A stretch of DNA of 64,000 nucleotides from Ruegeria marina (GTDB lineage Bacteria; Pseudomonadota; Alphaproteobacteria; Rhodobacterales; Rhodobacteraceae): assembly GCF_900101475.1 (NCBI RefSeq), contig NZ_FMZV01000005.1, positions 248,001-312,000 of the forward strand. Reading direction: 5' to 3'. The position numbers were made by a program, and so were the translations under genes. Position 1 is the first letter of the stretch. Each line of letters begins with the position of its first letter. Under the pieces are notes generated by a model. The model was not told where the DNA came from and searched no databases. It worked only from the letters and a program-made list of their open reading frames with translations. This document shows positions 1-64,000 of the stretch, piece after piece.

Positions 1-54
1 GGCGGCACCGGGCTTGCTGGTCATGTTGCCGCGCACGGCACTGGATGCGGTCAT
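1..54 (-). CDS. Start of an unidentified gene (partial)
   Basis: Eighteen codons remain of a leftward gene that runs off the window. Its ATG (54-52) overlaps the TGA of the upstream EamA transporter (53-51) in an ATGA arrangement, which suggests co-transcription and coupled translation. A second in-frame ATG lies at 24. The visible residues (MTASSAVRGN and onward) carry no recognisable motif, so no function is proposed. Confidence 0.4.
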   Translation of the reverse strand, partial: MTASSAVRGNMTSKPGAA

Positions 55-971
55 CCAGGCGTTGCTTGCGCCCGGGAGCGGGCGATGGCCTGCTCGCGCA
101 GGATGACGTAAAGGCCGGCGGCGACGGTGATGCAGATCCCCAGCGCCGCCAGCCCATCGGGCAGGTCGCTGAACACCAGCCAGCCGATGAACGTGGCGAA
201 GGGGATTTCGAGATATTGCATCGGCGCCAGCGTGGCCGAAGGCGCATAGCGCAGCGACCAGGTCATCAGCAGATGCGCGCAGGTGCCCAGAATGCCGATG
301 GCCAGAAGCAGCCAGAGCGTACTGCCCGATATCGGGGTGAAGCTGAGCTGGCCGACCCCGGCGGCGGTGCCGATGAACAGGACCGGGGTGAGCACCACGC
401 TGGCCATTAGGCCCGACACTGCCTGGAGCGCGATCGGGTCGGTGTCCTTGGCCAGTTGCCGGGTGACCAGCATGAAAAGCGCGAAGACCACCGCCACCAC
501 CAGCGGCAGGAGCGCGGGCCAGCCGACCTCGGCGAAACTCGGCTGGATCACCAGCATCGTGCCGATGAACCCCACCACGCAGGCGATGATCCGGCGCGCG
601 CCGACCTCTTCGCCCAGCACGTATCTGCCCAGCAGAAGCATGATGAAGGGCATGACGAAGGCGATAGCGACAGCATCGGCCAACGGCAGGTAACGCAAGG
701 CGGTGAACATCGCCCAGATGCCGATGATATGCAGGCCGGTGCGCAGCGCCGTCAGCCGCAACAGCCGCCCCCGCATCCGCCAGGGCCGGCCGGTGACCAG
801 CACCAGCGGGATCAGCAGCACCGCCTGGATCGCGAAGCGCACCAGCAGAAGCTGTCCGGTCGGCACATGGGCGCCCAGCAGCTTGGCCACCGCGTCCCCC
901 ATGGGGGCGAGGATGCAGAAACCGAGCATCAGGAGAATGCCAAGAACGGGGCGGTCATGGGTCATTCGCAA
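51..971 (-). CDS. EamA-family (DMT superfamily) transporter
   Basis: This 306-residue inner-membrane protein has about ten hydrophobic helices in two repeated EamA halves, the usual architecture of RhaT/YdcZ-like metabolite exporters. The first half begins near residue 10 (VLGILLMLGF) and the second near residue 155 (LLPLVVAVVFALFML). The length is normal for the family. DMT members export amino acids or other small metabolites, but the sequence does not tell the substrate. The gene diverges from the methyltransferase at 1100 and its stop overlaps the start of the next leftward gene. Confidence 0.85.
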   Translation of the reverse strand: MRMTHDRPVLGILLMLGFCILAPMGDAVAKLLGAHVPTGQLLLVRFAIQAVLLIPLVLVTGRPWRMRGRLLRLTALRTGLHIIGIWAMFTALRYLPLADAVAIAFVMPFIMLLLGRYVLGEEVGARRIIACVVGFIGTMLVIQPSFAEVGWPALLPLVVAVVFALFMLVTRQLAKDTDPIALQAVSGLMASVVLTPVLFIGTAAGVGQLSFTPISGSTLWLLLAIGILGTCAHLLMTWSLRYAPSATLAPMQYLEIPFATFIGWLVFSDLPDGLAALGICITVAAGLYVILREQAIARSRAQATPG

Positions 972-1099
972 ACGCTACTGCGTTGCATGTCCGCCGAGAA
1001 GCCATGCCGTTGCGGCAGATCGGATCGCGGGCGTGACATATCCGGTTAGGATTGCGCGGGATTTCTGCTAGACTTGGGGGTGCAGGTCTGAAAGGCAGG

Positions 1100-1918
1100 A
1101 TGGCCATGGGATCGGATAACAGCTTTCATCTTTCGACCGCGGCCGCCGAGGCCTATGACACCAGGAAGGTTCCGGCGATCTTTGGCCCGATGGCCGGGCA
1201 GACGCTGGCGCGGGTGGAGATTGCGCCGGAGGCGCGGGTTCTGGACGTGGCCTGCGGCACGGGCGTGATCGCGCGGCTGGTGCGGGACCGGGTCGGTCCG
1301 GCGGGGCGGGTGACGGGCGCCGACCTGAACCCGGCGATGATCGCGGTGGCGCGGGACAGGGGGCCTGCCGGTGGATTGGGGATCGACTATGTCGTGGCTC
1401 CGGCCGAGGACATGCCTTTCGAGGATGCGGCGTTTGACCTGCTGTTCTGCCAACAGGGGATACAGTTCTTTCCCGACAAACCGGCCGCGCTGCGGGAAAT
1501 GCGCCGCGTGACCGCCCCTGGCGGGCGGCTGGTGCTGACATGCTGGGCCGGAACGCCGCCGTTTTTTCAGGCGATAGGGGCTGCGCTGGAGCGGCACATG
1601 GACAAGGCCGCGGCTGACAAGGCGGTGGAGCCTTTCGCCTGGAATGACGCCAAGATGATTGCGGAGATGATCTCGGCCGCGGGATATGATTGCCCGGCGC
1701 CCGAGCCGTTGACGGTGGAGCGCCGGATCGCCTTTGACAAGGGCGCGATCCGGACCGAGCTGCTGGCGACGCCGAACGAGGCCGCGCTGCTGGAGGCGGG
1801 CGAAGCGGTGATCGGGCGGATCATCGACGAGGTTCTGGCCGAGGTGCGCAGGTTCGAACAAGACGGCCAGTTGCGGATGCCGCAGACCGCGCACCTGTTC
1901 CAGGCCGTCGCGATCTGA
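1100..1918 (+). CDS. Class I SAM-dependent methyltransferase
   Basis: The protein has a Rossmann-fold SAM-binding motif I (VLDVACGTG, about residue 46) and the downstream elements of the UbiE/Methyltransf_11 group, including PAEDMPFEDAAFDLLFC near residue 100. The start is uncertain: ATG at 1100 and ATG at 1106 are in frame, and an AAAGG at 1091-1095 suits 1106 better. A longer frame reaches back to 1052 but lacks a ribosome-binding site. It is a single gene, divergent from the EamA exporter and convergent with sdaA. The methyl acceptor is unknown. Confidence 0.8.
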   Translation: MAMGSDNSFHLSTAAAEAYDTRKVPAIFGPMAGQTLARVEIAPEARVLDVACGTGVIARLVRDRVGPAGRVTGADLNPAMIAVARDRGPAGGLGIDYVVAPAEDMPFEDAAFDLLFCQQGIQFFPDKPAALREMRRVTAPGGRLVLTCWAGTPPFFQAIGAALERHMDKAAADKAVEPFAWNDAKMIAEMISAAGYDCPAPEPLTVERRIAFDKGAIRTELLATPNEAALLEAGEAVIGRIIDEVLAEVRRFEQDGQLRMPQTAHLFQAVAI

Positions 1919-1925
1919 GCCGGTC

Positions 1926-3299
1926 TCAGCAGTTCGGCACGTTGACCGCCAGCCCGCCCAGCGAGGTTTCCTTGTATTTCTCGTTCATGTCTTGGCCCGT
2001 CTGGCGCATGGTCTCGATACAGGCATCCAATGGCACGAAATGCTTGCCATCGCCGCGCAGCGCGAGGCTGGCCGCCGAGACCGCCTTGATCGCGGCGAGC
2101 CCGTTACGCTCGATGCAGGGCACCTGCACCAGCCCCTTGACCGGGTCGCAGGTCATGCCGAGGTGATGTTCCAGTGCGATCTCGGCGGCGTTTTCCACCT
2201 GTTCGGGCGTACCGCCCATCACCGCGCAAAGGCCGGCGGCGGCCATGGCGGCGGCGCTGCCGACTTCGGCCTGGCAACCGGCCTCGGCGCCCGAGATCGA
2301 GGCATTGTACTTGACCAGCCCGCCGATGGCGGCGGCGGTCAGCAGGAAATCCTCGATATGGCTGGGCGAGGCGCCCGGCACATGGTCGAGATAGTAGCGC
2401 AGCACCGCGGGCAGGGTGCCCGCCGCGCCATTGGTGGGCGCGGTCACCACCTGGCCACCGGCGGCGTTCTCCTCGTTCACCGCCATGGCGTAGACGCTCA
2501 TCCAGTCGTTGATCGTGTGCGGCGCGTTCAGGTTCATGCCGCGTTCGGCCATGAGCGCGTCATGGATGCCCTTGGCGCGGCGGCGCACCTTGAGGCCGCC
2601 GGGCAGGATGCCGTCTGTGGCCAGTCCGCGTTCGATGCAGTTGTTCATCACCTCCCAGAGCCGCGCGGTGCCGCGGGCGAGCGAGACCTCGCAGCCGCGC
2701 GCGATCTCGTTGGCGCGTTTCATCTGGGCGATGGACTTGCCCGAGGCGGCGGCCATTTCCAGCATCTCGGCGGCGGATTTGAACGGGAATGGCACCGGCG
2801 GGCCGTCGTTGGTGTCCTTGCCCTGGGCCAGTTCCTCTTCGGTCAGCACGAAGCCGCCGCCAACCGAATAGAACACCTGCCGCAGGATCACGTCGTCCTG
2901 CGCGTCGGTGGCCATCAGGATCATGCCGTTGGCATGTCCGGGCAGGGCGTGGTCGTAGTCGAAGACGAGGTCGGTCTTGGGGTTGAAGGCCAGCACCGGC
3001 AGCCCCTTGGGCGTTACCGTATGGGTGGCGTGGATCGCGGTCAGCGTGGCTTCGGCCTTCTCGTTGTCATAGCTGTCGGGGACAAATCCCGCGAGCCCGA
3101 GAATGGTGGCGCGGTCGGTGGCGTGGCCGACCCCGGTAAAGGCCAGCGAGCCATGCAGTGACCCCTTGACGCCGTGAAAGGCGAAGGGCGAGGCGCGCAT
3201 CATGTCGAGAAAGCGCGCGGCGGCCACCATCGGCCCCATGGTATGCGACGAGGACGGGCCGATGCCCACTTTGAACATGTCGAAGACGGAGAGGAACAT
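1926..3299 (-). CDS. sdaA: L-serine ammonia-lyase (iron-sulfur type)
   Basis: Single-chain bacterial L-serine dehydratase of 457 residues, the normal full length, converting L-serine to pyruvate and ammonia in the cytoplasm. The N-terminal half opens with the family signature [20 protein letters not shown]. The catalytic half carries cysteines expected to bind the oxygen-labile [4Fe-4S] cluster ([29 protein letters not shown]). It lies one base downstream of the glutathione S-transferase gene in the same direction, so the two are probably one transcript. It supplies pyruvate from serine during catabolic growth. Confidence 0.96.
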
Positions 3300-3300
3300 A

Positions 3301-4002
3301 TCAGGTAGCCGAGCCTTCTGGCGGGTTTGGGTGACGGGGTGAGGTGAAGGGCGTGTCGCCCAGCCCTTCGGCGGATTGCGCCGCGCGGGTGGCGGGATGC
3401 GTTTCGAGCGCGGTCAGGATGCGGGCAAGATGCGGCGTGTCGGAGAGGCGGAACCAGCCGCGGTCGGAAGCTGCGGGATAAAGCGCCATCCAGCGCATCT
3501 GGCAGGCGATATACCAGCCGAGCGCCGAGGGCGCCGCGGGCGAGAGCCAGCGCGGCGCGGTGGCGGCAACGGCGTCGAGCAGCGCCAGATGCGTTGCCAG
3601 CCGCGGGCGCAGGCCCGCACGCAGCGTTTCGGCCTGGTCGGCGGCGATGTATTTCTCGGGGTAGAACAGCATCCTGAGATCGGCATGCAGCGTGTTCGAA
3701 GCAAAGAACAGCCATTTCAGGAAGAGGCTGCGGTCTTCGTCCTGCGGCGCGGGGGCCAGCCCGCCATGTGTATCGGCGAGCCACAACAGGATCGCCGCCG
3801 TCTCGAAGATCGGGCCTTGCGGGGTTTCCAGCACCGGGATCAGCCCGGCGGGATTGAGCGCGCGATACAACGCCGTGTCTTGCGCTCTTGCGGCACGGTC
3901 CACCAGCCGGGTCTCGTAGGGCAGGCCCAGGTGTTCGAGCGCCAGGCGGATCACCAGCGAGGCGTTGTCGGGGGCGTAATGGAGGCGATAGGGCGTGCTC
4001 AT
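3301..4002 (-). CDS. Glutathione S-transferase family protein
   Basis: 233 residues with an N-terminal thioredoxin-like domain (YRLHYAPDNASLVIRLALE, then the glutathione-site segment NPAGLIPVLETPQGPIFETAAIL with the cis-Pro and Glu-Thr/Ser element) and an all-helical C-terminal domain. I chose the ATG at 4002 because it matches where family members begin. A longer frame from 4059 adds an unrelated leader and no better ribosome-binding site. It is immediately upstream of sdaA. It probably conjugates or isomerises electrophiles, and the substrate is unknown. Confidence 0.88.
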   Translation of the reverse strand: MSTPYRLHYAPDNASLVIRLALEHLGLPYETRLVDRAARAQDTALYRALNPAGLIPVLETPQGPIFETAAILLWLADTHGGLAPAPQDEDRSLFLKWLFFASNTLHADLRMLFYPEKYIAADQAETLRAGLRPRLATHLALLDAVAATAPRWLSPAAPSALGWYIACQMRWMALYPAASDRGWFRLSDTPHLARILTALETHPATRAAQSAEGLGDTPFTSPRHPNPPEGSAT

Positions 4003-4083
4003 GAGGGGGATATAGGATGTGGCCGCGATTCTGCATTTGCCGATTGCGACGTTTCCCATCGGAAACGCGTAGGTTTCCGTGGA

Positions 4084-4860
4084 TCAGGGCTTTTGAGCAT
4101 GGCAGACGAAATGGGTGAGGGAGAAGAAGAACCGGCCGTCGCGCGCCAGGTCCCGCTGTTCCTTCGCCCATGCGCCGGCATCGGCGTCGGTCATGGCGCC
4201 GGTCTGCACCGCGTAGCCGGTCATCAGGCGGATCATCATCGCGGCCAGCCCGTCCGGGCGCAGTTGGGTATCGCTGAAGGGGACGGGCGTCACCGCAAAC
4301 AGGCGAAATCCGACCTCGGTCAGCACTGCCGGAAGCCGCGCGGGCACATCGCGGCAGGCGACATGCCGATCCCAGATGCGGCACATCTCGGCCATCCGCG
4401 CGGGCTCGTCGCTGTGCCAGGTCAGCGTGTCCCAGTGCATGTCCCCTATGACTAGCCGACCACCGGGTTTCAGGACACGAAAGAGTTCGCAGAGCGGGGG
4501 GCGCATGTCGTCGAAATATTCGAACACCTGGAGGGACACGGCCCCGTCGAGGCTGGCATCGGCGAAGGGCAGCGTTTCGGCGCGGCCCTGCTCAAAACCG
4601 ACGTTGCCGCGACCCGCGCAGCGGGCGCGCGCGAGGTCGAGCATGTCGGGGCTGGGGTCGAGGCCGAGCACATGGCCGCTGTCACCCACGGCGCGGGCCA
4701 GGTCGAGCGTGAGCAGCCCGTTGCCACATCCCAGGTCAAGCAGCCTTTCGCCGGGCGCCGGGGCCAGCGTGTCGAAACTGGCGCGGCGCCTGCGGGTGAT
4801 ATCGGCCCCCTGATAGGCGTCTTCCAGAACGCGGGCGGTGTCATGACCGAATTTCAGCAT
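4084..4860 (-). CDS. Class I SAM-dependent methyltransferase
   Basis: 258 residues with SAM motif I LLDLGCGNGLLTLDLA near residue 41, the acidic motif LGLDPSPDML, and a post-motif segment FRVLKPGGRLVIGDMHWDT typical of UbiE/arsenite-methyltransferase-like Methyltransf_11 enzymes. It has no CxC-type arsenic-binding cysteines, so an ArsM role is not supported. It stands alone leftward, with 81 bases to the GST start downstream. The acceptor is unknown. Confidence 0.8.
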   Translation of the reverse strand: MLKFGHDTARVLEDAYQGADITRRRRASFDTLAPAPGERLLDLGCGNGLLTLDLARAVGDSGHVLGLDPSPDMLDLARARCAGRGNVGFEQGRAETLPFADASLDGAVSLQVFEYFDDMRPPLCELFRVLKPGGRLVIGDMHWDTLTWHSDEPARMAEMCRIWDRHVACRDVPARLPAVLTEVGFRLFAVTPVPFSDTQLRPDGLAAMMIRLMTGYAVQTGAMTDADAGAWAKEQRDLARDGRFFFSLTHFVCHAQKP

Positions 4861-5021
4861 GCAAGCGTCCTCCCCCGATAGAGCGGGATCCTAGCAGAAA
4901 TCGCCCCTGTGGTCGATGCGCCGGCCCCGATCTGACCGCATTCGGATTTGGATGGGATCAAGGATTGCCGGCCCGTCGCCCTTGGGCGTTCAAGCCGGTC
5001 GGACACCCGAGTGGACAATGT

Positions 5022-6206
5022 TCAGGCGGCGCGCCCGGCTATGGCCGTGCCAGCCGCGTGGCCCGAGGACCAGGCCCATTGGAAGTTGTAGCCGCCGAGC
5101 CAGCCGGTGACGTCCACCGCCTCGCCGATCGCATAAAGACCGGGAAAGGATTTCGCCGCCATCGTGCGGGCATGGAGCGCGTCGGTGTCGATGCCGCCGA
5201 GCGTCACTTCGGCGGTGCGGTAGCCCTCGGTACCCGAAGGGGTCAGGCGCCAGTCGTGCAGCGCGTCGGTGAGCGCGCGCAAGGTGGCGTCCGACTGGTC
5301 GGCGAGGCGCCCGGCCAGACCCAGTTGTGGCGCCAGCGCCTCGACCAGGCGGGCGGGCAGGTGGCGGGCGAGTTCGGTGGTCAGGTCGCGGCGGCCTGCC
5401 GCCTGCCGCTGGTCGCGCAGCGCCGTGTAGAGGTCCTGGTCCGGGGCCAGGTCGATCCGGATCTCCTCGCCCTCGCGCCAGTAGGAGGAGAGTTGCAACA
5501 CCGCCGGGCCGCTGAGGCCGCGATGGGTGAAGAGCAGCGCCTCGTCGAAACTGGCGCGGGCGTTCGACAGGCGGACGGGCAGGGCGACACCGGCGAGCGC
5601 GGCGAACCGGCCCTCGGGAAAGGTGAAGGGGACAAGGCCAGCGCGGGTTTCGGTGACCGGCAGGCCGAACTGCCGGGCGATGTCATAGGCCAGGCCCGTG
5701 GCGCCCATCTTGGGGATCGACTTGCCGCCGGTGGCCAGCACCAGGTTGCGGGCGTTTAGGCGTTCCGTCCGGCCCTCGCGCTCGACGGTCAGGGAGAAGC
5801 GCCCATCGGCATGGGACAGATCCTTGAGGCTGGTGTTCAGCCAGAGGGTAGCGCCCGCGCGCTCCATCTCCGAGAGCAGCAGGGCGATGACCTGTTTGGC
5901 CGAGCCGTCGCAAAACAGTTGGCCCAGGGTCTTTTCATGCCAGGCGATGCCATGGCGGTTCACCAGGTCGATGAAATCCCACTGCGTGTAGCGTGCCAGG
6001 GCCGATTTGCAGAAATGCGGGTTCTGCGACAGGAAATTCTCGGGCCCGGCGTGAAGGTTGGTGAAGTTGCACCGCCCGCCGCCGGAAATGCGGATCTTTT
6101 CCCCCGGTGCGCGGGCATGGTCGAGCACCAGCGTGCCCGGCCCGGCAAAAGCCGCGCACATCATGCCGGCGGCCCCGGCACCCAGGATGATCGTGTTCAG
6201 ATGCAT
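5022..6206 (-). CDS. BaiN/HI0933-family NAD(P)/FAD-dependent oxidoreductase
   Basis: 394 residues. The N-terminus has the FAD Rossmann motif GAGAAGMMCA (residues 8-17), followed by the family signature KIRISGGGRCNFTN and a second dinucleotide-contact segment VLATGGKSIPKMGATG. The C-terminal GGYNFQWAWSSGHAAG closes the FAD site. The start at 6206 (ATGCATCTG) gives the canonical N-terminus. The same frame stays open upstream through the neighbouring exporter gene, but that stretch is only a shadow. Family members are soluble flavoproteins of mostly unassigned function; BaiN reduces bile-acid intermediates in gut bacteria, which need not apply here. Confidence 0.9.
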   Translation of the reverse strand: MHLNTIILGAGAAGMMCAAFAGPGTLVLDHARAPGEKIRISGGGRCNFTNLHAGPENFLSQNPHFCKSALARYTQWDFIDLVNRHGIAWHEKTLGQLFCDGSAKQVIALLLSEMERAGATLWLNTSLKDLSHADGRFSLTVEREGRTERLNARNLVLATGGKSIPKMGATGLAYDIARQFGLPVTETRAGLVPFTFPEGRFAALAGVALPVRLSNARASFDEALLFTHRGLSGPAVLQLSSYWREGEEIRIDLAPDQDLYTALRDQRQAAGRRDLTTELARHLPARLVEALAPQLGLAGRLADQSDATLRALTDALHDWRLTPSGTEGYRTAEVTLGGIDTDALHARTMAAKSFPGLYAIGEAVDVTGWLGGYNFQWAWSSGHAAGTAIAGRAA

Positions 6207-6247
6207 GTGCCGGGGGTGCCGCAAGCGGCGCGATTTGGCAAGGGGGC

Positions 6248-7132
6248 TCAGGCCATCGGCGGGATCGCGGGTTTGCGGCGCATGCCGCTGAGCGCGTTGA
6301 GCGCGACCGCGCCCAGGATGATCGCGCCGCCCGAGAGCGTGCCGGGGCTGGCCTCTTCGCCCAGCAGCAGCCAGACCCAGACCGGCGCCAGCATCGACTC
6401 GATCATGGTGATCAGCGTCAGTTCGGCGGCGGGCACCACCTGGCTGCCCATCGTGTAGAGCGCCATGCCCACCGCCAGCAGCCCCGCGCCCATCGCCATG
6501 GCGATGGCGATGTCGCGGGCGGGCACGATGAGCGGCTGGCCGGTGAGCCCAAGCATCACCAGCGCCACGACCATCGACAACATGCCGCCGATGGCGACGG
6601 CGGGCATCATGTCGCCCAGGCGGCCCCAGCGCAGCGCCAGGGTGAAGAGCGCAAAGCCGAGCGCCGAGGCGAGCGCGGCGAGATTGCCGGCCAGCGCCCC
6701 GAGCGCCAGCCCCTCGCGCACCATCACCACCAGACCGGCCAGCGCGAAGGCGATGGCAAGCCAGGTGGCGGGCCGCACGGTTTCGCGCAGCACCACCCAG
6801 CTGAGCGCCGCAGCCAGAAAGGGCGAGGCGGCGAACAGGAACACGGCATTGGCCACGGTGGTGGACTGGATGGCGAAGATCGCGCCCGAAAAGGCCAGCA
6901 CCAGCCCGAACCCGCCCATCAGCCCCGCCCGTCCGGTGGCGCGCAGGGCCGGAACGATGGGTTTGCGCTTGCGCCATGCGACAAAGGCCAGCAGGGCAGG
7001 CACCATCGCCGCCGAGCGCCAGAACAGGATTGCCCAGGTTCCGGCCTCTTCGATCTGACGGATGGCAAGGCCCAGCAGCGACCAGAGAATGGCGGCGGCC
7101 GCCACCAGAATGACACCTGTCGAGTAATTCAT
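6248..7132 (-). CDS. EamA-family (DMT superfamily) transporter
   Basis: 294 residues and about ten transmembrane helices in two EamA repeats (first from GVILVAAAAILWSLLGLAI, second from about residue 150). The start ATG at 7132 places the first helix at the N-terminus; upstream codons in frame are not protein-like. It is 41 bases upstream of the flavoprotein gene and divergent from the ftsW block. It is probably a small-metabolite exporter of unknown substrate. In relatives murD often precedes ftsW, so its presence here marks a break in the cell-wall cluster. Confidence 0.87.
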   Translation of the reverse strand: MNYSTGVILVAAAAILWSLLGLAIRQIEEAGTWAILFWRSAAMVPALLAFVAWRKRKPIVPALRATGRAGLMGGFGLVLAFSGAIFAIQSTTVANAVFLFAASPFLAAALSWVVLRETVRPATWLAIAFALAGLVVMVREGLALGALAGNLAALASALGFALFTLALRWGRLGDMMPAVAIGGMLSMVVALVMLGLTGQPLIVPARDIAIAMAMGAGLLAVGMALYTMGSQVVPAAELTLITMIESMLAPVWVWLLLGEEASPGTLSGGAIILGAVALNALSGMRRKPAIPPMA

Positions 7133-7393
7133 GCCGCGCGCCCTCTGCCTGTTTGCGCGCGATGTTGGCTGCGGCTGGCCGATGCGTCTGTTCCGTTCGC
7201 GACGCGATCCGCCGCAAAAGACTGGTGGTTCAGGGTGTTGCGAGGCCGGTCCCGGCGTTGGGCGCACTGGGCCGGGTGCGGATGTCCCTCATGGTATCCG
7301 CGTTTGCAAAACGCGTCATTGTCGCGGTTCGGATGGAGTTTTGGGGATCGGCAGGGGGACGGTCAAGGACGACTGACGCTTCAAGGCGGAACC
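7133..7393. other. Intergenic region between the EamA exporter and the ftsW block
   Basis: This divergent gap should hold promoters for both directions. I see no convincing -35/-10 pair, hairpin or repeat. Frames that stay open across it (for example from 7153 in the ftsW frame) have arginine-rich shadow composition and no family resemblance. Confidence 0.5.
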
Positions 7394-7525
7394 ATGCCGC
7401 CGACAGACAAAGAGGCTGGCACGAATGGCGCCTTTGCAGTACTCTGGCCGCAGATCCGGCGCGAACCGGGCACGAAGACCCCGAACAGGGGCGCGAACGA
7501 GGCAGAAACGGCAGTGGTGGCATGA
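7394..7525 (+). CDS. Possible 43-residue leader ORF coupled to ftsW
   Basis: A short frame, MPPTDKEAGTNGAFAVLWPQ and onward, begins six bases after AAGGCGG (7383-7389), a good Shine-Dalgarno sequence. Its TGA (7523-7525) overlaps the ftsW ATG (7522-7524). That pattern fits translational coupling, although ftsW itself has no strong ribosome-binding site. The peptide is hydrophilic and matches nothing I know. It could equally be an untranslated leader, so confidence is low. Confidence 0.3.
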   Translation: MPPTDKEAGTNGAFAVLWPQIRREPGTKTPNRGANEAETAVVA

Positions 7526-8685
7526 CCGACATGGTGTATGGGGCCGTCCCCGAACGGGGCGGCGAACCGATTCTTCCCAAGTGGTGGCGGACGCTCGACA
7601 AATGGTCGATGTCCTGCGTGCTGATCCTGTTCGGGATCGGGCTGCTCCTGGGGCTTGCGGCCTCGCCGCCGCTGGCTGCGCGCAACGATTTCCAGCCGTT
7701 CCACTATGTTCAGCGGCAGGCCTTCTTTGGCGGGCTGGCCATTCTGGCGATGCTGCTCACCTCGATGATGTCGCCCACGCTGGTGCGGCGGCTGGCGGTG
7801 CTGGGCTTTCTGGGCTCCTTCGTGGCGCTGGCGCTTCTGCCCGTCTTCGGCACCGATTTCGGCAAGGGTGCGGTGCGCTGGTATTCGCTGGGCTTCGCCT
7901 CGGTGCAGCCCTCCGAGTTTCTCAAGCCCGGGTTCATGGTGGTGGCGGCCTGGCTGTTTGCCGCCTCGCAGGAGATCAACGGGCCGCCGGGGCGGCTGTG
8001 GTCCTTCTCGCTGTGCATGGCGATCGTGATGATGCTGGTGATGCAGCCGGATTTCGGGCAGGCCTGCCTGGTGCTGTTCGGCTGGGGTGTGATGTATTTC
8101 GTGGCCGGCGCGCCGATGCTGCTGCTGGTCATGATGGCCGGTGTGGTGGTTCTGGGCGGCATGGTGGCCTATTCCAATTCCGAGCATTTCGCCCGCCGCA
8201 TCGACGGGTTTCTGAACCCCGATGTCGATCCCACGACCCAGCTGGGATATGCCACCAACGCGATCCGCGAGGGCGGGCTGTTCGGCGTCGGCGTTGGCGA
8301 AGGGCAGGTGAAATGGTCGCTGCCGGATGCGCATACCGATTTCATCATCGCGGTGGCGGCCGAGGAATACGGGCTGGTGCTGGTGCTGATCATCATTGCG
8401 CTCTATGCCTTGATCGTGGTGCGCTCGCTGTTTCGGCTAATGCGTGAGCGGGACATGTTCATCCGTCTTGCCGGGACCGGCCTGGCCTGCATCTTTGGCG
8501 TGCAGGCGATGATCAACATGGGCGTGGCGGTGCGACTGCTTCCCGCCAAGGGCATGACGCTGCCGTTCGTGAGCTATGGCGGCTCGTCCCTCATCGCGGG
8601 CGGTATTGCGGTCGGGATGCTTCTGTGTTTCACCCGCAGCCGCCCGCAGGGAGAGCTCGGCGATCTGTTGCGCGGGCGTGGATGA
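7522..8685 (+). CDS. ftsW: FtsW, SEDS-family peptidoglycan glycosyltransferase of the divisome
   Basis: 387-residue polytopic membrane protein of the SEDS family, which polymerises lipid II at the septum with its partner PBP3/FtsI. It has the conserved segments FGKGAVRWYSLGFASVQPSEFLKPGF (residues about 112-137), GYATNAIREGGLFGVGVGEG, DFIIAVAAEEYG and the C-terminal LPFVSYGGSSLIAGG. The ATG at 7522 gives the family-like cytoplasmic N-terminus; the longer frame from 7153 does not. It heads the rightward block and murG follows 42 bases later. Confidence 0.97.
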   Translation: MTDMVYGAVPERGGEPILPKWWRTLDKWSMSCVLILFGIGLLLGLAASPPLAARNDFQPFHYVQRQAFFGGLAILAMLLTSMMSPTLVRRLAVLGFLGSFVALALLPVFGTDFGKGAVRWYSLGFASVQPSEFLKPGFMVVAAWLFAASQEINGPPGRLWSFSLCMAIVMMLVMQPDFGQACLVLFGWGVMYFVAGAPMLLLVMMAGVVVLGGMVAYSNSEHFARRIDGFLNPDVDPTTQLGYATNAIREGGLFGVGVGEGQVKWSLPDAHTDFIIAVAAEEYGLVLVLIIIALYALIVVRSLFRLMRERDMFIRLAGTGLACIFGVQAMINMGVAVRLLPAKGMTLPFVSYGGSSLIAGGIAVGMLLCFTRSRPQGELGDLLRGRG

Positions 8686-8727
8686 TACAGGCCCGGAACA
8701 GCCGGGGCAGATGAACGGGCGGGCAGG

Positions 8728-9822
8728 ATGACGCAGAAATACCTGATGATCGCGGCAGGCGGAACCGGGGGGCACATGTTCCCCGCGCAGGCGCTGGCCG
8801 AGGCGATGCTGCGCAAGGGCTGGCGGGTACGCCTGTCCACCGACGCCCGCGGTGCGCGCTATACCGGGGGCTTTCCGCACACGACCGAGATCGTGCAGGT
8901 TTCGAGCGCCACATTCGCGCGGGGCGGTCTTGTGGCCAAGGCGATGGTTGCGCCCCGTATCGCGGCGGGCGTTCTGTCGATGGCGCGGCAGATGCGCCGC
9001 GACCGGCCTGACGTGGTGGTGGGCTTTGGCGGTTACCCGTCGGTTCCGGCGCTGGCGGCGGCGACGCTGCTGGGCGTGCCCCGAATGATTCATGAACAGA
9101 ACGGCGTGCTGGGGCGGGTGAACCAGATGTTCGCCAAGCGCGTGGCGCAGGTGGCCTGCGGTGTCTGGCCGACGGATCTGCCCGAGGGCGCCAATGGCAT
9201 ACATGTGGGCAATCCGGTGCGGGGCGCGGTGCTGGAGCGCGCCGGTGCGGCCTATATCGCGCCCGGTCCCTATCCGATGTCGGTTCTGGTGATGGGCGGC
9301 AGCCAGGGGGCGCGCATTCTGAGCGATGTGGTGCCCGAGGCCATCGCGGCACTGCCGGACGAAATGCGACAGTACATCCGGGTATCGCATCAGGCGCGCG
9401 ACGAGGACGGGCCGCGGGTGACCGAATTCTACGCCGCCCATGGCATCGACGCCGATGTGCAGCCCTTCTTCAAGGATATTCCCCGGCGCATGTCCGAGGC
9501 GCAGCTGGTGATCAGCCGGGCGGGCGCGTCGAGCGTGGCCGATATCAGCGTGATCGGGCGGCCCTCGATCCTGATCCCCTATGCGGCGGCGGCGGGCGAT
9601 CACCAGACCGCCAATGCGCGCGGGCTGACCGGCGCCAATGCCGCGATCCTGATCCCAGAAAGCGCTCTGAGCGTCGAGGCGCTGTCGGCGCAGATCGCCG
9701 CGGTGCTGTCCAATCCGGACGCGGCCCTGCAGATGGCCAATGCGGCCCTGTCGGTGGGCGCGCCGGATGCAACCGAACGCCTGGTGCAGCTGGTCGAGCA
9801 GCTGGCCGAAAAGGAGACATGA
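8728..9822 (+). CDS. murG: MurG, lipid II synthase
   Basis: 364-residue peripheral membrane GT-B glycosyltransferase that adds GlcNAc from UDP-GlcNAc to lipid I. The N-terminal G-loop [15 protein letters not shown] is at about residues 11-25. A second conserved set is present ([35 protein letters not shown]) and the UDP-binding C-terminal domain has [22 protein letters not shown]. The stop overlaps the murC start by four bases (ATGA), so the two are translationally coupled. Confidence 0.97.
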
Positions 9823-11219
9823 TGACCCCAGCAACCAAACTGCCGCAGGATGTGGGCCCGATCCATTTCGTGGGCATCGGCGGTATCGGCATGTCGGGTA
9901 TTGCCGAGGTGCTGCTGAACCTCGGCTACCGGGTGCAGGGCTCGGACCTGAAGGCATCGAAAATCACCGACCGGCTGGCCGGGCTGGGGGCGGAAATATT
10001 TACAGGACAGCGCGCCGAGAACCTTGGCCAGGCGGCGGTCGTGGTCGTTTCGTCGGCGATCAAGCCGGGCAACCCGGAACTTGATGGCGCGCGGGCGCGC
10101 GGCCTGCCGGTGGTGCGCCGCGCCGACATGCTGGCCGAGTTGATGCGGCTGAAATCGAACGTCGCGATTGCGGGAACGCATGGCAAGACGACCACCACGA
10201 CCATGATGGCGGAACTCATGGTCGCGGGCGGGTTCGACCCGACCGTGGTCAACGGCGGCATCATCCATGCCTATGGTTCGAACGCGCGGATGGGACAGGG
10301 CGAGTGGATGGTGGTCGAGGCCGACGAGAGCGACGGCTCGTTCAACCGGTTGCCCGCCACCATCGCCATCGTGACGAATATCGACCCCGAGCACATGGAG
10401 CACTGGGGCTCGATCGAGGCGCTGCGCAAGGGATTCTTCGACTTCGTGTCGAACATCCCGTTCTACGGGCTGGCGGTATGCTGCACCGACCATTCCGAGG
10501 TGCAGGCGCTGGTGGGCCGGGTCACCGACCGCCGGGTGCGAACCTACGGCTTCAACGCCCAGGCGGATGTGCGCGCGGCGGGTCTGCGCTACGAGGGTGG
10601 GGTGGCACATTTCGACGTGCACCTGCAATACGAGGACGCGGTGATCGAGGGCTGCACCCTGCCGATGCCGGGGGACCACAACGTGTCGAACGCGCTCGCT
10701 GCCATCGCGGTTGCGCGCCATCTCGGGATGGCGGGGAAAGACATTCGCGCGGCGCTGGCCGCATTCGGCGGAGTGAACCGGCGGTTCACCAAGGTGGGCG
10801 AGGTCGGCGGCGTTACCGTCATCGACGATTACGGTCATCACCCCGTCGAGATCGCGGCGGTGCTGAAGGCGGCGCGCCAGGCCAGTTCGGGCCGGGTGAT
10901 CGCGGTGCACCAGCCGCATCGTTACACGCGGCTGCATAATCTCTTCGAGGAGTTCTGCGCCTGTTTCAACGAGGCCGACGTGGTGGCCATCGCCGAGGTC
11001 TATGCCGCTGGAGAAGATCCGATCGAAGGTGCAGACCGCGACGCGCTGGTCGCCGGGCTGATCCGGCATGGTCATCGCCATGCCAGCGCCATCCTGTGCG
11101 AGGATGATCTGGAACGACTGGTGCGCGCATACGCCCGACCGGGCGACATGGTGGTCTGTCTCGGGGCGGGAACCATCAGCACGTGGGCCAACAACCTGCC
11201 GGGGCGCCTGAAAGGATAG
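9819..11219 (+). CDS. murC: MurC, UDP-N-acetylmuramate--L-alanine ligase
   Basis: 466-residue cytoplasmic Mur ligase adding L-Ala to UDP-MurNAc with ATP. It has the N-terminal UDP-binding motif [14 protein letters not shown] (residue about 13), the P-loop [16 protein letters not shown] (about 117), the central ligase motif [10 protein letters not shown] with [12 protein letters not shown], and the C-terminal [10 protein letters not shown] and [15 protein letters not shown] precedes the start. Two tandem ATGs (9819, 9822) are possible; 9819 overlaps the murG stop. Confidence 0.97.
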
Positions 11220-11224
11220 CCGAG

Positions 11225-12415
11225 ATGACGGAACCCCCGTTGAAGCGCCGGATCGGTCTGGGATTGCTGACCGCCTACGGCGTGGGCGTGATGGTGGGGG
11301 CCGGGATCTATGTGCTGGTGGGCGCGGTGGCGGCGGATGCCGGGATCTGGGCGCCGCTGGCCTTTGTCGTGGCGGGGCTGATCGCTGCGCCGACGGCGCT
11401 GAGCTATGCCGAGTTCTCGACCCGGTTGCCCGAGGCTGCGGGCGAGGCGGCCTATGTGGGCGCCGGGCTGAACAGCCGGGCGCTGGCCCTGCTCGTCGGG
11501 CTGGCGGTGGTGTCGGCGGGCACCGTGTCGGCGGGTGCTGTGCTGCGCGGCGGCGTCGGTTACCTGACCGGGATCGTCTCGGTCGATCCGGTCTGGGCGA
11601 TGGTGGGCTTGGGCGTGGCACTGACGCTGGTCGCGGTGGCGGGCGTGCTGGAAAGCCTGGCGCTGGCGGCGGTGTTCACGGCGATCGAACTGGGCGGGCT
11701 GGTGCTGGTGATCTGGGCGGGGCTGGGGGCCGAGGCCTCGCCGGACTGGTCGGCGCCCGCGGCGCCGGTCTGGGCCGGGATCGGGCTGGGCGGCATTCTG
11801 GCGTTCTTTGCCTTCATCGGATTCGAGGATATCGTCAACATGGCCGAGGAGGTCGAGAACCCCGAGCGCACCCTGCCGCGTGCAATCCTGTACGCGCTGG
11901 TCCTGACCTCTCTGCTCTATGGCCTCGTGGCGTTTGCCGCGGTGCGGGCGGTGCCGCTTGACCAATTGGGCCAGTCGCGCAGCCCGCTGGCGCTGATCTG
12001 GCAGGTGACGCGCGGCGGCGATGCGAGGTTCCTGTCGGCGATCGCCGTCTTCGCGGCGCTGAACGGCATATTGGCGCAGATCGTGATGGCGGCGCGGGTT
12101 CTCTACGGGCTGGGCGGGCGCCATCCGGCGCTGGGCCGGTTCCACCATGCGCATCCGCGCTTTGGCACGCCGGTGCTGGCGACGGTGCTGGTCGGGGCGG
12201 CGGTGATCCTTTGCGCGCTTTATGTGCCGCTTGAAACGCTGGCCGGGACCACCTCGTCGATCCTGCTGGGTGTGTTTGCGCTGGTCAACGCGGCGCTGAT
12301 CGTCCAGAAAAGGCGGGAGCCCGAGGCCCGGTTCCGGGTGCCGATGGCCGTTCCGGTGGTGGGGCTGGTCCTGTCGCTCGGGGCGCTTGCGGTTGCATTG
12401 AAGGGGGTGACATGA
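11225..12415 (+). CDS. APC-superfamily amino acid permease
   Basis: 396 residues and about 11-12 transmembrane helices with the APC unwound-helix signature GVGVMVGAGIYVLVG near residue 19 and the TM6 element FFAFIGFEDIVNMAEEVENP typical of cationic/neutral amino acid or polyamine transporters. It begins five bases after murC and overlaps the following DUF2484 gene by four bases, so it is embedded in the murein operon between murC and murB. An amino acid permease is not a standard member of this cluster and looks like an insertion. Its substrate is unknown. Confidence 0.9.
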   Translation: MTEPPLKRRIGLGLLTAYGVGVMVGAGIYVLVGAVAADAGIWAPLAFVVAGLIAAPTALSYAEFSTRLPEAAGEAAYVGAGLNSRALALLVGLAVVSAGTVSAGAVLRGGVGYLTGIVSVDPVWAMVGLGVALTLVAVAGVLESLALAAVFTAIELGGLVLVIWAGLGAEASPDWSAPAAPVWAGIGLGGILAFFAFIGFEDIVNMAEEVENPERTLPRAILYALVLTSLLYGLVAFAAVRAVPLDQLGQSRSPLALIWQVTRGGDARFLSAIAVFAALNGILAQIVMAARVLYGLGGRHPALGRFHHAHPRFGTPVLATVLVGAAVILCALYVPLETLAGTTSSILLGVFALVNAALIVQKRREPEARFRVPMAVPVVGLVLSLGALAVALKGVT

Positions 12416-12666
12416 GCCTGTCGATCATTCTGGGCACCGCCTGGGTGCTGGCCGCGACCGGTGTGGCGTTGCTGCCGTTGCGGCGCCAATACGCGCCGGG
12501 ACTGGCGCTGCTGATCCTTGCGCCGATGCTGATCCTGTTCATCGGTTACGAGCACGGGGTGCTGCCGGGGCTGCTGGCGCTGGCGGCTTTCGTGTCGATG
12601 TTCCGAAACCCGTTGCGCTACCTTTGGGGCAGGGCCACGGGCCGCGGGCGGGAGTCAGCGGAATGA
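12412..12666 (+). CDS. DUF2484 small membrane protein (first copy)
   Basis: 84-residue hydrophobic protein starting MSLSIILGTAWVLAA, with three predicted helices and a basic tail. It resembles the DUF2484 family that sits near murC/murB in Rhodobacteraceae. Its ATG overlaps the permease stop (ATGA) and its TGA overlaps the start of a second DUF2484 gene. The two proteins share the MSLS(I/L)IL...WV(L/V)A opening and look like tandem paralogues. Function is unknown; the position suggests a link to envelope biogenesis. Confidence 0.8.
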   Translation: MSLSIILGTAWVLAATGVALLPLRRQYAPGLALLILAPMLILFIGYEHGVLPGLLALAAFVSMFRNPLRYLWGRATGRGRESAE

Positions 12667-12908
12667 GCCTGTCGCTGATCCTGGCCTGTGTCTGGGCCGT
12701 GGCGGCAAATGTCATCGCGATGCTGCCCAGCCGCGACCATCACTGGCGCAATGCCTATATGCTGATCGCGGTGGGCATTCCGATCCTGGGTTATGTGACC
12801 TATGAGAACGGGCCGTGGATCGGGCTGGTGGTGCTGGCAGGTGGCATGTCCGTGCTGCGCTGGCCGGTGATCTACCTGGGCCGCTGGCTGCGGCGTCCGC
12901 GGCCCTGA
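12663..12908 (+). CDS. DUF2484 small membrane protein (second copy)
   Basis: 81 residues, MSLSLILACVWAVAANVIAM, with three predicted transmembrane segments and a short arginine-rich C-terminus. It is clearly related to the preceding 84-residue gene and overlaps it by four bases. I recognise the DUF2484 family by its location and pattern; no activity is known. It probably shares the murC-murB transcript. Confidence 0.85.
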   Translation: MSLSLILACVWAVAANVIAMLPSRDHHWRNAYMLIAVGIPILGYVTYENGPWIGLVVLAGGMSVLRWPVIYLGRWLRRPRP

Positions 12909-12913
12909 TCGCG

Positions 12914-13183
12914 GTGGACCCGGAGTTCCTGATACCGGTCGGATTGCTGGCTTTGGGGATCGGCGCGGGCGTTGTGCTGGCGCGGATCGGGGCCGCGATC
13001 TGGGCGGTACTGGCCGCGCTGGCGGCGGTGGCCATTGCCTGGCTGCTGGTGTTTCACTCGCAACTTTTCGGATGGGAAGGGATGGGCCCGGGCATCGTGG
13101 GCGTCCTCTTCTGCCTGCCGCTGGCGCTGGGGCTGCTTGCCGGCGCTGCCTTTGGCTGCTGGAGGCGCAGGCGTGACCGATAA
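12914..13183 (+). CDS. Small hydrophobic protein between DUF2484 and murB
   Basis: About 89 residues if read from the GTG at 12914 (VDPEFLIPVGLLALGIGAG), five bases after the second DUF2484 stop. It has three hydrophobic segments and a terminal RRRRDR. The frame is open from 12815, but the upstream codons overlap DUF2484. I do not recognise the family. The tight spacing and membrane-like composition argue for a real gene in the operon, but the start codon is a guess. Confidence 0.55.
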   Translation: MDPEFLIPVGLLALGIGAGVVLARIGAAIWAVLAALAAVAIAWLLVFHSQLFGWEGMGPGIVGVLFCLPLALGLLAGAAFGCWRRRRDR

Positions 13184-13259
13184 GCTGTTGCTCTATGTCA
13201 TCCTGCTGGCGATTTTTGGCGGTGCGGCCCAGCTGGGCCGGACGGGGCGACCGGGCTGA
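13173..13259 (+). CDS. Possible 28-residue membrane peptide upstream of murB
   Basis: GTG at 13173 has a strong GGAGG at 13161-13165, seven bases upstream, and opens [20 protein letters not shown]. This is a single amphipathic or transmembrane segment with a short polar tail. It overlaps the end of the preceding small gene by 11 bases. The ribosome-binding site is better than those of many real genes here, but the length makes this tentative. Confidence 0.35.
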
Positions 13260-13327
13260 GCTTTGCCGTTGTTCGCGGGGGGCGATCCGGGTTACATGCC
13301 GGGTGCGAACAGGACGGGCAGGCAGAG

Positions 13328-14254
13328 ATGATTGACACCAGCAAGATACGCGGCAGGCTGACTCCGAACCGGGCGCTGTCGGAACTGACCTGGCTGCGCG
13401 TCGGTGGACCGGCGGACTGGCTGTTCCAGCCTGCCGATATGGAGGATCTGCAAAGCTTTCTGCGTGACCTTCCGCCAGCGGTGGCGGTGTTCCCGATGGG
13501 CGTGGGGTCAAACCTGATCGTGCGGGACGGCGGCTTGCGCGCGGTGGTGATCCGGCTGGGGCGGGGTTTCAACGGGATCGAGGTGACGGGCGATACCGTC
13601 ACCGCCGGGGCGGCGGCGCTGGATGCGCATGTGGCGAAGAAGGCGGCGGATGCGGGCGTTGACCTGACGTTCCTGCGGACCATTCCCGGCTCGATCGGCG
13701 GGGCGGTGCGAATGAACGCGGGCTGTTATGGCAGCTATTTGGCGGATGTGTTCCACTCGGCGACCGTGGTGACGCGCGCCGGCGAGACCGCCGAACTGTG
13801 CGCCGATGACCTGAATTTCCGCTATCGCCAGTCCGACCTGCCCGAGGGCGCGGTGCTGGTTTCAGCGGTGCTGCGCGGGCCGCAGGGCGATCCGGCGGAA
13901 CTGCATACCCGGATGGAGGCCCAGCTGCAAAAACGCGACGAGACCCAACCCACCCGAGACCGCAGCGCCGGATCGACCTTTCGCAATCCGGCCGGGTTTT
14001 CTTCGACCGGGCGGGCGGATGACACGCATGAATTGAAGGCCTGGAAGGTGATCGATGACGCCGGGATGCGCGGCGCGCGCCGAGGCGGGGCGCAGATGAG
14101 CGAGAAACATTCGAACTTCCTGATCAATACCGGTGGCGCTACGGCCTCGGATCTCGAAGGTCTGGGCGAGGAGGTGCGAAAAAAGGTTTACGACACCAGC
14201 GGCATAACGCTAGAGTGGGAAATCATGCGGGTCGGAGATCCGCGACAAGACTAA
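13328..14254 (+). CDS. murB: MurB, UDP-N-acetylenolpyruvoylglucosamine reductase
   Basis: 308-residue FAD enzyme reducing UDP-GlcNAc-enolpyruvate to UDP-MurNAc with NADPH. FAD-binding segments [20 protein letters not shown] (from residue about 57) and [20 protein letters not shown] are intact. The catalytic serine loop [10 protein letters not shown] and the C-terminal [16 protein letters not shown] match the type I family. It is preceded by small membrane ORFs and followed by a 105-base gap before ddl, which may carry a promoter. Confidence 0.97.
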
Positions 14255-14359
14255 AACCCCGAAACCGTTAACCCTTTCAGGCAAGTACAGGGGCGGAGTC
14301 CGGGGATCAGGACAGCAACGGGTCACAAGATAAGACCTGGAAAACACAGAGGCACTGAG

Positions 14360-15280
14360 TTGGGTCAGTCGAGCGGGACACACCCCAAGGTGGCGGTATT
14401 GATGGGCGGACCCTCGGCCGAGCGCGAGGTGTCGCTTGTCAGCGGACGTGAATGTGCCGCAGCGCTGCGGGGAGAAGGGTTCGACGCGGTCGAACTGGAT
14501 GCGGGGCCGGACCTGTGCGACCGGTTGCGCGAGATCGCGCCCGACGTCGTTTTCAACGCATTGCATGGCCGCTGGGGCGAGGACGGCTGCGTGCAGGGCC
14601 TGCTGGAGTGGCTGCGGATCCCCTATACGCATTCCGGGGTTCTGGCCTCGTCGCTGGCGATGGACAAGCAGCGCACCAAGGACGTGTACCGGGCCGCAGG
14701 GCTTCCGGTTGTCGAGAGCGTGATCGCGGATCGCGGGTCGGTCGAGGCCGCGCATGTGATGGCGCCGCCCTATGTGGTCAAGCCCAACAACGAGGGTTCC
14801 TCGGTCGGGATCTATATCGTGCAGGAAAGCGCCAACCGGCCGCCGCAGCTCTCGCCGGAGATGCCGGCGCAGGTGATGGTCGAGCAATACGTGCCGGGAC
14901 GTGAGATGACGACCACGGTGATGGGCGACCGTTCGCTGACGGTGACCGATATCATCACCGAGGGTTGGTACGACTATCACGCCAAATATGCGCCGGGCGG
15001 GTCGCGCCACGTGGTGCCGGCGGAGATCCCGCAGGAGATTTTCGACCTCTGCCTCGACTATGCGCTGCGTGCCCACAGGGCGTTGGGGTGCCGGGGCGTG
15101 AGCCGCACCGATTTCCGCTGGGACGAGGCGCGCGGCGCCGATGGGCTCTACCTGCTTGAAACCAACACGCAGCCGGGCATGACGCCCACCTCGCTGGCAC
15201 CGGAACAGGCGTCGGCGCTGGGGATGACATTCGGGCAGCTCTGCGCCTGGCTGGTGGAGGACGCCTCGTGCAATCGCTGA
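14360..15280 (+). CDS. ddl: D-alanine--D-alanine ligase
   Basis: 306-residue ATP-grasp enzyme joining two D-Ala for the peptidoglycan pentapeptide. Diagnostic segments are [16 protein letters not shown] (N-terminal), [18 protein letters not shown], the Tyr/Ser region [15 protein letters not shown], the ATP-grasp lid [14 protein letters not shown] and the Mg-binding end [11 protein letters not shown]. The start is a TTG at 14360; the next in-frame ATG (VAVLMGG) would remove the first strand, so TTG is preferred. Its end overlaps ftsQ by 13 bases. Confidence 0.95.
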
Positions 15281-16272
15281 AGCGCACCCTTTTGCCAATA
15301 CGGTTTCGCCCGCACCTTCCGGCCGGGCAAGACGCTGAATTCGGCGCCGCAGGGGATGCGGAAGCTACGGGTTCGGCCATTCGCCTGGAGGGGCTGACGC
15401 GTCTCAAATCCGGCGCCAGGAAATCCGACCCGGCCCCGTCGCGGCTGAGCTACCGGATGCAGCGCTGGATGCTGACGCCCGGCATTCGCCTGGGTCTGCG
15501 CATCGGGGTCCCCTTCTGCCTGGTCTTTGCCCTGGGCAGCGGGTTTCTGGCCAGCGAAAAGCGTCGCGACGCATTGAATGCCTTTGTCGCCGATGTGCGC
15601 GCCTCGATCCAGGAACGGCCGGAGTTCATGGTCAAACTGATGGCGATCGACGGGGCGGGGTCCAACCTGGCCGCGGATATCCGCGAGGTGGTGCCGATCG
15701 ACTTTCCTGTCAGTTCCTTCGATCTGGATGTCGAACAGATAAGGCAGGTGATCACCGGACTTGATCCGGTGAGGAACGCCAGCGTGCGCATAAGGCCCGG
15801 TGGCATCCTGCAGGTGGATGTGGTCGAGCGACAGCCGGCGGTTATCTGGAGAACGCGCGGCGGGCTGGAAATGCTGGATGAAACCGGGGCGCATGTGGAT
15901 GACCTTGCCGCGCGCGGCGATCGCTCCGACCTGCCCCTGGTCGCAGGCGAGGGGGCTGACAAGCACGTGGAGGAGGCGCTCAGGCTGCTTGCAACCGCCA
16001 AGCCGCTGGGCGACCGGATGCGCGGCCTTGTCCGGATCGGCGAGCGGCGCTGGGATGTGGTTCTGGACCGTGGCCAGCGCATCCTGTTGCCGGAACAACG
16101 GCCGGTACAGGCGCTGGAGCGGGTTCTGGCGGTGAACGAGGTGCAGGATCTTCTGGAACGGGATGTCGCCGATATCGACATGCGGTTGGGCGCGAGACCC
16201 ACGATCAGAATGACCGAGGCGGCCAATGCCGAATGGTGGCAGAGCAATAAAACGAGCGGAAACGGGCAGTAA
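15268..16272 (+). CDS. ftsQ: FtsQ, divisome POTRA-domain protein
   Basis: 334-residue bitopic protein. A long cytoplasmic N-tail (about 80 residues) precedes one transmembrane helix ([20 protein letters not shown]), then a periplasmic POTRA domain ([20 protein letters not shown]) and the FtsQ beta domain. It links early and late division proteins via FtsB/FtsL. The start is GTG at 15268, 13 bases inside ddl; a later start at an internal Met would shorten the tail towards the usual size. The ftsA gene follows five bases later. Confidence 0.93.
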
Positions 16273-16277
16273 GACAG

Positions 16278-17615
16278 ATGATGACGGATCTTTATCAGTC
16301 GCAACGTGCAATGCGTCAGATGCGCCAGCAAGCCATACAGCGGGGCGTTGTCGCCATTCTGGATGTGGGGAGTTCGAAGATATCCTGCCTAGTGCTGCGC
16401 TTTGACGGGTCGGGCAGGCTGAGCGACGACGCTTCGGTTGGGTCCATGGCGGGGCAGACGGGGTTCCGGGTGATCGGCGCCGCGACAACGCGGTCGCGCG
16501 GGGTGCAGTTTGGCGAGATCACAGCCATGCAGGAGACCGAGCGCGCCATCCGTACCGCGCTTCAGGCGGCGCAGAAGATGGCCGACATCCGCGTCGATCA
16601 CGTGATCGCCTGTTTTTCCGGGGCGAACCCGCGGTCCTATGGTCTTGATGCCGAGGTCGAACTGGAAACCCAGGTCGTGACCGAGGCCGAAATCGGCCGG
16701 GTGCTGAACGCCTGCGAAGTGCCCGAATACGGCGCCGGGCGCGAGGTTCTTCATGCACAACCGGTGAATTTCGCACTCGACAATCGCTCGGGTCTCATCG
16801 ACCCGCGTGGCCAGCTGGGGCAAACCCTGTCCGTCGACATGCACATGTTGACGGTGGACTCGACCGCCATCCGCAACCTCGCGCATTGCATCAAGCGCTG
16901 CGATCTTGAACTGGCCGGGATCGCCAACTCGGGTTACGTTTCCGGGGTTTCCGCCCTGGTCGAGGACGAGCAGGAACTTGGCGCCGCCTGCATCGATCTC
17001 GGGGGCGGAACCACCAGCGTTTCGATCTTTCTCAAGAAGCACATGATCTTTGCCGATTGCGTCCGCATGGGCGGCGACCATGTTACTGGCGACATTTCGA
17101 TGGGCCTGGGCGTTCCGACCGCGAATGCCGAGCGGATCAAGACCTTTTCCGGAGGGGTACACGCCACCGGCGCGGATGACCGAGAAATGATAGATATCGG
17201 CGGCGATACCGGCGACTGGGAGCACGACCGGCGCACCGTGAGCCGGGCCGAGCTGATCGGCATCATGCGGCCGCGGGTCGAGGAAATTCTCGAAGAGGTG
17301 CGGGTGCGGCTTGACGCTGCGGGTTTCGACCACTTGCCAAGTCAGCAGATCGTCCTGACCGGCGGTGGCAGCCAGATCATGGGGCTGGATGGCCTGGCCA
17401 GCCGCATTCTCGGTCAGCGGGTGCGGCTTGGCCGACCGCTGCGCGTGCATGGGCTGCCGCAATCCGCGACCGGGCCGGGTTTCTCGTCGGTCGTCGGGCT
17501 CAGCCTGTTCGCCGCCCACCCGCAGGACGAATGGTGGGATTTCGAGGTGCCGGTCGATCGCTATCCGGCCCGCTCCCTGCGGCGCGCGGTCAAATGGTTC
17601 CGCGACAACTGGTAG
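16278..17615 (+). CDS. ftsA: FtsA, actin-like membrane anchor of the Z-ring
   Basis: 445 residues of the actin/Hsp70 ATPase fold. Phosphate 1 motif AILDVGSSKISCLVLRFDG is at about residues 22-40, phosphate 2 is CIDLGGGTTSVSIFL, and the adenosine motif is IVLTGGGSQIMGLDGLASRI. The C-terminal amphipathic membrane-targeting helix is visible as RSLRRAVKWFRDNW. Two tandem ATGs (16278/16281) are possible. FtsA tethers FtsZ filaments to the membrane and binds the FtsZ C-terminal peptide, which is conserved in the next gene. Confidence 0.97.
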   Translation: MMTDLYQSQRAMRQMRQQAIQRGVVAILDVGSSKISCLVLRFDGSGRLSDDASVGSMAGQTGFRVIGAATTRSRGVQFGEITAMQETERAIRTALQAAQKMADIRVDHVIACFSGANPRSYGLDAEVELETQVVTEAEIGRVLNACEVPEYGAGREVLHAQPVNFALDNRSGLIDPRGQLGQTLSVDMHMLTVDSTAIRNLAHCIKRCDLELAGIANSGYVSGVSALVEDEQELGAACIDLGGGTTSVSIFLKKHMIFADCVRMGGDHVTGDISMGLGVPTANAERIKTFSGGVHATGADDREMIDIGGDTGDWEHDRRTVSRAELIGIMRPRVEEILEEVRVRLDAAGFDHLPSQQIVLTGGGSQIMGLDGLASRILGQRVRLGRPLRVHGLPQSATGPGFSSVVGLSLFAAHPQDEWWDFEVPVDRYPARSLRRAVKWFRDNW

Positions 17616-17974
17616 GCGCCTGCTTCGGTGGTTTTTCAAAGCTTTGCGGTGACAAACCGATTGCGCCGTGATAAGAAACAGGCAAGCGCCCGGCAAGCGG
17701 CGCCTGATGGGGCGAGCAGGTCCCTCGGAAATTCCTAACTTGTGATTCCCGCCGCTGATGGCGTGCGGGGGTCTGTCTTTTTGTGTCTGCTTGCGCGAGA
17801 TCCGCAATATCTGCCGTGATCGGCGAAATACCGCGTCTCTGGCCAGAATCTTTCCATATTTTGTGTCGATTTTGCGTTTTGCGCGTGACGAACCGGGCCG
17901 AGAACGGTAGGATTGCCTGTGGATAGGTAAGAAAAATCTCTGCAAAGGCAGGGTGTAGAACAGGCGGACAGAGC
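17616..17974. other. ftsA-ftsZ intergenic region, probable ftsZ promoter
   Basis: This 359-base gap is unusually long for this block. It is less GC-rich near 17,830-17,950 (TTTCCATATTTTGTGTCGATTTTGCG) than the flanking genes, as expected for a promoter and leader giving ftsZ its own expression. I cannot assign a confident -35/-10 pair. A full CtrA box (TTAA-N7-TTAA) is not visible. No ORF here looks genuine. Confidence 0.45.
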
Positions 17975-19585
17975 ATGACATTGAACCTTTCGATGCCCGG
18001 ACAGGAAGAGTTGAAGCCGCGGATCACCGTTTTCGGGGTCGGCGGGGCTGGCGGAAACGCGGTCAACAACATGATCGAGAAACAGCTGGAAGGCGTCGAC
18101 TTCGTCGTCGCCAACACCGATGCGCAGGCGCTGCAACAGACCAAGGCGCCATCGCGGATCCAGTTGGGCGTCAAGGTTACCGAAGGTCTGGGTGCCGGTG
18201 CGCGGGCCAGTGTTGGCGCCGCCGCCGCCGAGGAAAGCATCGAGCAGATCGTGGACCACCTTGCCGGGGCGCATATGTGCTTCATCACTGCCGGCATGGG
18301 CGGCGGCACCGGAACCGGCGCCGCGCCGATCATTGCGCAGGCGGCGCGTGAGCTTGGCGTTCTGACCGTTGGCGTCGTGACCAAGCCGTTCCAGTTCGAA
18401 GGTGCCAAGCGCATGCGTCAGGCCGAGGACGGTGTTGACGCGCTGCAAAAGGTCGTGGACACGCTGATCATCATTCCCAACCAGAACCTGTTCCGCCTTG
18501 CCAACGAAAAGACGACCTTTACCGAGGCGTTCAGCATGGCCGATGACGTGCTCTACCAGGGCGTCAAGGGCGTGACCGACCTGATGGTGCGACCGGGCCT
18601 GATCAACCTCGATTTCGCCGATGTGCGCGCCGTGATGGACGAGATGGGCAAGGCGATGATGGGGACTGGCGAAGCCTCGGGCGAGGACCGCGCCGTACAG
18701 GCCGCCGAGAAGGCAATCGCCAACCCGCTTTTGGACGAGATCAGCCTGAACGGCGCCAAGGGCGTTCTGATCAACATCACCGGCGGACACGACCTGACGC
18801 TGTTCGAACTCGACGAGGCGGCCAATATCATCCGCGAAAAGGTGGACCCGGACGCCAACATCATTGTCGGCTCCACGCTCGATACCTCGCTCGAAGGGGC
18901 AATGCGTGTTTCGGTGGTCGCCACCGGGATCGACGCGGTCGATGTCAATGCGGACATGCCGGTGCCGCGCCGATCGATGACGGCACCGCTCAAGCAAAAG
19001 ATCGCCGCCGAGGAGAAGCAGGCGCCTTTGACGCTGGAGAAGCTGGCGCCGGTGGCCGAGACCGCCGAAGAACCGACCCTGTTTGAAGGCATGGAGGTCG
19101 AGGAAGTCGCCGCGCGTGACCTGGGCGAGGATATCTTCGAAGCCGAGGAACCGGAACTGGTTGACGAGGATGGCCTGCCGCCGCCCGCCTATCAGCCGCA
19201 GGTTCCGGAATTCAACCCGCGTTCCTATGTCGAGGAAGAACCGGCCGAAACCTATGTCGCGCCGCGCGCGCCTGCACCGGGCACCCCGTCTCCGGAAGCC
19301 TTGCGCCGTCTTCAGGCCGCCGCGCAAAAAGTGCCGCATGCTCCTCAGCAGGGGCAGCGCCCGACTGCTCAGCCCAGCGCCGAGAAACCCCGATTCGGGT
19401 TCAACCGTCTGATCGACCGCATGACCGGCCATGCCCCGGACATGCCTGCGGAGCGGCCTGCCGCCCCGGCGCGTCAGCAACCGGTGGTGCGCCAGAGTGA
19501 CTCCACCGCCGCCGCGCGGGCCGAACCCGATCCGGATCGGGAACGGATCGAAATTCCGGCCTTCCTGCGGCGTCAAGCCAACTGA
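17975..19585 (+). CDS. ftsZ: FtsZ, tubulin-like division GTPase
   Basis: 536 residues. The GTPase domain has the tubulin signature GGGTGTG at 109-115, the N-terminal [13 protein letters not shown], and the T7 catalytic loop ([11 protein letters not shown]). An acidic, proline-rich linker of about 190 residues follows. The protein ends in the conserved FtsA-binding peptide [12 protein letters not shown]. It is longer than the roughly 380-residue enterobacterial protein because of the linker, which is common in alphaproteobacteria. A strong terminator follows. Confidence 0.98.
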
Positions 19586-19599
19586 TAGCGGTCACAACT

Positions 19600-19639
19600 G
19601 AAACAGAAAAGGCTGCCTTTTGGCAGCCTTTTCTGTTTC
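19600..19639 (+). terminator. Intrinsic terminator after ftsZ (perfect 18-bp stem)
   Basis: GAAACAGAAAAGGCTGCC at 19600-19617 pairs perfectly with 19622-19639 around a TTTT loop. The right arm itself contains TTTT and TTTC runs and is followed by ATTAA, so it should stop transcription coming from ftsZ. The symmetry also gives a T-rich tail on the other strand. It insulates ftsZ from lpxC. Confidence 0.85.
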
Positions 19640-19797
19640 ATTAACAATGGGTTGGATCACCATACGCAGAGTTTTGCCGATCTGTTACCAAACTGTTTCA
19701 ATCGGTTACAAAGATTGAGTTGAGGCTTTGGGGGCGGTCGCTTACCTGAGATGCAACACAGCTCGCAGAGGCTGTAAACAGTGCCCAGAGGCCGAAT

Positions 19798-20718
19798 TTG
19801 CAACATACGCTGAAAACCTCGGTGACCTTCGTCGGAAACGGACTTCACAGCGGTGCACCCGCAAGGATGACCGTCAGACCCGCCGCGGCAGGTCATGGCA
19901 TCTGGTTCAAACGGACAGACATCGAAATCGGCGATTCCATGATCCCGGCAATTTATGACCTGGTGGAACGCACCCCGTTGTGCACCCGTCTCGTCAACGA
20001 GGCCGGGGTCTCGGTGTCGACCGTCGAGCACATCATGGCCGCGCTGGCGGGATGCGGCGTGCACAATGCCCTGATCGAGATCGACGGTCCCGAAGTGCCT
20101 ATCATGGACGGCTCGTCGGTGGACTTCGTGCGCGGGATCATGACGCGTGGCGTCCGCCAGCAGGCGGCGCCGGTGCTGGCCTATCAGGTGCTCAAGACGA
20201 TCACGGTCGAAAAGGACGGAGCCAGCGCCACCCTGATGCCGGCGGATGGGCTGGAGATCGAATTCACCATCGACTTTGCAGATGCCGCGATCGGTCGTCA
20301 GACCCGCCGGATGGACATGCGCAACGGCAGTTTTGTGCGAGAACTGAGTGACAGCCGCACGTTCTGCCGCAGGGCGGATGTGGAGGCGATGCGCGCAAAC
20401 GGGCTGGCGCTGGGGGGTACGCTGGAAAACGCCGTGGTGGTTGATGGCGCGGATGTGCTGACGCCGGGCGGGTTGCGCCATGCCGACGAGGCGGTGCGCC
20501 ACAAGATGCTGGATGCGCTGGGAGATCTCTACATGGCGGGCGGGCCGATTCTGGGCCGGTATGTCGGCGAGAAGGCCGGACATTCGCTGACCAATACGCT
20601 GTTGCGGACCCTGTTCGAAACCCCCGGCGCGGTGCGCCCGATCCTGTGTTCGCCGGAACAGGCGGCGCTGTTGCCGGGCCAGGGCCTGATCTGGTCGGAA
20701 ATCCCTCAGGTTGCCTGA
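19798..20718 (+). CDS. lpxC: LpxC, UDP-3-O-acyl-N-acetylglucosamine deacetylase
   Basis: 306-residue zinc amidase for the committed step of lipid A synthesis. Its opening, QHTLKTSVTFVGNGLHSG, is diagnostic. The zinc-site histidines are in VEHIMAALAG (about residue 77) and in the later HKMLDALGDLYMAGGPI helix, with the catalytic KAGHSLTN downstream. The reading frame begins with TTG at 19798 and the first in-frame ATG comes too late, so TTG is the start. It lies in its own unit, between the ftsZ terminator and a hairpin at 20759. Confidence 0.96.
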   Translation: MQHTLKTSVTFVGNGLHSGAPARMTVRPAAAGHGIWFKRTDIEIGDSMIPAIYDLVERTPLCTRLVNEAGVSVSTVEHIMAALAGCGVHNALIEIDGPEVPIMDGSSVDFVRGIMTRGVRQQAAPVLAYQVLKTITVEKDGASATLMPADGLEIEFTIDFADAAIGRQTRRMDMRNGSFVRELSDSRTFCRRADVEAMRANGLALGGTLENAVVVDGADVLTPGGLRHADEAVRHKMLDALGDLYMAGGPILGRYVGEKAGHSLTNTLLRTLFETPGAVRPILCSPEQAALLPGQGLIWSEIPQVA

Positions 20719-20758
20719 TTTGCGTCGGAAAGTCCGCTTGCGCATCGAACAGGTTCAA

Positions 20759-20782
20759 TCGCCCGGCTGTGAAGCCGGGCGA
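20759..20782. terminator. Hairpin between lpxC and bamD, possible terminator
   Basis: TCGCCCGGCT (20759-20768) and AGCCGGGCGA (20773-20782) form a perfect 10-bp stem with a GTGA loop, 41 bases past the lpxC stop. It is followed by a modest T-rich stretch (GCGTTTAGGGCGTTTTG) rather than a clean U-tract, so termination efficiency is uncertain. Confidence 0.5.
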
Positions 20783-20876
20783 TGCGTTTAGGGCGTTTTG
20801 CAGCGGAAATTAATGTGCTAGACCGAGGCGCAACAGGGGGACACACTCCGCTCGCAGGACGACAAGGACAAGCGGC

Positions 20877-21731
20877 ATGAATGGCAGCAGGGCAGGGGCC
20901 AGGGTTATCGGCGCATTACTTCTGGCGACGGTTCTGACGGCATGTAGCGGGGGCGCGTTCCGCACGGCGGCCGACCGGACGCAGAATCTCGAAGCCTATA
21001 CGCCCGAGCAGATCTTCGAGCGCGGCGAATACGAGCTGGCGCAGAAGCGCACGGACGATGCGGCTTTCTATTTCTCCGAGGTCGAACGGCTCTATCCCTA
21101 TTCCAATTGGGCCAAGCGGGCGCTGATCATGCAGGCGTTCACGTTCCATGCGGGCAAGGACTATCCCGAAAGCCGCGCGGCGGCGCAGCGCTATATCGAT
21201 TTCTACCCGGCGGATGAAGACGCCGCCTATGCGCAGTATCTGCTGGCGCTCAGCTATTACGACCAGATCGACGAGGTTGGCCGCGACCAGGGCCTGACGT
21301 TCCAGGCGTTGCAGGCGCTGAGGACGGTGATCGAGGTTTATCCGGACAGCGAATATGCCACTTCGGCCATCCTGAAGTTCGACCTGGCGTTCGACCATCT
21401 GGCCAGCAAGGAAATGGAAATCGGCCGCTATTACCTGCGCCGCCAGCACTATACCGCGGCGATCAACCGCTTCCGTGTGGTGGTCGAGGATTTCCAGACC
21501 ACGACTCATACCGCCGAGGCGCTGCACCGTCTGGTCGAAGCCTATCTGTCTCTGGGACTGGTGGACGAGGCGCAGACCGCGGGCGCGATCCTGGGCTACA
21601 ACTACCAGTCCTCGGAATGGTACGAGGCCAGCTACAGGCTGTTGACAGCGCGCGGGCTCAAGATGCGCGATCCGGGCAATAACTGGCTGAGCCAGATCTA
21701 CCGCCAGTCGATCAAGGGCCAGTGGTTGTAA
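20877..21731 (+). CDS. bamD: BamD, outer-membrane assembly lipoprotein
   Basis: 284-residue lipoprotein of the BAM complex that folds and inserts outer-membrane proteins. The signal peptide ends in the lipobox LTAC with Cys23 as the lipidation site. Five TPR-like helical repeats follow, beginning YTPEQIFERGEYELAQ and FYFSEVERLYPYSNWAKRA, as in BamD/ComL. The recN start lies 39 bases downstream. Confidence 0.95.
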   Translation: MNGSRAGARVIGALLLATVLTACSGGAFRTAADRTQNLEAYTPEQIFERGEYELAQKRTDDAAFYFSEVERLYPYSNWAKRALIMQAFTFHAGKDYPESRAAAQRYIDFYPADEDAAYAQYLLALSYYDQIDEVGRDQGLTFQALQALRTVIEVYPDSEYATSAILKFDLAFDHLASKEMEIGRYYLRRQHYTAAINRFRVVVEDFQTTTHTAEALHRLVEAYLSLGLVDEAQTAGAILGYNYQSSEWYEASYRLLTARGLKMRDPGNNWLSQIYRQSIKGQWL

Positions 21732-21770
21732 GGGGGCGGCGGGCCTCTGGCCCGCCCTGCGGTGCTGCCG

Positions 21771-23420
21771 ATGCTTCGGGCGCTTGAGATAAGGGACATG
21801 CTCATCATCGACCGGCTGGAGCTTGAGCTCCAACCGGGTCTGAACGTGCTGACTGGCGAGACCGGGGCGGGCAAGTCGATCCTGCTGGACAGCCTGGGGT
21901 TCGTGCTGGGATGGCGCGGGCGGGCGGAACTGGTGCGGCAGGGCGCGGCGCAGGGCGAGGTGACGGCGGAATTCCAGCTGTCCGATGGACACCCGGCGCA
22001 TGGGATCCTGGCCGAGGCGGGGCTGCCGGGCGGCGCACAGCTGATCCTGCGGCGGGTAAACACGGCGGATGGCCGCAAGACCGCCTGGGTCAACGACAGG
22101 CGCTGTTCCGGAGAGGTGCTGCGGGCGCTTTCCGAGACGCTGGTGGAACTGCATGGCCAGCACGACGACCGTGGCCTGCTGAATCCGCGCGGCCACCGCG
22201 CGATGCTGGATGCCTATGCCGGGCACGAGGCGTTGCTAGTTCAGGTGCGTGACAGCTGGAGCGCCAGAAGCCGCGCCCGCCGCAAGGTGGAACAGACCGA
22301 AGCGGCGCTGGCGGCGGTTCGGGCGGAAGAGGATTTCCTGCGCCATGCGGTGGCCGAACTGGACAAGCTCGATCCGCAGCCGGGCGAAGAGGCGGCGCTG
22401 GATGCGCAACGCCGGATGATGCAGGGGGCCGAACGGATCCGCGACGACTTGGCCCGCGCGTTCCAGTTGCTTGGCAATGAGGGGGCCGAAGGCGCGATGG
22501 GAGATGCCTTGCGCTGGCTGGAAGGCGTGAGCGACAAGGCCGGGGGCCGGCTGGAGGCGCCGATCGCCGCGCTGGGGCGGGCGATGATCGAACTGGGCGA
22601 GGCGTTCTCGGGTGTCGAGGATTGCCTTGAGGCGCTTGATTTCAACCCGATGGAACTGGAACAGGTCGAAGAACGCCTCTTCGCCATCCGCGCGCTGGCG
22701 CGCAAATACGATGTCTTGCCGGATGATCTGGCGGGGCATGCCGATACGCTCAGGGCCAGGTTGACGGCGCTGGACGCGGGGGATGCGGATCTGGCGGGCT
22801 TGTCGAAGGAACTCGCGGCGGCCGAGGCTGCCTATGACGCGGCAGCCGGCGCGCTTTCGCAGGCGCGGCTTGGGGCGGGCGCGGCGCTCGATGCGGCGGT
22901 GATGGCGGAACTGACGCCGCTGAAGATGGAGCGCGCGGTGTTCCAGACCCGTCTGGAACCGTCGGAACCGGGGCCAGAGGGGCGGGATGCGGTGACCTTT
23001 GAGGTGGCGACCAACCCCGGCGCGCCCTCGGGGCCGCTCAACCGCATTGCTTCGGGTGGGGAACTGAGCCGGTTCCTGCTGGCGCTCAAGGTCTGCCTGC
23101 ATGGCGATGACCGGGGCGTGACCATGATCTTTGACGAGATCGACCGGGGCGTCGGCGGCGCCACGGCGGATGCGGTCGGGCGACGGCTGGCGGCGCTCGC
23201 CGAGGGCGGGCAGGTGCTGGTGGTGACGCATTCGCCCCAGGTGGCGGCGCGGGGCGGACATCACTGGCGAGTGCAAAAGGACGTGGCCGATGGCGCGACC
23301 CTGTCGACGGTGGTTCCGCTGGGTGCAGAGGACCGTGTCGACGAGATCGCCCGCATGGTCGCCGGAGACACGATCACCGATGCGGCGCGGGCGGCGGCAA
23401 GGGCATTGCTGGCCTCCTGA
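21771..23420 (+). CDS. recN: RecN, DNA double-strand-break repair ATPase
   Basis: 549-residue SMC-like protein. Walker A is GETGAGKS at about residue 29, the long central coiled coil spans roughly 150-380, the ABC signature is SGGELSRFLLALK and Walker B is FDEIDRGVGG. RecN holds broken ends together during recombinational repair. I chose the ATG at 21771 (MLRALEIRDMLIIDRLEL), which matches family starts; a GTG at 21762 would add three residues. Confidence 0.95.
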   Translation: MLRALEIRDMLIIDRLELELQPGLNVLTGETGAGKSILLDSLGFVLGWRGRAELVRQGAAQGEVTAEFQLSDGHPAHGILAEAGLPGGAQLILRRVNTADGRKTAWVNDRRCSGEVLRALSETLVELHGQHDDRGLLNPRGHRAMLDAYAGHEALLVQVRDSWSARSRARRKVEQTEAALAAVRAEEDFLRHAVAELDKLDPQPGEEAALDAQRRMMQGAERIRDDLARAFQLLGNEGAEGAMGDALRWLEGVSDKAGGRLEAPIAALGRAMIELGEAFSGVEDCLEALDFNPMELEQVEERLFAIRALARKYDVLPDDLAGHADTLRARLTALDAGDADLAGLSKELAAAEAAYDAAAGALSQARLGAGAALDAAVMAELTPLKMERAVFQTRLEPSEPGPEGRDAVTFEVATNPGAPSGPLNRIASGGELSRFLLALKVCLHGDDRGVTMIFDEIDRGVGGATADAVGRRLAALAEGGQVLVVTHSPQVAARGGHHWRVQKDVADGATLSTVVPLGAEDRVDEIARMVAGDTITDAARAAARALLAS

Positions 23421-23525
23421 TCCTTACGCAACACTTGCCGACAAGCAGGTGAGACCTTGGGGAAACCCGCTTTTCTGGCGCTGCGGCCTGCCCTACTAAG
23501 GAAGAAAGACTTCGCCGAGCGCAGA

Positions 23526-25211
23526 ATGACCCAGACGATCCTTACTGTTGTGAAGCAGCAGATGCTGCAGGCGAAGGCAGAAATCGCAGATGCCTGGCGT
23601 GTTTTGCGTCACCGCGGACCCAGCCAGGTGCAATTCTGGTTCATCGCGCTTGTCATAGGTATCGCGGCGGGTCTTGCGGCTGTTGGATTTCGAAAGGGAA
23701 TCAACTGGTTGCAGGCCGCTCTTTACGGAACAGAGGATGTGCATTTCCTCCACAGCTTCGCAGAGCATTTGCCGTGGTACTGGATCCTGCTCATTCCTGC
23801 TGTCGGCGGTTTGGTGGTTGGTGTGGTGCTGCACCGGACGACCCCTGACGGCCGGTGCAGGTCCGTTGCCGATGTCATCGAGGGGGCGGCGCTGACCGAT
23901 GGCCGGGTGGAAATCCGTGCGGGCATCGGTTCTATGATCGCATCGTTGATCACGCTCAGTTCCGGCGGGTCGTCGGGGCGCGAGGGGCCGGTGGTTCACA
24001 TGGCCGGCGTGATCTCGACCTGGGTCTGCCAGAAGATCAACGCCGACGGAATTACCGGGCGCGACTTGCTCGGCTGTGCCGTGGCCGCCGCGGTCTCGGC
24101 CAGTTTCAATGCGCCGATCGCGGGTGCCCTCTTCGCGCTGGAAGTCGTCCTGCGGCATTTCGCGGTGCATGCTTTCGCCCCCATCACCATCGCCGCCGTG
24201 GCCGGAACCGTGGTCAATCGCCTGGAGCGCGGCGACGTGACCGAATTCGTTCTGGAAACTCCCGGTTCGCTGCAATTCTATGTGGAATTGCCTGCTTTCC
24301 TGTTGTTGGGGCTGATCTGCGGGTTTGTGTCACTGCTCCTGATGCGGGCAATATTCTTCGCGGATACGTTCGGCACCCATGTGCAGAACCGGATCGGCCT
24401 GCCGCGTTGGCTGCGTCCGGCGGTCGCCGGAGCCCTGCTGGGACTGGTCGCGATCTGGTTCCCGCATATCATCGGCGTGGGATACGAAACCACGATCCGG
24501 GCGCTCAGCGGTGATCTTGCGCTGGGAACCGCGGTTCTCTTTGCCGTGGTCAAGACTGCCGCGCTGGCGATCACCATGGGAGGCAGGATGGGGGGCGGGG
24601 TCTTTTCGCCGTCCCTGATGGTGGGTGCGCTGACCGGGCTGGCCTTTGGACTGATTGCCACCAGCCTGTTGCCGGAAGTCTCCGGCACCCATGCGCTTTA
24701 TGCCTATGCCGGGATGGGAGCGGTCGCCGCGGCCGTACTGGGGGCACCGATCTCGACTACGCTGATCGTGTTCGAACTGACCGGGGACTGGCAGATCGGA
24801 CTGGCGGTGATGGTGTCGGTCAGCATGTCCACGGCGCTGGCCTCGCGACTGGTGGACCGTTCTTTCTTCCTGACGCAATTGGAGCGGCGGAATGTCCATC
24901 TTGCTGCCGGCCCGCAGGCTTATCTGCTGGCAATGCTGCGGGCGGGTTCGGTCATGCGCCCGCTGGGCGATCCGCGCTGCATCGGATCTGCCGAGTGCGA
25001 GGCGCTTGTCGCTCAGGGGATCTCGGTTCCGGCAAGTGCCACGCTGGAGGCCGCGATGCCCTTGTTCGACCGGGATGAACACGTCTGTATCCCGGTGGTT
25101 GTCCGAGAAGAGAGCGGGAGCGAAACCGCAGTGGGTGCGCTTTATCACATTGACGCGCTCAAGGCGTATAACCGGGCGCTTGCTGCGACGGCAGCCGAAG
25201 AACATTCGTGA
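23526..25211 (+). CDS. ClC-family chloride channel or H+/Cl- antiporter
   Basis: 561-residue integral membrane protein with the ClC selectivity motifs SSGGSSGREGPVVHMAG (gating-type glutamate in GREGP) and GGRMGGGVFSPSLMVG (GxFxP). The C-terminal segment after about residue 455 contains one weak CBS-like half (SATLEAAMPLFDRDEHVCIPVV and AVGALYHIDAL), not an obvious tandem CBS pair. The gating glutamate suggests a voltage- or proton-coupled exchanger. The start at 23526 is supported by context; the frame is open from TTG 23457. Confidence 0.9.
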   Translation: MTQTILTVVKQQMLQAKAEIADAWRVLRHRGPSQVQFWFIALVIGIAAGLAAVGFRKGINWLQAALYGTEDVHFLHSFAEHLPWYWILLIPAVGGLVVGVVLHRTTPDGRCRSVADVIEGAALTDGRVEIRAGIGSMIASLITLSSGGSSGREGPVVHMAGVISTWVCQKINADGITGRDLLGCAVAAAVSASFNAPIAGALFALEVVLRHFAVHAFAPITIAAVAGTVVNRLERGDVTEFVLETPGSLQFYVELPAFLLLGLICGFVSLLLMRAIFFADTFGTHVQNRIGLPRWLRPAVAGALLGLVAIWFPHIIGVGYETTIRALSGDLALGTAVLFAVVKTAALAITMGGRMGGGVFSPSLMVGALTGLAFGLIATSLLPEVSGTHALYAYAGMGAVAAAVLGAPISTTLIVFELTGDWQIGLAVMVSVSMSTALASRLVDRSFFLTQLERRNVHLAAGPQAYLLAMLRAGSVMRPLGDPRCIGSAECEALVAQGISVPASATLEAAMPLFDRDEHVCIPVVVREESGSETAVGALYHIDALKAYNRALAATAAEEHS

Positions 25212-25449
25212 CCGGCGCGGCAACCAGCCGGTGCTCGGGACAAGGTGTTGAATGGGCGGAGTTTCACACGCACCGGCCTTTGCAGTGAATGTTGCAAAAG
25301 CGTGGGTCCACGAGTAATTCATGTTATAGTCGGGGCCGAGAGACAAAGCTTCGCGTTGTATTGAATGTCGCTGTTTGCCGGCTGGTTCCTTTGGTGGAAC
25401 GCGCAGCCGTTCATGAATAAAGACATCACTTTCGACATATGAGTAAGAT

Positions 25450-26061
25450 ATGAAAGTACTGTTGGCCGACGATCATGACCTTGTGCGAGATGCGCTGTCC
25501 GCGTTCATCGAAACCGAGGTCGACATGCAAGTCACCGCGGTGCCCGACCTGCTTGCCGCCTGCGACGCGGCGCGCCAGACACTCTATGACATCATACTGC
25601 TCGACTATTCCATGCCGGGAATGAACGGGTTGGAAGGATTGGCGCAAGCGATACAAGCCGGCGATGGTCAGCCTGTGGCTATCATGTCCGGAACCGCACC
25701 GCGAACCGTCGCCCAGGAAGCCTTGAACGCAGGGGCGGCCGGATTCTTGCCAAAGACGATTGGCGCCAGATCGCTGATCAATGCCATCAGGTTCATGGTG
25801 GCGGGGGAAACCTTTGTGCCCGCGGATTTCATGACCACCGAGGATGTCGCGGAGGACCATCCGATCGCGAAACTTCTCAGCCGCCGCGAGGTGGAGGTGC
25901 TGAAAGGGTTGTGTCGCGGCCAGTCGAACAAGGAAATCGCGAGAGACCTGGAACTACAGGAGGTCACGATCAAGTTGCACGTCAAGACGCTGTGCCGGAA
26001 GTTGTCGGCCAGGAACCGCACCCAAGCCGCCATGATCGGAAAGGAAGCCGGTCTTTTCTAG
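25450..26061 (+). CDS. LuxR-family response regulator
   Basis: 203 residues with a receiver domain (acidic pair D7/D8, phosphoacceptor D52 in ILLDYSMPG, K102 in GFLPK) and a C-terminal LuxR/NarL helix-turn-helix (LSRREVEVLKGLCRGQSNKEIA and a recognition helix EVTIKLHVKTLCRKL). It is the output partner expected for a histidine kinase, and a hybrid kinase lies 0.8 kb downstream with a small exported protein between. The 238-base upstream gap contains TATAGT at 25325-25330 but no clear matching -35. Confidence 0.93.
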   Translation: MKVLLADDHDLVRDALSAFIETEVDMQVTAVPDLLAACDAARQTLYDIILLDYSMPGMNGLEGLAQAIQAGDGQPVAIMSGTAPRTVAQEALNAGAAGFLPKTIGARSLINAIRFMVAGETFVPADFMTTEDVAEDHPIAKLLSRREVEVLKGLCRGQSNKEIARDLELQEVTIKLHVKTLCRKLSARNRTQAAMIGKEAGLF

Positions 26062-26251
26062 AACGTGTCGCATCCCGAGCGCCTCTGGCCACTGTTGGGA
26101 TTAGGATTGCACAGGCTGGCCCGACAACAGATCACTCAGGGGCGAAGCCTTTAATTTGCGCTATACTTTCGGATAATGTTCTATTCTTTTACCGCGCTGT
26201 AAGGAGAAGACGCCTGGTTCATACTTTGGCCACGAACAAGGAGCAGAGGCA

Positions 26252-26773
26252 ATGTTGACACGGCAGGGGTTTCTAACCGCGATCGCATTGGCCGTGTTCC
26301 CCTTGTTGCCCTCATCCGGGATTTGCGCCGAACCTCTTGCCGTGCCGACAGAAGAAATCGTGCTTGAGGTTTCTGGCAATATCGGAAACGCAAACGCCGG
26401 TACGGTCGCGCAATTCGATCTTCAGATGCTGCGGGGGATGCGCCAGGTCAGCTACGAAACAACGACCCTGTGGACCGAGGGCGTCACGCGGTTCACGGGT
26501 GTGCCGCTGAAGGAGATCCTGCGGCTTCTGAATGTGACCGATGGCGTGCTGCGGGCCCGGGCCATCAACGAGTATGCGGTCGATATACCGGTTGAAACAA
26601 TCGAACCCAATGTTCCCCTGCTGGCTTTCGAGATGAATGGACAGACCATGTCACGGCGGGACAAGGGACCGCTGTGGATCGTTTATCCTTATGACTCCGA
26701 TGAGGCATACAGATCGGAGACGGTCTATACTCGCAGTATCTGGCAATTGGACAGGATAGAAGTGACGGATTAG
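26252..26773 (+). CDS. Exported sulfite-oxidase-fold protein lacking the molybdenum cysteine
   Basis: 173 residues with a signal peptide (cleavage probably after SSGICA, about residue 26). The mature domain resembles the molybdopterin-binding oxidoreductase fold: LEVSGNIGNANAG, FTGVPLKEILRLLNV, and RDKGPLWIVYPYDSDE. The only cysteine lies in the signal peptide, so the cofactor-ligating cysteine of real sulfite oxidases is absent. It probably works as a periplasmic ligand-binding or sensory accessory for the hybrid kinase just downstream. AAGGAG lies upstream of the ATG. Confidence 0.8.
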   Translation: MLTRQGFLTAIALAVFPLLPSSGICAEPLAVPTEEIVLEVSGNIGNANAGTVAQFDLQMLRGMRQVSYETTTLWTEGVTRFTGVPLKEILRLLNVTDGVLRARAINEYAVDIPVETIEPNVPLLAFEMNGQTMSRRDKGPLWIVYPYDSDEAYRSETVYTRSIWQLDRIEVTD

Positions 26774-26833
26774 GCTGAGGCCTGATATGATCCGGCGTTG
26801 GAGAGCTGTCTGGCGAAGTCGGCAAGGTATGGT

Positions 26834-29419
26834 GTGAAGGGCGAAAGCAGTTTTTCCCGACCGCGTGAGCGTGGCAATCTGGTTCTGGGCGCAATCGTCG
26901 GATTGGGCCTGGCATTTTCCGTCGTGCTGGTGTCGCAACTTGCAAATCAGGCGTTGCGGGATGTGGAAAGCCTGAAGTCGGCGACTTCGGACAATGTTCA
27001 GTGGACGCTTTCCCAGGCCGAAGTCGAGTTGCTTGGCCTGCAAGTCGCGGTTGAGCAGGTCATGGCGCTGAACCCGGAACAGGTTTCCCCCCAGGATCTT
27101 GATGCCGTCAGAAAAGCCTTCGACATTTTTTTCAGCCGGTTAGCGACCTTGTCGAGCGGCCGGCTCTTTGCCGAGCTCAACAAGGATCCTGCTTTCTCGG
27201 ACACGATGCAACAGGCGCAACGGGTCATGCATGCCCATCTTGCGGTGATCGACGGGACCGACACCGATCTTGTCGCTGCCTTGCCCGCAATGCGGCACGC
27301 GTTTTCCATGATCCAGCCCGCCGTCCGCACCGCGTCCGTACAGGGGCTGGTGCAGTTCGCCGAACAGTCCGACTTGCGGCGCGAAGCCCTGGCGGGGACA
27401 TTGCGGCGCCTGCTGGTGCTGGTCGTGTTGTTGTTCTCGGCGCTGACCACCGTCAGCCTCTACTTGCTGATCGTCAATCGCCGGACTCTCAGGAGGAGAT
27501 TCCAGGTCGAGCAGATGAACCAGCGGATGGCAACGATCCTATCCACCTCGCAGGACGCGGTGGTCGTGGTCGACAGTGCCGGCAGGATCAGGGAGTTCAG
27601 CCCGGCAGCAGAGCGGATGTTCGGTTATTCCGCCCAGGATGTGATCGGGCGCGATTCCGCAGACATACTTGTCCCAAGGGGCATCCGCAGAAGCTATCTG
27701 CGCGAAATGAGGAACCTCAAGCAGGAGAGTGACGGTCAGGGCGCGCGCAAGGAACCGTTCCGGTTCAAGGCGATGCGCCGGAACGGTGAGGTGCTTCCGA
27801 TCGAATTGACGGTTCAGACGGCCCTTGACGGCCCCGAGTTGATCATCGTCGGCTTCATCCGCGACATGTCCCGCCAGATCGCCGACGAAAGAGAGTTGAT
27901 CGCGGCCCGCGACCACGCCCTGGAGGGCGAGCGGATCAAGGCCGAGTTTCTGACGGTCATGAGCCATGAAATCCGAACGCCATTGAACGGCATGCTCGGA
28001 AACCTTTCCTTGCTGGAGGAAACCGAGCTTTCGCCGGTGCAGACGCGCTACGTTCGCAGCATGGATATTTCGGGCCGATTGCTGATGAGTCATGTCGACG
28101 CCGTTCTTGATATTGCCAGCCTCGAAGCGGGCAAGGTCTCGGTGAACATCGAAAAGGTGTGCATCGACGAACTTTTGCAGGATATCGTCGACAGCCAGGG
28201 CGGCAGCGCCGCCGCGCGCGGGAATGCCATCGCATGGGGCTGGGTCGGCACGGCAGCGCCCTGGGTGGAAACCGATCCGAAGCACTTGCAGCAGATCCTG
28301 CTCAATCTGGTGGGAAACGCGATCAAGTTCACCGAAAATGGCCGGATAGACATCGAGGTGGAGCTTTCATTCGCGGGCCCGTCGGACAATGGCACCGGCA
28401 GCCTGCTGGAAGTAAGGGTGATAGATACCGGTATCGGTATTCCCGAAGACCAGCTTGATCTGGTTTTCGAGGATTTCCGGACGACCGACGCCTCGTTTCA
28501 TCGTGCCGCCGGCGGAACGGGGCTTGGCCTTGGGATCGCACGCCGGTTGACTCACAACCTGGGCGGCGAGATTGGCGTGGCCAGTGAACCGGGCGAAGGC
28601 AGTGCATTCTACATTCAGATCCCTGTCACAAGGGCATCCGGTCCACAAGCAAGGCCGCTGGAAACGCTGGTTCAGGGTCCCCTGTCGAAACAGGATGTCC
28701 TTGTGGTGGAAGACAACGAGATCAATCTGAAAGTCGTTGTGGAGATGCTGGAACGCGAAGGATACCGGGTAACCGCCGCCCGGGACGGGCATTCGGCTGT
28801 GGAAGAGGCATCGAAACGGTTTTTCGACCTGATCCTGATGGACATCAGCATGCCGGTCATGGATGGGTTGGAAGCCGCCCGCCGGATCCGCGAGGGCGAC
28901 GGCGCTTCGGCCCGGTCCCAGATTGTCGCGTTTACCGCCAATGTCCTGCCCGGCGATGCCAGACGTTACAAGGTGGCCGGAATGAACGGCGTTCTTGGAA
29001 AGCCGCTGACATTCCAGGCCCTTCGCGACCATCTGTCCGGTCTGCCGTCCGAAGTCGTGGCGGACCGGGAGCAGAAAGACCCGACGCCCGCCTCGCAGAT
29101 CGAGGATCGGCTTGCGGAATTGCGCACAGCCCTGGGGGACGTCGAAGTTTCGAAGCTGTTGCATCTCTTTGGTGGCGAATGCGCGGATTTGCTGCATGAT
29201 ATCTCGACCCCTCTTGCCGGCGCCGGCGCCCGTGGCGATATGGCGCGACGGTGTCATCAGGTGGCCGGCAGCGCGGCCGTCCTCGGATTGAACGGGTTGC
29301 AGGCGATACTGGCGCGCATGGAGGAGGCGGCGCAGATCTTGGAAAGCGAAGAGTTTTCGATCCTTGCCGCAGAGTTCGGGCGGCGCTGGGAAACCAGCCG
29401 AAAGAGCCTTGGTGTCTGA
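26834..29419 (+). CDS. Hybrid sensor histidine kinase (TM-sensor-TM-PAS-HisKA-HATPase-REC-Hpt)
   Basis: 861 residues from GTG at 26834 (GGCAAGG at 26821-26827 is a good ribosome-binding site; TTG at 26798 is an alternative). There are two transmembrane helices (about 16-38 and 195-216) around a helical periplasmic domain, a PAS domain (about 230-350), HisKA with H378 (VMSHEIRTPLNG), an ATPase domain (NLVGNAIKFTENG, DTGIGIPEDQ, GTGLGLGIARRL), a receiver with D670 (LILMDISMPVMDG) and an Hpt domain with H808 (RRCHQVAGSAA). This supports a His-Asp-His-Asp phosphorelay ending in the LuxR-type regulator upstream. Confidence 0.93.
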   Translation: MKGESSFSRPRERGNLVLGAIVGLGLAFSVVLVSQLANQALRDVESLKSATSDNVQWTLSQAEVELLGLQVAVEQVMALNPEQVSPQDLDAVRKAFDIFFSRLATLSSGRLFAELNKDPAFSDTMQQAQRVMHAHLAVIDGTDTDLVAALPAMRHAFSMIQPAVRTASVQGLVQFAEQSDLRREALAGTLRRLLVLVVLLFSALTTVSLYLLIVNRRTLRRRFQVEQMNQRMATILSTSQDAVVVVDSAGRIREFSPAAERMFGYSAQDVIGRDSADILVPRGIRRSYLREMRNLKQESDGQGARKEPFRFKAMRRNGEVLPIELTVQTALDGPELIIVGFIRDMSRQIADERELIAARDHALEGERIKAEFLTVMSHEIRTPLNGMLGNLSLLEETELSPVQTRYVRSMDISGRLLMSHVDAVLDIASLEAGKVSVNIEKVCIDELLQDIVDSQGGSAAARGNAIAWGWVGTAAPWVETDPKHLQQILLNLVGNAIKFTENGRIDIEVELSFAGPSDNGTGSLLEVRVIDTGIGIPEDQLDLVFEDFRTTDASFHRAAGGTGLGLGIARRLTHNLGGEIGVASEPGEGSAFYIQIPVTRASGPQARPLETLVQGPLSKQDVLVVEDNEINLKVVVEMLEREGYRVTAARDGHSAVEEASKRFFDLILMDISMPVMDGLEAARRIREGDGASARSQIVAFTANVLPGDARRYKVAGMNGVLGKPLTFQALRDHLSGLPSEVVADREQKDPTPASQIEDRLAELRTALGDVEVSKLLHLFGGECADLLHDISTPLAGAGARGDMARRCHQVAGSAAVLGLNGLQAILARMEEAAQILESEEFSILAAEFGRRWETSRKSLGV

Positions 29420-29555
29420 TTGCGGCTAAGCCTGAGACGCAAATGCAACTGGCGCCGTGGTCATGCCGGGCTTCGCGCCGGAACGGGTCGCGCTGACCCA
29501 TGGTCTGGCGGTATCGTTCCGAAAGGTACTTTGCCATGCATGCAGTAATTCAGTG

Positions 29556-29571
29556 CCGCCGCTTGCGGCGG
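29556..29571. repeat. GC hairpin upstream of otnK
   Basis: CCGCCGC (29556-29562) and GCGGCGG (29565-29571) form a 7-bp stem with a TT loop, between the kinase stop and otnK. No U-tract follows, so it is not a standard terminator; it could lie in the otnK leader. Confidence 0.35.
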
Positions 29572-29611
29572 ATACAGTAGAGTGCCGTCAAGGGACAGAA
29601 AGAAGGCTGGA

Positions 29612-30841
29612 ATGCAGATCGGCATTATCGCGGATGATTTCACCGGAGCCTCGGATATTGCGCTGACCCTGGCAGAGGCGGGATTCCGCGTGGCGCAGTT
29701 CAATGGCGTCCCAGACACTGCGGCCGAGCCCGGGCTTCAGGCCGGTGTCGTGGCGCTGAAGTCGCGCACCGCGCCGGTGGATCAGGCCGTGGCCGAGAGC
29801 CTTGCCGCCTGCGACTGGCTGCTGGCGCAGGGCTGTGGTCAGATCGTGTCCAAGGTATGCTCGACCTTCGACAGTACCCCGCAGGGCAACATCGGCCCGG
29901 TGCTTGAAGCATTGGCCGGCCGTCTGGGCGCGCGGCATATCATGGTTTGCCCTGCCTTCCCCGAAAATGGCCGGTCGGTTTACCAGGGCCATCTCTTTGT
30001 GGGGGACAGGCTGCTCAATGAAAGCGGGATGCAGGACCATCCGCTGACCCCGATGACCGATGCCGACTTGCGTCGGGTTCTCGCGGCGCAGACCCGATGG
30101 CCGGTCGCACATGTGCCGGCACAGGTGGTCGCCCGGGGCAGCGACGCAATCCTTGCCGCGCTGCCTGAAACGCCTGCCATGGTGATTGTCGATGCGATCC
30201 GCGATGCCGACCTGTTCACGATCGGAACTGCTGCGCGGGATCAGGTGCTGCTGTGCGGGGGATCGGGTATCGCGCTGGGGTTGCCTGCGAACCATGGCGC
30301 CGTTCGTGCCGAGCCGTCCTGGGATCCGGTCTCTGGCCCGGGTGTCGTTCTTTCCGGCTCCTGCTCGCGCGCGACCCGAGCGCAGGTGGCCCGGTTTCGC
30401 GAGAGGCATCCGTCGATCGAAGTGTCGGCGCAGGCGGTCATGAACGGATCGGTCACAGCCGAAAAACTGGCCGACTGGGTGCTTGGTCAGGCCGGTGTGC
30501 CGCTGGTCTACTCCTCGGCCGATCCGCAAGCGGTTCTGGACGCTCAGCAGGCCTTTGGGCGAGAGGCGTCCGCACATGCCATAGAAATGCTGTTTGCCCG
30601 GCTTGCGTGCATTCTTGCCGAAAACGGGGTGTCCCGGATCGTTGTCGCGGGGGGAGAGACCTCGGGCGCGGTGGTGTCGGGTCTAGGCGCGCGGGTACTC
30701 TATATCGGACGCCGGATCGCACCGGGGGTGCCTCTGGTTCACGTGCAGGGCAGGCAATTGGCCCTTGCGCTGAAGTCGGGGAACTTCGGAGACGAGCAGT
30801 TTTTCGAAACCGCCCTTGCTGCAATGGAGGGCGGCAGATGA
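29612..30841 (+). CDS. otnK: OtnK, 3-oxo-tetronate kinase
   Basis: 409-residue four-carbon acid sugar kinase. The N-terminal domain opens IGIIADDFTGASDIALTLAE and the C-terminal nucleotide-binding domain has SRIVVAGGETSGAVVSGLG near residue 345. Characterised OtnK phosphorylates 3-oxo-tetronate at O4 in D-threonate, L-threonate or D-erythronate catabolism. Start ATG 29612 gives the family N-terminus. It overlaps otnC by four bases. The usual dehydrogenase and isomerase genes are not adjacent. Confidence 0.9.
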   Translation: MQIGIIADDFTGASDIALTLAEAGFRVAQFNGVPDTAAEPGLQAGVVALKSRTAPVDQAVAESLAACDWLLAQGCGQIVSKVCSTFDSTPQGNIGPVLEALAGRLGARHIMVCPAFPENGRSVYQGHLFVGDRLLNESGMQDHPLTPMTDADLRRVLAAQTRWPVAHVPAQVVARGSDAILAALPETPAMVIVDAIRDADLFTIGTAARDQVLLCGGSGIALGLPANHGAVRAEPSWDPVSGPGVVLSGSCSRATRAQVARFRERHPSIEVSAQAVMNGSVTAEKLADWVLGQAGVPLVYSSADPQAVLDAQQAFGREASAHAIEMLFARLACILAENGVSRIVVAGGETSGAVVSGLGARVLYIGRRIAPGVPLVHVQGRQLALALKSGNFGDEQFFETALAAMEGGR

Positions 30842-31482
30842 GCGAAGAGACCCGCGCCCGCGAGGATATCTGCCGTATCGCCAGGTCGATGTTCGACCGG
30901 GGGCTGACCTGTGGTGCCTCGGGTAATATTTCGGTCCGGCTTTCGGACGGGACCCTGCTGGTCACTCCCACCGGCAGTTCGATGGGCTTTCTAGATCCAG
31001 CCCGGATAAGCCTTCTGTCTGCGGACATGCACCATCTGAGTGGCGATGCCCCGACCAAGGAGATGCCGCTGCATTCGGCCTTTTACGAAACGCGCAGCGA
31101 GACCGGAGCGGTCGTTCACCTGCATTCGACACATGCGGTGGCCTTGTCTATGTTGCCGGACACCGACCCCGATAACGTGCTGCCCGCCCTGACACCTTAT
31201 GCGCTGATGCGACTGGGCAAGGTTCAGCTTTTGCCCTTTTTCCTGCCGGGCGACAGTGCGATGGGGGCGGCGGTGCGGGGGCTGGCCGGAAGACGTTCGG
31301 CCGTTCTGCTGGCCAATCACGGACCGGTGGTCGCGGGCAAGGACCTTTGGGCGGCGGCCTTCGCCATGGAGGAACTTGAAGAAACCGCGAAACTGGCGCT
31401 GCTCATGCGGGGCATGAACCCGCGTCTGCTGAGCGACGAGCAGATCCGTGATGTTGTCCGCGCCTTCGATGTCGACTGGTGA
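30838..31482 (+). CDS. otnC: OtnC, 3-oxo-tetronate 4-phosphate decarboxylase
   Basis: 214-residue class II aldolase-fold enzyme. The metal site histidines appear as VVHLHSTHAVALS, with a third His in LLANHGPVVAG. Family signature GLTCGASGNISVRLSDG is N-terminal. It decarboxylates 3-oxo-tetronate 4-phosphate towards dihydroxyacetone phosphate. The coupled start (ATGA) with otnK supports the pathway assignment. A generic class II aldolase is the main alternative. Confidence 0.88.
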   Translation: MSEETRAREDICRIARSMFDRGLTCGASGNISVRLSDGTLLVTPTGSSMGFLDPARISLLSADMHHLSGDAPTKEMPLHSAFYETRSETGAVVHLHSTHAVALSMLPDTDPDNVLPALTPYALMRLGKVQLLPFFLPGDSAMGAAVRGLAGRRSAVLLANHGPVVAGKDLWAAAFAMEELEETAKLALLMRGMNPRLLSDEQIRDVVRAFDVDW

Positions 31483-31689
31483 TAACCGGCGGTCTGCCTT
31501 CCTGAGTGCGCCTTGACCAAGGATTGCCCCTGGCGCGGCTCGGGACATCCCGATCGCCGCACCTGCGTTCGATGACCCGGAATGAAGCGATACCGTCGAA
31601 GCCGCTGCTGGCCGAGGCCGGCGGTTCGAAGCGTCTTTCACCGGATATGGTGCCCTCGCAACAAATCGGGCGACCCTTGGCGGGGGCGG

Positions 31690-32412
31690 TCAGATCTGCA
31701 GGGAACCCACGCTTGCTCCGCCGCAGACATAGAGCGTCTGGCCGGTGACAAAGCTGTTTTCGGGGTCGCAGAAGAACAGGAAGGCGCGGGTGACGTCATC
31801 GACCCGGCCGATGCGGCCCACGGGGATGCGCTGGGCCAGCGCCTGCTGCTGCGGGCTGTCCTTTTCCACGATGCCCCAGAAATTGTCGGTCAGGATCGGC
31901 CCCGGCGCCACCACGTTGACGGTGATGCCATGCGGCGCCAGTTCCAGTGCCCAGGTGCGGGCCATGCCGATCATCCCGGCCTTGGTGGCGCCATAGGCGG
32001 TGCGGGTGGGTGCGCCCAGCGCCGCGCGGGATCCGTTGAACATCACCCTGCCAAAGCGGCGCGCCTTCATCGCGGGCAGGAACGCCTTGAGCAGTGTCAG
32101 CGCCGAGCCGAGGTGCAATTGCGCCAGCCCGGTGATGTCCGAGGGTTCGGCCTCTTCGATCAGGTTGGGCCAGATCAGGCCTGCATTGTGGATCAGGTGG
32201 GTGACCTCGTGGTTGGCGGCCACCTGGGCTGCGGCCTCGGCCACCGCCTGTGGGTCCAGGAGATCGGCCTCGACGGAAAACAGGCGGGTATGGGTGAATT
32301 CGGGCGCGTGGCGCGAGATCGAGACGACGGTATAGTCGCGCGCCAGGAGCGCCTGCGCCAGGTCCGCGCCGATGCCCTTGTTGCCTCCGGTGATGACGGC
32401 GGTATGGGTCAT
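31690..32412 (-). CDS. Short-chain dehydrogenase/reductase
   Basis: 240 residues with the NAD(P) motif TGGNKGIG at residues 8-15, HNAG at about 75-78, and the catalytic set S128 and Y140-GAT-K144. It looks like a functional classical SDR. It is the last gene of the leftward catabolic operon. Its upstream neighbour is the cyclase, overlapped by four bases. In the pathway proposed here it might interconvert dioxindole and isatin or handle a hydroxyacyl intermediate, but the substrate is not visible from sequence. Confidence 0.9.
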   Translation of the reverse strand: MTHTAVITGGNKGIGADLAQALLARDYTVVSISRHAPEFTHTRLFSVEADLLDPQAVAEAAAQVAANHEVTHLIHNAGLIWPNLIEEAEPSDITGLAQLHLGSALTLLKAFLPAMKARRFGRVMFNGSRAALGAPTRTAYGATKAGMIGMARTWALELAPHGITVNVVAPGPILTDNFWGIVEKDSPQQQALAQRIPVGRIGRVDDVTRAFLFFCDPENSFVTGQTLYVCGGASVGSLQI

Positions 32413-33185
32413 GTCTCCTCCACCAGCGCCAGCACCCTCAGCGGGCTGCCGGTGCCGTTCTTGATCTTCAGGGGGGCCGCGATCAGCACCGCGCCGGTTG
32501 CAGGTAGCTGGTCGAGGTCCGAGAGGCATTGCAGCCCGAAGCGTCCCGCGCCGTGCAGGTAGTAATGCGCCGGGTAGGGCGGGGTATAGTGGCTGCCTTG
32601 TCCCGCATCGGTGCCCACGGTTTCCACGCCAAAGCCGCGAATGTCGCGCTGGTCGATCAGGAAGCGGATCGCTTCCGGCGTCGGCCCCGGCGAATGCGGC
32701 CCGTCCTCGCGCATGTTGAGGTATTCGGCCCCGCGCCGTTTCGACCAGTCGGTACGCATCAGCACCCAGGCCCCGGACGGGATGCGGCCATGGCTGGCCT
32801 CCCATGCCTCGATCAGCGGTACGGTCAGCTCGAAGTCCTCGTCTCTCGCCGCGCCTTCGGAACAGTCGATGACACAGGCCGGGCCGATGAAATCGGCCGG
32901 GGCGATCTCGTCCACCGCCGCGCGCGGCAGGTCGCGGCCCGAGATCCAGTGCGCGGGCGCGTCGAAATGGGTGCCGGTGTGTTCCGACATCGAGATATTG
33001 TGCCATTTCCACGCCGGGCCGCGATGGTCATAAGCGCTGATCTCCTCCATCCGGAAGCGGGCGCATTGGCCAAACTCGGGCGGAAGGATGATGACCGGGA
33101 AATCGGGGTCGAGCGTATGGGTGAGGTCCACCACCCGGATTTCACCGGTAGCGATGCGGGAGGCGAAATTGGCAAGCGTGCTCAT
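32409..33185 (-). CDS. Cyclase-family metal hydrolase (isatin hydrolase/kynurenine formamidase-like)
   Basis: 258 residues. The metal-binding signature H69-TGTHFDAPAH79-W is complete, with the three His and the Asp in the usual places. A His is present in the N-terminal VVDLTHTLDPDFP and TDW in WVLMRTDWSKR. This family includes kynurenine formamidase and isatin hydrolase, both of which open an N-acyl or lactam bond next to an aniline. Start 33185 has GGGAGGAGAAGG upstream and overlaps the DUF35-SDR stop. With a Rieske oxygenase, CoA ligase and aldolase-type genes alongside, isatin hydrolase is the best guess. Other amidohydrolase or cyclase roles remain possible. Confidence 0.85.
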   Translation of the reverse strand: MSTLANFASRIATGEIRVVDLTHTLDPDFPVIILPPEFGQCARFRMEEISAYDHRGPAWKWHNISMSEHTGTHFDAPAHWISGRDLPRAAVDEIAPADFIGPACVIDCSEGAARDEDFELTVPLIEAWEASHGRIPSGAWVLMRTDWSKRRGAEYLNMREDGPHSPGPTPEAIRFLIDQRDIRGFGVETVGTDAGQGSHYTPPYPAHYYLHGAGRFGLQCLSDLDQLPATGAVLIAAPLKIKNGTGSPLRVLALVEET

Positions 33186-34438
33186 GCGCCTTCTCCTCCC
33201 AGCGTCATTTCGCGTTCCAGCACCTTGGGGTCGCGGCGGAACCGGTCGCGCAGGTCCTGAGCGATGTCGCCGCACCAGACGTCTTCCAATCCCCGTTGCA
33301 GCCCGTCCACGACCGACCGCGCCAGCGCCAGCGCCGTCACGCGCGGCGGCGGCAGCGGCTGGTACCAGTCGTCCTCTTCGGTGGGGCCAAAGAAGACGTT
33401 CATCACCCTCAGCCCCGAGGGCCGGAATTCGGCGCGCAGCGACTGGCTGAGCGAATAGGCCCCGGCCTGGCTGGCGGAATAGGCGCCAAAGGGGCGGGCG
33501 TTGCTCAGCGCGCCGACGCTGAGCAGGTTGACCCAGGCGGCGGCGGCGTTCACTCCGTCGGCGGCGCGGGCGCACATGCCGGGGCCAAAGGCCTGCGCCA
33601 GCCGCATCAGGCCGAGGTAGTTCACTTCCAGTTCGTCGCGGGCAAAGCCGGTGTCGCCCCGGTCGAGCACGCCGCCGGGGCGCAGGAAGCGGGCGGTGTT
33701 GATCAGGATATCGGTCTTGCCGCCGATCTCGCCCGCCAGTTTCTGCACGGATGCGGTGTCGGTCACATCCATCGGCAGGATTTCGACCCCCAGCGCCTGT
33801 AGTTCGGCGCGCTGCGGATAGGGTCGCCAGCTTTCCGGCTCTCCCGCGAAAATGATCGCGGCGCCCGCCTGTTTCAGGGCGCGGGCCAGCGCGGGCGCCT
33901 GCGCGCTGCGGGCGTCGGTGATCAGTACGCGTCGGTGTTTGGGATCGGCAGAGAGGGCACGCATCAGCGGATCGTCCTCCATGTTCGGGGTGTCGGTTTC
34001 GGGCAGGGCGACCAATACGCCCTGTCCTGCCTGGTCAAGCCGGGCCACCACGCGGACACGGGCGTGGCGCGCCACGTCGCCATGTATATGGGCCAGCACC
34101 GTGGGGCCTGCATCGAGCTGCACGGTGCCCGCGCGCCACGGCATCCGCTCGCGGAAGTAAAGGCGGGGCGAGGTCTGCACCGTGGTCTCGGCGATCAGCG
34201 TGCCACCCGGCGCCATGTCCTGCCACGGCAGGTCGGTGGACAGACAGGCGGAACAGGCGTCGCGCGGCGGGTATTGCACCTTGCCGCATTCGGCGCAGCG
34301 TTGCAGGGCGAACCGCCCCTCGGCGGCGGCGGCGGTCAGGTGAAGGGCGGCACGCGACCGCACCTCGGGCGGGCGGGTCGGTGAAACCGACCGTTTCTGC
34401 GGGTTTTTCTTGGGTGGCGGGGCCAGAGGATGGGTCAT
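33182..34438 (-). CDS. DUF35 (zinc ribbon/OB-fold) protein fused to a degenerate SDR
   Basis: 418 residues. Residues about 35-145 are a DUF35 module with rubredoxin-like cysteines C48, C51, C62 and C65 and an OB fold (TLIAETTVQTSPRLYF). Residues about 165-418 have an SDR fold that lacks the glycine-rich TGxxxGIG motif (VLITDARSAQ instead), and the catalytic YxxxK has become Y320-SAS-Q324. The SDR half is therefore probably not a working dehydrogenase. DUF35 proteins partner thiolase-like proteins and, in steroid degradation, form Ltp2-type retro-aldolases. Its stop/start overlaps with both neighbours support joint function with the thiolase-like protein upstream. Confidence 0.88.
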   Translation of the reverse strand: MTHPLAPPPKKNPQKRSVSPTRPPEVRSRAALHLTAAAAEGRFALQRCAECGKVQYPPRDACSACLSTDLPWQDMAPGGTLIAETTVQTSPRLYFRERMPWRAGTVQLDAGPTVLAHIHGDVARHARVRVVARLDQAGQGVLVALPETDTPNMEDDPLMRALSADPKHRRVLITDARSAQAPALARALKQAGAAIIFAGEPESWRPYPQRAELQALGVEILPMDVTDTASVQKLAGEIGGKTDILINTARFLRPGGVLDRGDTGFARDELEVNYLGLMRLAQAFGPGMCARAADGVNAAAAWVNLLSVGALSNARPFGAYSASQAGAYSLSQSLRAEFRPSGLRVMNVFFGPTEEDDWYQPLPPPRVTALALARSVVDGLQRGLEDVWCGDIAQDLRDRFRRDPKVLEREMTLGGEGA

Positions 34439-35610
34439 GCGCGCGCTCCGGTGGTCAGCACTGCGGCGCTGGAACACAGGCCCCGGTCGAAGTTGATCAT
34501 GCCAAAGCCCGACACAAGCGCCCGTTCCGCGTCCGGCACTTGTGTGCCGCCGGCCTGTCCGGTGACCTGGCGGATCGCCTCGACCATGCCGATGAAACCG
34601 CCCGCCGCCCCGGCCTGACCAGCCGACAGTTGGCCGCCCGAGGTGTTGTGCGGGAAGTCGCCCGAGATGGTCAGATCCTTGTTGCGGAGATACGCGGGGC
34701 CCTCGCCCTTGGCGCAGAACCCCAGATCCTCGATCTGCATCATCGAGATCACAGGATAGTCGTCATAGGTCTGCACCAGATTCATCTCCTGCGGTCCCAT
34801 TCCAGCCTGATCCCAGAGCACGTCCACATCCATCGTCCAGCCCCCGCGCAGCTGGATCGGGTCGTCGGCATGGGCATTGTGTCGTTCAATGGCTGCCGCC
34901 AGCCTTGCATAGGGCAGGCCAAGAGACTGCGCGCGCTCCTCGGACATGACCAGAAACGCCTCGGCCCCCGCGCAAGGCATCACACAGTCAAAGAGCGCGA
35001 TCGGTTCGGCGATAGGGCGGGCGTCCAGGTATTGCTGCATGGTCAGCGGTTTCTTCATCACCGCGTTCGGGTTTTTCAGCGCATTGTCGCGCTGGGCCAC
35101 GCAGAGGCGCCCGAAATCCTCGCGCGTGGCGCCGTATTCGGTCATGTAGCGGTCGGTGAGCAGGGCAAAGCTGGCGTTGGGGCCGCCGTAGCCATAGGGG
35201 TAGCTCGCGTCCATGGCGAAGCGCGAGAAGCTCGAAAGGAGTTGGCGGAAACTGTCGATATGGTTGGTATCGCCCGCGACGCAGGCGATGATCTCGGCAT
35301 CGCCCGCCTGTATCGCGCGCGCCGCCCGGCGCAGCGCCACGCCTGCCGAGGCGCCGCCCATCGGGATATGGTCGAGCCAGCGCGGGCAGAGGCCCAGATG
35401 CTGGGTCAGTCCTACGGCGGTATCAGGGAAAAGCGTGAAGGACGACACCGAGAACCCATCGAGTTCAGCCGGTTTCAGCCCCGCCGCCTGCAGCGATCCG
35501 CGCAAGGCGGTGGCGATCCAGTGATGCGCGGTGTCGATGGAATAGCGCTGATAGGGGGTCGAGAAGGGCGCGACCAGCGCCACCCCTTCATAAGAGGCAG
35601 GCCGCGCCAT
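34435..35610 (-). CDS. Thiolase-like (Ltp/SCP2-type) protein without thiolase catalytic residues
   Basis: 391 residues of the thiolase fold, from the lipid-transfer/SCP2-thiolase branch. The nucleophile loop reads HIPMGGASAGVALRR, without the thiolase cysteine. The C-terminal loop reads NTSGGQLSAGQAGAAGG, without the usual GHP histidine. Classical thiolysis is therefore unlikely. In steroid catabolism such proteins act as aldolases once bound to a DUF35 partner, and exactly that partner is the next gene (four-base overlap). The start at 35610 forms TGATG with the CoA-ligase stop. Confidence 0.87.
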   Translation of the reverse strand: MARPASYEGVALVAPFSTPYQRYSIDTAHHWIATALRGSLQAAGLKPAELDGFSVSSFTLFPDTAVGLTQHLGLCPRWLDHIPMGGASAGVALRRAARAIQAGDAEIIACVAGDTNHIDSFRQLLSSFSRFAMDASYPYGYGGPNASFALLTDRYMTEYGATREDFGRLCVAQRDNALKNPNAVMKKPLTMQQYLDARPIAEPIALFDCVMPCAGAEAFLVMSEERAQSLGLPYARLAAAIERHNAHADDPIQLRGGWTMDVDVLWDQAGMGPQEMNLVQTYDDYPVISMMQIEDLGFCAKGEGPAYLRNKDLTISGDFPHNTSGGQLSAGQAGAAGGFIGMVEAIRQVTGQAGGTQVPDAERALVSGFGMINFDRGLCSSAAVLTTGARA

Positions 35611-37223
35611 CACGCCACCTGCCGTTTCTTGAGATGGGTGAGGGTCACGGTTGCGGGATCGTCCAGCAGCGCCTGCGCCATCTCCTTCAGCGCCTTGCGC
35701 TGGATCTTTTGCGTGGGGGTCAGGGGCAGCGCATCGACAAAGGCGATGTAGCCCGGCACCTTGTAATAGGCCATCTGGGTCAGCGCCCAATCGGCGATCT
35801 GAACGGCCAGCTCGGGCGAGGGGTCGGCTACCTTGAGACATGCAAAGACCTCGTCGCCGCGCAGCGCGTCGGGCACGGCGGCCACGCCTGCCGCCTGAAT
35901 GGCAGGGTGGCGCATCAGCACGCTTTCGACCTCGACCGCGGCGATATTTTCGCCCGACCGGCGGATCACGTTCTTCTTGCGGTCCACGAAGAAGAACCGG
36001 CCCCCGGTATCGCGGCGCACGATATCGCCGGTGTGAAACCAGCCGCCTTGCCAGGCTTCGGCGGTGGCTTCGGGATTTTTGTAATAGTGCGAGAAAAAGC
36101 CGTAGCGCGGATCAGGACCGGCGTTGCGCACCAGCAGCTCGCCGGGTTCGTCCGGAGCCGCGTCCTGCCCGGTGTCGGTCACGACACGGGCGTCGACCCA
36201 ACCTTCGGCCCGACCAAGGCAGGACTGGCCTATCAGCCGGTCGGGCGTGTGGGCGGCGATCACCGCGCCGGCGCCGGTTTCGGTCATCGCCCAGGCCTCG
36301 ATCAGGGGAAAGCCGAAGCGCGCTTCGAACCCGGCCTGCAGCTTGGGATCGATCCCGGCGCCGAAGCCGAAGCGCACCTGATGGGACCGCTCCTCTGGCG
36401 CCTCGGGCAAGGACATCAGGATCGAGGGCATGACGCCCAGGTAATGCAGGCAGGTGGCGCGCGCGGCGGTCACGTCGGCCCACCAGCTGGACGGGTGGAA
36501 CCGGTCGAGGGCGATCAGGCAGCCGCCCACGGTGACCATCGCCATGAAGGAATAGGCCATCGCGTTCATGTGGAAAATGGGCAGTGGCGTGATCATCCGC
36601 TCGCCATCTTCGGTCAGGGAGGCGACGCCGCCCAAATCGGCATACCAGCGGCCCGCCAGCAGGAAATAGGCATTGGGCAGCACGCAGCCCTTGGGGTTGC
36701 CGGTGGTGCCCGAGGTATAGAGCACCGCTGCCTCGCGCGCCTCTCCGGTCAGGGGCTCGGCCACGGCGGCATTTGCGCGGGGCGGGGGCGGTGTGTCATC
36801 GGCCCCGATGACCGGGGCCGCGAGGCCCGCCGCCGCGGCGGCGGCGCGCAGTTCGTCAAGGCGGGCGGGCAGAGCGATGACCAACGCGGGTTCGGCATGG
36901 CCCAGCAGGTATTCCAGTTCGGCGGCGCGCAGGTCGGGATTGATCGGCACGATCGAGGCGCCGATGCGGTTGAGCGCGGCAAAGACCTCGAAGAACTCGG
37001 GGCGGTTTTCCAAGAGCACAGCGACGCGCATGCCGGGTCCGTATCCGGCACGTTCCAGCACCTCGGCGCGGGTATCGACCCGGACCAGGAACGTGCCGTA
37101 GGAGACCGGCCCCGCCTCGATCCCATAGGTCGCAGCCGTTCCGGGCAGCACCTCAAGCACCGGCCGGTCCGGCCAGCGCGCCGCCGTGGCCGCAATGGCG
37201 GCATAGACGCTTTCGGCGCTCAT
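35610..37223 (-). CDS. Acyl/aryl-CoA ligase (AMP-forming)
   Basis: 537-residue ANL-superfamily enzyme. It has the P-loop motif AVLYTSGTTGNPKGC, the A5 motif WAMTETGAG, the adenylate-binding WFHTGDIVRRD and a C-terminal lysine in LTPTQKIQRKAL. It activates a carboxylate to its CoA thioester using ATP; FVDRKKNVIRRSGENI is a hallmark of the fatty/aryl acid branch. The position downstream of the dioxygenase subunits suggests that it activates a ring-hydroxylated acid. Start 37223 overlaps the beta-subunit stop (ATGA). Confidence 0.92.
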   Translation of the reverse strand: MSAESVYAAIAATAARWPDRPVLEVLPGTAATYGIEAGPVSYGTFLVRVDTRAEVLERAGYGPGMRVAVLLENRPEFFEVFAALNRIGASIVPINPDLRAAELEYLLGHAEPALVIALPARLDELRAAAAAAGLAAPVIGADDTPPPPRANAAVAEPLTGEAREAAVLYTSGTTGNPKGCVLPNAYFLLAGRWYADLGGVASLTEDGERMITPLPIFHMNAMAYSFMAMVTVGGCLIALDRFHPSSWWADVTAARATCLHYLGVMPSILMSLPEAPEERSHQVRFGFGAGIDPKLQAGFEARFGFPLIEAWAMTETGAGAVIAAHTPDRLIGQSCLGRAEGWVDARVVTDTGQDAAPDEPGELLVRNAGPDPRYGFFSHYYKNPEATAEAWQGGWFHTGDIVRRDTGGRFFFVDRKKNVIRRSGENIAAVEVESVLMRHPAIQAAGVAAVPDALRGDEVFACLKVADPSPELAVQIADWALTQMAYYKVPGYIAFVDALPLTPTQKIQRKALKEMAQALLDDPATVTLTHLKKRQVA

Positions 37224-37696
37224 GGCAGGAGCTGGATATTGCCGAAGGCGGCGTCGCAATTCAGCAACTCGACCTTCTTGCCCGCGATGCGGAACGCCCC
37301 ATCCACCATCGCCAGATCATGCGTCACTGTCAGCGCCAGCAATTGCTGTTCGTCCAGCCGGGTTTCGACATAATGCATGTTGGTCACGGTCTGGAACCGC
37401 CCCGCCTCGGGTTCGAACAGATCAACGAAGGGCCGCTGGATCACGTGGTGGCAGCGCGACTTGGGTTTCTGCGAGAAGGTGCGCTCGCCGTTCAGCCGCT
37501 CGACCCTGAGGCGCAGCATGAAGTTGTCCTCGTAAAGGAACGAGGTGGCGTTGACCGGATCGGCCTGCTTGTAGTCGAGCGGCATCCAGTAGACCGCGTC
37601 GGGCAGCCACAGGTCGAGCCATTCGGTATAGCGGCCCTCGTCCAGCATCCGGGTCTCGGCATAGATGAAGTCGATCACGTCGTCGCGGGTGGTCAT
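37220..37696 (-). CDS. Aromatic-ring-hydroxylating dioxygenase, beta subunit
   Basis: 158-residue SnoaL/NTF2-fold small subunit (DVIDFIYAETRMLDEGRY, EWLDLWLPDAVYWMPLDY) that builds the alpha3beta3 oxygenase; it holds no metal. The GAGGGG nine bases upstream favours ATG at 37696. A longer start at 37717 overlaps the alpha stop in ATGA style and is equally plausible. It is always paired with the alpha subunit, here directly upstream. Confidence 0.9.
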   Translation of the reverse strand: MTTRDDVIDFIYAETRMLDEGRYTEWLDLWLPDAVYWMPLDYKQADPVNATSFLYEDNFMLRLRVERLNGERTFSQKPKSRCHHVIQRPFVDLFEPEAGRFQTVTNMHYVETRLDEQQLLALTVTHDLAMVDGAFRIAGKKVELLNCDAAFGNIQLLP

Positions 37697-37713
37697 GGTT
37701 CCATTCCCCTCGC

Positions 37714-39039
37714 TCATTCAGCGGCGACGCCGGGGGCGTCCTCCATCGACATGGTCATGAACTTGGCCCAGGCGTGGAACTGGTTGCGCATCTGCCGTTC
37801 GGTGGTGCCGTTCTCGACCGCCTCGGTCTCGAAATCCTCAGGCCCGGTGTGCAGTCGCCGGATATCGACCCATTGCATGCCCTCGGCGTGCAGCCCCTCC
37901 TGCGCGCGCTCGTACATTTCCAGATCGTCATGGCCGACGATCGAGGTGGGGGCGTTGATCATCCGGTTGTACATGGCCGACATCGCGGTCAGTTGCTCGG
38001 GCGCGCCGACCAGCCGGTAGACATAGCTTTCCACCAGCGTCCGGTCGGCCCCCAGCGGGATGAAGTTGCGCAGTTGGGTCAGCGGCGCCTTGACCATGAT
38101 ATTGGGGAAATAGACCGTGTTGTGCCGGTTCTCGTCCAGGATCGCCTTGGCGCGCTCCTCGCCATAGCTTTCGACCATCGCCTCGAAATAGCCCGGGATG
38201 GCGTCGTATTTCGAATGGATCGACATGTTGACGCCGGTATGGCCGTGGCCGTTGGGCCAGGTGCGGATGCCCATATCCTCGAAGAATTCATAAGGCGACA
38301 TGAAAGGCGCGATGATCTGCATCGCGGGCGGGCGCGGCTCAGGGTTGCCCATCTGTTCATAGATCTTCACCGCCGTCCCGGCCGAGCTTTCATGCGCGAC
38401 CATCGGGTGGCAGGTGTCGGTCTGGTTCTCGACCAGCATTTTCCAGTTGCACTTGTGCATGTAGCGCAGCGGCGGGCCGGAGATCTCGACCCGTCCCGCA
38501 GGCGCACGGTCGACCATGTTGTCGATGGAACTGAGGCTGCCGCCAAAGAAGTCCTGAAACCCGATGCCGTCCTCGGCCAGCCGGGCAAAGACGAAGCCAC
38601 GGTAATTGTGCACCGCGCCGACCGCCTGCATGCCCTTGCCGTTCTGGGTCTCGGACAGGCCGGTGCCCTCGTAGCCCTTCTTCAGCGGGATGGCGAGCAG
38701 GCAGCCGTCGGTCTTGAAGCTCCAGGCGTGATAGGGACAGCGAAAGAACTTGCCGGTGTTGCCGGCCCGGTCGATGGCGATCTTGGTGCCCTTGTGGGGG
38801 CAGCGGTTGTAGAGAACCTTTACCTCGCCATCGGTGTGGCGCACCATGATCACCGGCTGGTCACCCACTTGCGTGGTGATGTAGTCACCCTTGTTCGGAG
38901 TCTGGCTGTCATGGCCGACAAAGACCCAGGCATTGGTGAAGAGGTGGCGCATTTCCAGTTGGTAGACCGCATTGCTGATATAGACGTCGCGATGGACCCG
39001 GCCGGGTTGCACCATGGCCCTGATATCGTCCGCGTTCAT
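37714..39039 (-). CDS. Rieske ring-hydroxylating dioxygenase, alpha subunit
   Basis: 441 residues. The Rieske [2Fe-2S] ligands are C80-P-H82 and C101-PY-H104. The mononuclear iron site is in WKMLVENQTDTCHPMVAHESS (D-x2-H-x4-H). The alpha/beta/reductase arrangement matches two- or three-component oxygenases such as those that open indole-3-acetate (iac/iad type) or benzoate degradation. The substrate cannot be read directly. Start at 39039 follows GGGAGGAAGG. It would insert O2 into an aromatic acid at the head of the leftward operon. Confidence 0.93.
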   Translation of the reverse strand: MNADDIRAMVQPGRVHRDVYISNAVYQLEMRHLFTNAWVFVGHDSQTPNKGDYITTQVGDQPVIMVRHTDGEVKVLYNRCPHKGTKIAIDRAGNTGKFFRCPYHAWSFKTDGCLLAIPLKKGYEGTGLSETQNGKGMQAVGAVHNYRGFVFARLAEDGIGFQDFFGGSLSSIDNMVDRAPAGRVEISGPPLRYMHKCNWKMLVENQTDTCHPMVAHESSAGTAVKIYEQMGNPEPRPPAMQIIAPFMSPYEFFEDMGIRTWPNGHGHTGVNMSIHSKYDAIPGYFEAMVESYGEERAKAILDENRHNTVYFPNIMVKAPLTQLRNFIPLGADRTLVESYVYRLVGAPEQLTAMSAMYNRMINAPTSIVGHDDLEMYERAQEGLHAEGMQWVDIRRLHTGPEDFETEAVENGTTERQMRNQFHAWAKFMTMSMEDAPGVAAE

Positions 39040-39050
39040 GCCTTCCTCCC

Positions 39051-39983
39051 TTACATATCCAGCACGAGGCGCGCGCTGAGCGCCCGGCTGACACAGATTT
39101 GCATGACCTTGCCGCTGTCGCGTTCGGCCTGGCTGAGCACCACGTCGCGATGATCGGGCGTGCCCGAGATCACCCCGGTCTGACAGATGCCGCAATCTCC
39201 GCGCTGGCAATCATAGAGCGGGTCGAGCCCGGCTTCCTCCAGCGCTTCGATGATGGTTTGGCCGGCGTCCACTGGGATAACCTGCCCGGTCGAGGCGATT
39301 TCCACCTCGAAGGCGCTGTCACCCGCGGCGGGCGCGGCGGTGGTGAAAAGCTCCACATGGATGTCGGCGGGGGCGATGCCTGCGGCCTCGGCGGCGGCGC
39401 GGGCGGCCTCGATCATGCCCCTGGGGCCGCAGACATAAAGCGCGTGGCCTGAAAGCCCGGCCATCAGCGCGGTCATGTCCAATGGCGCGGTATCGTCGAA
39501 ATGGGCATGAAAACCTGGACCGAAATCATCGCTCAGCCGGTCCAGCCAGGCCATCGCTTCGGCGCTGCGCCCGGCATAATGAAAGACGAAGGGCCGCGCT
39601 TGTGCCCGCAGCGCCGACGCCATCGAGATCAGCGGCGTCACCCCGATGCCGCCGGCCAGAAGGGCCACGGGCTTGTCTTCGGATCGCAGTTCGAAATCGT
39701 TGCCGGGTTCCGTCGCTGCGACCCTGTCGCCCTCGGACAGGGCATGCATCGCCCTGCTGCCACCGCCGCCTTCGTCCTCGCGCTGGACCGCGATGGTGTA
39801 GCTGCCCGGTGTGTCGCCGGGCCAGTCGATCAGGGAATAACTGCGTGGTCCGGAAGGTGTCGAAACGTCGATATGGGCGCCGGGGGTATAGGTCGGCAGG
39901 GGCTCGCCACCGGCCGCGACCAGGGTGAATGCCGAAATCCGCTTGGTCACGGCCAGTTTCTGCGCAATTCTCAAGTCGAGCAT
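39051..39983 (-). CDS. VanB-type (class IA) oxygenase reductase
   Basis: 310 residues in the order FMN domain (RSYSLIDWPG), NAD domain (ALLAGGIGVTPLISMA, ALYVCGPRGMIEA) and C-terminal plant-type [2Fe-2S] ferredoxin (YDCQRGDCGICQTG and a final QICVS). It passes electrons from NADH to the oxygenase alpha subunit. This phthalate/vanillate-reductase layout is also used by IacF-type partners. It is the first gene of the leftward operon, 11 bases from the alpha subunit, with a promoter/operator at 40004-40032. Confidence 0.94.
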   Translation of the reverse strand: MLDLRIAQKLAVTKRISAFTLVAAGGEPLPTYTPGAHIDVSTPSGPRSYSLIDWPGDTPGSYTIAVQREDEGGGGSRAMHALSEGDRVAATEPGNDFELRSEDKPVALLAGGIGVTPLISMASALRAQARPFVFHYAGRSAEAMAWLDRLSDDFGPGFHAHFDDTAPLDMTALMAGLSGHALYVCGPRGMIEAARAAAEAAGIAPADIHVELFTTAAPAAGDSAFEVEIASTGQVIPVDAGQTIIEALEEAGLDPLYDCQRGDCGICQTGVISGTPDHRDVVLSQAERDSGKVMQICVSRALSARLVLDM

Positions 39984-40003
39984 CTCGGCGCCTCCCTGTC
40001 GAA

Positions 40004-40032
40004 AATATGAAAAATCATATAAATCGAGTCAA
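40004..40032 (-). promoter_or_regulatory. Promoter of the dioxygenase operon with a palindromic operator in its spacer
   Basis: On the minus strand TTGACT (40032-40027), a 17-base spacer and CATATT (40009-40004) form a sigma-70-like promoter. ATATGAAAAATCATAT (40005-40020, arms ATATGA/TCATAT with an AAAA loop) lies across the spacer and -10. A MarR gene diverges on the other side, so the layout predicts repression of the operon and probably autoregulation. Closely related sequences occur at 40513, 44049, 52231 and 52288. Confidence 0.65.
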
Positions 40033-40048
40033 GACAAATTCAGACCCC

Positions 40049-40504
40049 ATGACAGACACGCAAGACGACACCTTTGTTTCGGGATACCTGCTGTATCTTC
40101 TCGCGGCCTCCAGCGAGCAGGCCAGCACGCAGTTTCACGATCATGTTCGCGCACGCGGGCTGCGGGTACCTGAATGGCGGGTGCTGGCCTGCCTCGTTGA
40201 CAATGACGGGATGATGATCACCCGGCTGGCCCGGCTTTCGCTGATGGAACAGTCGCGGATGACGCGAATCGTCGACCAGATGGATGCGCGCGGACTGGTG
40301 ACTCGGGGCGCCGACGCCAACGACAAGCGGCGGGTCCGGGTGCGTCTGACCGCAGAAGGGCGGGACCTGGCCGAATCCCTGGTCAAGGATGCCCGCCGGC
40401 ACGAAACCCGGCTCTTGTCGGCACTGGCCGATACCGATGCCGCCCGCATCAAGGGCGTCCTACGGACGCTTCTGGACGTGCTGGACAAGCCGGATCCGGC
40501 ATGA
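40049..40504 (+). CDS. MarR-family regulator of the dioxygenase operon
   Basis: 151 residues with a winged helix-turn-helix (VPEWRVLACLVDNDGMM, LARLSLMEQSRMTRIVDQM, and the wing TRGADANDKRRVRVRLTAEG). MarR proteins are usually repressors released by aromatic acids. It is divergent from the reductase and shares the palindromic operator region with it. ATG 40049 is chosen; an earlier in-frame ATG at 40007 lies inside the operator. Confidence 0.92.
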   Translation: MTDTQDDTFVSGYLLYLLAASSEQASTQFHDHVRARGLRVPEWRVLACLVDNDGMMITRLARLSLMEQSRMTRIVDQMDARGLVTRGADANDKRRVRVRLTAEGRDLAESLVKDARRHETRLLSALADTDAARIKGVLRTLLDVLDKPDPA

Positions 40505-40512
40505 CGCAGAAT

Positions 40513-40560
40513 ACATGCAATTTCATATTTCTTGACAAGCATCGAGGCACGGTGTGATGC
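40513..40560 (+). promoter_or_regulatory. TRAP operon promoter with adjacent MarR-type operator
   Basis: TTGACA (40532-40537), 17 bases, then TGATGC (40555-40560, weak -10) precede the TRAP substrate-binding gene. Immediately upstream, ACATGCAATTTCATAT (40513-40528) is a near-palindrome whose reverse complement shares 12 of 16 bases with the operator at 40005. This suggests the same regulator controls uptake and catabolism. Confidence 0.5.
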
Positions 40561-40618
40561 TTGCCGAGGGATCGTATGGCCCGGGCTGGCCGGGCTCAGC
40601 ATCACGAGGGAGGATAAC

Positions 40619-41635
40619 ATGAAGCATTTCGCACGTCTTGCTGCCGCCGCGGTCATCTGCGCCGGCACCAGCATGGCCGCCTGGGCCGCCGATACAACCT
40701 TGCGCATTTCCACCTGGCTGCCGCCCACCCACGGGATCAACACCGAGATTTTTGCAGGGCTGATCGGCATGATCGAAGAGGCCAGCGGCGGGCAGGTCAG
40801 TGGCGAGCTGGTCTTTGGCCTGGCGCCGCCGCCGGCACAAATGGACCTGATTCAGGACGGTGCCGCCGATATGGCCATCATCTTCCATGGCTATCAGCCG
40901 GGCCGGTTCATCGGCACCAAGCTGATCGAACTGCCCGGATTCGAGGGCAATGCCGAGGCTGCCTCGGTCGCTTACTGGCGTGTGCACGAGGCGCATCTGG
41001 CCAAGCTGGACGAGCATCGCGGCGTCAAGCTGATTTCGCTGAACACTCATGGTCCGGGCCAGATCCACACCAGCAAGGACGTTGCCACGCTGGCTGATCT
41101 GAATGGTCTGAAGACCCGGATCGGCGGCGGCGTCGCGGGCGATGTCGGCGCGGCACTGGGTCTGGTGGGCATCAACGTGCCGGCGCCCAAGGTCTATGAG
41201 ACGCTGGAATCTGGGGCCGCCGACGCGGTGGCGATGAACGTGGGCGAGCGCGTCGGTTTCAAGCTGAACGAGGTGGCCAAGAACCTCTACGACATGCCCG
41301 GCGGGTTCTATCGCGGGTCGTTCGCGATCATCATGAGCCAGGAAACCTTCGACAGCCTGCCCGCCGATGTGCAGGCGGCGCTGGATGAAAAGGTGTTCGG
41401 CGAACCGGCCAGCCGGATGGCGGGCGCGGCCTGGGACAAGTCGGACATGATCGCCTATGAAGCGACCAGGTCGGCCGAGGGCACGAAGATCGTCGAGGCC
41501 TCGGCCGAGGATCAGGAGAAGTTCGCCGCGATCGCGGCGGAGGTGACCGCCAAGGTCCTGGCCGAACTCGAAGCCGCAGGCGTGGACGCGCAGGCCGCTT
41601 ACGAGATGGTAAAGGCCGAGATGGCCGCGAACTGA
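40619..41635 (+). CDS. TRAP transporter substrate-binding protein (DctP type)
   Basis: 338 residues with a Sec signal peptide ending AAWAADTTLRIS and the DctP fold, including the conserved region QDGAADMAIIFHGYQPGRF and the arginine-containing TRIGGGVAGDVGAALGLVG that normally clamps a carboxylate. It binds a carboxylic substrate in the periplasm and feeds the DctQ/DctM pair downstream. The context suggests an aromatic or indolic acid. SD AGGGAGG lies before the ATG. Confidence 0.94.
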   Translation: MKHFARLAAAAVICAGTSMAAWAADTTLRISTWLPPTHGINTEIFAGLIGMIEEASGGQVSGELVFGLAPPPAQMDLIQDGAADMAIIFHGYQPGRFIGTKLIELPGFEGNAEAASVAYWRVHEAHLAKLDEHRGVKLISLNTHGPGQIHTSKDVATLADLNGLKTRIGGGVAGDVGAALGLVGINVPAPKVYETLESGAADAVAMNVGERVGFKLNEVAKNLYDMPGGFYRGSFAIIMSQETFDSLPADVQAALDEKVFGEPASRMAGAAWDKSDMIAYEATRSAEGTKIVEASAEDQEKFAAIAAEVTAKVLAELEAAGVDAQAAYEMVKAEMAAN

Positions 41636-41644
41636 TACACAAGG

Positions 41645-41677
41645 AACCTGCCGCTCCGGTCCCTGGGGCGGCAGGTT
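41645..41677 (+). terminator. Hairpin between the TRAP binding protein and DctQ, possible attenuator
   Basis: AACCTGCCGCTCC (41645-41657) pairs with GGGGCGGCAGGTT (41665-41677) with one G-T wobble across a 7-base loop. No long U-tract follows. A stem here fits partial termination or 3'-end protection that keeps the binding protein above the membrane subunits. Confidence 0.55.
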
Positions 41678-41690
41678 TGCGATTGCCCAA

Positions 41691-42185
41691 ATGATGCGAC
41701 TTTTCTCCCTTTCCGTCTGGCTGCCGGGGCTTCTGGCCTCGGCCGCGCTGTTCGTGCTGATGGTCATGACCTTTGCCGATGTGGTCCTGCGCTCGGTCTT
41801 CAATGCGCCGATCGAGGTGGCGGCCGATCTGACACGGCTCCTGATGGCCGTGATGGTATTTTCGGTCATGCCGGTCCTGTCGGGCCGGAATGCCCATGTG
41901 AGCGTCGATCTGCTGGACGGCGCGTTCAGCCGGTTTCGCCTGTCGCGCTGGCGGGATGCGGCGGTTTGCCTGTTCTGTGGCGCGCTTCTGTTCTGGCCGG
42001 CGAAACGGGTGTTCGACCTGGCCGAACGGTCGCGATCCTACGGTGACGTGATGGAGTACCTGCGCCTGCCGCTGCATGTCGTCGGCTGGTTCATCGCGGC
42101 GATGACACTGGTCACGGCGGTGGTGCTGGTGGTGCGCGGCGTGCTGCTGATCGTGGCGCCGCGCCTGGCGAGGAGCGCGCCATGA
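41691..42185 (+). CDS. TRAP transporter small membrane subunit (DctQ type)
   Basis: 164 residues with four predicted helices, beginning MMRLFSLSVWLPGLLASA. Family-typical SAALFVLMVMTFADVVLRSV and ALLFWPAKRVFDLAERSRSY are present. It forms the permease with the large subunit. The gene overlaps it by four bases (ATGA). It is preceded by a hairpin after the binding protein. Confidence 0.92.
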   Translation: MMRLFSLSVWLPGLLASAALFVLMVMTFADVVLRSVFNAPIEVAADLTRLLMAVMVFSVMPVLSGRNAHVSVDLLDGAFSRFRLSRWRDAAVCLFCGALLFWPAKRVFDLAERSRSYGDVMEYLRLPLHVVGWFIAAMTLVTAVVLVVRGVLLIVAPRLARSAP

Positions 42186-43495
42186 CCGCCTCCCTCATCG
42201 GTTTTGCCGCGGTTCTGATCCTGATCCTCGTGCGCGTGCCCATCGCCTTTGCCATGGGATTCGTCGGCATGGTGGGCTTCATGCTGGAAAGCAATTTCCG
42301 GGCCTCGATCTCGATGGTGGCGCGGCTGATTATCGACACCAGCCAGGACTATGGCCTGTCGGTCGTGCCGCTCTTTATCCTGATGGGGCTGTTCGTGAAC
42401 AAGGGGGGCATCAGCCGCGAACTCTATGCCGCTTCGAACGCCTTTCTCGGCCATCTGCGCGGCGGTCTGGCCATGGCGACCATCGTGGCTTGCGGCGGGT
42501 TTGCGGCGATCTCGGGCTCGTCGCTGGCCACTGCGGCCACCATGGCCAAGGTCGCCATGCCCGAGATGCGCCGCTTCGGTTATTCCGACGAGCTTTCCAC
42601 CGCATCCATCGCGGCGGGCGGCACGCTGGGCATCCTGATCCCGCCCTCGGTGATCCTTGTCATTTACGGCCTGCTGACCGAGACCTCGATCGGCAAGCTG
42701 TTCGTCGCGGGGATCGTGCCCGGTATGCTGGGCATCCTGCTGTATCTCTGCGCGGTCCGTTTCACGGTCTGGCGCACCCCCGAAGCCGGCCCCGCCGGCC
42801 CGCGCGTTTCGATGCGTGGGCGTCTGGCCGCCCTGCGCGAGGTCTGGGCTGTCGTGCTGCTGTTCTTCCTGGTGATCGGCGGGCTTTACGGCCTGTTCGA
42901 CGTGCCGCCGCTGAACCTGAATTTCTCGCCCACCGAGGCGGCGGGGATGGGCGCAATGGGCGCTTTCCTGATCGCCCTGGCGCGGCGGCGGCTGAGCCTG
43001 AAGGACACGCTGGAGGTGCTGCTGGAAACCTCGATCACCGCAGCCAGCCTTTTTGCGGTGCTGATCGGGGCCTGGATATTCTCGAACTTCGTCAACGTGG
43101 CGGGGTTGCCCGCGGCGCTGAGCGACCTGATCACGGCTTATGACCTGCGCCCCTGGCAGGTGATGGCGGTGATCCTGGTGATCTACATCTTGCTGGGCTG
43201 CGTTTTCGAGTCGCTGTCGATGCTGCTTTTGACCGTGCCGATCTTCTTTCCGCTGGTCACTTCGCTGGGCTACGATCCGATCTGGTTCGGCATCATCGTT
43301 GTCGTGGTGACCGAAATCAGCCTGATCACCCCGCCCGTGGGGCTGAATGTCTTCGTCCTCAAGGGCGTGGTGGGCGACGTGACCACCGGCACGATCTTTC
43401 GCGGGGTCACGCCGTTCTGGGTGGTGGACATCATCCGGCTGGCGCTGTTGCTGGCGGTGCCGGCGCTGGCGCTCTATCTGCCGGGGCAGATGTAG
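42182..43495 (+). CDS. TRAP transporter large membrane subunit (DctM type)
   Basis: 437-residue polytopic protein, with ITLIPPS-like repeat elements (GTLGILIPPSVILVIYGLLTE near residue 145 and VTEISLITPPVGLNVFVLKG near 375) that mark the two inverted halves of the elevator-type transporter. It imports the substrate captured by the binding protein using the sodium gradient. It is the last gene of the rightward TRAP operon and converges on the thioesterase gene, one base away. Confidence 0.95.
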   Translation: MTASLIGFAAVLILILVRVPIAFAMGFVGMVGFMLESNFRASISMVARLIIDTSQDYGLSVVPLFILMGLFVNKGGISRELYAASNAFLGHLRGGLAMATIVACGGFAAISGSSLATAATMAKVAMPEMRRFGYSDELSTASIAAGGTLGILIPPSVILVIYGLLTETSIGKLFVAGIVPGMLGILLYLCAVRFTVWRTPEAGPAGPRVSMRGRLAALREVWAVVLLFFLVIGGLYGLFDVPPLNLNFSPTEAAGMGAMGAFLIALARRRLSLKDTLEVLLETSITAASLFAVLIGAWIFSNFVNVAGLPAALSDLITAYDLRPWQVMAVILVIYILLGCVFESLSMLLLTVPIFFPLVTSLGYDPIWFGIIVVVVTEISLITPPVGLNVFVLKGVVGDVTTGTIFRGVTPFWVVDIIRLALLLAVPALALYLPGQM

Positions 43496-43496
43496 G

Positions 43497-43928
43497 TCAG
43501 AACCCGAGTTCTTCGGGGGTTGCGAGGCGTGCTTGCAGCGCCTCGCGCATGGCATCCGGCCAGGCAATCGAAATATGCTTGTCGAGGTCGCTGGCGGCGA
43601 GGACCTGGGTCGAGGACCAGCGGATTTCCGCGCCGCAGCTGATCCGGTGACGGACAGTGACCGAAGAACGGCCGACCTTTACCACCCCTACCTCGAATTT
43701 CAGCGTTTCGCCAAAGAACGAGGGTTTCGAGAAATCGCAGCTCAGGTGCACCGTGGGCGTGCCCCAACGCTCGTTCCAGATGATGTGGTGCCACGGGAAA
43801 CCCATCACCGCCCAGAATTCTTCGTTCACGCCATTCAGGATATCCAGATAGGACGGGAAATAAGCGGTTCCCGAGATGTCGCAGTCGCCGAACCGAAGCT
43901 CGCGCTCGGTGATGAAGATCTTGTCCAT
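43497..43928 (-). CDS. Hot-dog acyl-CoA thioesterase (4HBT-like)
   Basis: 143 residues, MDKIFITERELRFGDCDISG, with the DxD(x)SG...Y catalytic segment (D15/D17) of 4-hydroxybenzoyl-CoA-type thioesterases and the hot-dog helix FPSYLDILNGVNEEFW. The gene diverges from the second MarR and the ior genes. In the proposed route it could release anthranilate or an aryl acid from its CoA ester. The longer frame to 44045 lacks support. Confidence 0.85.
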   Translation of the reverse strand: MDKIFITERELRFGDCDISGTAYFPSYLDILNGVNEEFWAVMGFPWHHIIWNERWGTPTVHLSCDFSKPSFFGETLKFEVGVVKVGRSSVTVRHRISCGAEIRWSSTQVLAASDLDKHISIAWPDAMREALQARLATPEELGF

Positions 43929-44042
43929 GATGCGGGTCTGTCCTTTGGCTGGTCCTTTTGTGTCTTGCCCCTGATTGCCGGGCCGGACGCCTTTGGCAAG
44001 CCCGAAGCGGGAAATCGGTGCTGCTAAACCGGGCGAGGGGAT

Positions 44043-44070
44043 CAAGTTACTTGCATTTGCATATAACTTG
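44043..44070 (+). promoter_or_regulatory. Operator/promoter region of the second MarR-ior operon
   Basis: CAAGTTA (44043-44049) and TAACTTG (44064-44070) are perfect 7-base inverted repeats 14 bases apart. Inside lie two tandem TTGCAT units. The -10-like TATAAC (44062-44067) is within the right arm. On the minus strand the core ATATGCAAATGCAAGT (44064-44049) agrees at 13 of 16 bases with the corresponding site at 40513. Confidence 0.55.
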
Positions 44071-44107
44071 GGGAACTCTGGTTGCGGAAAACGACCGAAA
44101 GACCCAG

Positions 44108-44587
44108 ATGGCCGAATCGACCGATCACAGCGAACACCTCAGGGAACTGGCCGAGATCGGCCTCGATGGTTATGCGCCCTATCTGATGAATCGCATCATG
44201 GGGCGTTACAACGCGAACCTGCGCAAGGAAATGACAGCGCTGGGGCTGAGCACCGCCAAGATGCGGGCGCTGGCAATCCTGTCTGCCAAGGATGGCCTGC
44301 CCATCGGGGCGCTGGGTGTCTACGCGGTGGTCGAACAATCCACCCTGTCGCGCGCGCTGGACGGGTTACAGACCGACGGGCTGGTGCGGCGCGAGGTGGA
44401 CAGCGACGATCAACGGTCGAGCCGCATCTATCTGACGCCCGAGGGGCGGGCGGTCTATGACCGGCTCTGGCCGCATATGCGCGCCAGCCATGACCGGATG
44501 TTCAAGGGCATTTCCTCGTCGGAACGTCATGCATTCCTGTCGACCTTGCAAAGGATGCTGTCCAACATCCGCGTGCACGAGTTCTGA
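44108..44587 (+). CDS. MarR-family regulator upstream of ior genes
   Basis: 159 residues with the winged helix-turn-helix GLSTAKMRALAILSAKDGLP, IGALGVYAVVEQSTLSRALD and the wing RREVDSDDQRSSRIYLTPEG. It sits just downstream of the operator-like repeats and six bases ahead of iorA, so it probably regulates itself and the ior operon. It is only distantly similar to the MarR at 40049. Confidence 0.9.
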   Translation: MAESTDHSEHLRELAEIGLDGYAPYLMNRIMGRYNANLRKEMTALGLSTAKMRALAILSAKDGLPIGALGVYAVVEQSTLSRALDGLQTDGLVRREVDSDDQRSSRIYLTPEGRAVYDRLWPHMRASHDRMFKGISSSERHAFLSTLQRMLSNIRVHEF

Positions 44588-44593
44588 GGCGGC

Positions 44594-46741
44594 ATGGCGG
44601 AGCGATCCTTCAAACGCGAGGTGCAGGACCTCAAGCTCGGGGCGGGGGAGACCTTCACCGGCGAGGGTATTCTGGCGATCACAAAGGCGCTGCTTGAATC
44701 CGGCGTGGGATATGTCGGCGGCTATCAGGGCGCGCCGATCAGCCACCTGATGGATGTTCTGGCCGATGCGCAGGAGTTGCTGGGCGAGCTGGACGTGCGG
44801 TTCGAGGCGAACGCCTCCGAGGCCGCCGCCGCCGCCATGCTGGCGGCCTCGGTGCACTATCCGATCCGGGGGGCGGTCACATTCAAGGGCGCGGTGGGGG
44901 TCAACGTGGCCTCGGACGCGCTGGCCAACCTGGCATCGTCGGGCGTGACCGGTGGCGCGCTGGTGATCGTGGGCGAGGACTATGGCGAGGGCTCCTCGAT
45001 CATGCAGGAGCGCAGCCATGCCTTTGCGATGAAGTCGCAATTCTGGCTGCTCGATCCGCGCCCGAACCTGCCGTCCATCGTCCGGGCGGTGAAACAGGGG
45101 TTTGCGCTGTCCGAGGCGTCGAACACGCCGGTCATGCTGATGGTGCGGATCCGCTCCTGCCACGTGACCGGCCAGTTCGACTGCGCCGACAATGTGCGCC
45201 CGCCGCTCAGTGTGCGCGAGGCGCTGTCCGATCCGCGCCGCGATTTCGCCCGCGTGGTCTTGCCGCCGATGTCCTATCAGCACGAGCGCGACAAGGTCGA
45301 AAACCGTTGGCCCGCGGCCGAACGCTTCATCATCGAGCAGGGGCTGAACGAAGTGTTTGGACCTGAGATCGCTCCGGTGGGTCTGGTTGTGCAGGGCGGC
45401 ATGTACAACGGCGTGATCCGCGCGCTGCAACGGCTGGGCCTTGCCGATATCGAAGGGCGTTCGGCGATCCCGATCTATGTGCTCAACGTGACCTATCCGC
45501 TTGTCGGCGACGAGTTCCTGCGGTTCGCCGCCGGTAAGGAGGCGCTGCTGGTGGTCGAAGAGGGGCAGCCCGAATTCATCGAACAGGGGCTGGCGGCGAT
45601 GCTGCACCGGGCAGGTTCGTCGGTGCGCCTGCATGGCAAGGGCCTCTTCCCTATGGCGGGCGAATATACCGGCCAGATCATGCTCGACGGGATCGCGGGG
45701 TTTCTGAAGGACACCGTGCCGCAGCTTTTGCCCGGGCAGGTCATCGCCCCCAATGCACTGCCGCCCGAGAAGCCGGACCTGTCGAAAACCGTGCCGATCC
45801 GGCCGCCGGGGTTCTGCACCGGCTGCCCGGAACGGCCCATCTTTGCCGCGATGAAGCTGGTCGAGCAGGAACTGGGCAAGCACCAGATCACCGGCGATAT
45901 CGGTTGCCACCTCTTTGCCGCCCTGCCGCCCTTCGAGATCGGCGGCTCGACCATGGGATATGGGCTTGGCCCGGCCTCGAACGCGGCGTTTGACGGCGGC
46001 GGCGCGCGGCGGGCGGTCTCCTTCATCGGCGATGGCGGATTCTGGCACAACGGGCTAAGCTCATCGATCGGCAACATGGTGTTCAACCGGTCGGACAGCG
46101 TGGCCATCGTGGTAGACAACTACTACTCGGCGGCCACCGGCGGGCAGGATGTGCTTTCTTCGCGCGCCAGGAATCCATCCAAGGCGACCGGCAACCCGAT
46201 TTCCAAGGCGCTCGAAGGGGTGGGGGTGAAATGGGTGCGCCAGATCGACCGCACCTATGACGTGGGTCATATGCGCGACACCATCCGCGAGGCGCTGACC
46301 ACCGACTACGACGGGCCAAAGCTGATCGTGGCCTCGTCCGAATGCATGTTGAACCGGCAGCGGCGCGAGAAACCCTTGCGCGCCCAGGCGATCCGCGAGG
46401 GGCGCCGGGTCGAGGCGCCCCGGTTCGGAGTGGACGAGGATATCTGTACCGGCGATCACGCCTGTATCCGGCTCTCGGGCTGTCCCTCGCTCTCGCTCAA
46501 GACGCTTGACGACCCTCTGCGCGATGATCCGGTGGCCAGCATCGACCAGACCTGCGTCGGCTGCGGCAATTGCGGCGAGGTGGCGGATGCAGCGGTGCTC
46601 TGCCCCTCGTTCTATCGCGCCGATCTGGTGCACAATCCGGGGCGGTGGGAGGCATTGCTGGCAGGCTGGCGCAGCCGCATCATCGCCTGGCTGCAAGCGC
46701 GCCGCGCCCGGCGGGTGCTTGATTTCGGAGATGCCGCATGA
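44594..46741 (+). CDS. IorA-like 2-oxoacid:ferredoxin oxidoreductase, alpha subunit (TPP + 8Fe ferredoxin)
   Basis: 715 residues. The N-terminal half holds the pyrimidine-binding domain, the middle FCTGCPERPIFAA, TGDIGCHLFAALPPFEIGG and the TPP-diphosphate motif GDGGFWHNGLSSSIGN, and the C-terminus a ferredoxin module (CTGDHACIRLSGCPS, then CVGCGNCGEVADAAVLCPSF). This is the IorA arrangement, which oxidatively decarboxylates aryl-pyruvates or aryl-glyoxylates to aryl acyl-CoA while reducing ferredoxin. The four-base overlap with the beta subunit supports a heterodimer. Confidence 0.92.
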   Translation: MAERSFKREVQDLKLGAGETFTGEGILAITKALLESGVGYVGGYQGAPISHLMDVLADAQELLGELDVRFEANASEAAAAAMLAASVHYPIRGAVTFKGAVGVNVASDALANLASSGVTGGALVIVGEDYGEGSSIMQERSHAFAMKSQFWLLDPRPNLPSIVRAVKQGFALSEASNTPVMLMVRIRSCHVTGQFDCADNVRPPLSVREALSDPRRDFARVVLPPMSYQHERDKVENRWPAAERFIIEQGLNEVFGPEIAPVGLVVQGGMYNGVIRALQRLGLADIEGRSAIPIYVLNVTYPLVGDEFLRFAAGKEALLVVEEGQPEFIEQGLAAMLHRAGSSVRLHGKGLFPMAGEYTGQIMLDGIAGFLKDTVPQLLPGQVIAPNALPPEKPDLSKTVPIRPPGFCTGCPERPIFAAMKLVEQELGKHQITGDIGCHLFAALPPFEIGGSTMGYGLGPASNAAFDGGGARRAVSFIGDGGFWHNGLSSSIGNMVFNRSDSVAIVVDNYYSAATGGQDVLSSRARNPSKATGNPISKALEGVGVKWVRQIDRTYDVGHMRDTIREALTTDYDGPKLIVASSECMLNRQRREKPLRAQAIREGRRVEAPRFGVDEDICTGDHACIRLSGCPSLSLKTLDDPLRDDPVASIDQTCVGCGNCGEVADAAVLCPSFYRADLVHNPGRWEALLAGWRSRIIAWLQARRARRVLDFGDAA

Positions 46742-48285
46742 CCCGGATGGACAGCGTGACGGCGCCGCAGGGCGCAGACAGCGCCCGAGCCATCACCAAG
46801 CTGGTGATCATGGCGGTGGGCGGGCAGGGCGGCGGCGTGCTGACCGGCTGGATCGAGGCGGTGGCCCGCGCGGCGGGCCGCGCGGTGCAGGCGACCTCTG
46901 TCGCGGGCGTGGCGCAGCGCACCGGGGCCACCATCTATTATGTCGAGATCGCGCCCGAAGGGGTCGAGCACCCCGTCTTTTCCCTGGCCCCTGCGGCAGG
47001 AGACGTGGACATCGTCATCGCCGCCGAGATGATGGAGGCGGGCCGCGCCATTCAGCGCGGCTTCGTGACACCGGACCGGACGGTGCTGATCGCTTCGGAG
47101 CACCGGGCGCTGGCTGTGTCGGAAAAGATGGTGCCGGGCAATGGCATCGCGGCGGCCGAGGAGGTGATGGCCGCTGCGGAAGTCGCGGCGCGACGGTTCC
47201 TGAGCGCCGATATGGAGCGGCTGGCGGTCGCGAAAGGTTCGGTCATCTCGGCCAGCCTGTTCGGAGCACTGGCGGGGTCGGGCGCATTGCCGTTTACGCG
47301 CGCCGAGTTCGAAGCGGCAATCCATGCCTCGGGCAAGGGCGTGGAGGCTAGCCTCGCCGCCTTTGCCGCCGGGTTCGAGGCCATGGTCAACCCGACCGCT
47401 TCCGAGAACGCCCAACCGTCAGCGCCGGTAGAGAAGGCGCCAACAGGACCTGCCCGTGACCAGGCCGCGTGGCAGGCGCTGGAGCGCCGGGTAGACGCTC
47501 TGCCGGCAACGGTGCAGGAGATGGCGCGCGCCGGGCTGCGCAAGGTTGTGGCATTCCAGGACTGCAATTATGGCGCCGAGTATCTCGATCGGCTCGCGGC
47601 ACTGGCCGGGCGCGACGATCCGGCGAAAGGTCACGCGCTGACCGTCGAGGCGGCGAAGCATGTCGCCAATGCCATGGCCTATGATGATGTGATCCGGGTG
47701 GCCGACCGCAAGACGCGTGCCGCGCGCCGGGCGCGGATCGATGCCGAGATGGGGCGGACCCAGGCGCAGGCGATGCAGGTGACCGAGTTCCTGCATCCGC
47801 GCGCCGAGGAAATCGCCTCGATGCTGCCGGCGGGCCTTGGCGCAAGAGTGCAGGCGTCGGAGGCCTGGATGGCGCGGCTTGATCGCTGGTTCAACCGGGG
47901 CCGCCGCATTCGCAGCGACCGGCTGAGAGGGTTCTTGCAACTCTACCTGCTGGCCGGGCTGAGGGGCTATCGGCGGCGTACGCTCCGGCACGCGCAGGAA
48001 CAGGCGCATCTGGCCGAATGGCTCCGCAAGGTCGGCGAAACTCTCGATGGCGACTATGATCTGGCGGTCGAGCTGTTGCGCTGCCGCAGGCTGATCAAGG
48101 GCTATTCCGACACCCATGCGCGCGGGCTGTCCAAGTTCGACAAGGTGATGGCTGGCGCCGGTCTGGTTGCCGGGCGGGCGGATGCTGCCGACTGGGTGCG
48201 ACGGTTGCGCGAGGCGGCCTTGCAGGATGAGGAAGGAAAGGCGCTCGACGGGGCGCTCGAGACGATCCGGTCTTTTGCCGGGTAA
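46738..48285 (+). CDS. IorB-like 2-oxoacid:ferredoxin oxidoreductase, beta subunit
   Basis: 515 residues. Residues about 20-190 form the gamma-type oxidoreductase domain (IMAVGGQGGGVLTGWIEAVA, SVAGVAQRTGATIYYVEI). A C-terminal helical extension of unknown role (DUF6537-like, about 230-515) contains CNYGAEYLDRL and KFDKVMAGAGL. It pairs with IorA. Aerobic proteobacteria use such large IorB versions for aryl-oxoacids. It closes the operon before a hairpin and a repeated GGAGTATTT element. Confidence 0.9.
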   Translation: MTRMDSVTAPQGADSARAITKLVIMAVGGQGGGVLTGWIEAVARAAGRAVQATSVAGVAQRTGATIYYVEIAPEGVEHPVFSLAPAAGDVDIVIAAEMMEAGRAIQRGFVTPDRTVLIASEHRALAVSEKMVPGNGIAAAEEVMAAAEVAARRFLSADMERLAVAKGSVISASLFGALAGSGALPFTRAEFEAAIHASGKGVEASLAAFAAGFEAMVNPTASENAQPSAPVEKAPTGPARDQAAWQALERRVDALPATVQEMARAGLRKVVAFQDCNYGAEYLDRLAALAGRDDPAKGHALTVEAAKHVANAMAYDDVIRVADRKTRAARRARIDAEMGRTQAQAMQVTEFLHPRAEEIASMLPAGLGARVQASEAWMARLDRWFNRGRRIRSDRLRGFLQLYLLAGLRGYRRRTLRHAQEQAHLAEWLRKVGETLDGDYDLAVELLRCRRLIKGYSDTHARGLSKFDKVMAGAGLVAGRADAADWVRRLREAALQDEEGKALDGALETIRSFAG

Positions 48286-48291
48286 AGTCTT

Positions 48292-48346
48292 GCGAGGCTC
48301 CGCCTCGCGCTCCGGAGTATTTGGAACCAGAATGAAGCAGAGGCGC
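48292..48346 (+). repeat. 3' hairpin plus AGTATTT-ACCAGAA-GAAGCAG element (copy A)
   Basis: GCGAGGC-TCC-GCCTCGC (48292-48308) is followed by GGAGTATTTGGAACCAGAAT and GAAGCAGAGGCGC. A second copy with the same order (gene stop, hairpin, AGTATTT, ACCAGAA, GAAGCAG, GCGC) lies on the other strand at 54428-54484. From memory this motif is frequent between genes in Rhodobacteraceae; its function is probably transcription termination or mRNA 3'-end formation. Confidence 0.7.
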
Positions 48347-48385
48347 CCGGAAGTTGTCGCGGGGCGCTGATCAGGGAGGAAGGCG

Positions 48386-49159
48386 ATGAAACTCTGGTAT
48401 CAAAGTTACGTGGATTACGAGAACGGGGCGGAGTATTGGGACATGCTCCAGCCGCATCTGGACGCAGTGTCGGGGCCGGAGACCCAGGTCGATATACGGG
48501 GCATCACGCCGTTCGACAGCTATGCCCACCCTCTGGTCGAATTCCGCTGCGCGCGCGAAATGATCTGCAACGCGATCCGGGCCGAGCGGGAAGGCTATGA
48601 CGCCTTCATCGTCGGCCATTTCCAGGACGCGGGCCTCTACGAGGCTCGGTCGGTGGTCGATATCCCGGTGATCGGGCTGGGCGAGGCGACGATGTTGTGG
48701 TGTTGTCAGATGGGGCAGCGGCTGGGTATCGTCACAATCAACCCGCGCTTCATCCCCTGGTTCCATCACCAGATCGGCAAGTACGGGCTGCGGGAGCGGG
48801 TGACCGGGGTACATGCGATGACATTCGAGCCGGGGCAGATCCTGGGGGCCTATGGCGATGCCGGGAAGGCCGCAGAAGTGAAGCGGCTGTTCGAGGAGCT
48901 GGGCCGGCCGCTGGTGGCGGCGGGTACAGATGTGCTGATCCCTGGCGGCGGCATCCCGATGCTCTTGTTCTCGCAGTTCCGCGATCATCAGATCGACGGC
49001 GCGCCGGTGGTCAACGGCATCCCGATCGCGGTGAAGATGGCCGAGATGGCAGTCGGCCTGAAACGGCTGACCGGACAGGGCGTGAGCCGGGTCGGAGACT
49101 ATACCAAGGCGCCCGACCACATCATCGAGGAATTCCTGACCCATCCCAAGGGGCTGTAA
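48386..49159 (+). CDS. Asp/Glu/hydantoin racemase-fold protein lacking both catalytic cysteines
   Basis: 257 residues of the Asp/Glu racemase superfamily. Where hydantoin and glutamate racemases have the first Cys (ACFDDPGL-like), this protein has VGHFQDAGLYEAR (His78). Where the second Cys should be, it has DVLIPGGGIPM. It is therefore unlikely to racemise by the two-cysteine mechanism. It could be a decarboxylase, isomerase or binding protein on this fold. GGGAGGAAGGCG precedes the ATG. It stands alone rightward, convergent with the TRAP operon at 49178. Confidence 0.8.
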   Translation: MKLWYQSYVDYENGAEYWDMLQPHLDAVSGPETQVDIRGITPFDSYAHPLVEFRCAREMICNAIRAEREGYDAFIVGHFQDAGLYEARSVVDIPVIGLGEATMLWCCQMGQRLGIVTINPRFIPWFHHQIGKYGLRERVTGVHAMTFEPGQILGAYGDAGKAAEVKRLFEELGRPLVAAGTDVLIPGGGIPMLLFSQFRDHQIDGAPVVNGIPIAVKMAEMAVGLKRLTGQGVSRVGDYTKAPDHIIEEFLTHPKGL

Positions 49160-49177
49160 GCCCCTTGGCGGGTATTC

Positions 49178-50515
49178 TCATTGTCCCAGCCCCGGCAGCC
49201 AAAGTGCGATGCCGGGGAACAGGATCAGCAGCGCCACCAGCAGCATCGAGCAGCCAATGAAGGGCAGTGCCGACACATAGATGTCGCGCATGCTGGTGCC
49301 CGGTGCCGACACGCCCTTCATCACGAAGAGCAGGAGGCCGAAGGGCGGAGTGGTGAAGCTGATCTCGAGCGCGAGCAGCACGATCACCCCGAACCAGATC
49401 AGGTCGAACCCCAGCGTCTGCGCCAGCGGAAAGAAGATCGGCACGGTCAGCAGCATCATGCTGAGCTGGTCCATGAACATGCCCAGCACCAGCAGGATGG
49501 CGAACATGATCAAGAGCATGGTGATGGGTTCAAGCTCGAACCCGGTGGCCCAGCGGATCAGGCCGGAAGACGCGCCCGAAAAGGCCAGCAGGGCCGAGAA
49601 GGTTGCTGAACCGAAGATGATCAAGAGCGCCATGGTGGTCACTTTCAGCGCTCCCGCGACGGATTTCACGATGCCGTCCCAGGTCAGCGAGCGGTAGAGC
49701 GCGGCCAGCACGATCACGCCGAGACAGCCGAAGGCTGCGCTTTCCGATGGTGTGGCGATACCGAACATGATCACCAGGATCACGCCGATCACGATGGATA
49801 CCATCGGCAGGATATCGACGAAGAGCAGGCGTAGTTTCTCGGACCAGTTGGAGCTTTCCACCTCATAGGCGGGGGCGGCATTGGGGTCGTAGAGCGCCAT
49901 GCCGAGGATCATGATCGCGTAGAAGATCGCCAGCAGAAGGCCGGGCATGATGCCGGCGATCAGCAGGTCGCCGATATCCAGTTCCGCCAGCGTCGCCAGC
50001 AGCACGGCCAGTGCCGAAGGCGGGATCAGCATCGCCAGCCCGCCGGTGCCCAGGATCGGGCCGATGGCCATATGTTTTTTGTAGCCGCGTTTCTGCATCT
50101 CGGGCACCATCAGCGAGCCCAGCAGCGCCGTCGAGCCCATCGAGGAGCCCGACAGGGTGGCAAAGGCGGTGCCGCCGGCCACGGTGACGAAGGACAGGCG
50201 CGCGGGCAGCTTGCCCATCAGCCGGTCCACCGCGCCGAACATGCGGTTGGCCAGTCCTGTAAAGAAGAAGATCTCGCCCATCAGCAGGAACATGGGCACC
50301 GGCATCAGGTTGAAACTGGTGACCGTGGGGATCGCGTTGTTGGCCAGTTGCCCGATGCCGCGCGCCATCTGGCTGGCGATATCGCCGCGTCCGCCCATGA
50401 AATAGGCCGCCCCGATCATATTGGCCGCGAGAAAGGCCAGCGCCACCGGAATGCCGAGCGCCATGAAGAACAGGATCATGCCCAGCAGAAAGACGAGCGC
50501 TTCATACCATTCCAT
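49178..50515 (-). CDS. TRAP transporter large membrane subunit (second system)
   Basis: 445 residues, DctM type, with paired elements GTGGLAMLIPPSALAVLLATLAE (about residue 165) and LEISFTTPPFGLLLFVMKGV (about 390). It is distinct from the DctM at 42182. It is the last gene of a leftward TRAP operon (binding protein, small subunit, large subunit) that ends against the racemase-fold gene. Confidence 0.95.
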   Translation of the reverse strand: MEWYEALVFLLGMILFFMALGIPVALAFLAANMIGAAYFMGGRGDIASQMARGIGQLANNAIPTVTSFNLMPVPMFLLMGEIFFFTGLANRMFGAVDRLMGKLPARLSFVTVAGGTAFATLSGSSMGSTALLGSLMVPEMQKRGYKKHMAIGPILGTGGLAMLIPPSALAVLLATLAELDIGDLLIAGIMPGLLLAIFYAIMILGMALYDPNAAPAYEVESSNWSEKLRLLFVDILPMVSIVIGVILVIMFGIATPSESAAFGCLGVIVLAALYRSLTWDGIVKSVAGALKVTTMALLIIFGSATFSALLAFSGASSGLIRWATGFELEPITMLLIMFAILLVLGMFMDQLSMMLLTVPIFFPLAQTLGFDLIWFGVIVLLALEISFTTPPFGLLLFVMKGVSAPGTSMRDIYVSALPFIGCSMLLVALLILFPGIALWLPGLGQ

Positions 50516-50542
50516 TGCCTGCGCCTTTTGTATTCTTGGATT

Positions 50543-51046
50543 TCATTCGTGCACGCCCGCTTCGCCGGTGTGCATGGTCTCGGGTCCGAAGACAAACCTC
50601 AGGAATTGCGCTGCCATCAGGCCGAACCCGATCGGCATGGCGCCCAGTAGCAGGTATTTCGGCATGTCGAGGCTGCGCATTTCGGCATCGCCGAACTTCC
50701 AGGCCCGGGCCGTGGCCCCCCACGTGTACCAGACCAGCACAAGGCAGATCACGACACAGAGCGCCGAGATCATCCGGCTGTAGGGCCGCTGCATCCGGAG
50801 CGGCAGGGCCGCGCTCAAAAGCTCGATGAACACATGGCCCCGATGGCGCACCAGCCAGGGCGAGGCGGCCATCACGATATAGAGCAGGCCGAATTCGGTG
50901 AAGGTGAAGATATGGCTGGACCATGAACCGGACAGATTCAGCGTGCGGGCCAGCGCGCTGATCACGATTCCGAACATGATCCCCACCAGATAGATACCGG
51001 CCAATATGGCCAGCAGGTCGCAAATACGGTCGATCAGGCGCATCAT
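50543..51046 (-). CDS. TRAP transporter small membrane subunit (second system)
   Basis: 167 residues with four predicted helices, MMRLIDRICDLLAILAGIYL and the FIELLSAALPLRMQRP segment usual for DctQ. It is spaced 27 bases from the large subunit and 62 bases from the binding-protein gene. Two tandem ATGs (51046/51043) are available. Confidence 0.92.
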   Translation of the reverse strand: MMRLIDRICDLLAILAGIYLVGIMFGIVISALARTLNLSGSWSSHIFTFTEFGLLYIVMAASPWLVRHRGHVFIELLSAALPLRMQRPYSRMISALCVVICLVLVWYTWGATARAWKFGDAEMRSLDMPKYLLLGAMPIGFGLMAAQFLRFVFGPETMHTGEAGVHE

Positions 51047-51108
51047 TTCCTGGCTCTGTTTGCGGGGTCAGGCCGCGGTGTCAAAGCCGCGGCCTGTCTC
51101 CAGGTGTG

Positions 51109-52137
51109 TTACTCGTCCAGAGCATAGGTCTTGCGCAGGCCCTTGTAGGTCTCGGCCCCGGCGCCGCCGCCGTCAATGCGCTCGTACATCCGCGCCCAGG
51201 CCGCATCGTCTGCCATCTTGCGATAGACTTCGCCCGCTTCGGCGGAATGGGCGACGAAGGTCATGCCGCCATCTGCCAGGGTCTTGGCATCCGCTTCGAC
51301 TTCCTTCTGGCGGTCGGCATAGGATTTGCCTTCCCACTCGATCACGACCTCTTCGATCAGTTTCTGGCTTTCCGGGGAAAGCGCGTTCCAGGCGTCGAGG
51401 TTGAAGATCACGCCGATATCTGTGTTGTAGAAAGTCGGGTCCACCCGATACTTCAGGAACTCGTTCCACTTGAGTTGGGGGATACCGATCTCGGTCCAGG
51501 CTGCCGCGTCGACAACGCCCTTCTCCAGCGCCGAGTACACTTCGGTCGCCGGCATGGACGCGGTGGTTGCGTTCAGTTGCTCGAAGAAGGCGTGGTAGAT
51601 CGGGTTGTCGCGCAGCTTGACGCCGGTGAGGTCCAGGATGCCATCGTCACGGAACTTGGGCTCGCTGTTCATGTAGATGTGGAACTTGATGCCGCCGTCG
51701 ATCCAACCCAGGTGACGGACGTTGAAGCGCTCTTGATGCGCCTTGTCCATCAGCGCCGCGCCGCCATTGGCGCGGGCCTCCATCGGGGTCACGCGCGACG
51801 CAACCATCGCGTCGATCTCGGGCACGTTGGCGCCATAGAAGCTGCCGGGCGTATGCACCATGTCGACCACGCCGTCGCGCACTGCGGCGGGCTGCTCGAA
51901 CATGCCGATCGCCTCGGGTCCGCCCCGCACGTCGATCTGCACGATGCCCTTGCCGCGCTCGTTGATGTCCGCGACCATCGCGAGGAAGGTCTTGGTATAG
52001 ACGAGGAATTCGGGGAAGGCATGGACCGCGCTGACCCGGTCCTCGGCTTTGGCCGCGATCGGGGTGGTGATGGCCGCGACGGCTGCTGCCGCCATAAGGT
52101 AAGTGGCTTTGCTGGAAAGCCGGCTGAAGATTCTCAT
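51109..52137 (-). CDS. TRAP transporter substrate-binding protein (second system)
   Basis: 342 residues with a signal peptide ending TTPIAAKAEDRVSAVHA and the DctP fold (VDMVHTPGSFYGANVPEID, ALEKGVVDAAAWTEIG). It is only distantly related to the binding protein at 40619, so its ligand probably differs. The start at 52137 has AGGGAG nearby. Its promoter region shares MarR-like half sites with the divergent opine-dehydrogenase-like gene. Confidence 0.93.
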   Translation of the reverse strand: MRIFSRLSSKATYLMAAAAVAAITTPIAAKAEDRVSAVHAFPEFLVYTKTFLAMVADINERGKGIVQIDVRGGPEAIGMFEQPAAVRDGVVDMVHTPGSFYGANVPEIDAMVASRVTPMEARANGGAALMDKAHQERFNVRHLGWIDGGIKFHIYMNSEPKFRDDGILDLTGVKLRDNPIYHAFFEQLNATTASMPATEVYSALEKGVVDAAAWTEIGIPQLKWNEFLKYRVDPTFYNTDIGVIFNLDAWNALSPESQKLIEEVVIEWEGKSYADRQKEVEADAKTLADGGMTFVAHSAEAGEVYRKMADDAAWARMYERIDGGGAGAETYKGLRKTYALDE

Positions 52138-52230
52138 GTCACAACTCCCTGTTGATCCGGCGGGCCATGGCCGCTTTCTTTCGAACGGTCCCTGGCCCGA
52201 GGTGTAGCTAGGTCGGTCGGTCCCGACTTC

Positions 52231-52246
52231 TATGCATTTTCATGTA
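52231..52246. promoter_or_regulatory. MarR-type operator-like site upstream of the second TRAP operon
   Basis: CTATGCATTTTCATGT (reverse complement ACATGAAAATGCATAG) matches the palindrome at 40005 in 12 of 16 bases. It lies in the 206-base divergent gap between the TRAP binding-protein gene and the opine-dehydrogenase-like gene. No clean promoter elements are evident for the leftward side. Confidence 0.45.
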
Positions 52247-52282
52247 AGACTGCCCGCATGGTGCAATGCAATAGAAATATCC

Positions 52283-52312
52283 TTGATATATGATTTTTCA
52301 TGCATGTAGTCT
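52283..52312 (+). promoter_or_regulatory. Promoter and operator-like site of the opine-dehydrogenase-like gene
   Basis: TTGATA (52283-52288), 18 bases, TAGTCT (52307-52312) form a plausible promoter. ATATGATTTTTCATGC (52288-52303) fills the spacer; on the minus strand 14 consecutive bases, ATGAAAAATCATAT, are identical to 40007-40020. This is the strongest match among the operator-like sites. Confidence 0.55.
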
Positions 52313-52343
52313 GGCATGGTGACATCCGATACAGGAGCAGGTG

Positions 52344-53423
52344 ATGGAAATTGCGGTTCTCGGCGGCGGTAACGGATCGACTGCCGCTGCGGTTGATCTG
52401 ACGGTTCAGGGGCACAACGTGCGGTTCTGGCGGCGAAATGCGCGCGCCCAGGCGGACCTGAAGGCACGGGGCAGCACGATCAACCTGAAGGATTTCGAAG
52501 GCGTTCGGCCGGTGCGCATCGGCTTGGTCACGGAAGATATCGGAGAAGTGCTTCGCGGCGCTGAACTGATCGTCTGCCCGACACCGGCAACCGCGCAAGC
52601 CGATATCGCGGCGGCGATGGCGCCGCATCTGACCGACGGGCAGGTGGTGTTCCTGCCGCCGGGCAGCTTTGGCAGCTGGTTGATGGCCGATATCGTCTAC
52701 AAGGCCGGGAACCCGGCCGATGTCAGCTGGGCCGAAGCGGGCACATTGCCCTATCTGACGCGGTTGCATGGACCCGACACCATCGCCATCACCACCCGCG
52801 CCACCCGCCTGCCGACCGGGGTCTACCCGTTGCGCAACGCGGCCCATGCCCATGCGGTGCTGGCGCGGGCCTATCCGTCGGTGGAGCCGGCGGGCGACGC
52901 GCTCTCGGGGGCATTGATGAACGCAGGCCCCATTATCCACCCGCCGCTGATCGTGATGAACGCGGGCCCGATCGAGCATTTCGATCATTGGGACATTCAC
53001 AACGAAGGCACCCAACCCGCCATTCGCCGGGTCACGACCCGGCTGGATGCCGAGCGGATGGCGGTGCGCGAGGCGCTGGGCTATGGCGCGCCGCATTTTC
53101 CGCTGGCCGATCACTACGAGACCTCGGACTGGATGTATGGCAACCTTGCCCATGACAAGCTGGTCGACAGCGGTGACTGGCGCGAGCATCTCGTGCTGAC
53201 CGAACACCGCTACATGCGCGAGGACGTGGCGGTGGGGCTGGCCTTGCTGGTATCCGTGGCGGATTGGGCCGGGGTGCCGGCGCCCACGGCCACCGGGCTG
53301 CTGGCGCTGGGCTCGGCGATCTGCGACGACGATTTCCGCCAGACGGGCCGGACGCTGGAAAACCTGCGCCTGGCCGGACTGGACCGCGCCGGTTTGCAGG
53401 TCCTGCTGCGGGATGGGGCCTGA
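52344..53423 (+). CDS. Octopine/opine dehydrogenase-like NAD(P)-dependent protein
   Basis: 359 residues. Rossmann motif VLGGGNGSTAAAVDL is at the N-terminus, and the C-terminal octopine-dehydrogenase domain has NAGPIIHPPLIVMNAGPIEH followed by a His/Asp region. Opine dehydrogenases reductively couple an amino acid to a 2-oxo acid, or act in reverse. A GTG at 52341 is a less likely start; AGGAG at 52333 supports ATG 52344. The 3-hydroxyacyl-CoA dehydrogenase-like gene follows one base later in a shared operon. Confidence 0.87.
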   Translation: MEIAVLGGGNGSTAAAVDLTVQGHNVRFWRRNARAQADLKARGSTINLKDFEGVRPVRIGLVTEDIGEVLRGAELIVCPTPATAQADIAAAMAPHLTDGQVVFLPPGSFGSWLMADIVYKAGNPADVSWAEAGTLPYLTRLHGPDTIAITTRATRLPTGVYPLRNAAHAHAVLARAYPSVEPAGDALSGALMNAGPIIHPPLIVMNAGPIEHFDHWDIHNEGTQPAIRRVTTRLDAERMAVREALGYGAPHFPLADHYETSDWMYGNLAHDKLVDSGDWREHLVLTEHRYMREDVAVGLALLVSVADWAGVPAPTATGLLALGSAICDDDFRQTGRTLENLRLAGLDRAGLQVLLRDGA

Positions 53424-53424
53424 G

Positions 53425-54408
53425 ATGGTAGAGCGGGAAACCATTGCGGCGGTCGGGGCAGGGCGCATGGGCCGCGGCATGGCGGTGGCCTTCGCCTATT
53501 CCGGCCATCCGGTCCGCCTGATCGACGCCAAGCCGCGATCGGCGCAGCAGTTCGACAGGCTCAAGACGGAAATCCTGGCTGAACTGCGTTCGATCTTCCT
53601 GCTGATGGCCGAGGTCGGGCTGATGCGGGCGGAGGAGGCCGACGGGATGCTGGCGCGCATCCATATTCACGGTCATGATGATCTGGCGCGCGCGCTGGAC
53701 GGCGTCCCCTTCATCTTCGAAGGCGTGCCCGAGACGCTGGAGGCCAAGCGCGAGGTTTTTGATACCCTGTCGCGTCATGCCGACCCGGATGCGGTCATCG
53801 CCTCGACCACCTCGACCATCCTGTCGAACGATCTGCAGGGTTTCGTCTCGCCGCCCGAACGGTTCCTGAACGCCCATTGGCTGAACCCCGCCTATCTGGT
53901 GCCGCTGGTCGAGCTATCGCCGGGCGATGCCACCGATCCGGCGGTGACGGCGCGGCTCATCGGCCTGCTCGAACGGATCGGCAAGGTGCCTGTCACCTGT
54001 GCCGCCAGCCCCGGCTATATCGTGCCGCGCATCCAGGCGCTGGCGATGAACGAGGCCGCTCGCCTGGTCGAAGAGGGCGTCGCCAGCAACGCCGATATCG
54101 ACAAGGCCACGAAATACGGGTTCGGCTTCCGTTTCGCGGTGCTGGGCCTTCTGGAGTTCATCGACTGGGGTGGTGGCGATATCCTCTATCATGCCAGCCG
54201 CTACATGACGCGCGCCACCGGGCAGGACAGGTTCGCCGCCCCCGGGATCATCGAGACCAACATGGCCGAGGGCCGGCGCGGCCTGCGTGACGGGCAGGGC
54301 TTTCTCGACTACGACGGGCTTGATGTCGCGGCCTACCAGAAGGAACGCATCGGCGCCTTTGCCGCCATGCTGCGGCACCTCGACAAGATGCCGGTCAAGG
54401 GCGAATGA
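53425..54408 (+). CDS. 3-hydroxyacyl-CoA dehydrogenase family protein
   Basis: 327 residues. N-terminal NAD domain AAVGAGRMGRGMAVAFAYSG, active-site region STTSTILSNDLQGF and HWLNPAYLVPLVELSPG, and the C-terminal helical domain with AASPGYIVPRIQALAMNEAARLVEEG. The usual catalytic His of short 3-hydroxyacyl-CoA dehydrogenases is in NAHWLNP. The enzyme could act on a non-CoA hydroxy acid, as several related enzymes do. Starts at 53413 and 53425 are both possible. Confidence 0.86.
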   Translation: MVERETIAAVGAGRMGRGMAVAFAYSGHPVRLIDAKPRSAQQFDRLKTEILAELRSIFLLMAEVGLMRAEEADGMLARIHIHGHDDLARALDGVPFIFEGVPETLEAKREVFDTLSRHADPDAVIASTTSTILSNDLQGFVSPPERFLNAHWLNPAYLVPLVELSPGDATDPAVTARLIGLLERIGKVPVTCAASPGYIVPRIQALAMNEAARLVEEGVASNADIDKATKYGFGFRFAVLGLLEFIDWGGGDILYHASRYMTRATGQDRFAAPGIIETNMAEGRRGLRDGQGFLDYDGLDVAAYQKERIGAFAAMLRHLDKMPVKGE

Positions 54409-54427
54409 CTGCGTGCCGCAAATCGCG

Positions 54428-54484
54428 CGCCTGCTTCTTTCTGGTCGGAAATACTCTGGGGGGTGTGGGGGGCTAGCCCCCCAC
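54428..54484 (-). repeat. 3' hairpin plus AGTATTT-ACCAGAA-GAAGCAG element (copy B)
   Basis: Read leftward: a 20-base palindrome GTGGGGGGCTAGCCCCCCAC (54484-54465), then CCAGAGTATTTCCGACCAGA and AAGAAGCAGGCGC. It follows the aminotransferase stop on its strand, as copy A (48292) follows iorB. It also sits in a convergent gap, so it may terminate both flanking transcripts. Confidence 0.7.
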
Positions 54485-54492
54485 GTGTGTCC

Positions 54493-55584
54493 TCACGAAG
54501 TGGGTCCGATGAACCTGCGGACACTGTCCAGCAGCAGGTCGTTGTGCTCGGGCAGCGACAGCGAGAAGCGGAAGAACTCTTCCAGGCCCGTCTCGCGGGT
54601 GCGGTTGACGACGATCCCCGCATCCTCGAACAGATGCTCGACCAGCGCCTCGGTCCGGGCCGGATCGCCCTCGCGAAACCTTGCCATCAGGAAATTGGTG
54701 CGGCTCGGCACGACAACCAGCCCCAGTTGCCCAAGCGCGCCGCTCAGGCGTTCACGCTCCGACACGATCGCGTCGACGCGCGCCTGGATGGCCTCCGGAT
54801 CGGCAAGACCCGTCACCGCCCCCGCCTGCGCCATCGCATTGACCGTTCCCATGCCGCGCGCGGCATAGAGGACCGGAACCATCCATCCGGGCGCATGGCA
54901 CCAGCCGACGCGGGCGCCGGCAAGGCCATAGGCCTTGGAAAACGTGCGCGTGACCACGACATTCTCGAATTGGGCGGCCAATTGGTGCACCGCCGAGCAA
55001 TAGCCTGGAGCGGCGAACTCGCCATAGGCAAGGTCGAGGACCAGCACGACCTGCGCAGGCAGATCATCTGCCAGACGGGCCAGCTCGTCCAATTCCAGCA
55101 TGGTGCCGGTCGGGTTATTGGGATTGGCCAGAAACAGCAGCCGGGTGCGGTCGGTGACCGCCGCCAGCAGGGCGTCGACATCGCTGCAATAGTCGCGCTC
55201 CCCCGCCTTGATCAGTGTTGCACCCACGCGGTTGGCGGTCAGCGCGAACTGGATATAACCGAATTCCGAGATCAGGATCTCGTCGCCGGGCCGCGCGAAA
55301 CAGCGGGCGATGACGTCCAGCAACTCCTCCGACCCATTGCCGCAGACGATCTGTTCAGGATCGAGCCCATGTGCCGCCCCCAACGCATCGCGCAGCGCGT
55401 CGCAATGCGGGCTGCCGTAGGATTGCGCGCAGGCGGCGGTCTCCTCCATCGCGGCGCGGATTGCGGGCAGGGGGGGATAGGGCAGTTCATTGTAGCCCAT
55501 GTTGACGACCGGCAGCCCCTTGGGCTGGGGCCTGCCGATGCGGCCGCGCAGGGGCATCGGGGCAAGGTAGGGTGTCGGGCGCAT
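54493..55584 (-). CDS. PLP-dependent aminotransferase (histidinol-phosphate aminotransferase-like)
   Basis: 363-residue class I/II aminotransferase. PLP lysine K217 is in TRTFSKAYGLAGARVGW and the phosphate-binding GNGSEELLD and ANPNNPTGTM are present. Close to HisC/cobyrinate-pathway types, but the catabolic operon context implies transamination of an amino acid or its 2-oxo acid. It is the last gene of the leftward operon, 50 bases after the flavoprotein gene. Confidence 0.9.
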   Translation of the reverse strand: MRPTPYLAPMPLRGRIGRPQPKGLPVVNMGYNELPYPPLPAIRAAMEETAACAQSYGSPHCDALRDALGAAHGLDPEQIVCGNGSEELLDVIARCFARPGDEILISEFGYIQFALTANRVGATLIKAGERDYCSDVDALLAAVTDRTRLLFLANPNNPTGTMLELDELARLADDLPAQVVLVLDLAYGEFAAPGYCSAVHQLAAQFENVVVTRTFSKAYGLAGARVGWCHAPGWMVPVLYAARGMGTVNAMAQAGAVTGLADPEAIQARVDAIVSERERLSGALGQLGLVVVPSRTNFLMARFREGDPARTEALVEHLFEDAGIVVNRTRETGLEEFFRFSLSLPEHNDLLLDSVRRFIGPTS

Positions 55585-55634
55585 GTGATCCTCGGCTTTG
55601 GTCGATTATGTCAGATGGTGATTTGCGGGCGGGT

Positions 55635-57023
55635 TCAAGCCTGAGCCTCGCTGTATGCTCCCGCGATCCGGCCCAGGACGACCGCGCTCAACAGGCCGTT
55701 GCCGGACAGGTAACCGCTGTCGCCGCTGCCCGACATGCCGCAGGCTGCGCCGCCGCCGGCGAAAAGGCCGGGAACCGGCTGGCCATCGGGGCGCAGGACA
55801 CGGGCTTGCGCGTCGGTGCGCAAGCCGCCCTGGGTGTGAAACAGCGCGCCCGTCACGCGCACGCCGCAATAGGGCGGGGCGAGGGGCGGGGGCTGGAACG
55901 TTCTGCCAAATGTATCTGTTCCGTTTTTCGGCAGGTCGCGCAGCGTCTCGGCCAATGTGTCGGGCGGCAGGCCAAGCAGCCGGGCCAGCGCCACGGGCGT
56001 CTCCGCCTGCCGGATCGCGCCTGCGGCTTCGGCGCGGCGGAAATCCTCGAACTGGCGGGCGATGGCTGCGATACGTGCGTCGAAGATCGCAAATGCCTCG
56101 CTCCCCGGCTGGGCCATCACCGCGCGTGCGGCCTCGGAATAGCCTTGGGCTTCATCCCAGAACCGCCGGCCGTCGCGGTTGACCTGCACCCCGCCTGACG
56201 TGATCACCGCCCAGGTGATCAGGATGCCGTGCGGGTGGGCGACGTTACCGTGCCCCTGATAGGCCCCGAGATGCCGCAGATCGGCCCCCAGCGCCTCTCC
56301 CCAGAGCACCGCCTCACCCCGGTTGCCGTCATGACCGAACCAGAGCGCCTCGCGGATTTCAGGCATGTGGCTGGCCACCAGGTGCCGGTTGCCGCCGAAC
56401 CCGTTGCAGGCCAGGATCAGCCGGTCGCAGCCGATGCTTTCGCCGGTGCCGTCCGGGCCGAAGACAGTGACCCCGCGCACCCGGCCGTTCTCCATGTGCA
56501 GGACACGGGCGCGGCGGGAACAGACGATGTCGATTCCCTGCGCCTCGCAGGTCTGCCGCAGCGCGTCGATCAGTTCGGCCCCCGACCGGCTGGGCAGGCC
56601 ATGCATTCGGCGCCGGCTGTGGCCGGGATAGTCGAAATCGGTGACGATCGAAAACGGCAGTCCGTGGCGCTCGGCCAGCCAGTCGATGACCGGCCCGGCC
56701 CCGGCAGCCAGAGTTTCGACCAGCTCCGGGTCGTTCTGTCCCTTGGCCTTGGCCTGGATATCCTGCGCGAACAGTGCCGCGCTGTCCTCGATGCCCGCCG
56801 CGCGCTGCATCGACGTGCCTGGTGCCGGGATCAGCCCGGCCGAAAGCGCGGTCGAGCCGCGCGGCAGCGCATCGGCTTCGACCACCAGAACCTCCTGTCC
56901 GGCTTCCCGCGCCGCAAGGGCTGCCACCAGCCCACAGGCCCCGGCGCCGATGATCACCGTCTGGCACGCCACATCGAAGATCGCGGGCGGCGGCGCTACG
57001 CGCGGTTCACTGTCCGGGGTCAT
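55635..57023 (-). CDS. FAD-dependent dehydrogenase (fumarate reductase/tricarballylate dehydrogenase type)
   Basis: 462-residue flavoprotein with FAD motif IIGAGACGLVAALAAREAG and the adenine-end segment LFAGGGAACGMSGSGDSGYL. A mid-protein HTQGGLRTDAQARVLRPDG matches the catalytic/FAD region of succinate dehydrogenase-like enzymes and tricarballylate dehydrogenases (TcuA). Such enzymes desaturate dicarboxylic or tricarboxylic acids. ATG 57023 is preferred; the gene overlaps the lyase by 17 bases. A GTG at 57035 is possible. Confidence 0.87.
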   Translation of the reverse strand: MTPDSEPRVAPPPAIFDVACQTVIIGAGACGLVAALAAREAGQEVLVVEADALPRGSTALSAGLIPAPGTSMQRAAGIEDSAALFAQDIQAKAKGQNDPELVETLAAGAGPVIDWLAERHGLPFSIVTDFDYPGHSRRRMHGLPSRSGAELIDALRQTCEAQGIDIVCSRRARVLHMENGRVRGVTVFGPDGTGESIGCDRLILACNGFGGNRHLVASHMPEIREALWFGHDGNRGEAVLWGEALGADLRHLGAYQGHGNVAHPHGILITWAVITSGGVQVNRDGRRFWDEAQGYSEAARAVMAQPGSEAFAIFDARIAAIARQFEDFRRAEAAGAIRQAETPVALARLLGLPPDTLAETLRDLPKNGTDTFGRTFQPPPLAPPYCGVRVTGALFHTQGGLRTDAQARVLRPDGQPVPGLFAGGGAACGMSGSGDSGYLSGNGLLSAVVLGRIAGAYSEAQA

Positions 57024-57870
57024 AGCGTTTGCCACGCTCCAGCATCTCGCCGGTTCCGATCACTTCGTTCAGTCCGGCAAAGTCGTACATTCGCTCCCTG
57101 AACGGTGCAGTGGTGCCATGCGCGTGAAGGCTGCCGTAATAGTCGCGCGCGGCATGGGCCAGCGCCCGCACGATACCGCCGGGAAAGATGACAATGCGGA
57201 ACCCAAGCGCCTGCAAAGCTTCGGCCGAACGGATCGGCGTTGCCCCGCCCTCGACCATGTTGGCCAGCAGGGGCACGCGTGACGCGAACCGGTCCGCGAT
57301 GGCCGAGAGTTGCGTATCGGTCTGCGGGGCCTCGATGAAAAGGACATCGGCGCCGGCGGCCAGGTAGGTTTCGGCGCGCTCCAGCGCCGTGTCGAACCCT
57401 TCGACCGCGATGGCGTCGGTGCGGGCGATGATCAGCGTGTCGTCGGACCGGCGCGCGTCGGCCATGGCGGCGATCTTGCCCGCCATCTCGGCGGCCGGGA
57501 TCAGCGCCTTGTCCTTCAGGTGGCCGCAGCGTTTGGGATAGGTCTGGTCCTCGACCTGGAGCGCCGCGGCGCCTGCACGTTCATAGAGCCGCATGGTACG
57601 CTGGGCGTTCAGTGCGTTGCCGAAACCGGTATCGGCGTCGATGATCACCGGCAGGTTGGTCCGGTCGGCGATAAGGCTCATGGTCTCGGCCATTTCGGTG
57701 ACCGAGGTCAGGCCGATATCGGGCCGGCCGAGCCGCGTATAGGCAACCGCCGCGCCGCTGAGATAGAGCGCCTCGAACCCCGCCTGCTCGGCGATCAGCG
57801 CGGTCAGGCCATCGTAGATGCCGGGCGCCAGGACGATCCTGTCCGAAAGCAGTCTTGTCCTGAGCGTCAT
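57007..57870 (-). CDS. PEP mutase/isocitrate lyase-family enzyme
   Basis: 287 residues of the PEP-mutase/ICL TIM-barrel superfamily. The Mg-site motif DADTGFGNA is at about residue 78, and the catalytic loop K113-RCG-H117 keeps the Cys of isocitrate and methylisocitrate lyases. This favours C-C cleavage of a 2-alkylmalate or isocitrate-like substrate over decarboxylation. It overlaps the isochorismatase-fold gene by four bases. A role next to a LeuC-like dehydratase and a TcuA-like flavoprotein is considered under findings. Confidence 0.88.
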   Translation of the reverse strand: MTLRTRLLSDRIVLAPGIYDGLTALIAEQAGFEALYLSGAAVAYTRLGRPDIGLTSVTEMAETMSLIADRTNLPVIIDADTGFGNALNAQRTMRLYERAGAAALQVEDQTYPKRCGHLKDKALIPAAEMAGKIAAMADARRSDDTLIIARTDAIAVEGFDTALERAETYLAAGADVLFIEAPQTDTQLSAIADRFASRVPLLANMVEGGATPIRSAEALQALGFRIVIFPGGIVRALAHAARDYYGSLHAHGTTAPFRERMYDFAGLNEVIGTGEMLERGKRYDPGQ

Positions 57871-58487
57871 GCCGCGCCCTCCAGCCAGTCAAGCGCCTCG
57901 GTGCAGGTCATCTGATGCGTGACCGTGCCCAGTGACAGCAGGGTGGCGTCGTGGACCTCGTCGCGGAAGGCGGCACAGCCATTGGTCAGCATCACGGTGT
58001 CGATGTCGCGCAGATGCGCGTCGCGCAGGGTCGAGGCGACACCGCCATTGGTGACGATGCCGCCGACGATCAACTGGCGGATGCCCATCGCACGCAGGAT
58101 ATATTCCAGCCGGGTCTGGTAGAAGGCGGAATAGGCCACTTTCTCGACCGTGAAATCGGCGGGTTGCAGCGTATCGACCAATTGGTGGCCGAAACTGCCC
58201 GGCGCGAAATCTCCCCGCTTCAGAAAGGGGCGCAGCGCCTTGAGATGGGGCGAGATCAGGGGGTCGCCACCCGGGCCGGGCACCAGCGTGAACTGGGCCG
58301 ATATGTAAAGCCCGCCCTTTGCCCTCAGTGCCTGAACCAGTGGCGCGATGCGGGCGGGCAGCGCGGCGATGGCCGCCGCCCCCTGTCCGGCCCGGCCATA
58401 GGCGCCATCGGGATGCAGGAAGTCGTTTTGCAGGTCGATGGTCAGCAGGGCGGTCTGCGTCAGGGTCCAGTCTTTCGGGTCGCTCAT
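57867..58487 (-). CDS. Isochorismatase-fold hydrolase with Cys-to-Gly at the nucleophile
   Basis: 206 residues with the Asp (D18 in LLTIDLQNDF) and Lys (K116 in VEKVAYSAF) of the cysteine-hydrolase triad. The nucleophile position in the usual TNICVEST reads T146-NG-G149-VAST, so Cys is replaced by Gly. True isochorismatases (EntB, PhzD) also have Gly there. The protein could hydrolyse a vinyl-ether-like bond, not an amide. It overlaps both neighbours by four bases in the hydantoinase operon. Confidence 0.85.
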   Translation of the reverse strand: MSDPKDWTLTQTALLTIDLQNDFLHPDGAYGRAGQGAAAIAALPARIAPLVQALRAKGGLYISAQFTLVPGPGGDPLISPHLKALRPFLKRGDFAPGSFGHQLVDTLQPADFTVEKVAYSAFYQTRLEYILRAMGIRQLIVGGIVTNGGVASTLRDAHLRDIDTVMLTNGCAAFRDEVHDATLLSLGTVTHQMTCTEALDWLEGAA

Positions 58488-60550
58488 CTGCCTGCCTCCG
58501 GTCCGGTTTCGAGGATGACATTGCCCAGGTGATCGACCCGTCCCACCAGCCCCGGTTCGATCAGAACCGTGGTATCGGGCTGTTCGAGGATCGCCGGGCC
58601 GGAAATTAACGTTCCGACCGGCAACGAGAGGCGGTCGAAGATGGCCGTGTCCTGCCAGCCGGTGCCGAAATGCACCTTGCGGGTGGATTTGGGCCGGGCC
58701 GGGTCCGTCGCTGTCGGGGCCAGCGTGGCGAGGTCGAACTTGGGCCGCAGGCCGGTGACCGCGCTGCGCAGGTTGAGGATGCGCCGCACGCCGCCGGGCA
58801 GGAGGCGTCCGAACGTATCGCGATAGACGGCATCGAAAGCAGCGCCGATCTCGTCCTGTGTCGGAGGGTGAACCTTGCCCTCGGCGACCGCGACCGGGAT
58901 CGGCACCGGCACGGTGTGGGTTTGCCCGACATAGGCCATGTCAAGTTCGAACCTCGCCTCGCGCGCCTCGAACCGGGTTCCGGCGGCTTCCAGCATTGCC
59001 ATGCCGCGGTCGTGGTGGTCTTGCATCACCGCGCCCAGCGCGCCGGTGTCCAACCCGTCGAGCATGGCGTTGATCGTCTGCACGAAATCCTGCCGCATGT
59101 CGGCGATCACGCAGCCCAGCGCCGAGGTCACGCCGGGATAGCGCGGCACGATGGCGCGGGCGATTCCCACCTCGGCCAGCATCGCCCCCGCGTGCAGCGC
59201 GCCCCCGCCGCCAAAGGGCATGAAGGCGAATTTCTTGGGGTCGAAGCCGCGCTCGATGCTGACCAGCCGCAAGGCCCCGGCCATGCGCGAATTGGCGACC
59301 CGCAGGATCGCCTCGGCCGCCGCCAGCGTATCCAGTCCCAGCGGCTGCCCGACATGGGCGTCGATGGCGCGCGCGGCGGCCTCGACATCGAGCCGCGAAA
59401 GCTTGCCGCCGATGGGATTCTCGGGATCGATGCGGCCTAGCACCACGTTGGCATCGGTCACGGTGGGGCGGTCGTTGCCCAGCCCGTAGGCCACCGGCCC
59501 CGGGTCCGAGCCCGCGCTTTCCGGGCCGATGTTCAGCAGTCCGCCCCTGTCGACCCAGGCGATGGAGCCGCCGCCCGCGCCAATGGTGGTAATCTCGATC
59601 ATCGGGGTCCGCACCACCATGCCGAAGTCGATCGAGGTTTGCGGTGCCAGCATCGACCGTCCCTCGGCGATCAGCGAGACATCGAAACTGGTGCCGCCCA
59701 TGTCGCCGGTGATCACGTTGTCGAACCCGGCTGAACGGGCGATATAGCCTGCGGCGATCACCCCTGCCGCCGGACCCGACAGGGCGGTGCGGATCGGGAA
59801 ACGGCAGGCGGTGTCAACGTCCATGACCCCGCCATTCGACTGCACGATCATGAATTCGCCGCCGAACCCGGCCTTGTCGAGCGCATCCCCCAGCCGCCCG
59901 AGATAGCCCGAGACCTCGGGTTGCAGATAGGCGTTGAGCGCGGTGGTCGAGAACCGCTCGTATTCGCGGATCTCGGGCAGGATCTCGGAGGAGGCCGAGA
60001 CATGTTCGTTGGGCCAGATCTCGCGTAGCGCGGCCACGGCCGCCGCCTCGTTGGCGGGGTTGGCATAGGCATTGGCGAACAAGACCGCAACGGCGACGCA
60101 GCCCCGGTCTTGCAGCTGCCGGGCGGCGGCGCGCACTGCGTCAAGGTCCACGGGCGTGCGGATGGTGCCATCCGCCAGCGTGCGTTCGGGTACCTCCAGC
60201 CGGTCGCGCCGGTCCACCACCGGCTCGAAATTGCCGCGCAGGCCCCAGGTGCGGGGCCGGTCGCGGCGGCGCATTTCCAGCACGTCGCGCAGCCCTTCCG
60301 TGCAGATCACCCCCGTCCGGGCGCCCTTGCGTTCGAGCAGGGCGTTGGTGCCCGCCGTGGTGCCATGCACCACCACGCCGACGCCGCCGATATCGGCGAC
60401 CGCTTCGGTGATACCCTGAAGGAAACCCGACGACTGGTCGGGGCGCGAGGTCGGCACCTTGCCGACGCGGGCCGATCCGTCGCTTTCATCCAGGACGAAG
60501 ATATCCGTGAAGGTGCCGCCGACATCGACGCCGATCATCTTGCCACTCAT
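58484..60550 (-). CDS. hyuA: Hydantoinase/oxoprolinase family, HyuA-type ATP-binding subunit
   Basis: 688 residues starting MIGVDVGGTFTDIFVLDE, the sugar-kinase-like ATP site, with a further VVVHGTTAGTNALLERKGAR and AAGVIAAGYIARSAGFDNVI. It pairs with HyuB. The family includes ATP-dependent hydantoinases, oxoprolinases and acetone/acetophenone carboxylases. Neighbouring genes do not contain a biotin- or gamma-type third subunit, so hydrolysis of a lactam or hydantoin ring is more likely than carboxylation. ATGA overlaps join it to hyuB and the isochorismatase-fold gene. Confidence 0.92.
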   Translation of the reverse strand: MSGKMIGVDVGGTFTDIFVLDESDGSARVGKVPTSRPDQSSGFLQGITEAVADIGGVGVVVHGTTAGTNALLERKGARTGVICTEGLRDVLEMRRRDRPRTWGLRGNFEPVVDRRDRLEVPERTLADGTIRTPVDLDAVRAAARQLQDRGCVAVAVLFANAYANPANEAAAVAALREIWPNEHVSASSEILPEIREYERFSTTALNAYLQPEVSGYLGRLGDALDKAGFGGEFMIVQSNGGVMDVDTACRFPIRTALSGPAAGVIAAGYIARSAGFDNVITGDMGGTSFDVSLIAEGRSMLAPQTSIDFGMVVRTPMIEITTIGAGGGSIAWVDRGGLLNIGPESAGSDPGPVAYGLGNDRPTVTDANVVLGRIDPENPIGGKLSRLDVEAAARAIDAHVGQPLGLDTLAAAEAILRVANSRMAGALRLVSIERGFDPKKFAFMPFGGGGALHAGAMLAEVGIARAIVPRYPGVTSALGCVIADMRQDFVQTINAMLDGLDTGALGAVMQDHHDRGMAMLEAAGTRFEAREARFELDMAYVGQTHTVPVPIPVAVAEGKVHPPTQDEIGAAFDAVYRDTFGRLLPGGVRRILNLRSAVTGLRPKFDLATLAPTATDPARPKSTRKVHFGTGWQDTAIFDRLSLPVGTLISGPAILEQPDTTVLIEPGLVGRVDHLGNVILETGPEAGR

Positions 60551-62241
60551 CGGGTTGCCTCGCGCCAGGTGCTGCCATAAAGGCGGTCGGCCTCGGCCGC
60601 GCTCAGATAGTCGCGCGCCACGTCCAGCGCCACGGCGGCCGGGTCGCGTTCAGAGGGCGGCCCGTAGCCGCCGCCACCGGGGGTTTCCAGCCGCACCGCC
60701 TCGCCCTGTTTCAGGCGGATGCCGCGCATCTTCGACACCAGCGGCGGGTGCGGCCACTCCGTGTCCTGCTGGTAGGAGAACACGTTCAGCGCGCCCTCCT
60801 GCCCACCGGCCACGCCCTTGGGGGCAAAGCGGCCGCGCTCGCCGAACAGAAAACCTTCGGCGCCGTTTTCCTCCAGCACCTCGATCTCGTAGACCGCGCC
60901 CAGCCCGCCGCGATGCCGACCCGCGCCGGCGCTGTCGCGCCGCAGCGCCCATTGCCGGAACATCACCGGATAGGCGGCTTCAAGGATTTCCAGAGGCGGG
61001 ATGGTCGCAGTCGAGATCGGCGCATTGCCGTGGTTCAGCCCGTCGCCTTCGGGCGATCCGCCATGGCCGCCGCCGTAGAAGCTGAACATTACCCATGGCT
61101 TGCCGTTGCTGCGCCGCCCGGCGATCGAGAGCGCATTGATGGTGCCATAGGCATTGGCCACCACCCGGTCCGGCACCGCCTGGGCAAATGCGCAGAATAC
61201 CACGTCGATCATTCGCAGGATGGTTTCGGTATAGCCGCCTGTGGGGGCTGGAAATTCCGCCGACAGAATCGAGCCCTGAGGGACAGTAACGTCGATGGGT
61301 CGCATGACGCCCGCATTGGCGGGCAGGAGCGGAAAGATATGCTTGATCGCCACGTATACGGTCGCAATCGTGGTGGGAAGCGCGATGTTGACGGGGCCCG
61401 CGCATTTCGGGGCCGAGCCGGTGAAATCCAGATGCATCCGGTCGCCGGTGACGCTCAGCGCCACCTTGATCGGCAGGGGCGTGTCGGCAATTCCGTCGTT
61501 GTCCAGAAAATCCTCGGCCTCCCAGCGCCCGTCGGGAATGGCCGCGAGCTCCGAGCGCATCAATAGTTCCGCCCGGGTGCCCAGCGCGACAAGCGCGGCC
61601 TGCACCGTGTCGGCGCCGTACTCATCCAACAGCTCGTCCATCCGCCGCGCGCCCAGATCCAGCGCGCCCAACTGGCCGTTCAGATCGCCCTGCGCCGATT
61701 GCGGCAGGCGGGTGTTGCGCAGCAGGATGTCGATGATGTCCTGGTTGACCACGCCCGCACGGGCCAGCCGCACCGGGGGCAGCACGAACGCCTCCTGGAA
61801 CACCTCGGTGGCGGCGGGGTTGTAATTGCCCGGCACCGCGCCGCCGACATCGTGCCAATGCCCGACCGAGGCCAGCCAGCAGAACAGTTTCCCTTCGCGG
61901 AAATAGGGGCGCACCAGGCGCATGTCGCTCAGATGCGTACCGCCGATATGGGCATCGTTGAAGATGAAGATGTCGCCATCGGCCAGGTCGCCGTCCTTGG
62001 TCGTCTTCTCGATCACCGCCTTCACGGCAAAGGACATGACACCGACAAAGATCGGCAGGCCCGACTTGCCCTGCACCAGCGTGTCGCCGGTTTCGGCGTG
62101 ATAGAGGCCATGGCTGGCGTCATGCGCCTCGGCGATGATCGGGTTGAAGGCAGCGCGGAACAGGGTCGCGTCCATCTCGTCGGCGATCTGTTCCATACGC
62201 CCGGCCAGCACCGACAGGGTGATCGGGTCGATTTCGCTCAT
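60547..62241 (-). CDS. hyuB: Hydantoinase/oxoprolinase family, HyuB-type subunit
   Basis: 564 residues beginning MSEIDPITLSVLAGRMEQIA. Typical HyuB segments are present: FRAAFNPIIAEAHDASHGL, NDAHIGGTHLSDMRLVRPYF, and a C-terminal LKQGEAVRLETPGGGGYGPP. The start at 62241 overlaps the tautomerase-fusion stop (ATGA); the open frame further upstream is a shadow. It forms the active complex with HyuA. Confidence 0.93.
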   Translation of the reverse strand: MSEIDPITLSVLAGRMEQIADEMDATLFRAAFNPIIAEAHDASHGLYHAETGDTLVQGKSGLPIFVGVMSFAVKAVIEKTTKDGDLADGDIFIFNDAHIGGTHLSDMRLVRPYFREGKLFCWLASVGHWHDVGGAVPGNYNPAATEVFQEAFVLPPVRLARAGVVNQDIIDILLRNTRLPQSAQGDLNGQLGALDLGARRMDELLDEYGADTVQAALVALGTRAELLMRSELAAIPDGRWEAEDFLDNDGIADTPLPIKVALSVTGDRMHLDFTGSAPKCAGPVNIALPTTIATVYVAIKHIFPLLPANAGVMRPIDVTVPQGSILSAEFPAPTGGYTETILRMIDVVFCAFAQAVPDRVVANAYGTINALSIAGRRSNGKPWVMFSFYGGGHGGSPEGDGLNHGNAPISTATIPPLEILEAAYPVMFRQWALRRDSAGAGRHRGGLGAVYEIEVLEENGAEGFLFGERGRFAPKGVAGGQEGALNVFSYQQDTEWPHPPLVSKMRGIRLKQGEAVRLETPGGGGYGPPSERDPAAVALDVARDYLSAAEADRLYGSTWREATR

Positions 62242-62804
62242 GTGCGCCCCCGTACTTCGGCCATGTCGTTCCAGACGTCCTGACGGGTGATCCGGCCTGC
62301 CACCAGTTCGAACCGGTCGATGAAGCGGATGCCGGAAAATGCGGAGCCATCCAGCCATTCGCCCGACAGCGTGCCGTAGCAATAGACAACCGCCGCGTCG
62401 GCCGCGCCGGGCATGGCGTCGAACCCGTCATAGGTCTTGGTCACGAACCGGTATCGCGGCGCGGCCCAGGCGACGAGGTCGGACAACTCGGTCATCGGGC
62501 CGGTGCCGGGAAACTGCATCAAGAACCCATCCCCCTGCATGGCGCGGGCGGTGTCGAGATCGCGTGCCTCCATCGCGGCCAGATAGCGGCGCACCACCTC
62601 GGCCGGGTCGGGCAGGGCGGGAGCGGGCGTCTTGGTGGTGCGGCCCCGGAAATAGGCATCTGGCGCCATCTCGTGGATCATCACCACCACGCCCTCGGGT
62701 GCTGCGGGAACGACAAAGCGGACCGCATCCGTCAGCGCGTGTCCCAGGCGGCGCTTGTCCTCTTCGCCATATCCTTCGATCAGGTGCAGTTCGACCACCG
62801 GCAT
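62238..62804 (-). CDS. Tautomerase (4-OT type) fused to a SnoaL/NTF2-like domain
   Basis: 188 residues. The protein begins M-P-VVELHLIEGYGEED, so the mature N-terminus is Pro1, the general base of 4-oxalocrotonate tautomerases; residues 1-55 are that fold. From about residue 65 there is a SnoaL/NTF2-like domain (VVRRYLAAMEARDLDTARAM, IRFIDRFELVAGRITRQDVW). This is the first gene of the leftward hyu operon and appears to be a natural two-domain fusion. It would isomerise an unsaturated keto acid, perhaps bound by the SnoaL pocket. Confidence 0.82.
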   Translation of the reverse strand: MPVVELHLIEGYGEEDKRRLGHALTDAVRFVVPAAPEGVVVMIHEMAPDAYFRGRTTKTPAPALPDPAEVVRRYLAAMEARDLDTARAMQGDGFLMQFPGTGPMTELSDLVAWAAPRYRFVTKTYDGFDAMPGAADAAVVYCYGTLSGEWLDGSAFSGIRFIDRFELVAGRITRQDVWNDMAEVRGRT

Positions 62805-62828
62805 CGCATCCCTCCCCGGATGGAAAGC

Positions 62829-62863
62829 TGTATCATTGATAATACAATTAACCAGGATATAGT
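62829..62863 (+). promoter_or_regulatory. GntR operator and promoter of the regulator gene
   Basis: TGTATCAT-TG-ATAATACA (62829-62846) is an 18-base inverted repeat with one mismatch, in the style of GntR operators. It overlaps the -35 of a strong promoter, TTGATA (62836-62841), 16 bases, TATAGT (62858-62863), directed at the GntR gene. The divergent hyu operon starts at 62804, so one site can repress both. Confidence 0.65.
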
Positions 62864-62896
62864 GAGAGGCAATTCTTTCCTTTCAAACGGCCGAAA

Positions 62897-63715
62897 ATGG
62901 CAGAAGCAGGGATACAAACCGGAGGCGGGGCGCGGTTGCCCACGGGCGCGAAATCGCGCCGGGTCTACCTGTCGCTGCTGGAACGGATTTCCGCCGGTCG
63001 GCTGGAGCCAAGCCAGAAACTGCCGGGCGAAGAACAGCTTGCCGAGGATTTCGGAGTATCTCGCGTGACCGTGCGCCGGGCTCTCGATGCTCTGGCGGAA
63101 AACGGGTTTCTGACGCGGCGCGCGGGGAGCGGTACCCGTGTCCGGCCCCGTTCAACGGCGCCACAGCAAGTCACGATGGATTTCTCGACCCTGCTGCCAC
63201 AACTGGTGGAAATCGGGCGCAAGACCGAGGTGCGGCTGTTGTCGAGCCGTATCGACCAGCCACCGGAACACGTGGCGCGGGCGCTGGGGCTGGAACCGGG
63301 CGAGACGGTGCAGATCGCCCGGCGGACCCGCAGTATAGGCGGGACAGCCTATTCTCACCTTACCACCTTTGTTCCCGCTCGGATCGCAGCGGGCATATCG
63401 GATGCCGATCTGTCCAGTGAACCGCTGCATGTGCTGCTGGAACGCAATGGTGTGAAAATCGCCGACGCCCGGCAGTCCGTATCCGCCGCCCTTGCGGGGC
63501 CCGAGGTGGCCGCGACGCTCGGCGTGCCCGAAGGCTCGGCGCTGTTGTCGTTGGACCGGATCGTTCGCGATGCCGGGGGGCGGGGGGTCGAGTTCCTGTC
63601 CGGTCTCTACCGCCCGGACATGTTCCGCCTCGACATGAGCCTGACGCGGGTGGACCATGGAGGAGGCCGCCATTGGGAGCCGGCCATTACCCCGCTGGAG
63701 GAGACGCCCCGATGA
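62897..63715 (+). CDS. GntR-family regulator with UTRA effector domain
   Basis: 272 residues. The winged helix-turn-helix is at about 15-85 (LSLLERISAGRLEPSQKLPG, EDFGVSRVTVRRALDALAEN) and the HutC-type UTRA ligand domain follows at about 105-250 (ALGLEPGETVQIARRTRSI, EGSALLSLDRIVRDAGGRGV). It is divergent from the hyu operon with an operator at 62829 between them. The end overlaps a LeuC-like gene in ATGA fashion, so it also shares that transcript. Confidence 0.92.
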   Translation: MAEAGIQTGGGARLPTGAKSRRVYLSLLERISAGRLEPSQKLPGEEQLAEDFGVSRVTVRRALDALAENGFLTRRAGSGTRVRPRSTAPQQVTMDFSTLLPQLVEIGRKTEVRLLSSRIDQPPEHVARALGLEPGETVQIARRTRSIGGTAYSHLTTFVPARIAAGISDADLSSEPLHVLLERNGVKIADARQSVSAALAGPEVAATLGVPEGSALLSLDRIVRDAGGRGVEFLSGLYRPDMFRLDMSLTRVDHGGGRHWEPAITPLEETPR

Positions 63716-64000
63716 ATGCTCCGCTGACCCTGCTGGACAGGCTCTGGTCGCTGCACGAGGTGCATCAGGGCGAGGACGGCACCTCGCTGCTCTGGGTCGA
63801 CCGGCATCTGGTGCACGAGGGATCGCACCACGCCTTTGCAAAACTGGCCGAGCGGGGTCTGCCGGTGGCCGAACCCGGACTGACCTTTGCGGTGGTAGAT
63901 CATTATGCGCCGACGCGCAGGACGGGTCCGATGGCCGATCCGGCGATTGCCCGGATGATCGACACCCTGCGCGGCAATGCCACCCGGCATGGGCTGCGGC
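63712..64000 (+). CDS. 3-isopropylmalate dehydratase large-subunit-like (LeuC/aconitase family), partial
   Basis: The first 96 residues are visible (LTLLDRLWSLHEV, then SLLWVDRHLVHEGSHHAF and FAVVDHYAPTR). This is the standard start of the LeuC [4Fe-4S] hydro-lyase, which isomerises a hydroxy acid via an alkene intermediate. The cluster-binding cysteines lie beyond the window. Coupling to a catabolic GntR gene makes a degradation role more likely than leucine synthesis. Confidence 0.85.
   Translation, partial: MNAPLTLLDRLWSLHEVHQGEDGTSLLWVDRHLVHEGSHHAFAKLAERGLPVAEPGLTFAVVDHYAPTRRTGPMADPAIARMIDTLRGNATRHGLR

Follow-up and report, generated by a model that had tools for sequence, protein, structure and literature searches.

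A thiolase-fold protein as candidate isatin-forming retro-aldolase in the iad indole-3-acetate degradation locus of Ruegeria marina

The window, a 64,000-nucleotide stretch of R. marina DNA, holds at positions 31690-48285 what is, judged by gene content and order, a marine-type copy of the described iad locus for indole-3-acetate (IAA) degradation. We propose that in this locus the thiolase-fold protein IadG and its partner IadH act as a retro-aldolase that forms isatin, that IadI is the isatin hydrolase and that IorAB acts after isatinate, a route to which we give a probability of roughly 70%. The change that this implies for IadG, from the published ketothiolase to an isatin-making retro-aldolase, is well supported by conserved residues and predicted fold. 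No printed retro-aldol proposal for iad was found in the openly licensed literature, which is weak evidence of absence.

The iad locus has been described in Variovorax paradoxus CL14, Bradyrhizobium japonicum and Ruegeria pomeroyi, and the available text of these reports already takes IAA to anthranilate through isatin (PMC9613470, PMC12633357); the pathway is thus not undescribed, as a sequence-only reading of this DNA had supposed. That text also names IorA/IorB (iadA/iadB) as exclusive iad markers (PMC9613470). R. marina shares with these bacteria the order iadC-D-E-F-G-H-I-J, including the IadD/IadE Rieske pair, together with IorA/IorB and an IadR-type MarR regulator recognised by its orthology to 3CDH. 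Every part listed by the sequence-only reading is present, and profile or Pfam matches confirmed the domains it had named. Among 80 named loci that were fetched, gene order was counted in the 54 with at least 20.5 kb, and C to J recurred on one strand in 40 of them, indicating that the part list is more than a chance assembly. The R. marina locus differs from the published one in that a thioesterase and a racemase-like gene lie nearby, and in that it adjoins a TRAP importer, whereas in the preprint the solute-binding protein named is IadK2, of the ABC type (PMC12633357). It has one E-D pair, compared to two in 8/9 Burkholderiales-type loci.

The first enzymes are encoded on the minus strand. 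iadD (37714..39039) encodes a Rieske oxygenase alpha subunit whose best solved relatives are 9O71 and 7YLS, with 234/431 residues identical to Variovorax IadD (9O71). The beta subunit is encoded by iadE (37220..37717; PF00866) and the FAD/2Fe-2S reductase by iadC (39051..39983; Pfam Fer2 and NAD_binding_1), which has a homologue at at least 40% identity in 60/80 named loci. By homology to Variovorax, for which both steps are published, IadCDE would add a single oxygen atom to IAA; the product would then be hydrated and oxidised by IadJ to dioxindole-3-acetate (DOAA). This oxidation had been credited to the oxygenase alone, but the preprint route uses a monooxygenase plus the dehydrogenase IadJ (PMC12633357). 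iadJ (31690..32412, minus strand) encodes, by its domain matches, an intact SDR dehydrogenase, and in scorable loci with a J match the protein keeps TGxxxGxG (68/68) and the Tyr and Lys pair (67/67). The gene, which the published pathway needs, was missing from the earlier list of parts. The acyl-CoA ligase encoded by iadF (35610..37223, minus strand; PF00501/PF13193) would then convert DOAA to DOAA-CoA.

Regulation and uptake appear to be encoded next to these genes, on the plus strand. The product of iadR (40049..40504), whose start was picked from the 3CDH alignment, is the orthologue of R. pomeroyi 3CDH (E 1.5e-79; 131/151 identical), which the available text of PMC9613470 reports as IadR with a KD for IAA of 0.237 uM; R. 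marina IadR would likewise sense IAA. A second MarR regulator (44108..44587), with 3CJN as closest solved relative (E 3.1e-90), lies beside iorAB. The TRAP importer, comprising DctP (40619..41635; PF03480), DctQ (41691..42185; PF04290) and DctM (42182..43495; PF06808), probably takes IAA up. The hydantoin-racemase-like protein (48386..49159, plus strand; PF01177) is possibly an accessory protein, and its gene is near G-H-I in several loci. In the motif table it lacks both catalytic Cys residues, at what we take to be the catalytic positions of hydantoin racemase.

IadG (34435..35610, minus strand) has glycine where a thiolase has its nucleophilic cysteine. Alignment places this residue, Gly87 (numbering follows translation P0001, which starts one codon upstream of the ATG), at the Cys of the thiolase-like protein 7YVY and at a Gly of CtSal; the position is Gly in 80/80 named and 9/9 Burkholderiales-type loci. 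The description of IadG as Cys-less holds for the nucleophile position and fails elsewhere, where other Cys residues are present; in 3/80 IadG proteins a Cys lies two residues past Gly87. The YDDY motif (Tyr283-Asp284-Asp285-Tyr286), Gln328 and Gln333 are found in all 80 named loci. In the steroid retro-aldolases Sal and Ltp2, the Tyr of the corresponding YDxx motif is the catalytic base according to the available text of PMC12329534. Structures of IadG and IadH were modelled as single chains, and Foldseek placed Sal and Ltp2 at ranks 1-3 for the IadG model, with the putative thiolase 4U4E at rank 4 and a narrow gap between it and the aldolases (E 3.8e-27 vs 4.1e-27). Together with the gene context, these residues and the predicted fold support the earlier suggestion that the Ltp/DUF35 pair is a retro-aldolase.

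The likeness to Ltp2-ChsH2(DUF35) and Sal-Shy(DUF35) (6OK1, 9MYR) comprises a thiolase fold lacking the nucleophilic Cys, a catalytic Tyr in YDxx, a DUF35 partner and a beta-hydroxyacyl-CoA substrate, the last being probable for IadG. The systems differ in the substrate, which would be a small indole for IadG/IadH and is a steroid for Ltp2 and Sal, and in the residue at the place of the catalytic acid. Cys304, the known acid of Sal, is not kept in IadG, where Asp285 stands in 80/80 loci; Tyr344, the acid of Ltp2, falls in a gap of the IadG/6OK1 alignment, and its place, counted on CtSal numbering, is that of Gln333. For IadG/IadH we propose a Tyr-Asp pair, in contrast to the Tyr-Tyr of Ltp2 and the Tyr-Cys of Sal. 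No characterised precedent for Asp as the acid was seen among Sal/Ltp2-type aldolases. YDDF is present in 3/3 distant IadG homologues outside iad-type loci, showing that the Asp is not specific to iad.

The proposed partner, IadH (33182..34438, minus strand; PF12172, PF01796, PF00106), consists of a DUF35 region fused to a degenerate SDR-like domain, whereas in Shy the DUF35 is fused to a MaoC domain. The four zinc cysteines of DUF35 (Cys47/50/61/64 in R. marina) are present in 80/80 named loci. In contrast to IadJ, IadH has the SDR Tyr and Lys pair in none of the 74 scorable named loci (the other 6/80 are gapped), and the first Gly of TGxxxGxG is replaced by Asp or Glu in 77/77 ungapped loci. 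In 8/9 Burkholderiales-type loci the catalytic Tyr is Phe; the exception, L156, carries both Tyr and Lys. We rejected IadH as a classical dehydrogenase on the absence of the active-site pair in 74/74 scorable named loci, with L156 as the exception among the nine others. IadH may nevertheless bind a cofactor, given the pair in L156 and the closeness of its predicted model to the NADP-bound SDR 5U4S.

In the proposed reaction, IadG, in complex with IadH through the DUF35 domain of the latter, would cleave DOAA-CoA, a tertiary beta-hydroxyacyl-CoA, by a retro-aldol reaction. Tyr283 would deprotonate the 3-OH, the bond between C3 and CH2 would break, and Asp285, in place of Sal Cys304, would protonate the acetyl-CoA enolate, giving isatin and acetyl-CoA. 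The formulae balance with no redox step, as DOAA (C10H9NO4) equals isatin (C8H5NO2) plus acetic acid (C2H4O2). The next enzyme points to the same product. IadI (32409..33185, minus strand) is identical at 204/257 positions to the crystallised isatin hydrolase LaIHA (5NNB), and its cyclase site, HTGTHFDAPAH, together with GLQC, fits the isatin-hydrolase signature HxG[T/A]HxDxPxH with GLQC or GLAS. Across loci, GLQC is found in 69/75, GLAS or GIAS in 3 and neither in 3. The LaIHA sequence is an exact substring of IadI from the iad operon of Roseibium aggregatum IAM 12614, so that the preceding step would be expected to yield isatin. Isatin hydrolysis is reported for this orthologue in the available text of PMC6117287. 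LaIHA and IadI share HxGTHxDxPxH, GLQC and the operon position (in R. aggregatum), with no important difference seen. The identification of the cyclase as an isatin hydrolase, which would convert isatin to isatinate, was thus upheld.

Isatinate would be converted to anthraniloyl-CoA through oxidative decarboxylation by IorAB. iadA (44594..46741, plus strand) encodes an IorA-like TPP-dependent 2-oxoacid oxidoreductase alpha subunit that matches TIGR03336 at 267.7 bits, under the cut-off of 650.9, and iadB (46738..48285, plus strand) an IorB-like subunit with DUF6537 (PRK08312 above cut-off; PF20169, PF01558). A solved relative of IorA was looked for and none was found. The placement of IorAB after the isatin hydrolase agrees with co-occurrence: IorA is present in 7/7 genomes with IadG vs 2/22 without it, in a comparison not matched for kinship (the host's family makes up 20/22 controls and 1/7 positives). 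Alternatively, the retro-aldolase could be right and IorAB unneeded, with other enzymes or peroxide oxidising isatinate and IorAB serving a related 2-oxoacid. This alternative, which overlaps with the preferred route as far as isatinate, draws on the preprint, in which iadC-K2 was enough to restore anthranilate in a Variovorax deletion background while iadAB apparently lies outside that region (PMC12633357), a result that argues against IorAB being strictly required; genome G379 also has another IorA-type gene (53%) at a different place. Besides the co-occurrence, it is opposed by the adjacency of IorAB to C-D-E in 9/9 Burkholderiales-type loci and by isatin-hydrolase paralogues found with a MarR gene directly beside IorA (L167) or ~4 kb from IorBA (L166). 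C8H7NO3 and C7H7NO piled up on iadC-K2 overexpression (PMC12633357), which a missing isatinate oxidoreductase would fit. On balance we consider it unlikely that IorAB is unneeded.

The preprint of 2025 reads the middle steps differently, assigning from annotation IadG as a ketothiolase, IadH as an alcohol dehydrogenase and IadI as an amidase, with reductive removal of the acetyl side chain to give dioxindole (PMC12633357). C8H7NO2, that is isatin plus two H, builds up in an iadI deletion strain, which the preprint explains by that reductive removal, and also when iadC-H, J and K2 are expressed without iadI (PMC12633357); the annotations agree with this scheme. A retro-aldolase would require an off-pathway reduction of isatin to account for C8H7NO2. 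The thiolase assignment, however, meets the invariant Gly at the nucleophile position, and no beta-keto thioester can form from DOAA because its alcohol is tertiary. The dehydrogenase assignment meets the Phe in IadH of most Burkholderiales-type loci, four of which (L020, L150, L151 and L152) have an IadD 94-95% identical to that of Variovorax, and dioxindole as product is at odds with IadI being an isatin hydrolase orthologue. We regard the annotation-based scheme as improbable. A role for IadI as kynurenine formamidase or broad amidase, with isatin as a side product, has in its favour the preprint annotation (PMC12633357) and a TIGR03035 arylformamidase match (35.6 bits, far under the cut-off of 223.05). 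It is very improbable indeed, since among solved structures the nearest relatives of IadI are isatin hydrolases, GLQC prevails among the loci and kynurenine formamidase chains match at E 2.6e-6 or weaker.

Following retro-aldol cleavage, isatin hydrolysis and the IorAB step, anthraniloyl-CoA might release anthranilate or be passed to an aminobenzoyl-CoA monooxygenase/reductase (ACMR). The 4HBT-type thioesterase (43497..43928, minus strand; PF13279) that had been proposed for release is present, but its role as a core step was not established: a homologue at at least 60% identity occurs in 5/80 named loci and, at E <= 1e-20, in 2/7 IadG genomes vs 1/22 others (Fisher p 0.14), suggesting an accessory gene. 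The host encodes a two-domain ACMR-like protein of 803 aa on contig C20, not beside iad, which scores 1013.8 bits against PRK08255, just under the cut-off of 1078. That model is named for salicylyl-CoA 5-hydroxylase, and the aminobenzoyl-CoA role is presumed by us. In some loci an ACMR-like gene is linked to G-H-I or IorAB, and it is found in 7/7 IadG genomes vs 8/22 others (p 0.004), an association that is no more than suggestive, because 3/7 positives belong to one genus and controls are not kinship-matched. A TIGR03228-type anthranilate 1,2-dioxygenase was rejected as the continuation of the route in the host, since 0/7 matches pass the cut-off; the best match is BenA, which is above the benzoate cut-off. 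A bolder proposal, held tentatively and with the odds somewhat against it, is that IadG/IadH represents, besides the Ltp2 and Sal types, a third type of retro-aldolase with a thiolase fold, using a Tyr-Asp pair and having its DUF35 carried on a dead dehydrogenase domain, and that in Ruegeria-like bacteria anthraniloyl-CoA goes straight from IorAB to ACMR with no free anthranilate as the end.

The iad pathway is studied for plant auxin balance, and so far annotation has been the basis for assigning its middle steps. Should IadG/IadH prove to be a retro-aldolase and IadI an isatin hydrolase, the route to isatin would be chemically complete, the DUF35-aldolase group would reach beyond steroids, and LaIHA, an enzyme of solved structure, would gain its pathway.

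Between 39983 and 31690 the minus strand carries, in this order, genes for a reductase, Rieske alpha and beta subunits, an acyl-CoA ligase, a thiolase-like protein, a DUF35-SDR fusion, a cyclase-family hydrolase and a separate second SDR (iadJ, 31690-32412). The plus strand carries two MarR genes, a DctPQM TRAP importer and an IorA/IorB pair, with a minus-strand 4HBT thioesterase placed between plus-strand genes. The sequence-only reading gave correct coordinates and domain calls for its parts list but missed the separate SDR. In the available portion of the Variovorax preprint (PMC12633357), iadC encodes a reductase, iadD and iadE the large and small oxygenase subunits and iadF an acyl-CoA synthase; iadG is annotated as an acetyl-CoA acetyltransferase, iadH as an alcohol dehydrogenase and iadI as a kynurenine formamidase, and iadJ is a dehydrogenase. 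The gene set and order described there are identical to those of the window. The top match of the oxygenase alpha subunit among solved structures was Variovorax IadD (9O71, 234/431 identical), and the MarR protein IadR (plus strand, 40049-40504) is identical to 3CDH at 131 of 151 positions. According to the accessible part of PMC9613470, 3CDH is an IadR-group MarR from Ruegeria pomeroyi whose affinity for indole-3-acetate (IAA) was the highest measured in that study, and every tested strain with such loci, R. pomeroyi included, degraded IAA. Given the Variovorax gene set and order, the IadD relation and the 3CDH-type MarR, it is wrong to say that the parts have not been linked in a published pathway, and the window holds a marine-type iad locus. 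The accessible text of PMC10374108 gives no assignment for IadG-J.

Named loci were taken from one scan with an IadG alignment, as the best 80 of 520 confirmed candidates. The nearest of these are from Ruegeria, with IadG 94 and 93% identical, so a Ruegeria-like host is probable. Since 26 of the 80 are short and 54 are at least 20.5 kb, per-gene counts are lower bounds. The same-strand order C-D-E-F-G-H-I-J was found in 40 of the 54 longer loci. Above identity thresholds, G and H were each present in 80/80, I in at least 75, F in at least 70, D in at least 67, J in at least 65 and C in at least 60 of the best 80, with IorA (≥55% identity) in at least 29, DctM (≥70%) in at least 19 and the thioesterase (≥60%) in at least 5. 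IadG matched at E ≤ 1e-60 in 10 of 398 genomes spread across the phylum, eight of them with at least 60% identity, the window's own included. Thirty-eight plasmid records had an IadG relative at this threshold, among them 14 from Sulfitobacter and nine from Roseibium/Labrenzia; 35 of the 38 are predicted to be non-mobilizable and three conjugative.

The cyclase-family hydrolase had been proposed to be an isatin hydrolase, and this assignment is well supported. IadI of the window is identical at 204 of 257 positions to the crystallised isatin hydrolase LaIHA (5NNB), which is itself, letter for letter, the IadI encoded in the iad operon of Roseibium aggregatum IAM 12614, where C-J, thioesterase and TRAP genes also occur. 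The metal motif, as described in the available part of PMC6117287, was present in all 75 loci with an I match among the best 80 of the 520 candidates, accompanied by GLQC in 69, GLAS in one, GIAS in two and none of these in three. Judged by sequence, IadI is an isatin hydrolase. With isatin as its substrate, the steps upstream of IadI should produce isatin.

By formula, dioxindole-3-acetate (DOAA) equals isatin plus acetic acid. IadG Gly87 aligns with the Cys of the thiolase-like 7YVY and lies opposite a Gly in the steroid retro-aldolase CtSal; it is Gly in 80/80 of the best 80 of 520 confirmed candidates, and Tyr283-Asp284-Asp285-Tyr286, Gln328 and Gln333 are likewise invariant (80/80). In the portion of PMC12329534 available, the base is the Tyr of YDHF/YDCY in TcLtp2 and CtSal, the CtSal acid is Cys304 with Gln347 and Gln352 nearby, and the TcLtp2 substrate has a C17-OH. 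Counted on the chain numbers of the alignment, IadG Gln328 and Gln333 correspond to CtSal Gln347 and Gln352. A new point is that the Cys304 position is Asp in IadG (Asp285). All three distant homologues outside iad-type loci have YDDF. An AlphaFold2 model of IadG (35 sequences, mean pLDDT 82.6) was searched against the PDB with Foldseek; ranks 1 to 3 were CtSal and TcLtp2, with the putative thiolase 4U4E close behind at rank 4 and benzoylsuccinyl-CoA thiolase at rank 18. DOAA-CoA is a tertiary beta-hydroxyacyl-CoA, like the TcLtp2 substrate, which fits a retro-aldol reaction. Together, Gly87, the YDDY Tyr, the Sal/Ltp2-like fold and the substrate type favour the earlier proposal that the thiolase-like protein is a retro-aldolase.

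The DUF35 part of the partner protein, IadH, keeps its four zinc Cys in 80/80 of the best 80 of 520 confirmed candidates. Its SDR-like part has both Tyr and Lys in none of the 74 scorable loci of this set (nine Tyr only, six Lys only, 59 neither; six more gapped). In the same best 80, J has both in 67/67 scorable copies (68 in total). For Variovorax-type loci, the 9O71 stretch was searched in 399 genomes of one family, that of G379; 21 matched at E ≤ 1e-200 and nine were read (L020 of G379 and eight others), which we infer to be Burkholderiales-type. YDDY and GLQC are kept in all nine; the IadH catalytic Tyr is Phe in eight, all with Lys, and both residues are present in L156. L020, L150, L151 and L152 encode an IadD with 94-95% identity to that of Variovorax. 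L020, L150-L155 and L157 have an additional, more divergent E-D oxygenase pair, whose D shares 46-49% identity with IadD of the window. On its residues IadH is no ordinary dehydrogenase. The structure closest to its model is 5U4S, an SDR solved with NADP, so the SDR fold is kept and cofactor binding may be possible.

IorA (E ≤ 1e-150) was found in 7/7 genomes with IadG at ≥60% identity versus 2/22 without (Fisher p 2e-5), a comparison unmatched for kinship, in which three of the seven positives are one genus and the host's family supplies 20 of the 22 controls but one of the seven positives; 20 controls came from the 398-genome listing and the other two have a distant IadG homologue. An ACMR-like gene (2-aminobenzoyl-CoA monooxygenase/reductase; E ≤ 1e-150) was found in 7/7 versus 8/22. 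Genomes G265 and G392 have F-G-H-I, no IadD match at E ≤ 1e-60, and an additional gene resembling isatin hydrolase (53 and 48% to IadI). This gene and a MarR gene directly adjoin IorA in G392 (L167) and lie ~4 kb from IorBA in G265 (L166). ACMR-like genes adjoin or lie near iad or IorAB genes at L016:7461-9848, L021:14052-16325, L071:14912-17236 and, partially, L040:2-568, these being the cases among 90 loci (L016-L105), and at G265 C55:117711-120014, where the match starts 305 bases from that of IorA. The host's ACMR-like gene is on contig C20 (PRK08255, 1013.8 bits, cut-off 1078). L095 was dropped as a fifth locus, its match being the FMN part alone (26%). These genes are a possible lower pathway for anthraniloyl-CoA. 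The neighbourhoods and co-occurrence make anthraniloyl-CoA a plausible IorAB product, and there may be exits besides free anthranilate.

Several further genes were seen nearby. The F-G-H-I loci of G392 (L016/L167) and G265 (L017/L166), with no J seen nearby, have ORFs resembling by eye a luciferase-type monooxygenase and a VOC-family protein, which may feed another indole compound into shared lower steps. In L021 the ACMR-like gene stands alongside acyl-CoA-dehydrogenase-like and, by eye, RidA-like genes. A hydantoin-racemase-like gene (window 48386-49159) also occurs near G-H-I in 14 further loci (L016-L019, L021, L032, L040, L054, L079, L084, L086, L092, L097 and L100); all 15 copies have GHFQD and PGG/PAG at the two positions that are Cys in such racemases. 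A second TRAP importer (DctM, DctQ, DctP; 49178-52137) follows immediately. A caprolactamase-alpha-like gene (490 bits, cut-off 1000) and an adjoining long ORF (58484-62382) apparently form a separate ring-opening cluster.

The strongest counter-evidence to a retro-aldolase followed by IorAB is in the available part of PMC12633357, where C8H7NO2 was found in an iadI deletion strain and anthranilate was obtained from iadC-K2. The former would be isatin reduced off-pathway, and the latter could reflect redundancy or slow oxidation. That part of the preprint names neither C8H5NO2, the formula of isatin, nor iadA/iadB (IorA/IorB). We give a probability of roughly 0.7 to an iad locus in which an IadG/IadH retro-aldolase yields isatin, IadI hydrolyses it and IorAB follows. 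That IadG/H is a third kind of thiolase-fold retro-aldolase, with a Tyr-Asp pair and DUF35 on a dead dehydrogenase domain, and that in Ruegeria-like bacteria IorAB hands anthraniloyl-CoA to an ACMR, is a more tentative proposal. Both estimates are held down by the unmatched IorA control, the loose L166 neighbourhood and the narrow fold-search margin over the next match. The reassignment was not found in print in the literature searched for it. The lasting value of this analysis would lie in this reassignment of IadG/H and IadI.
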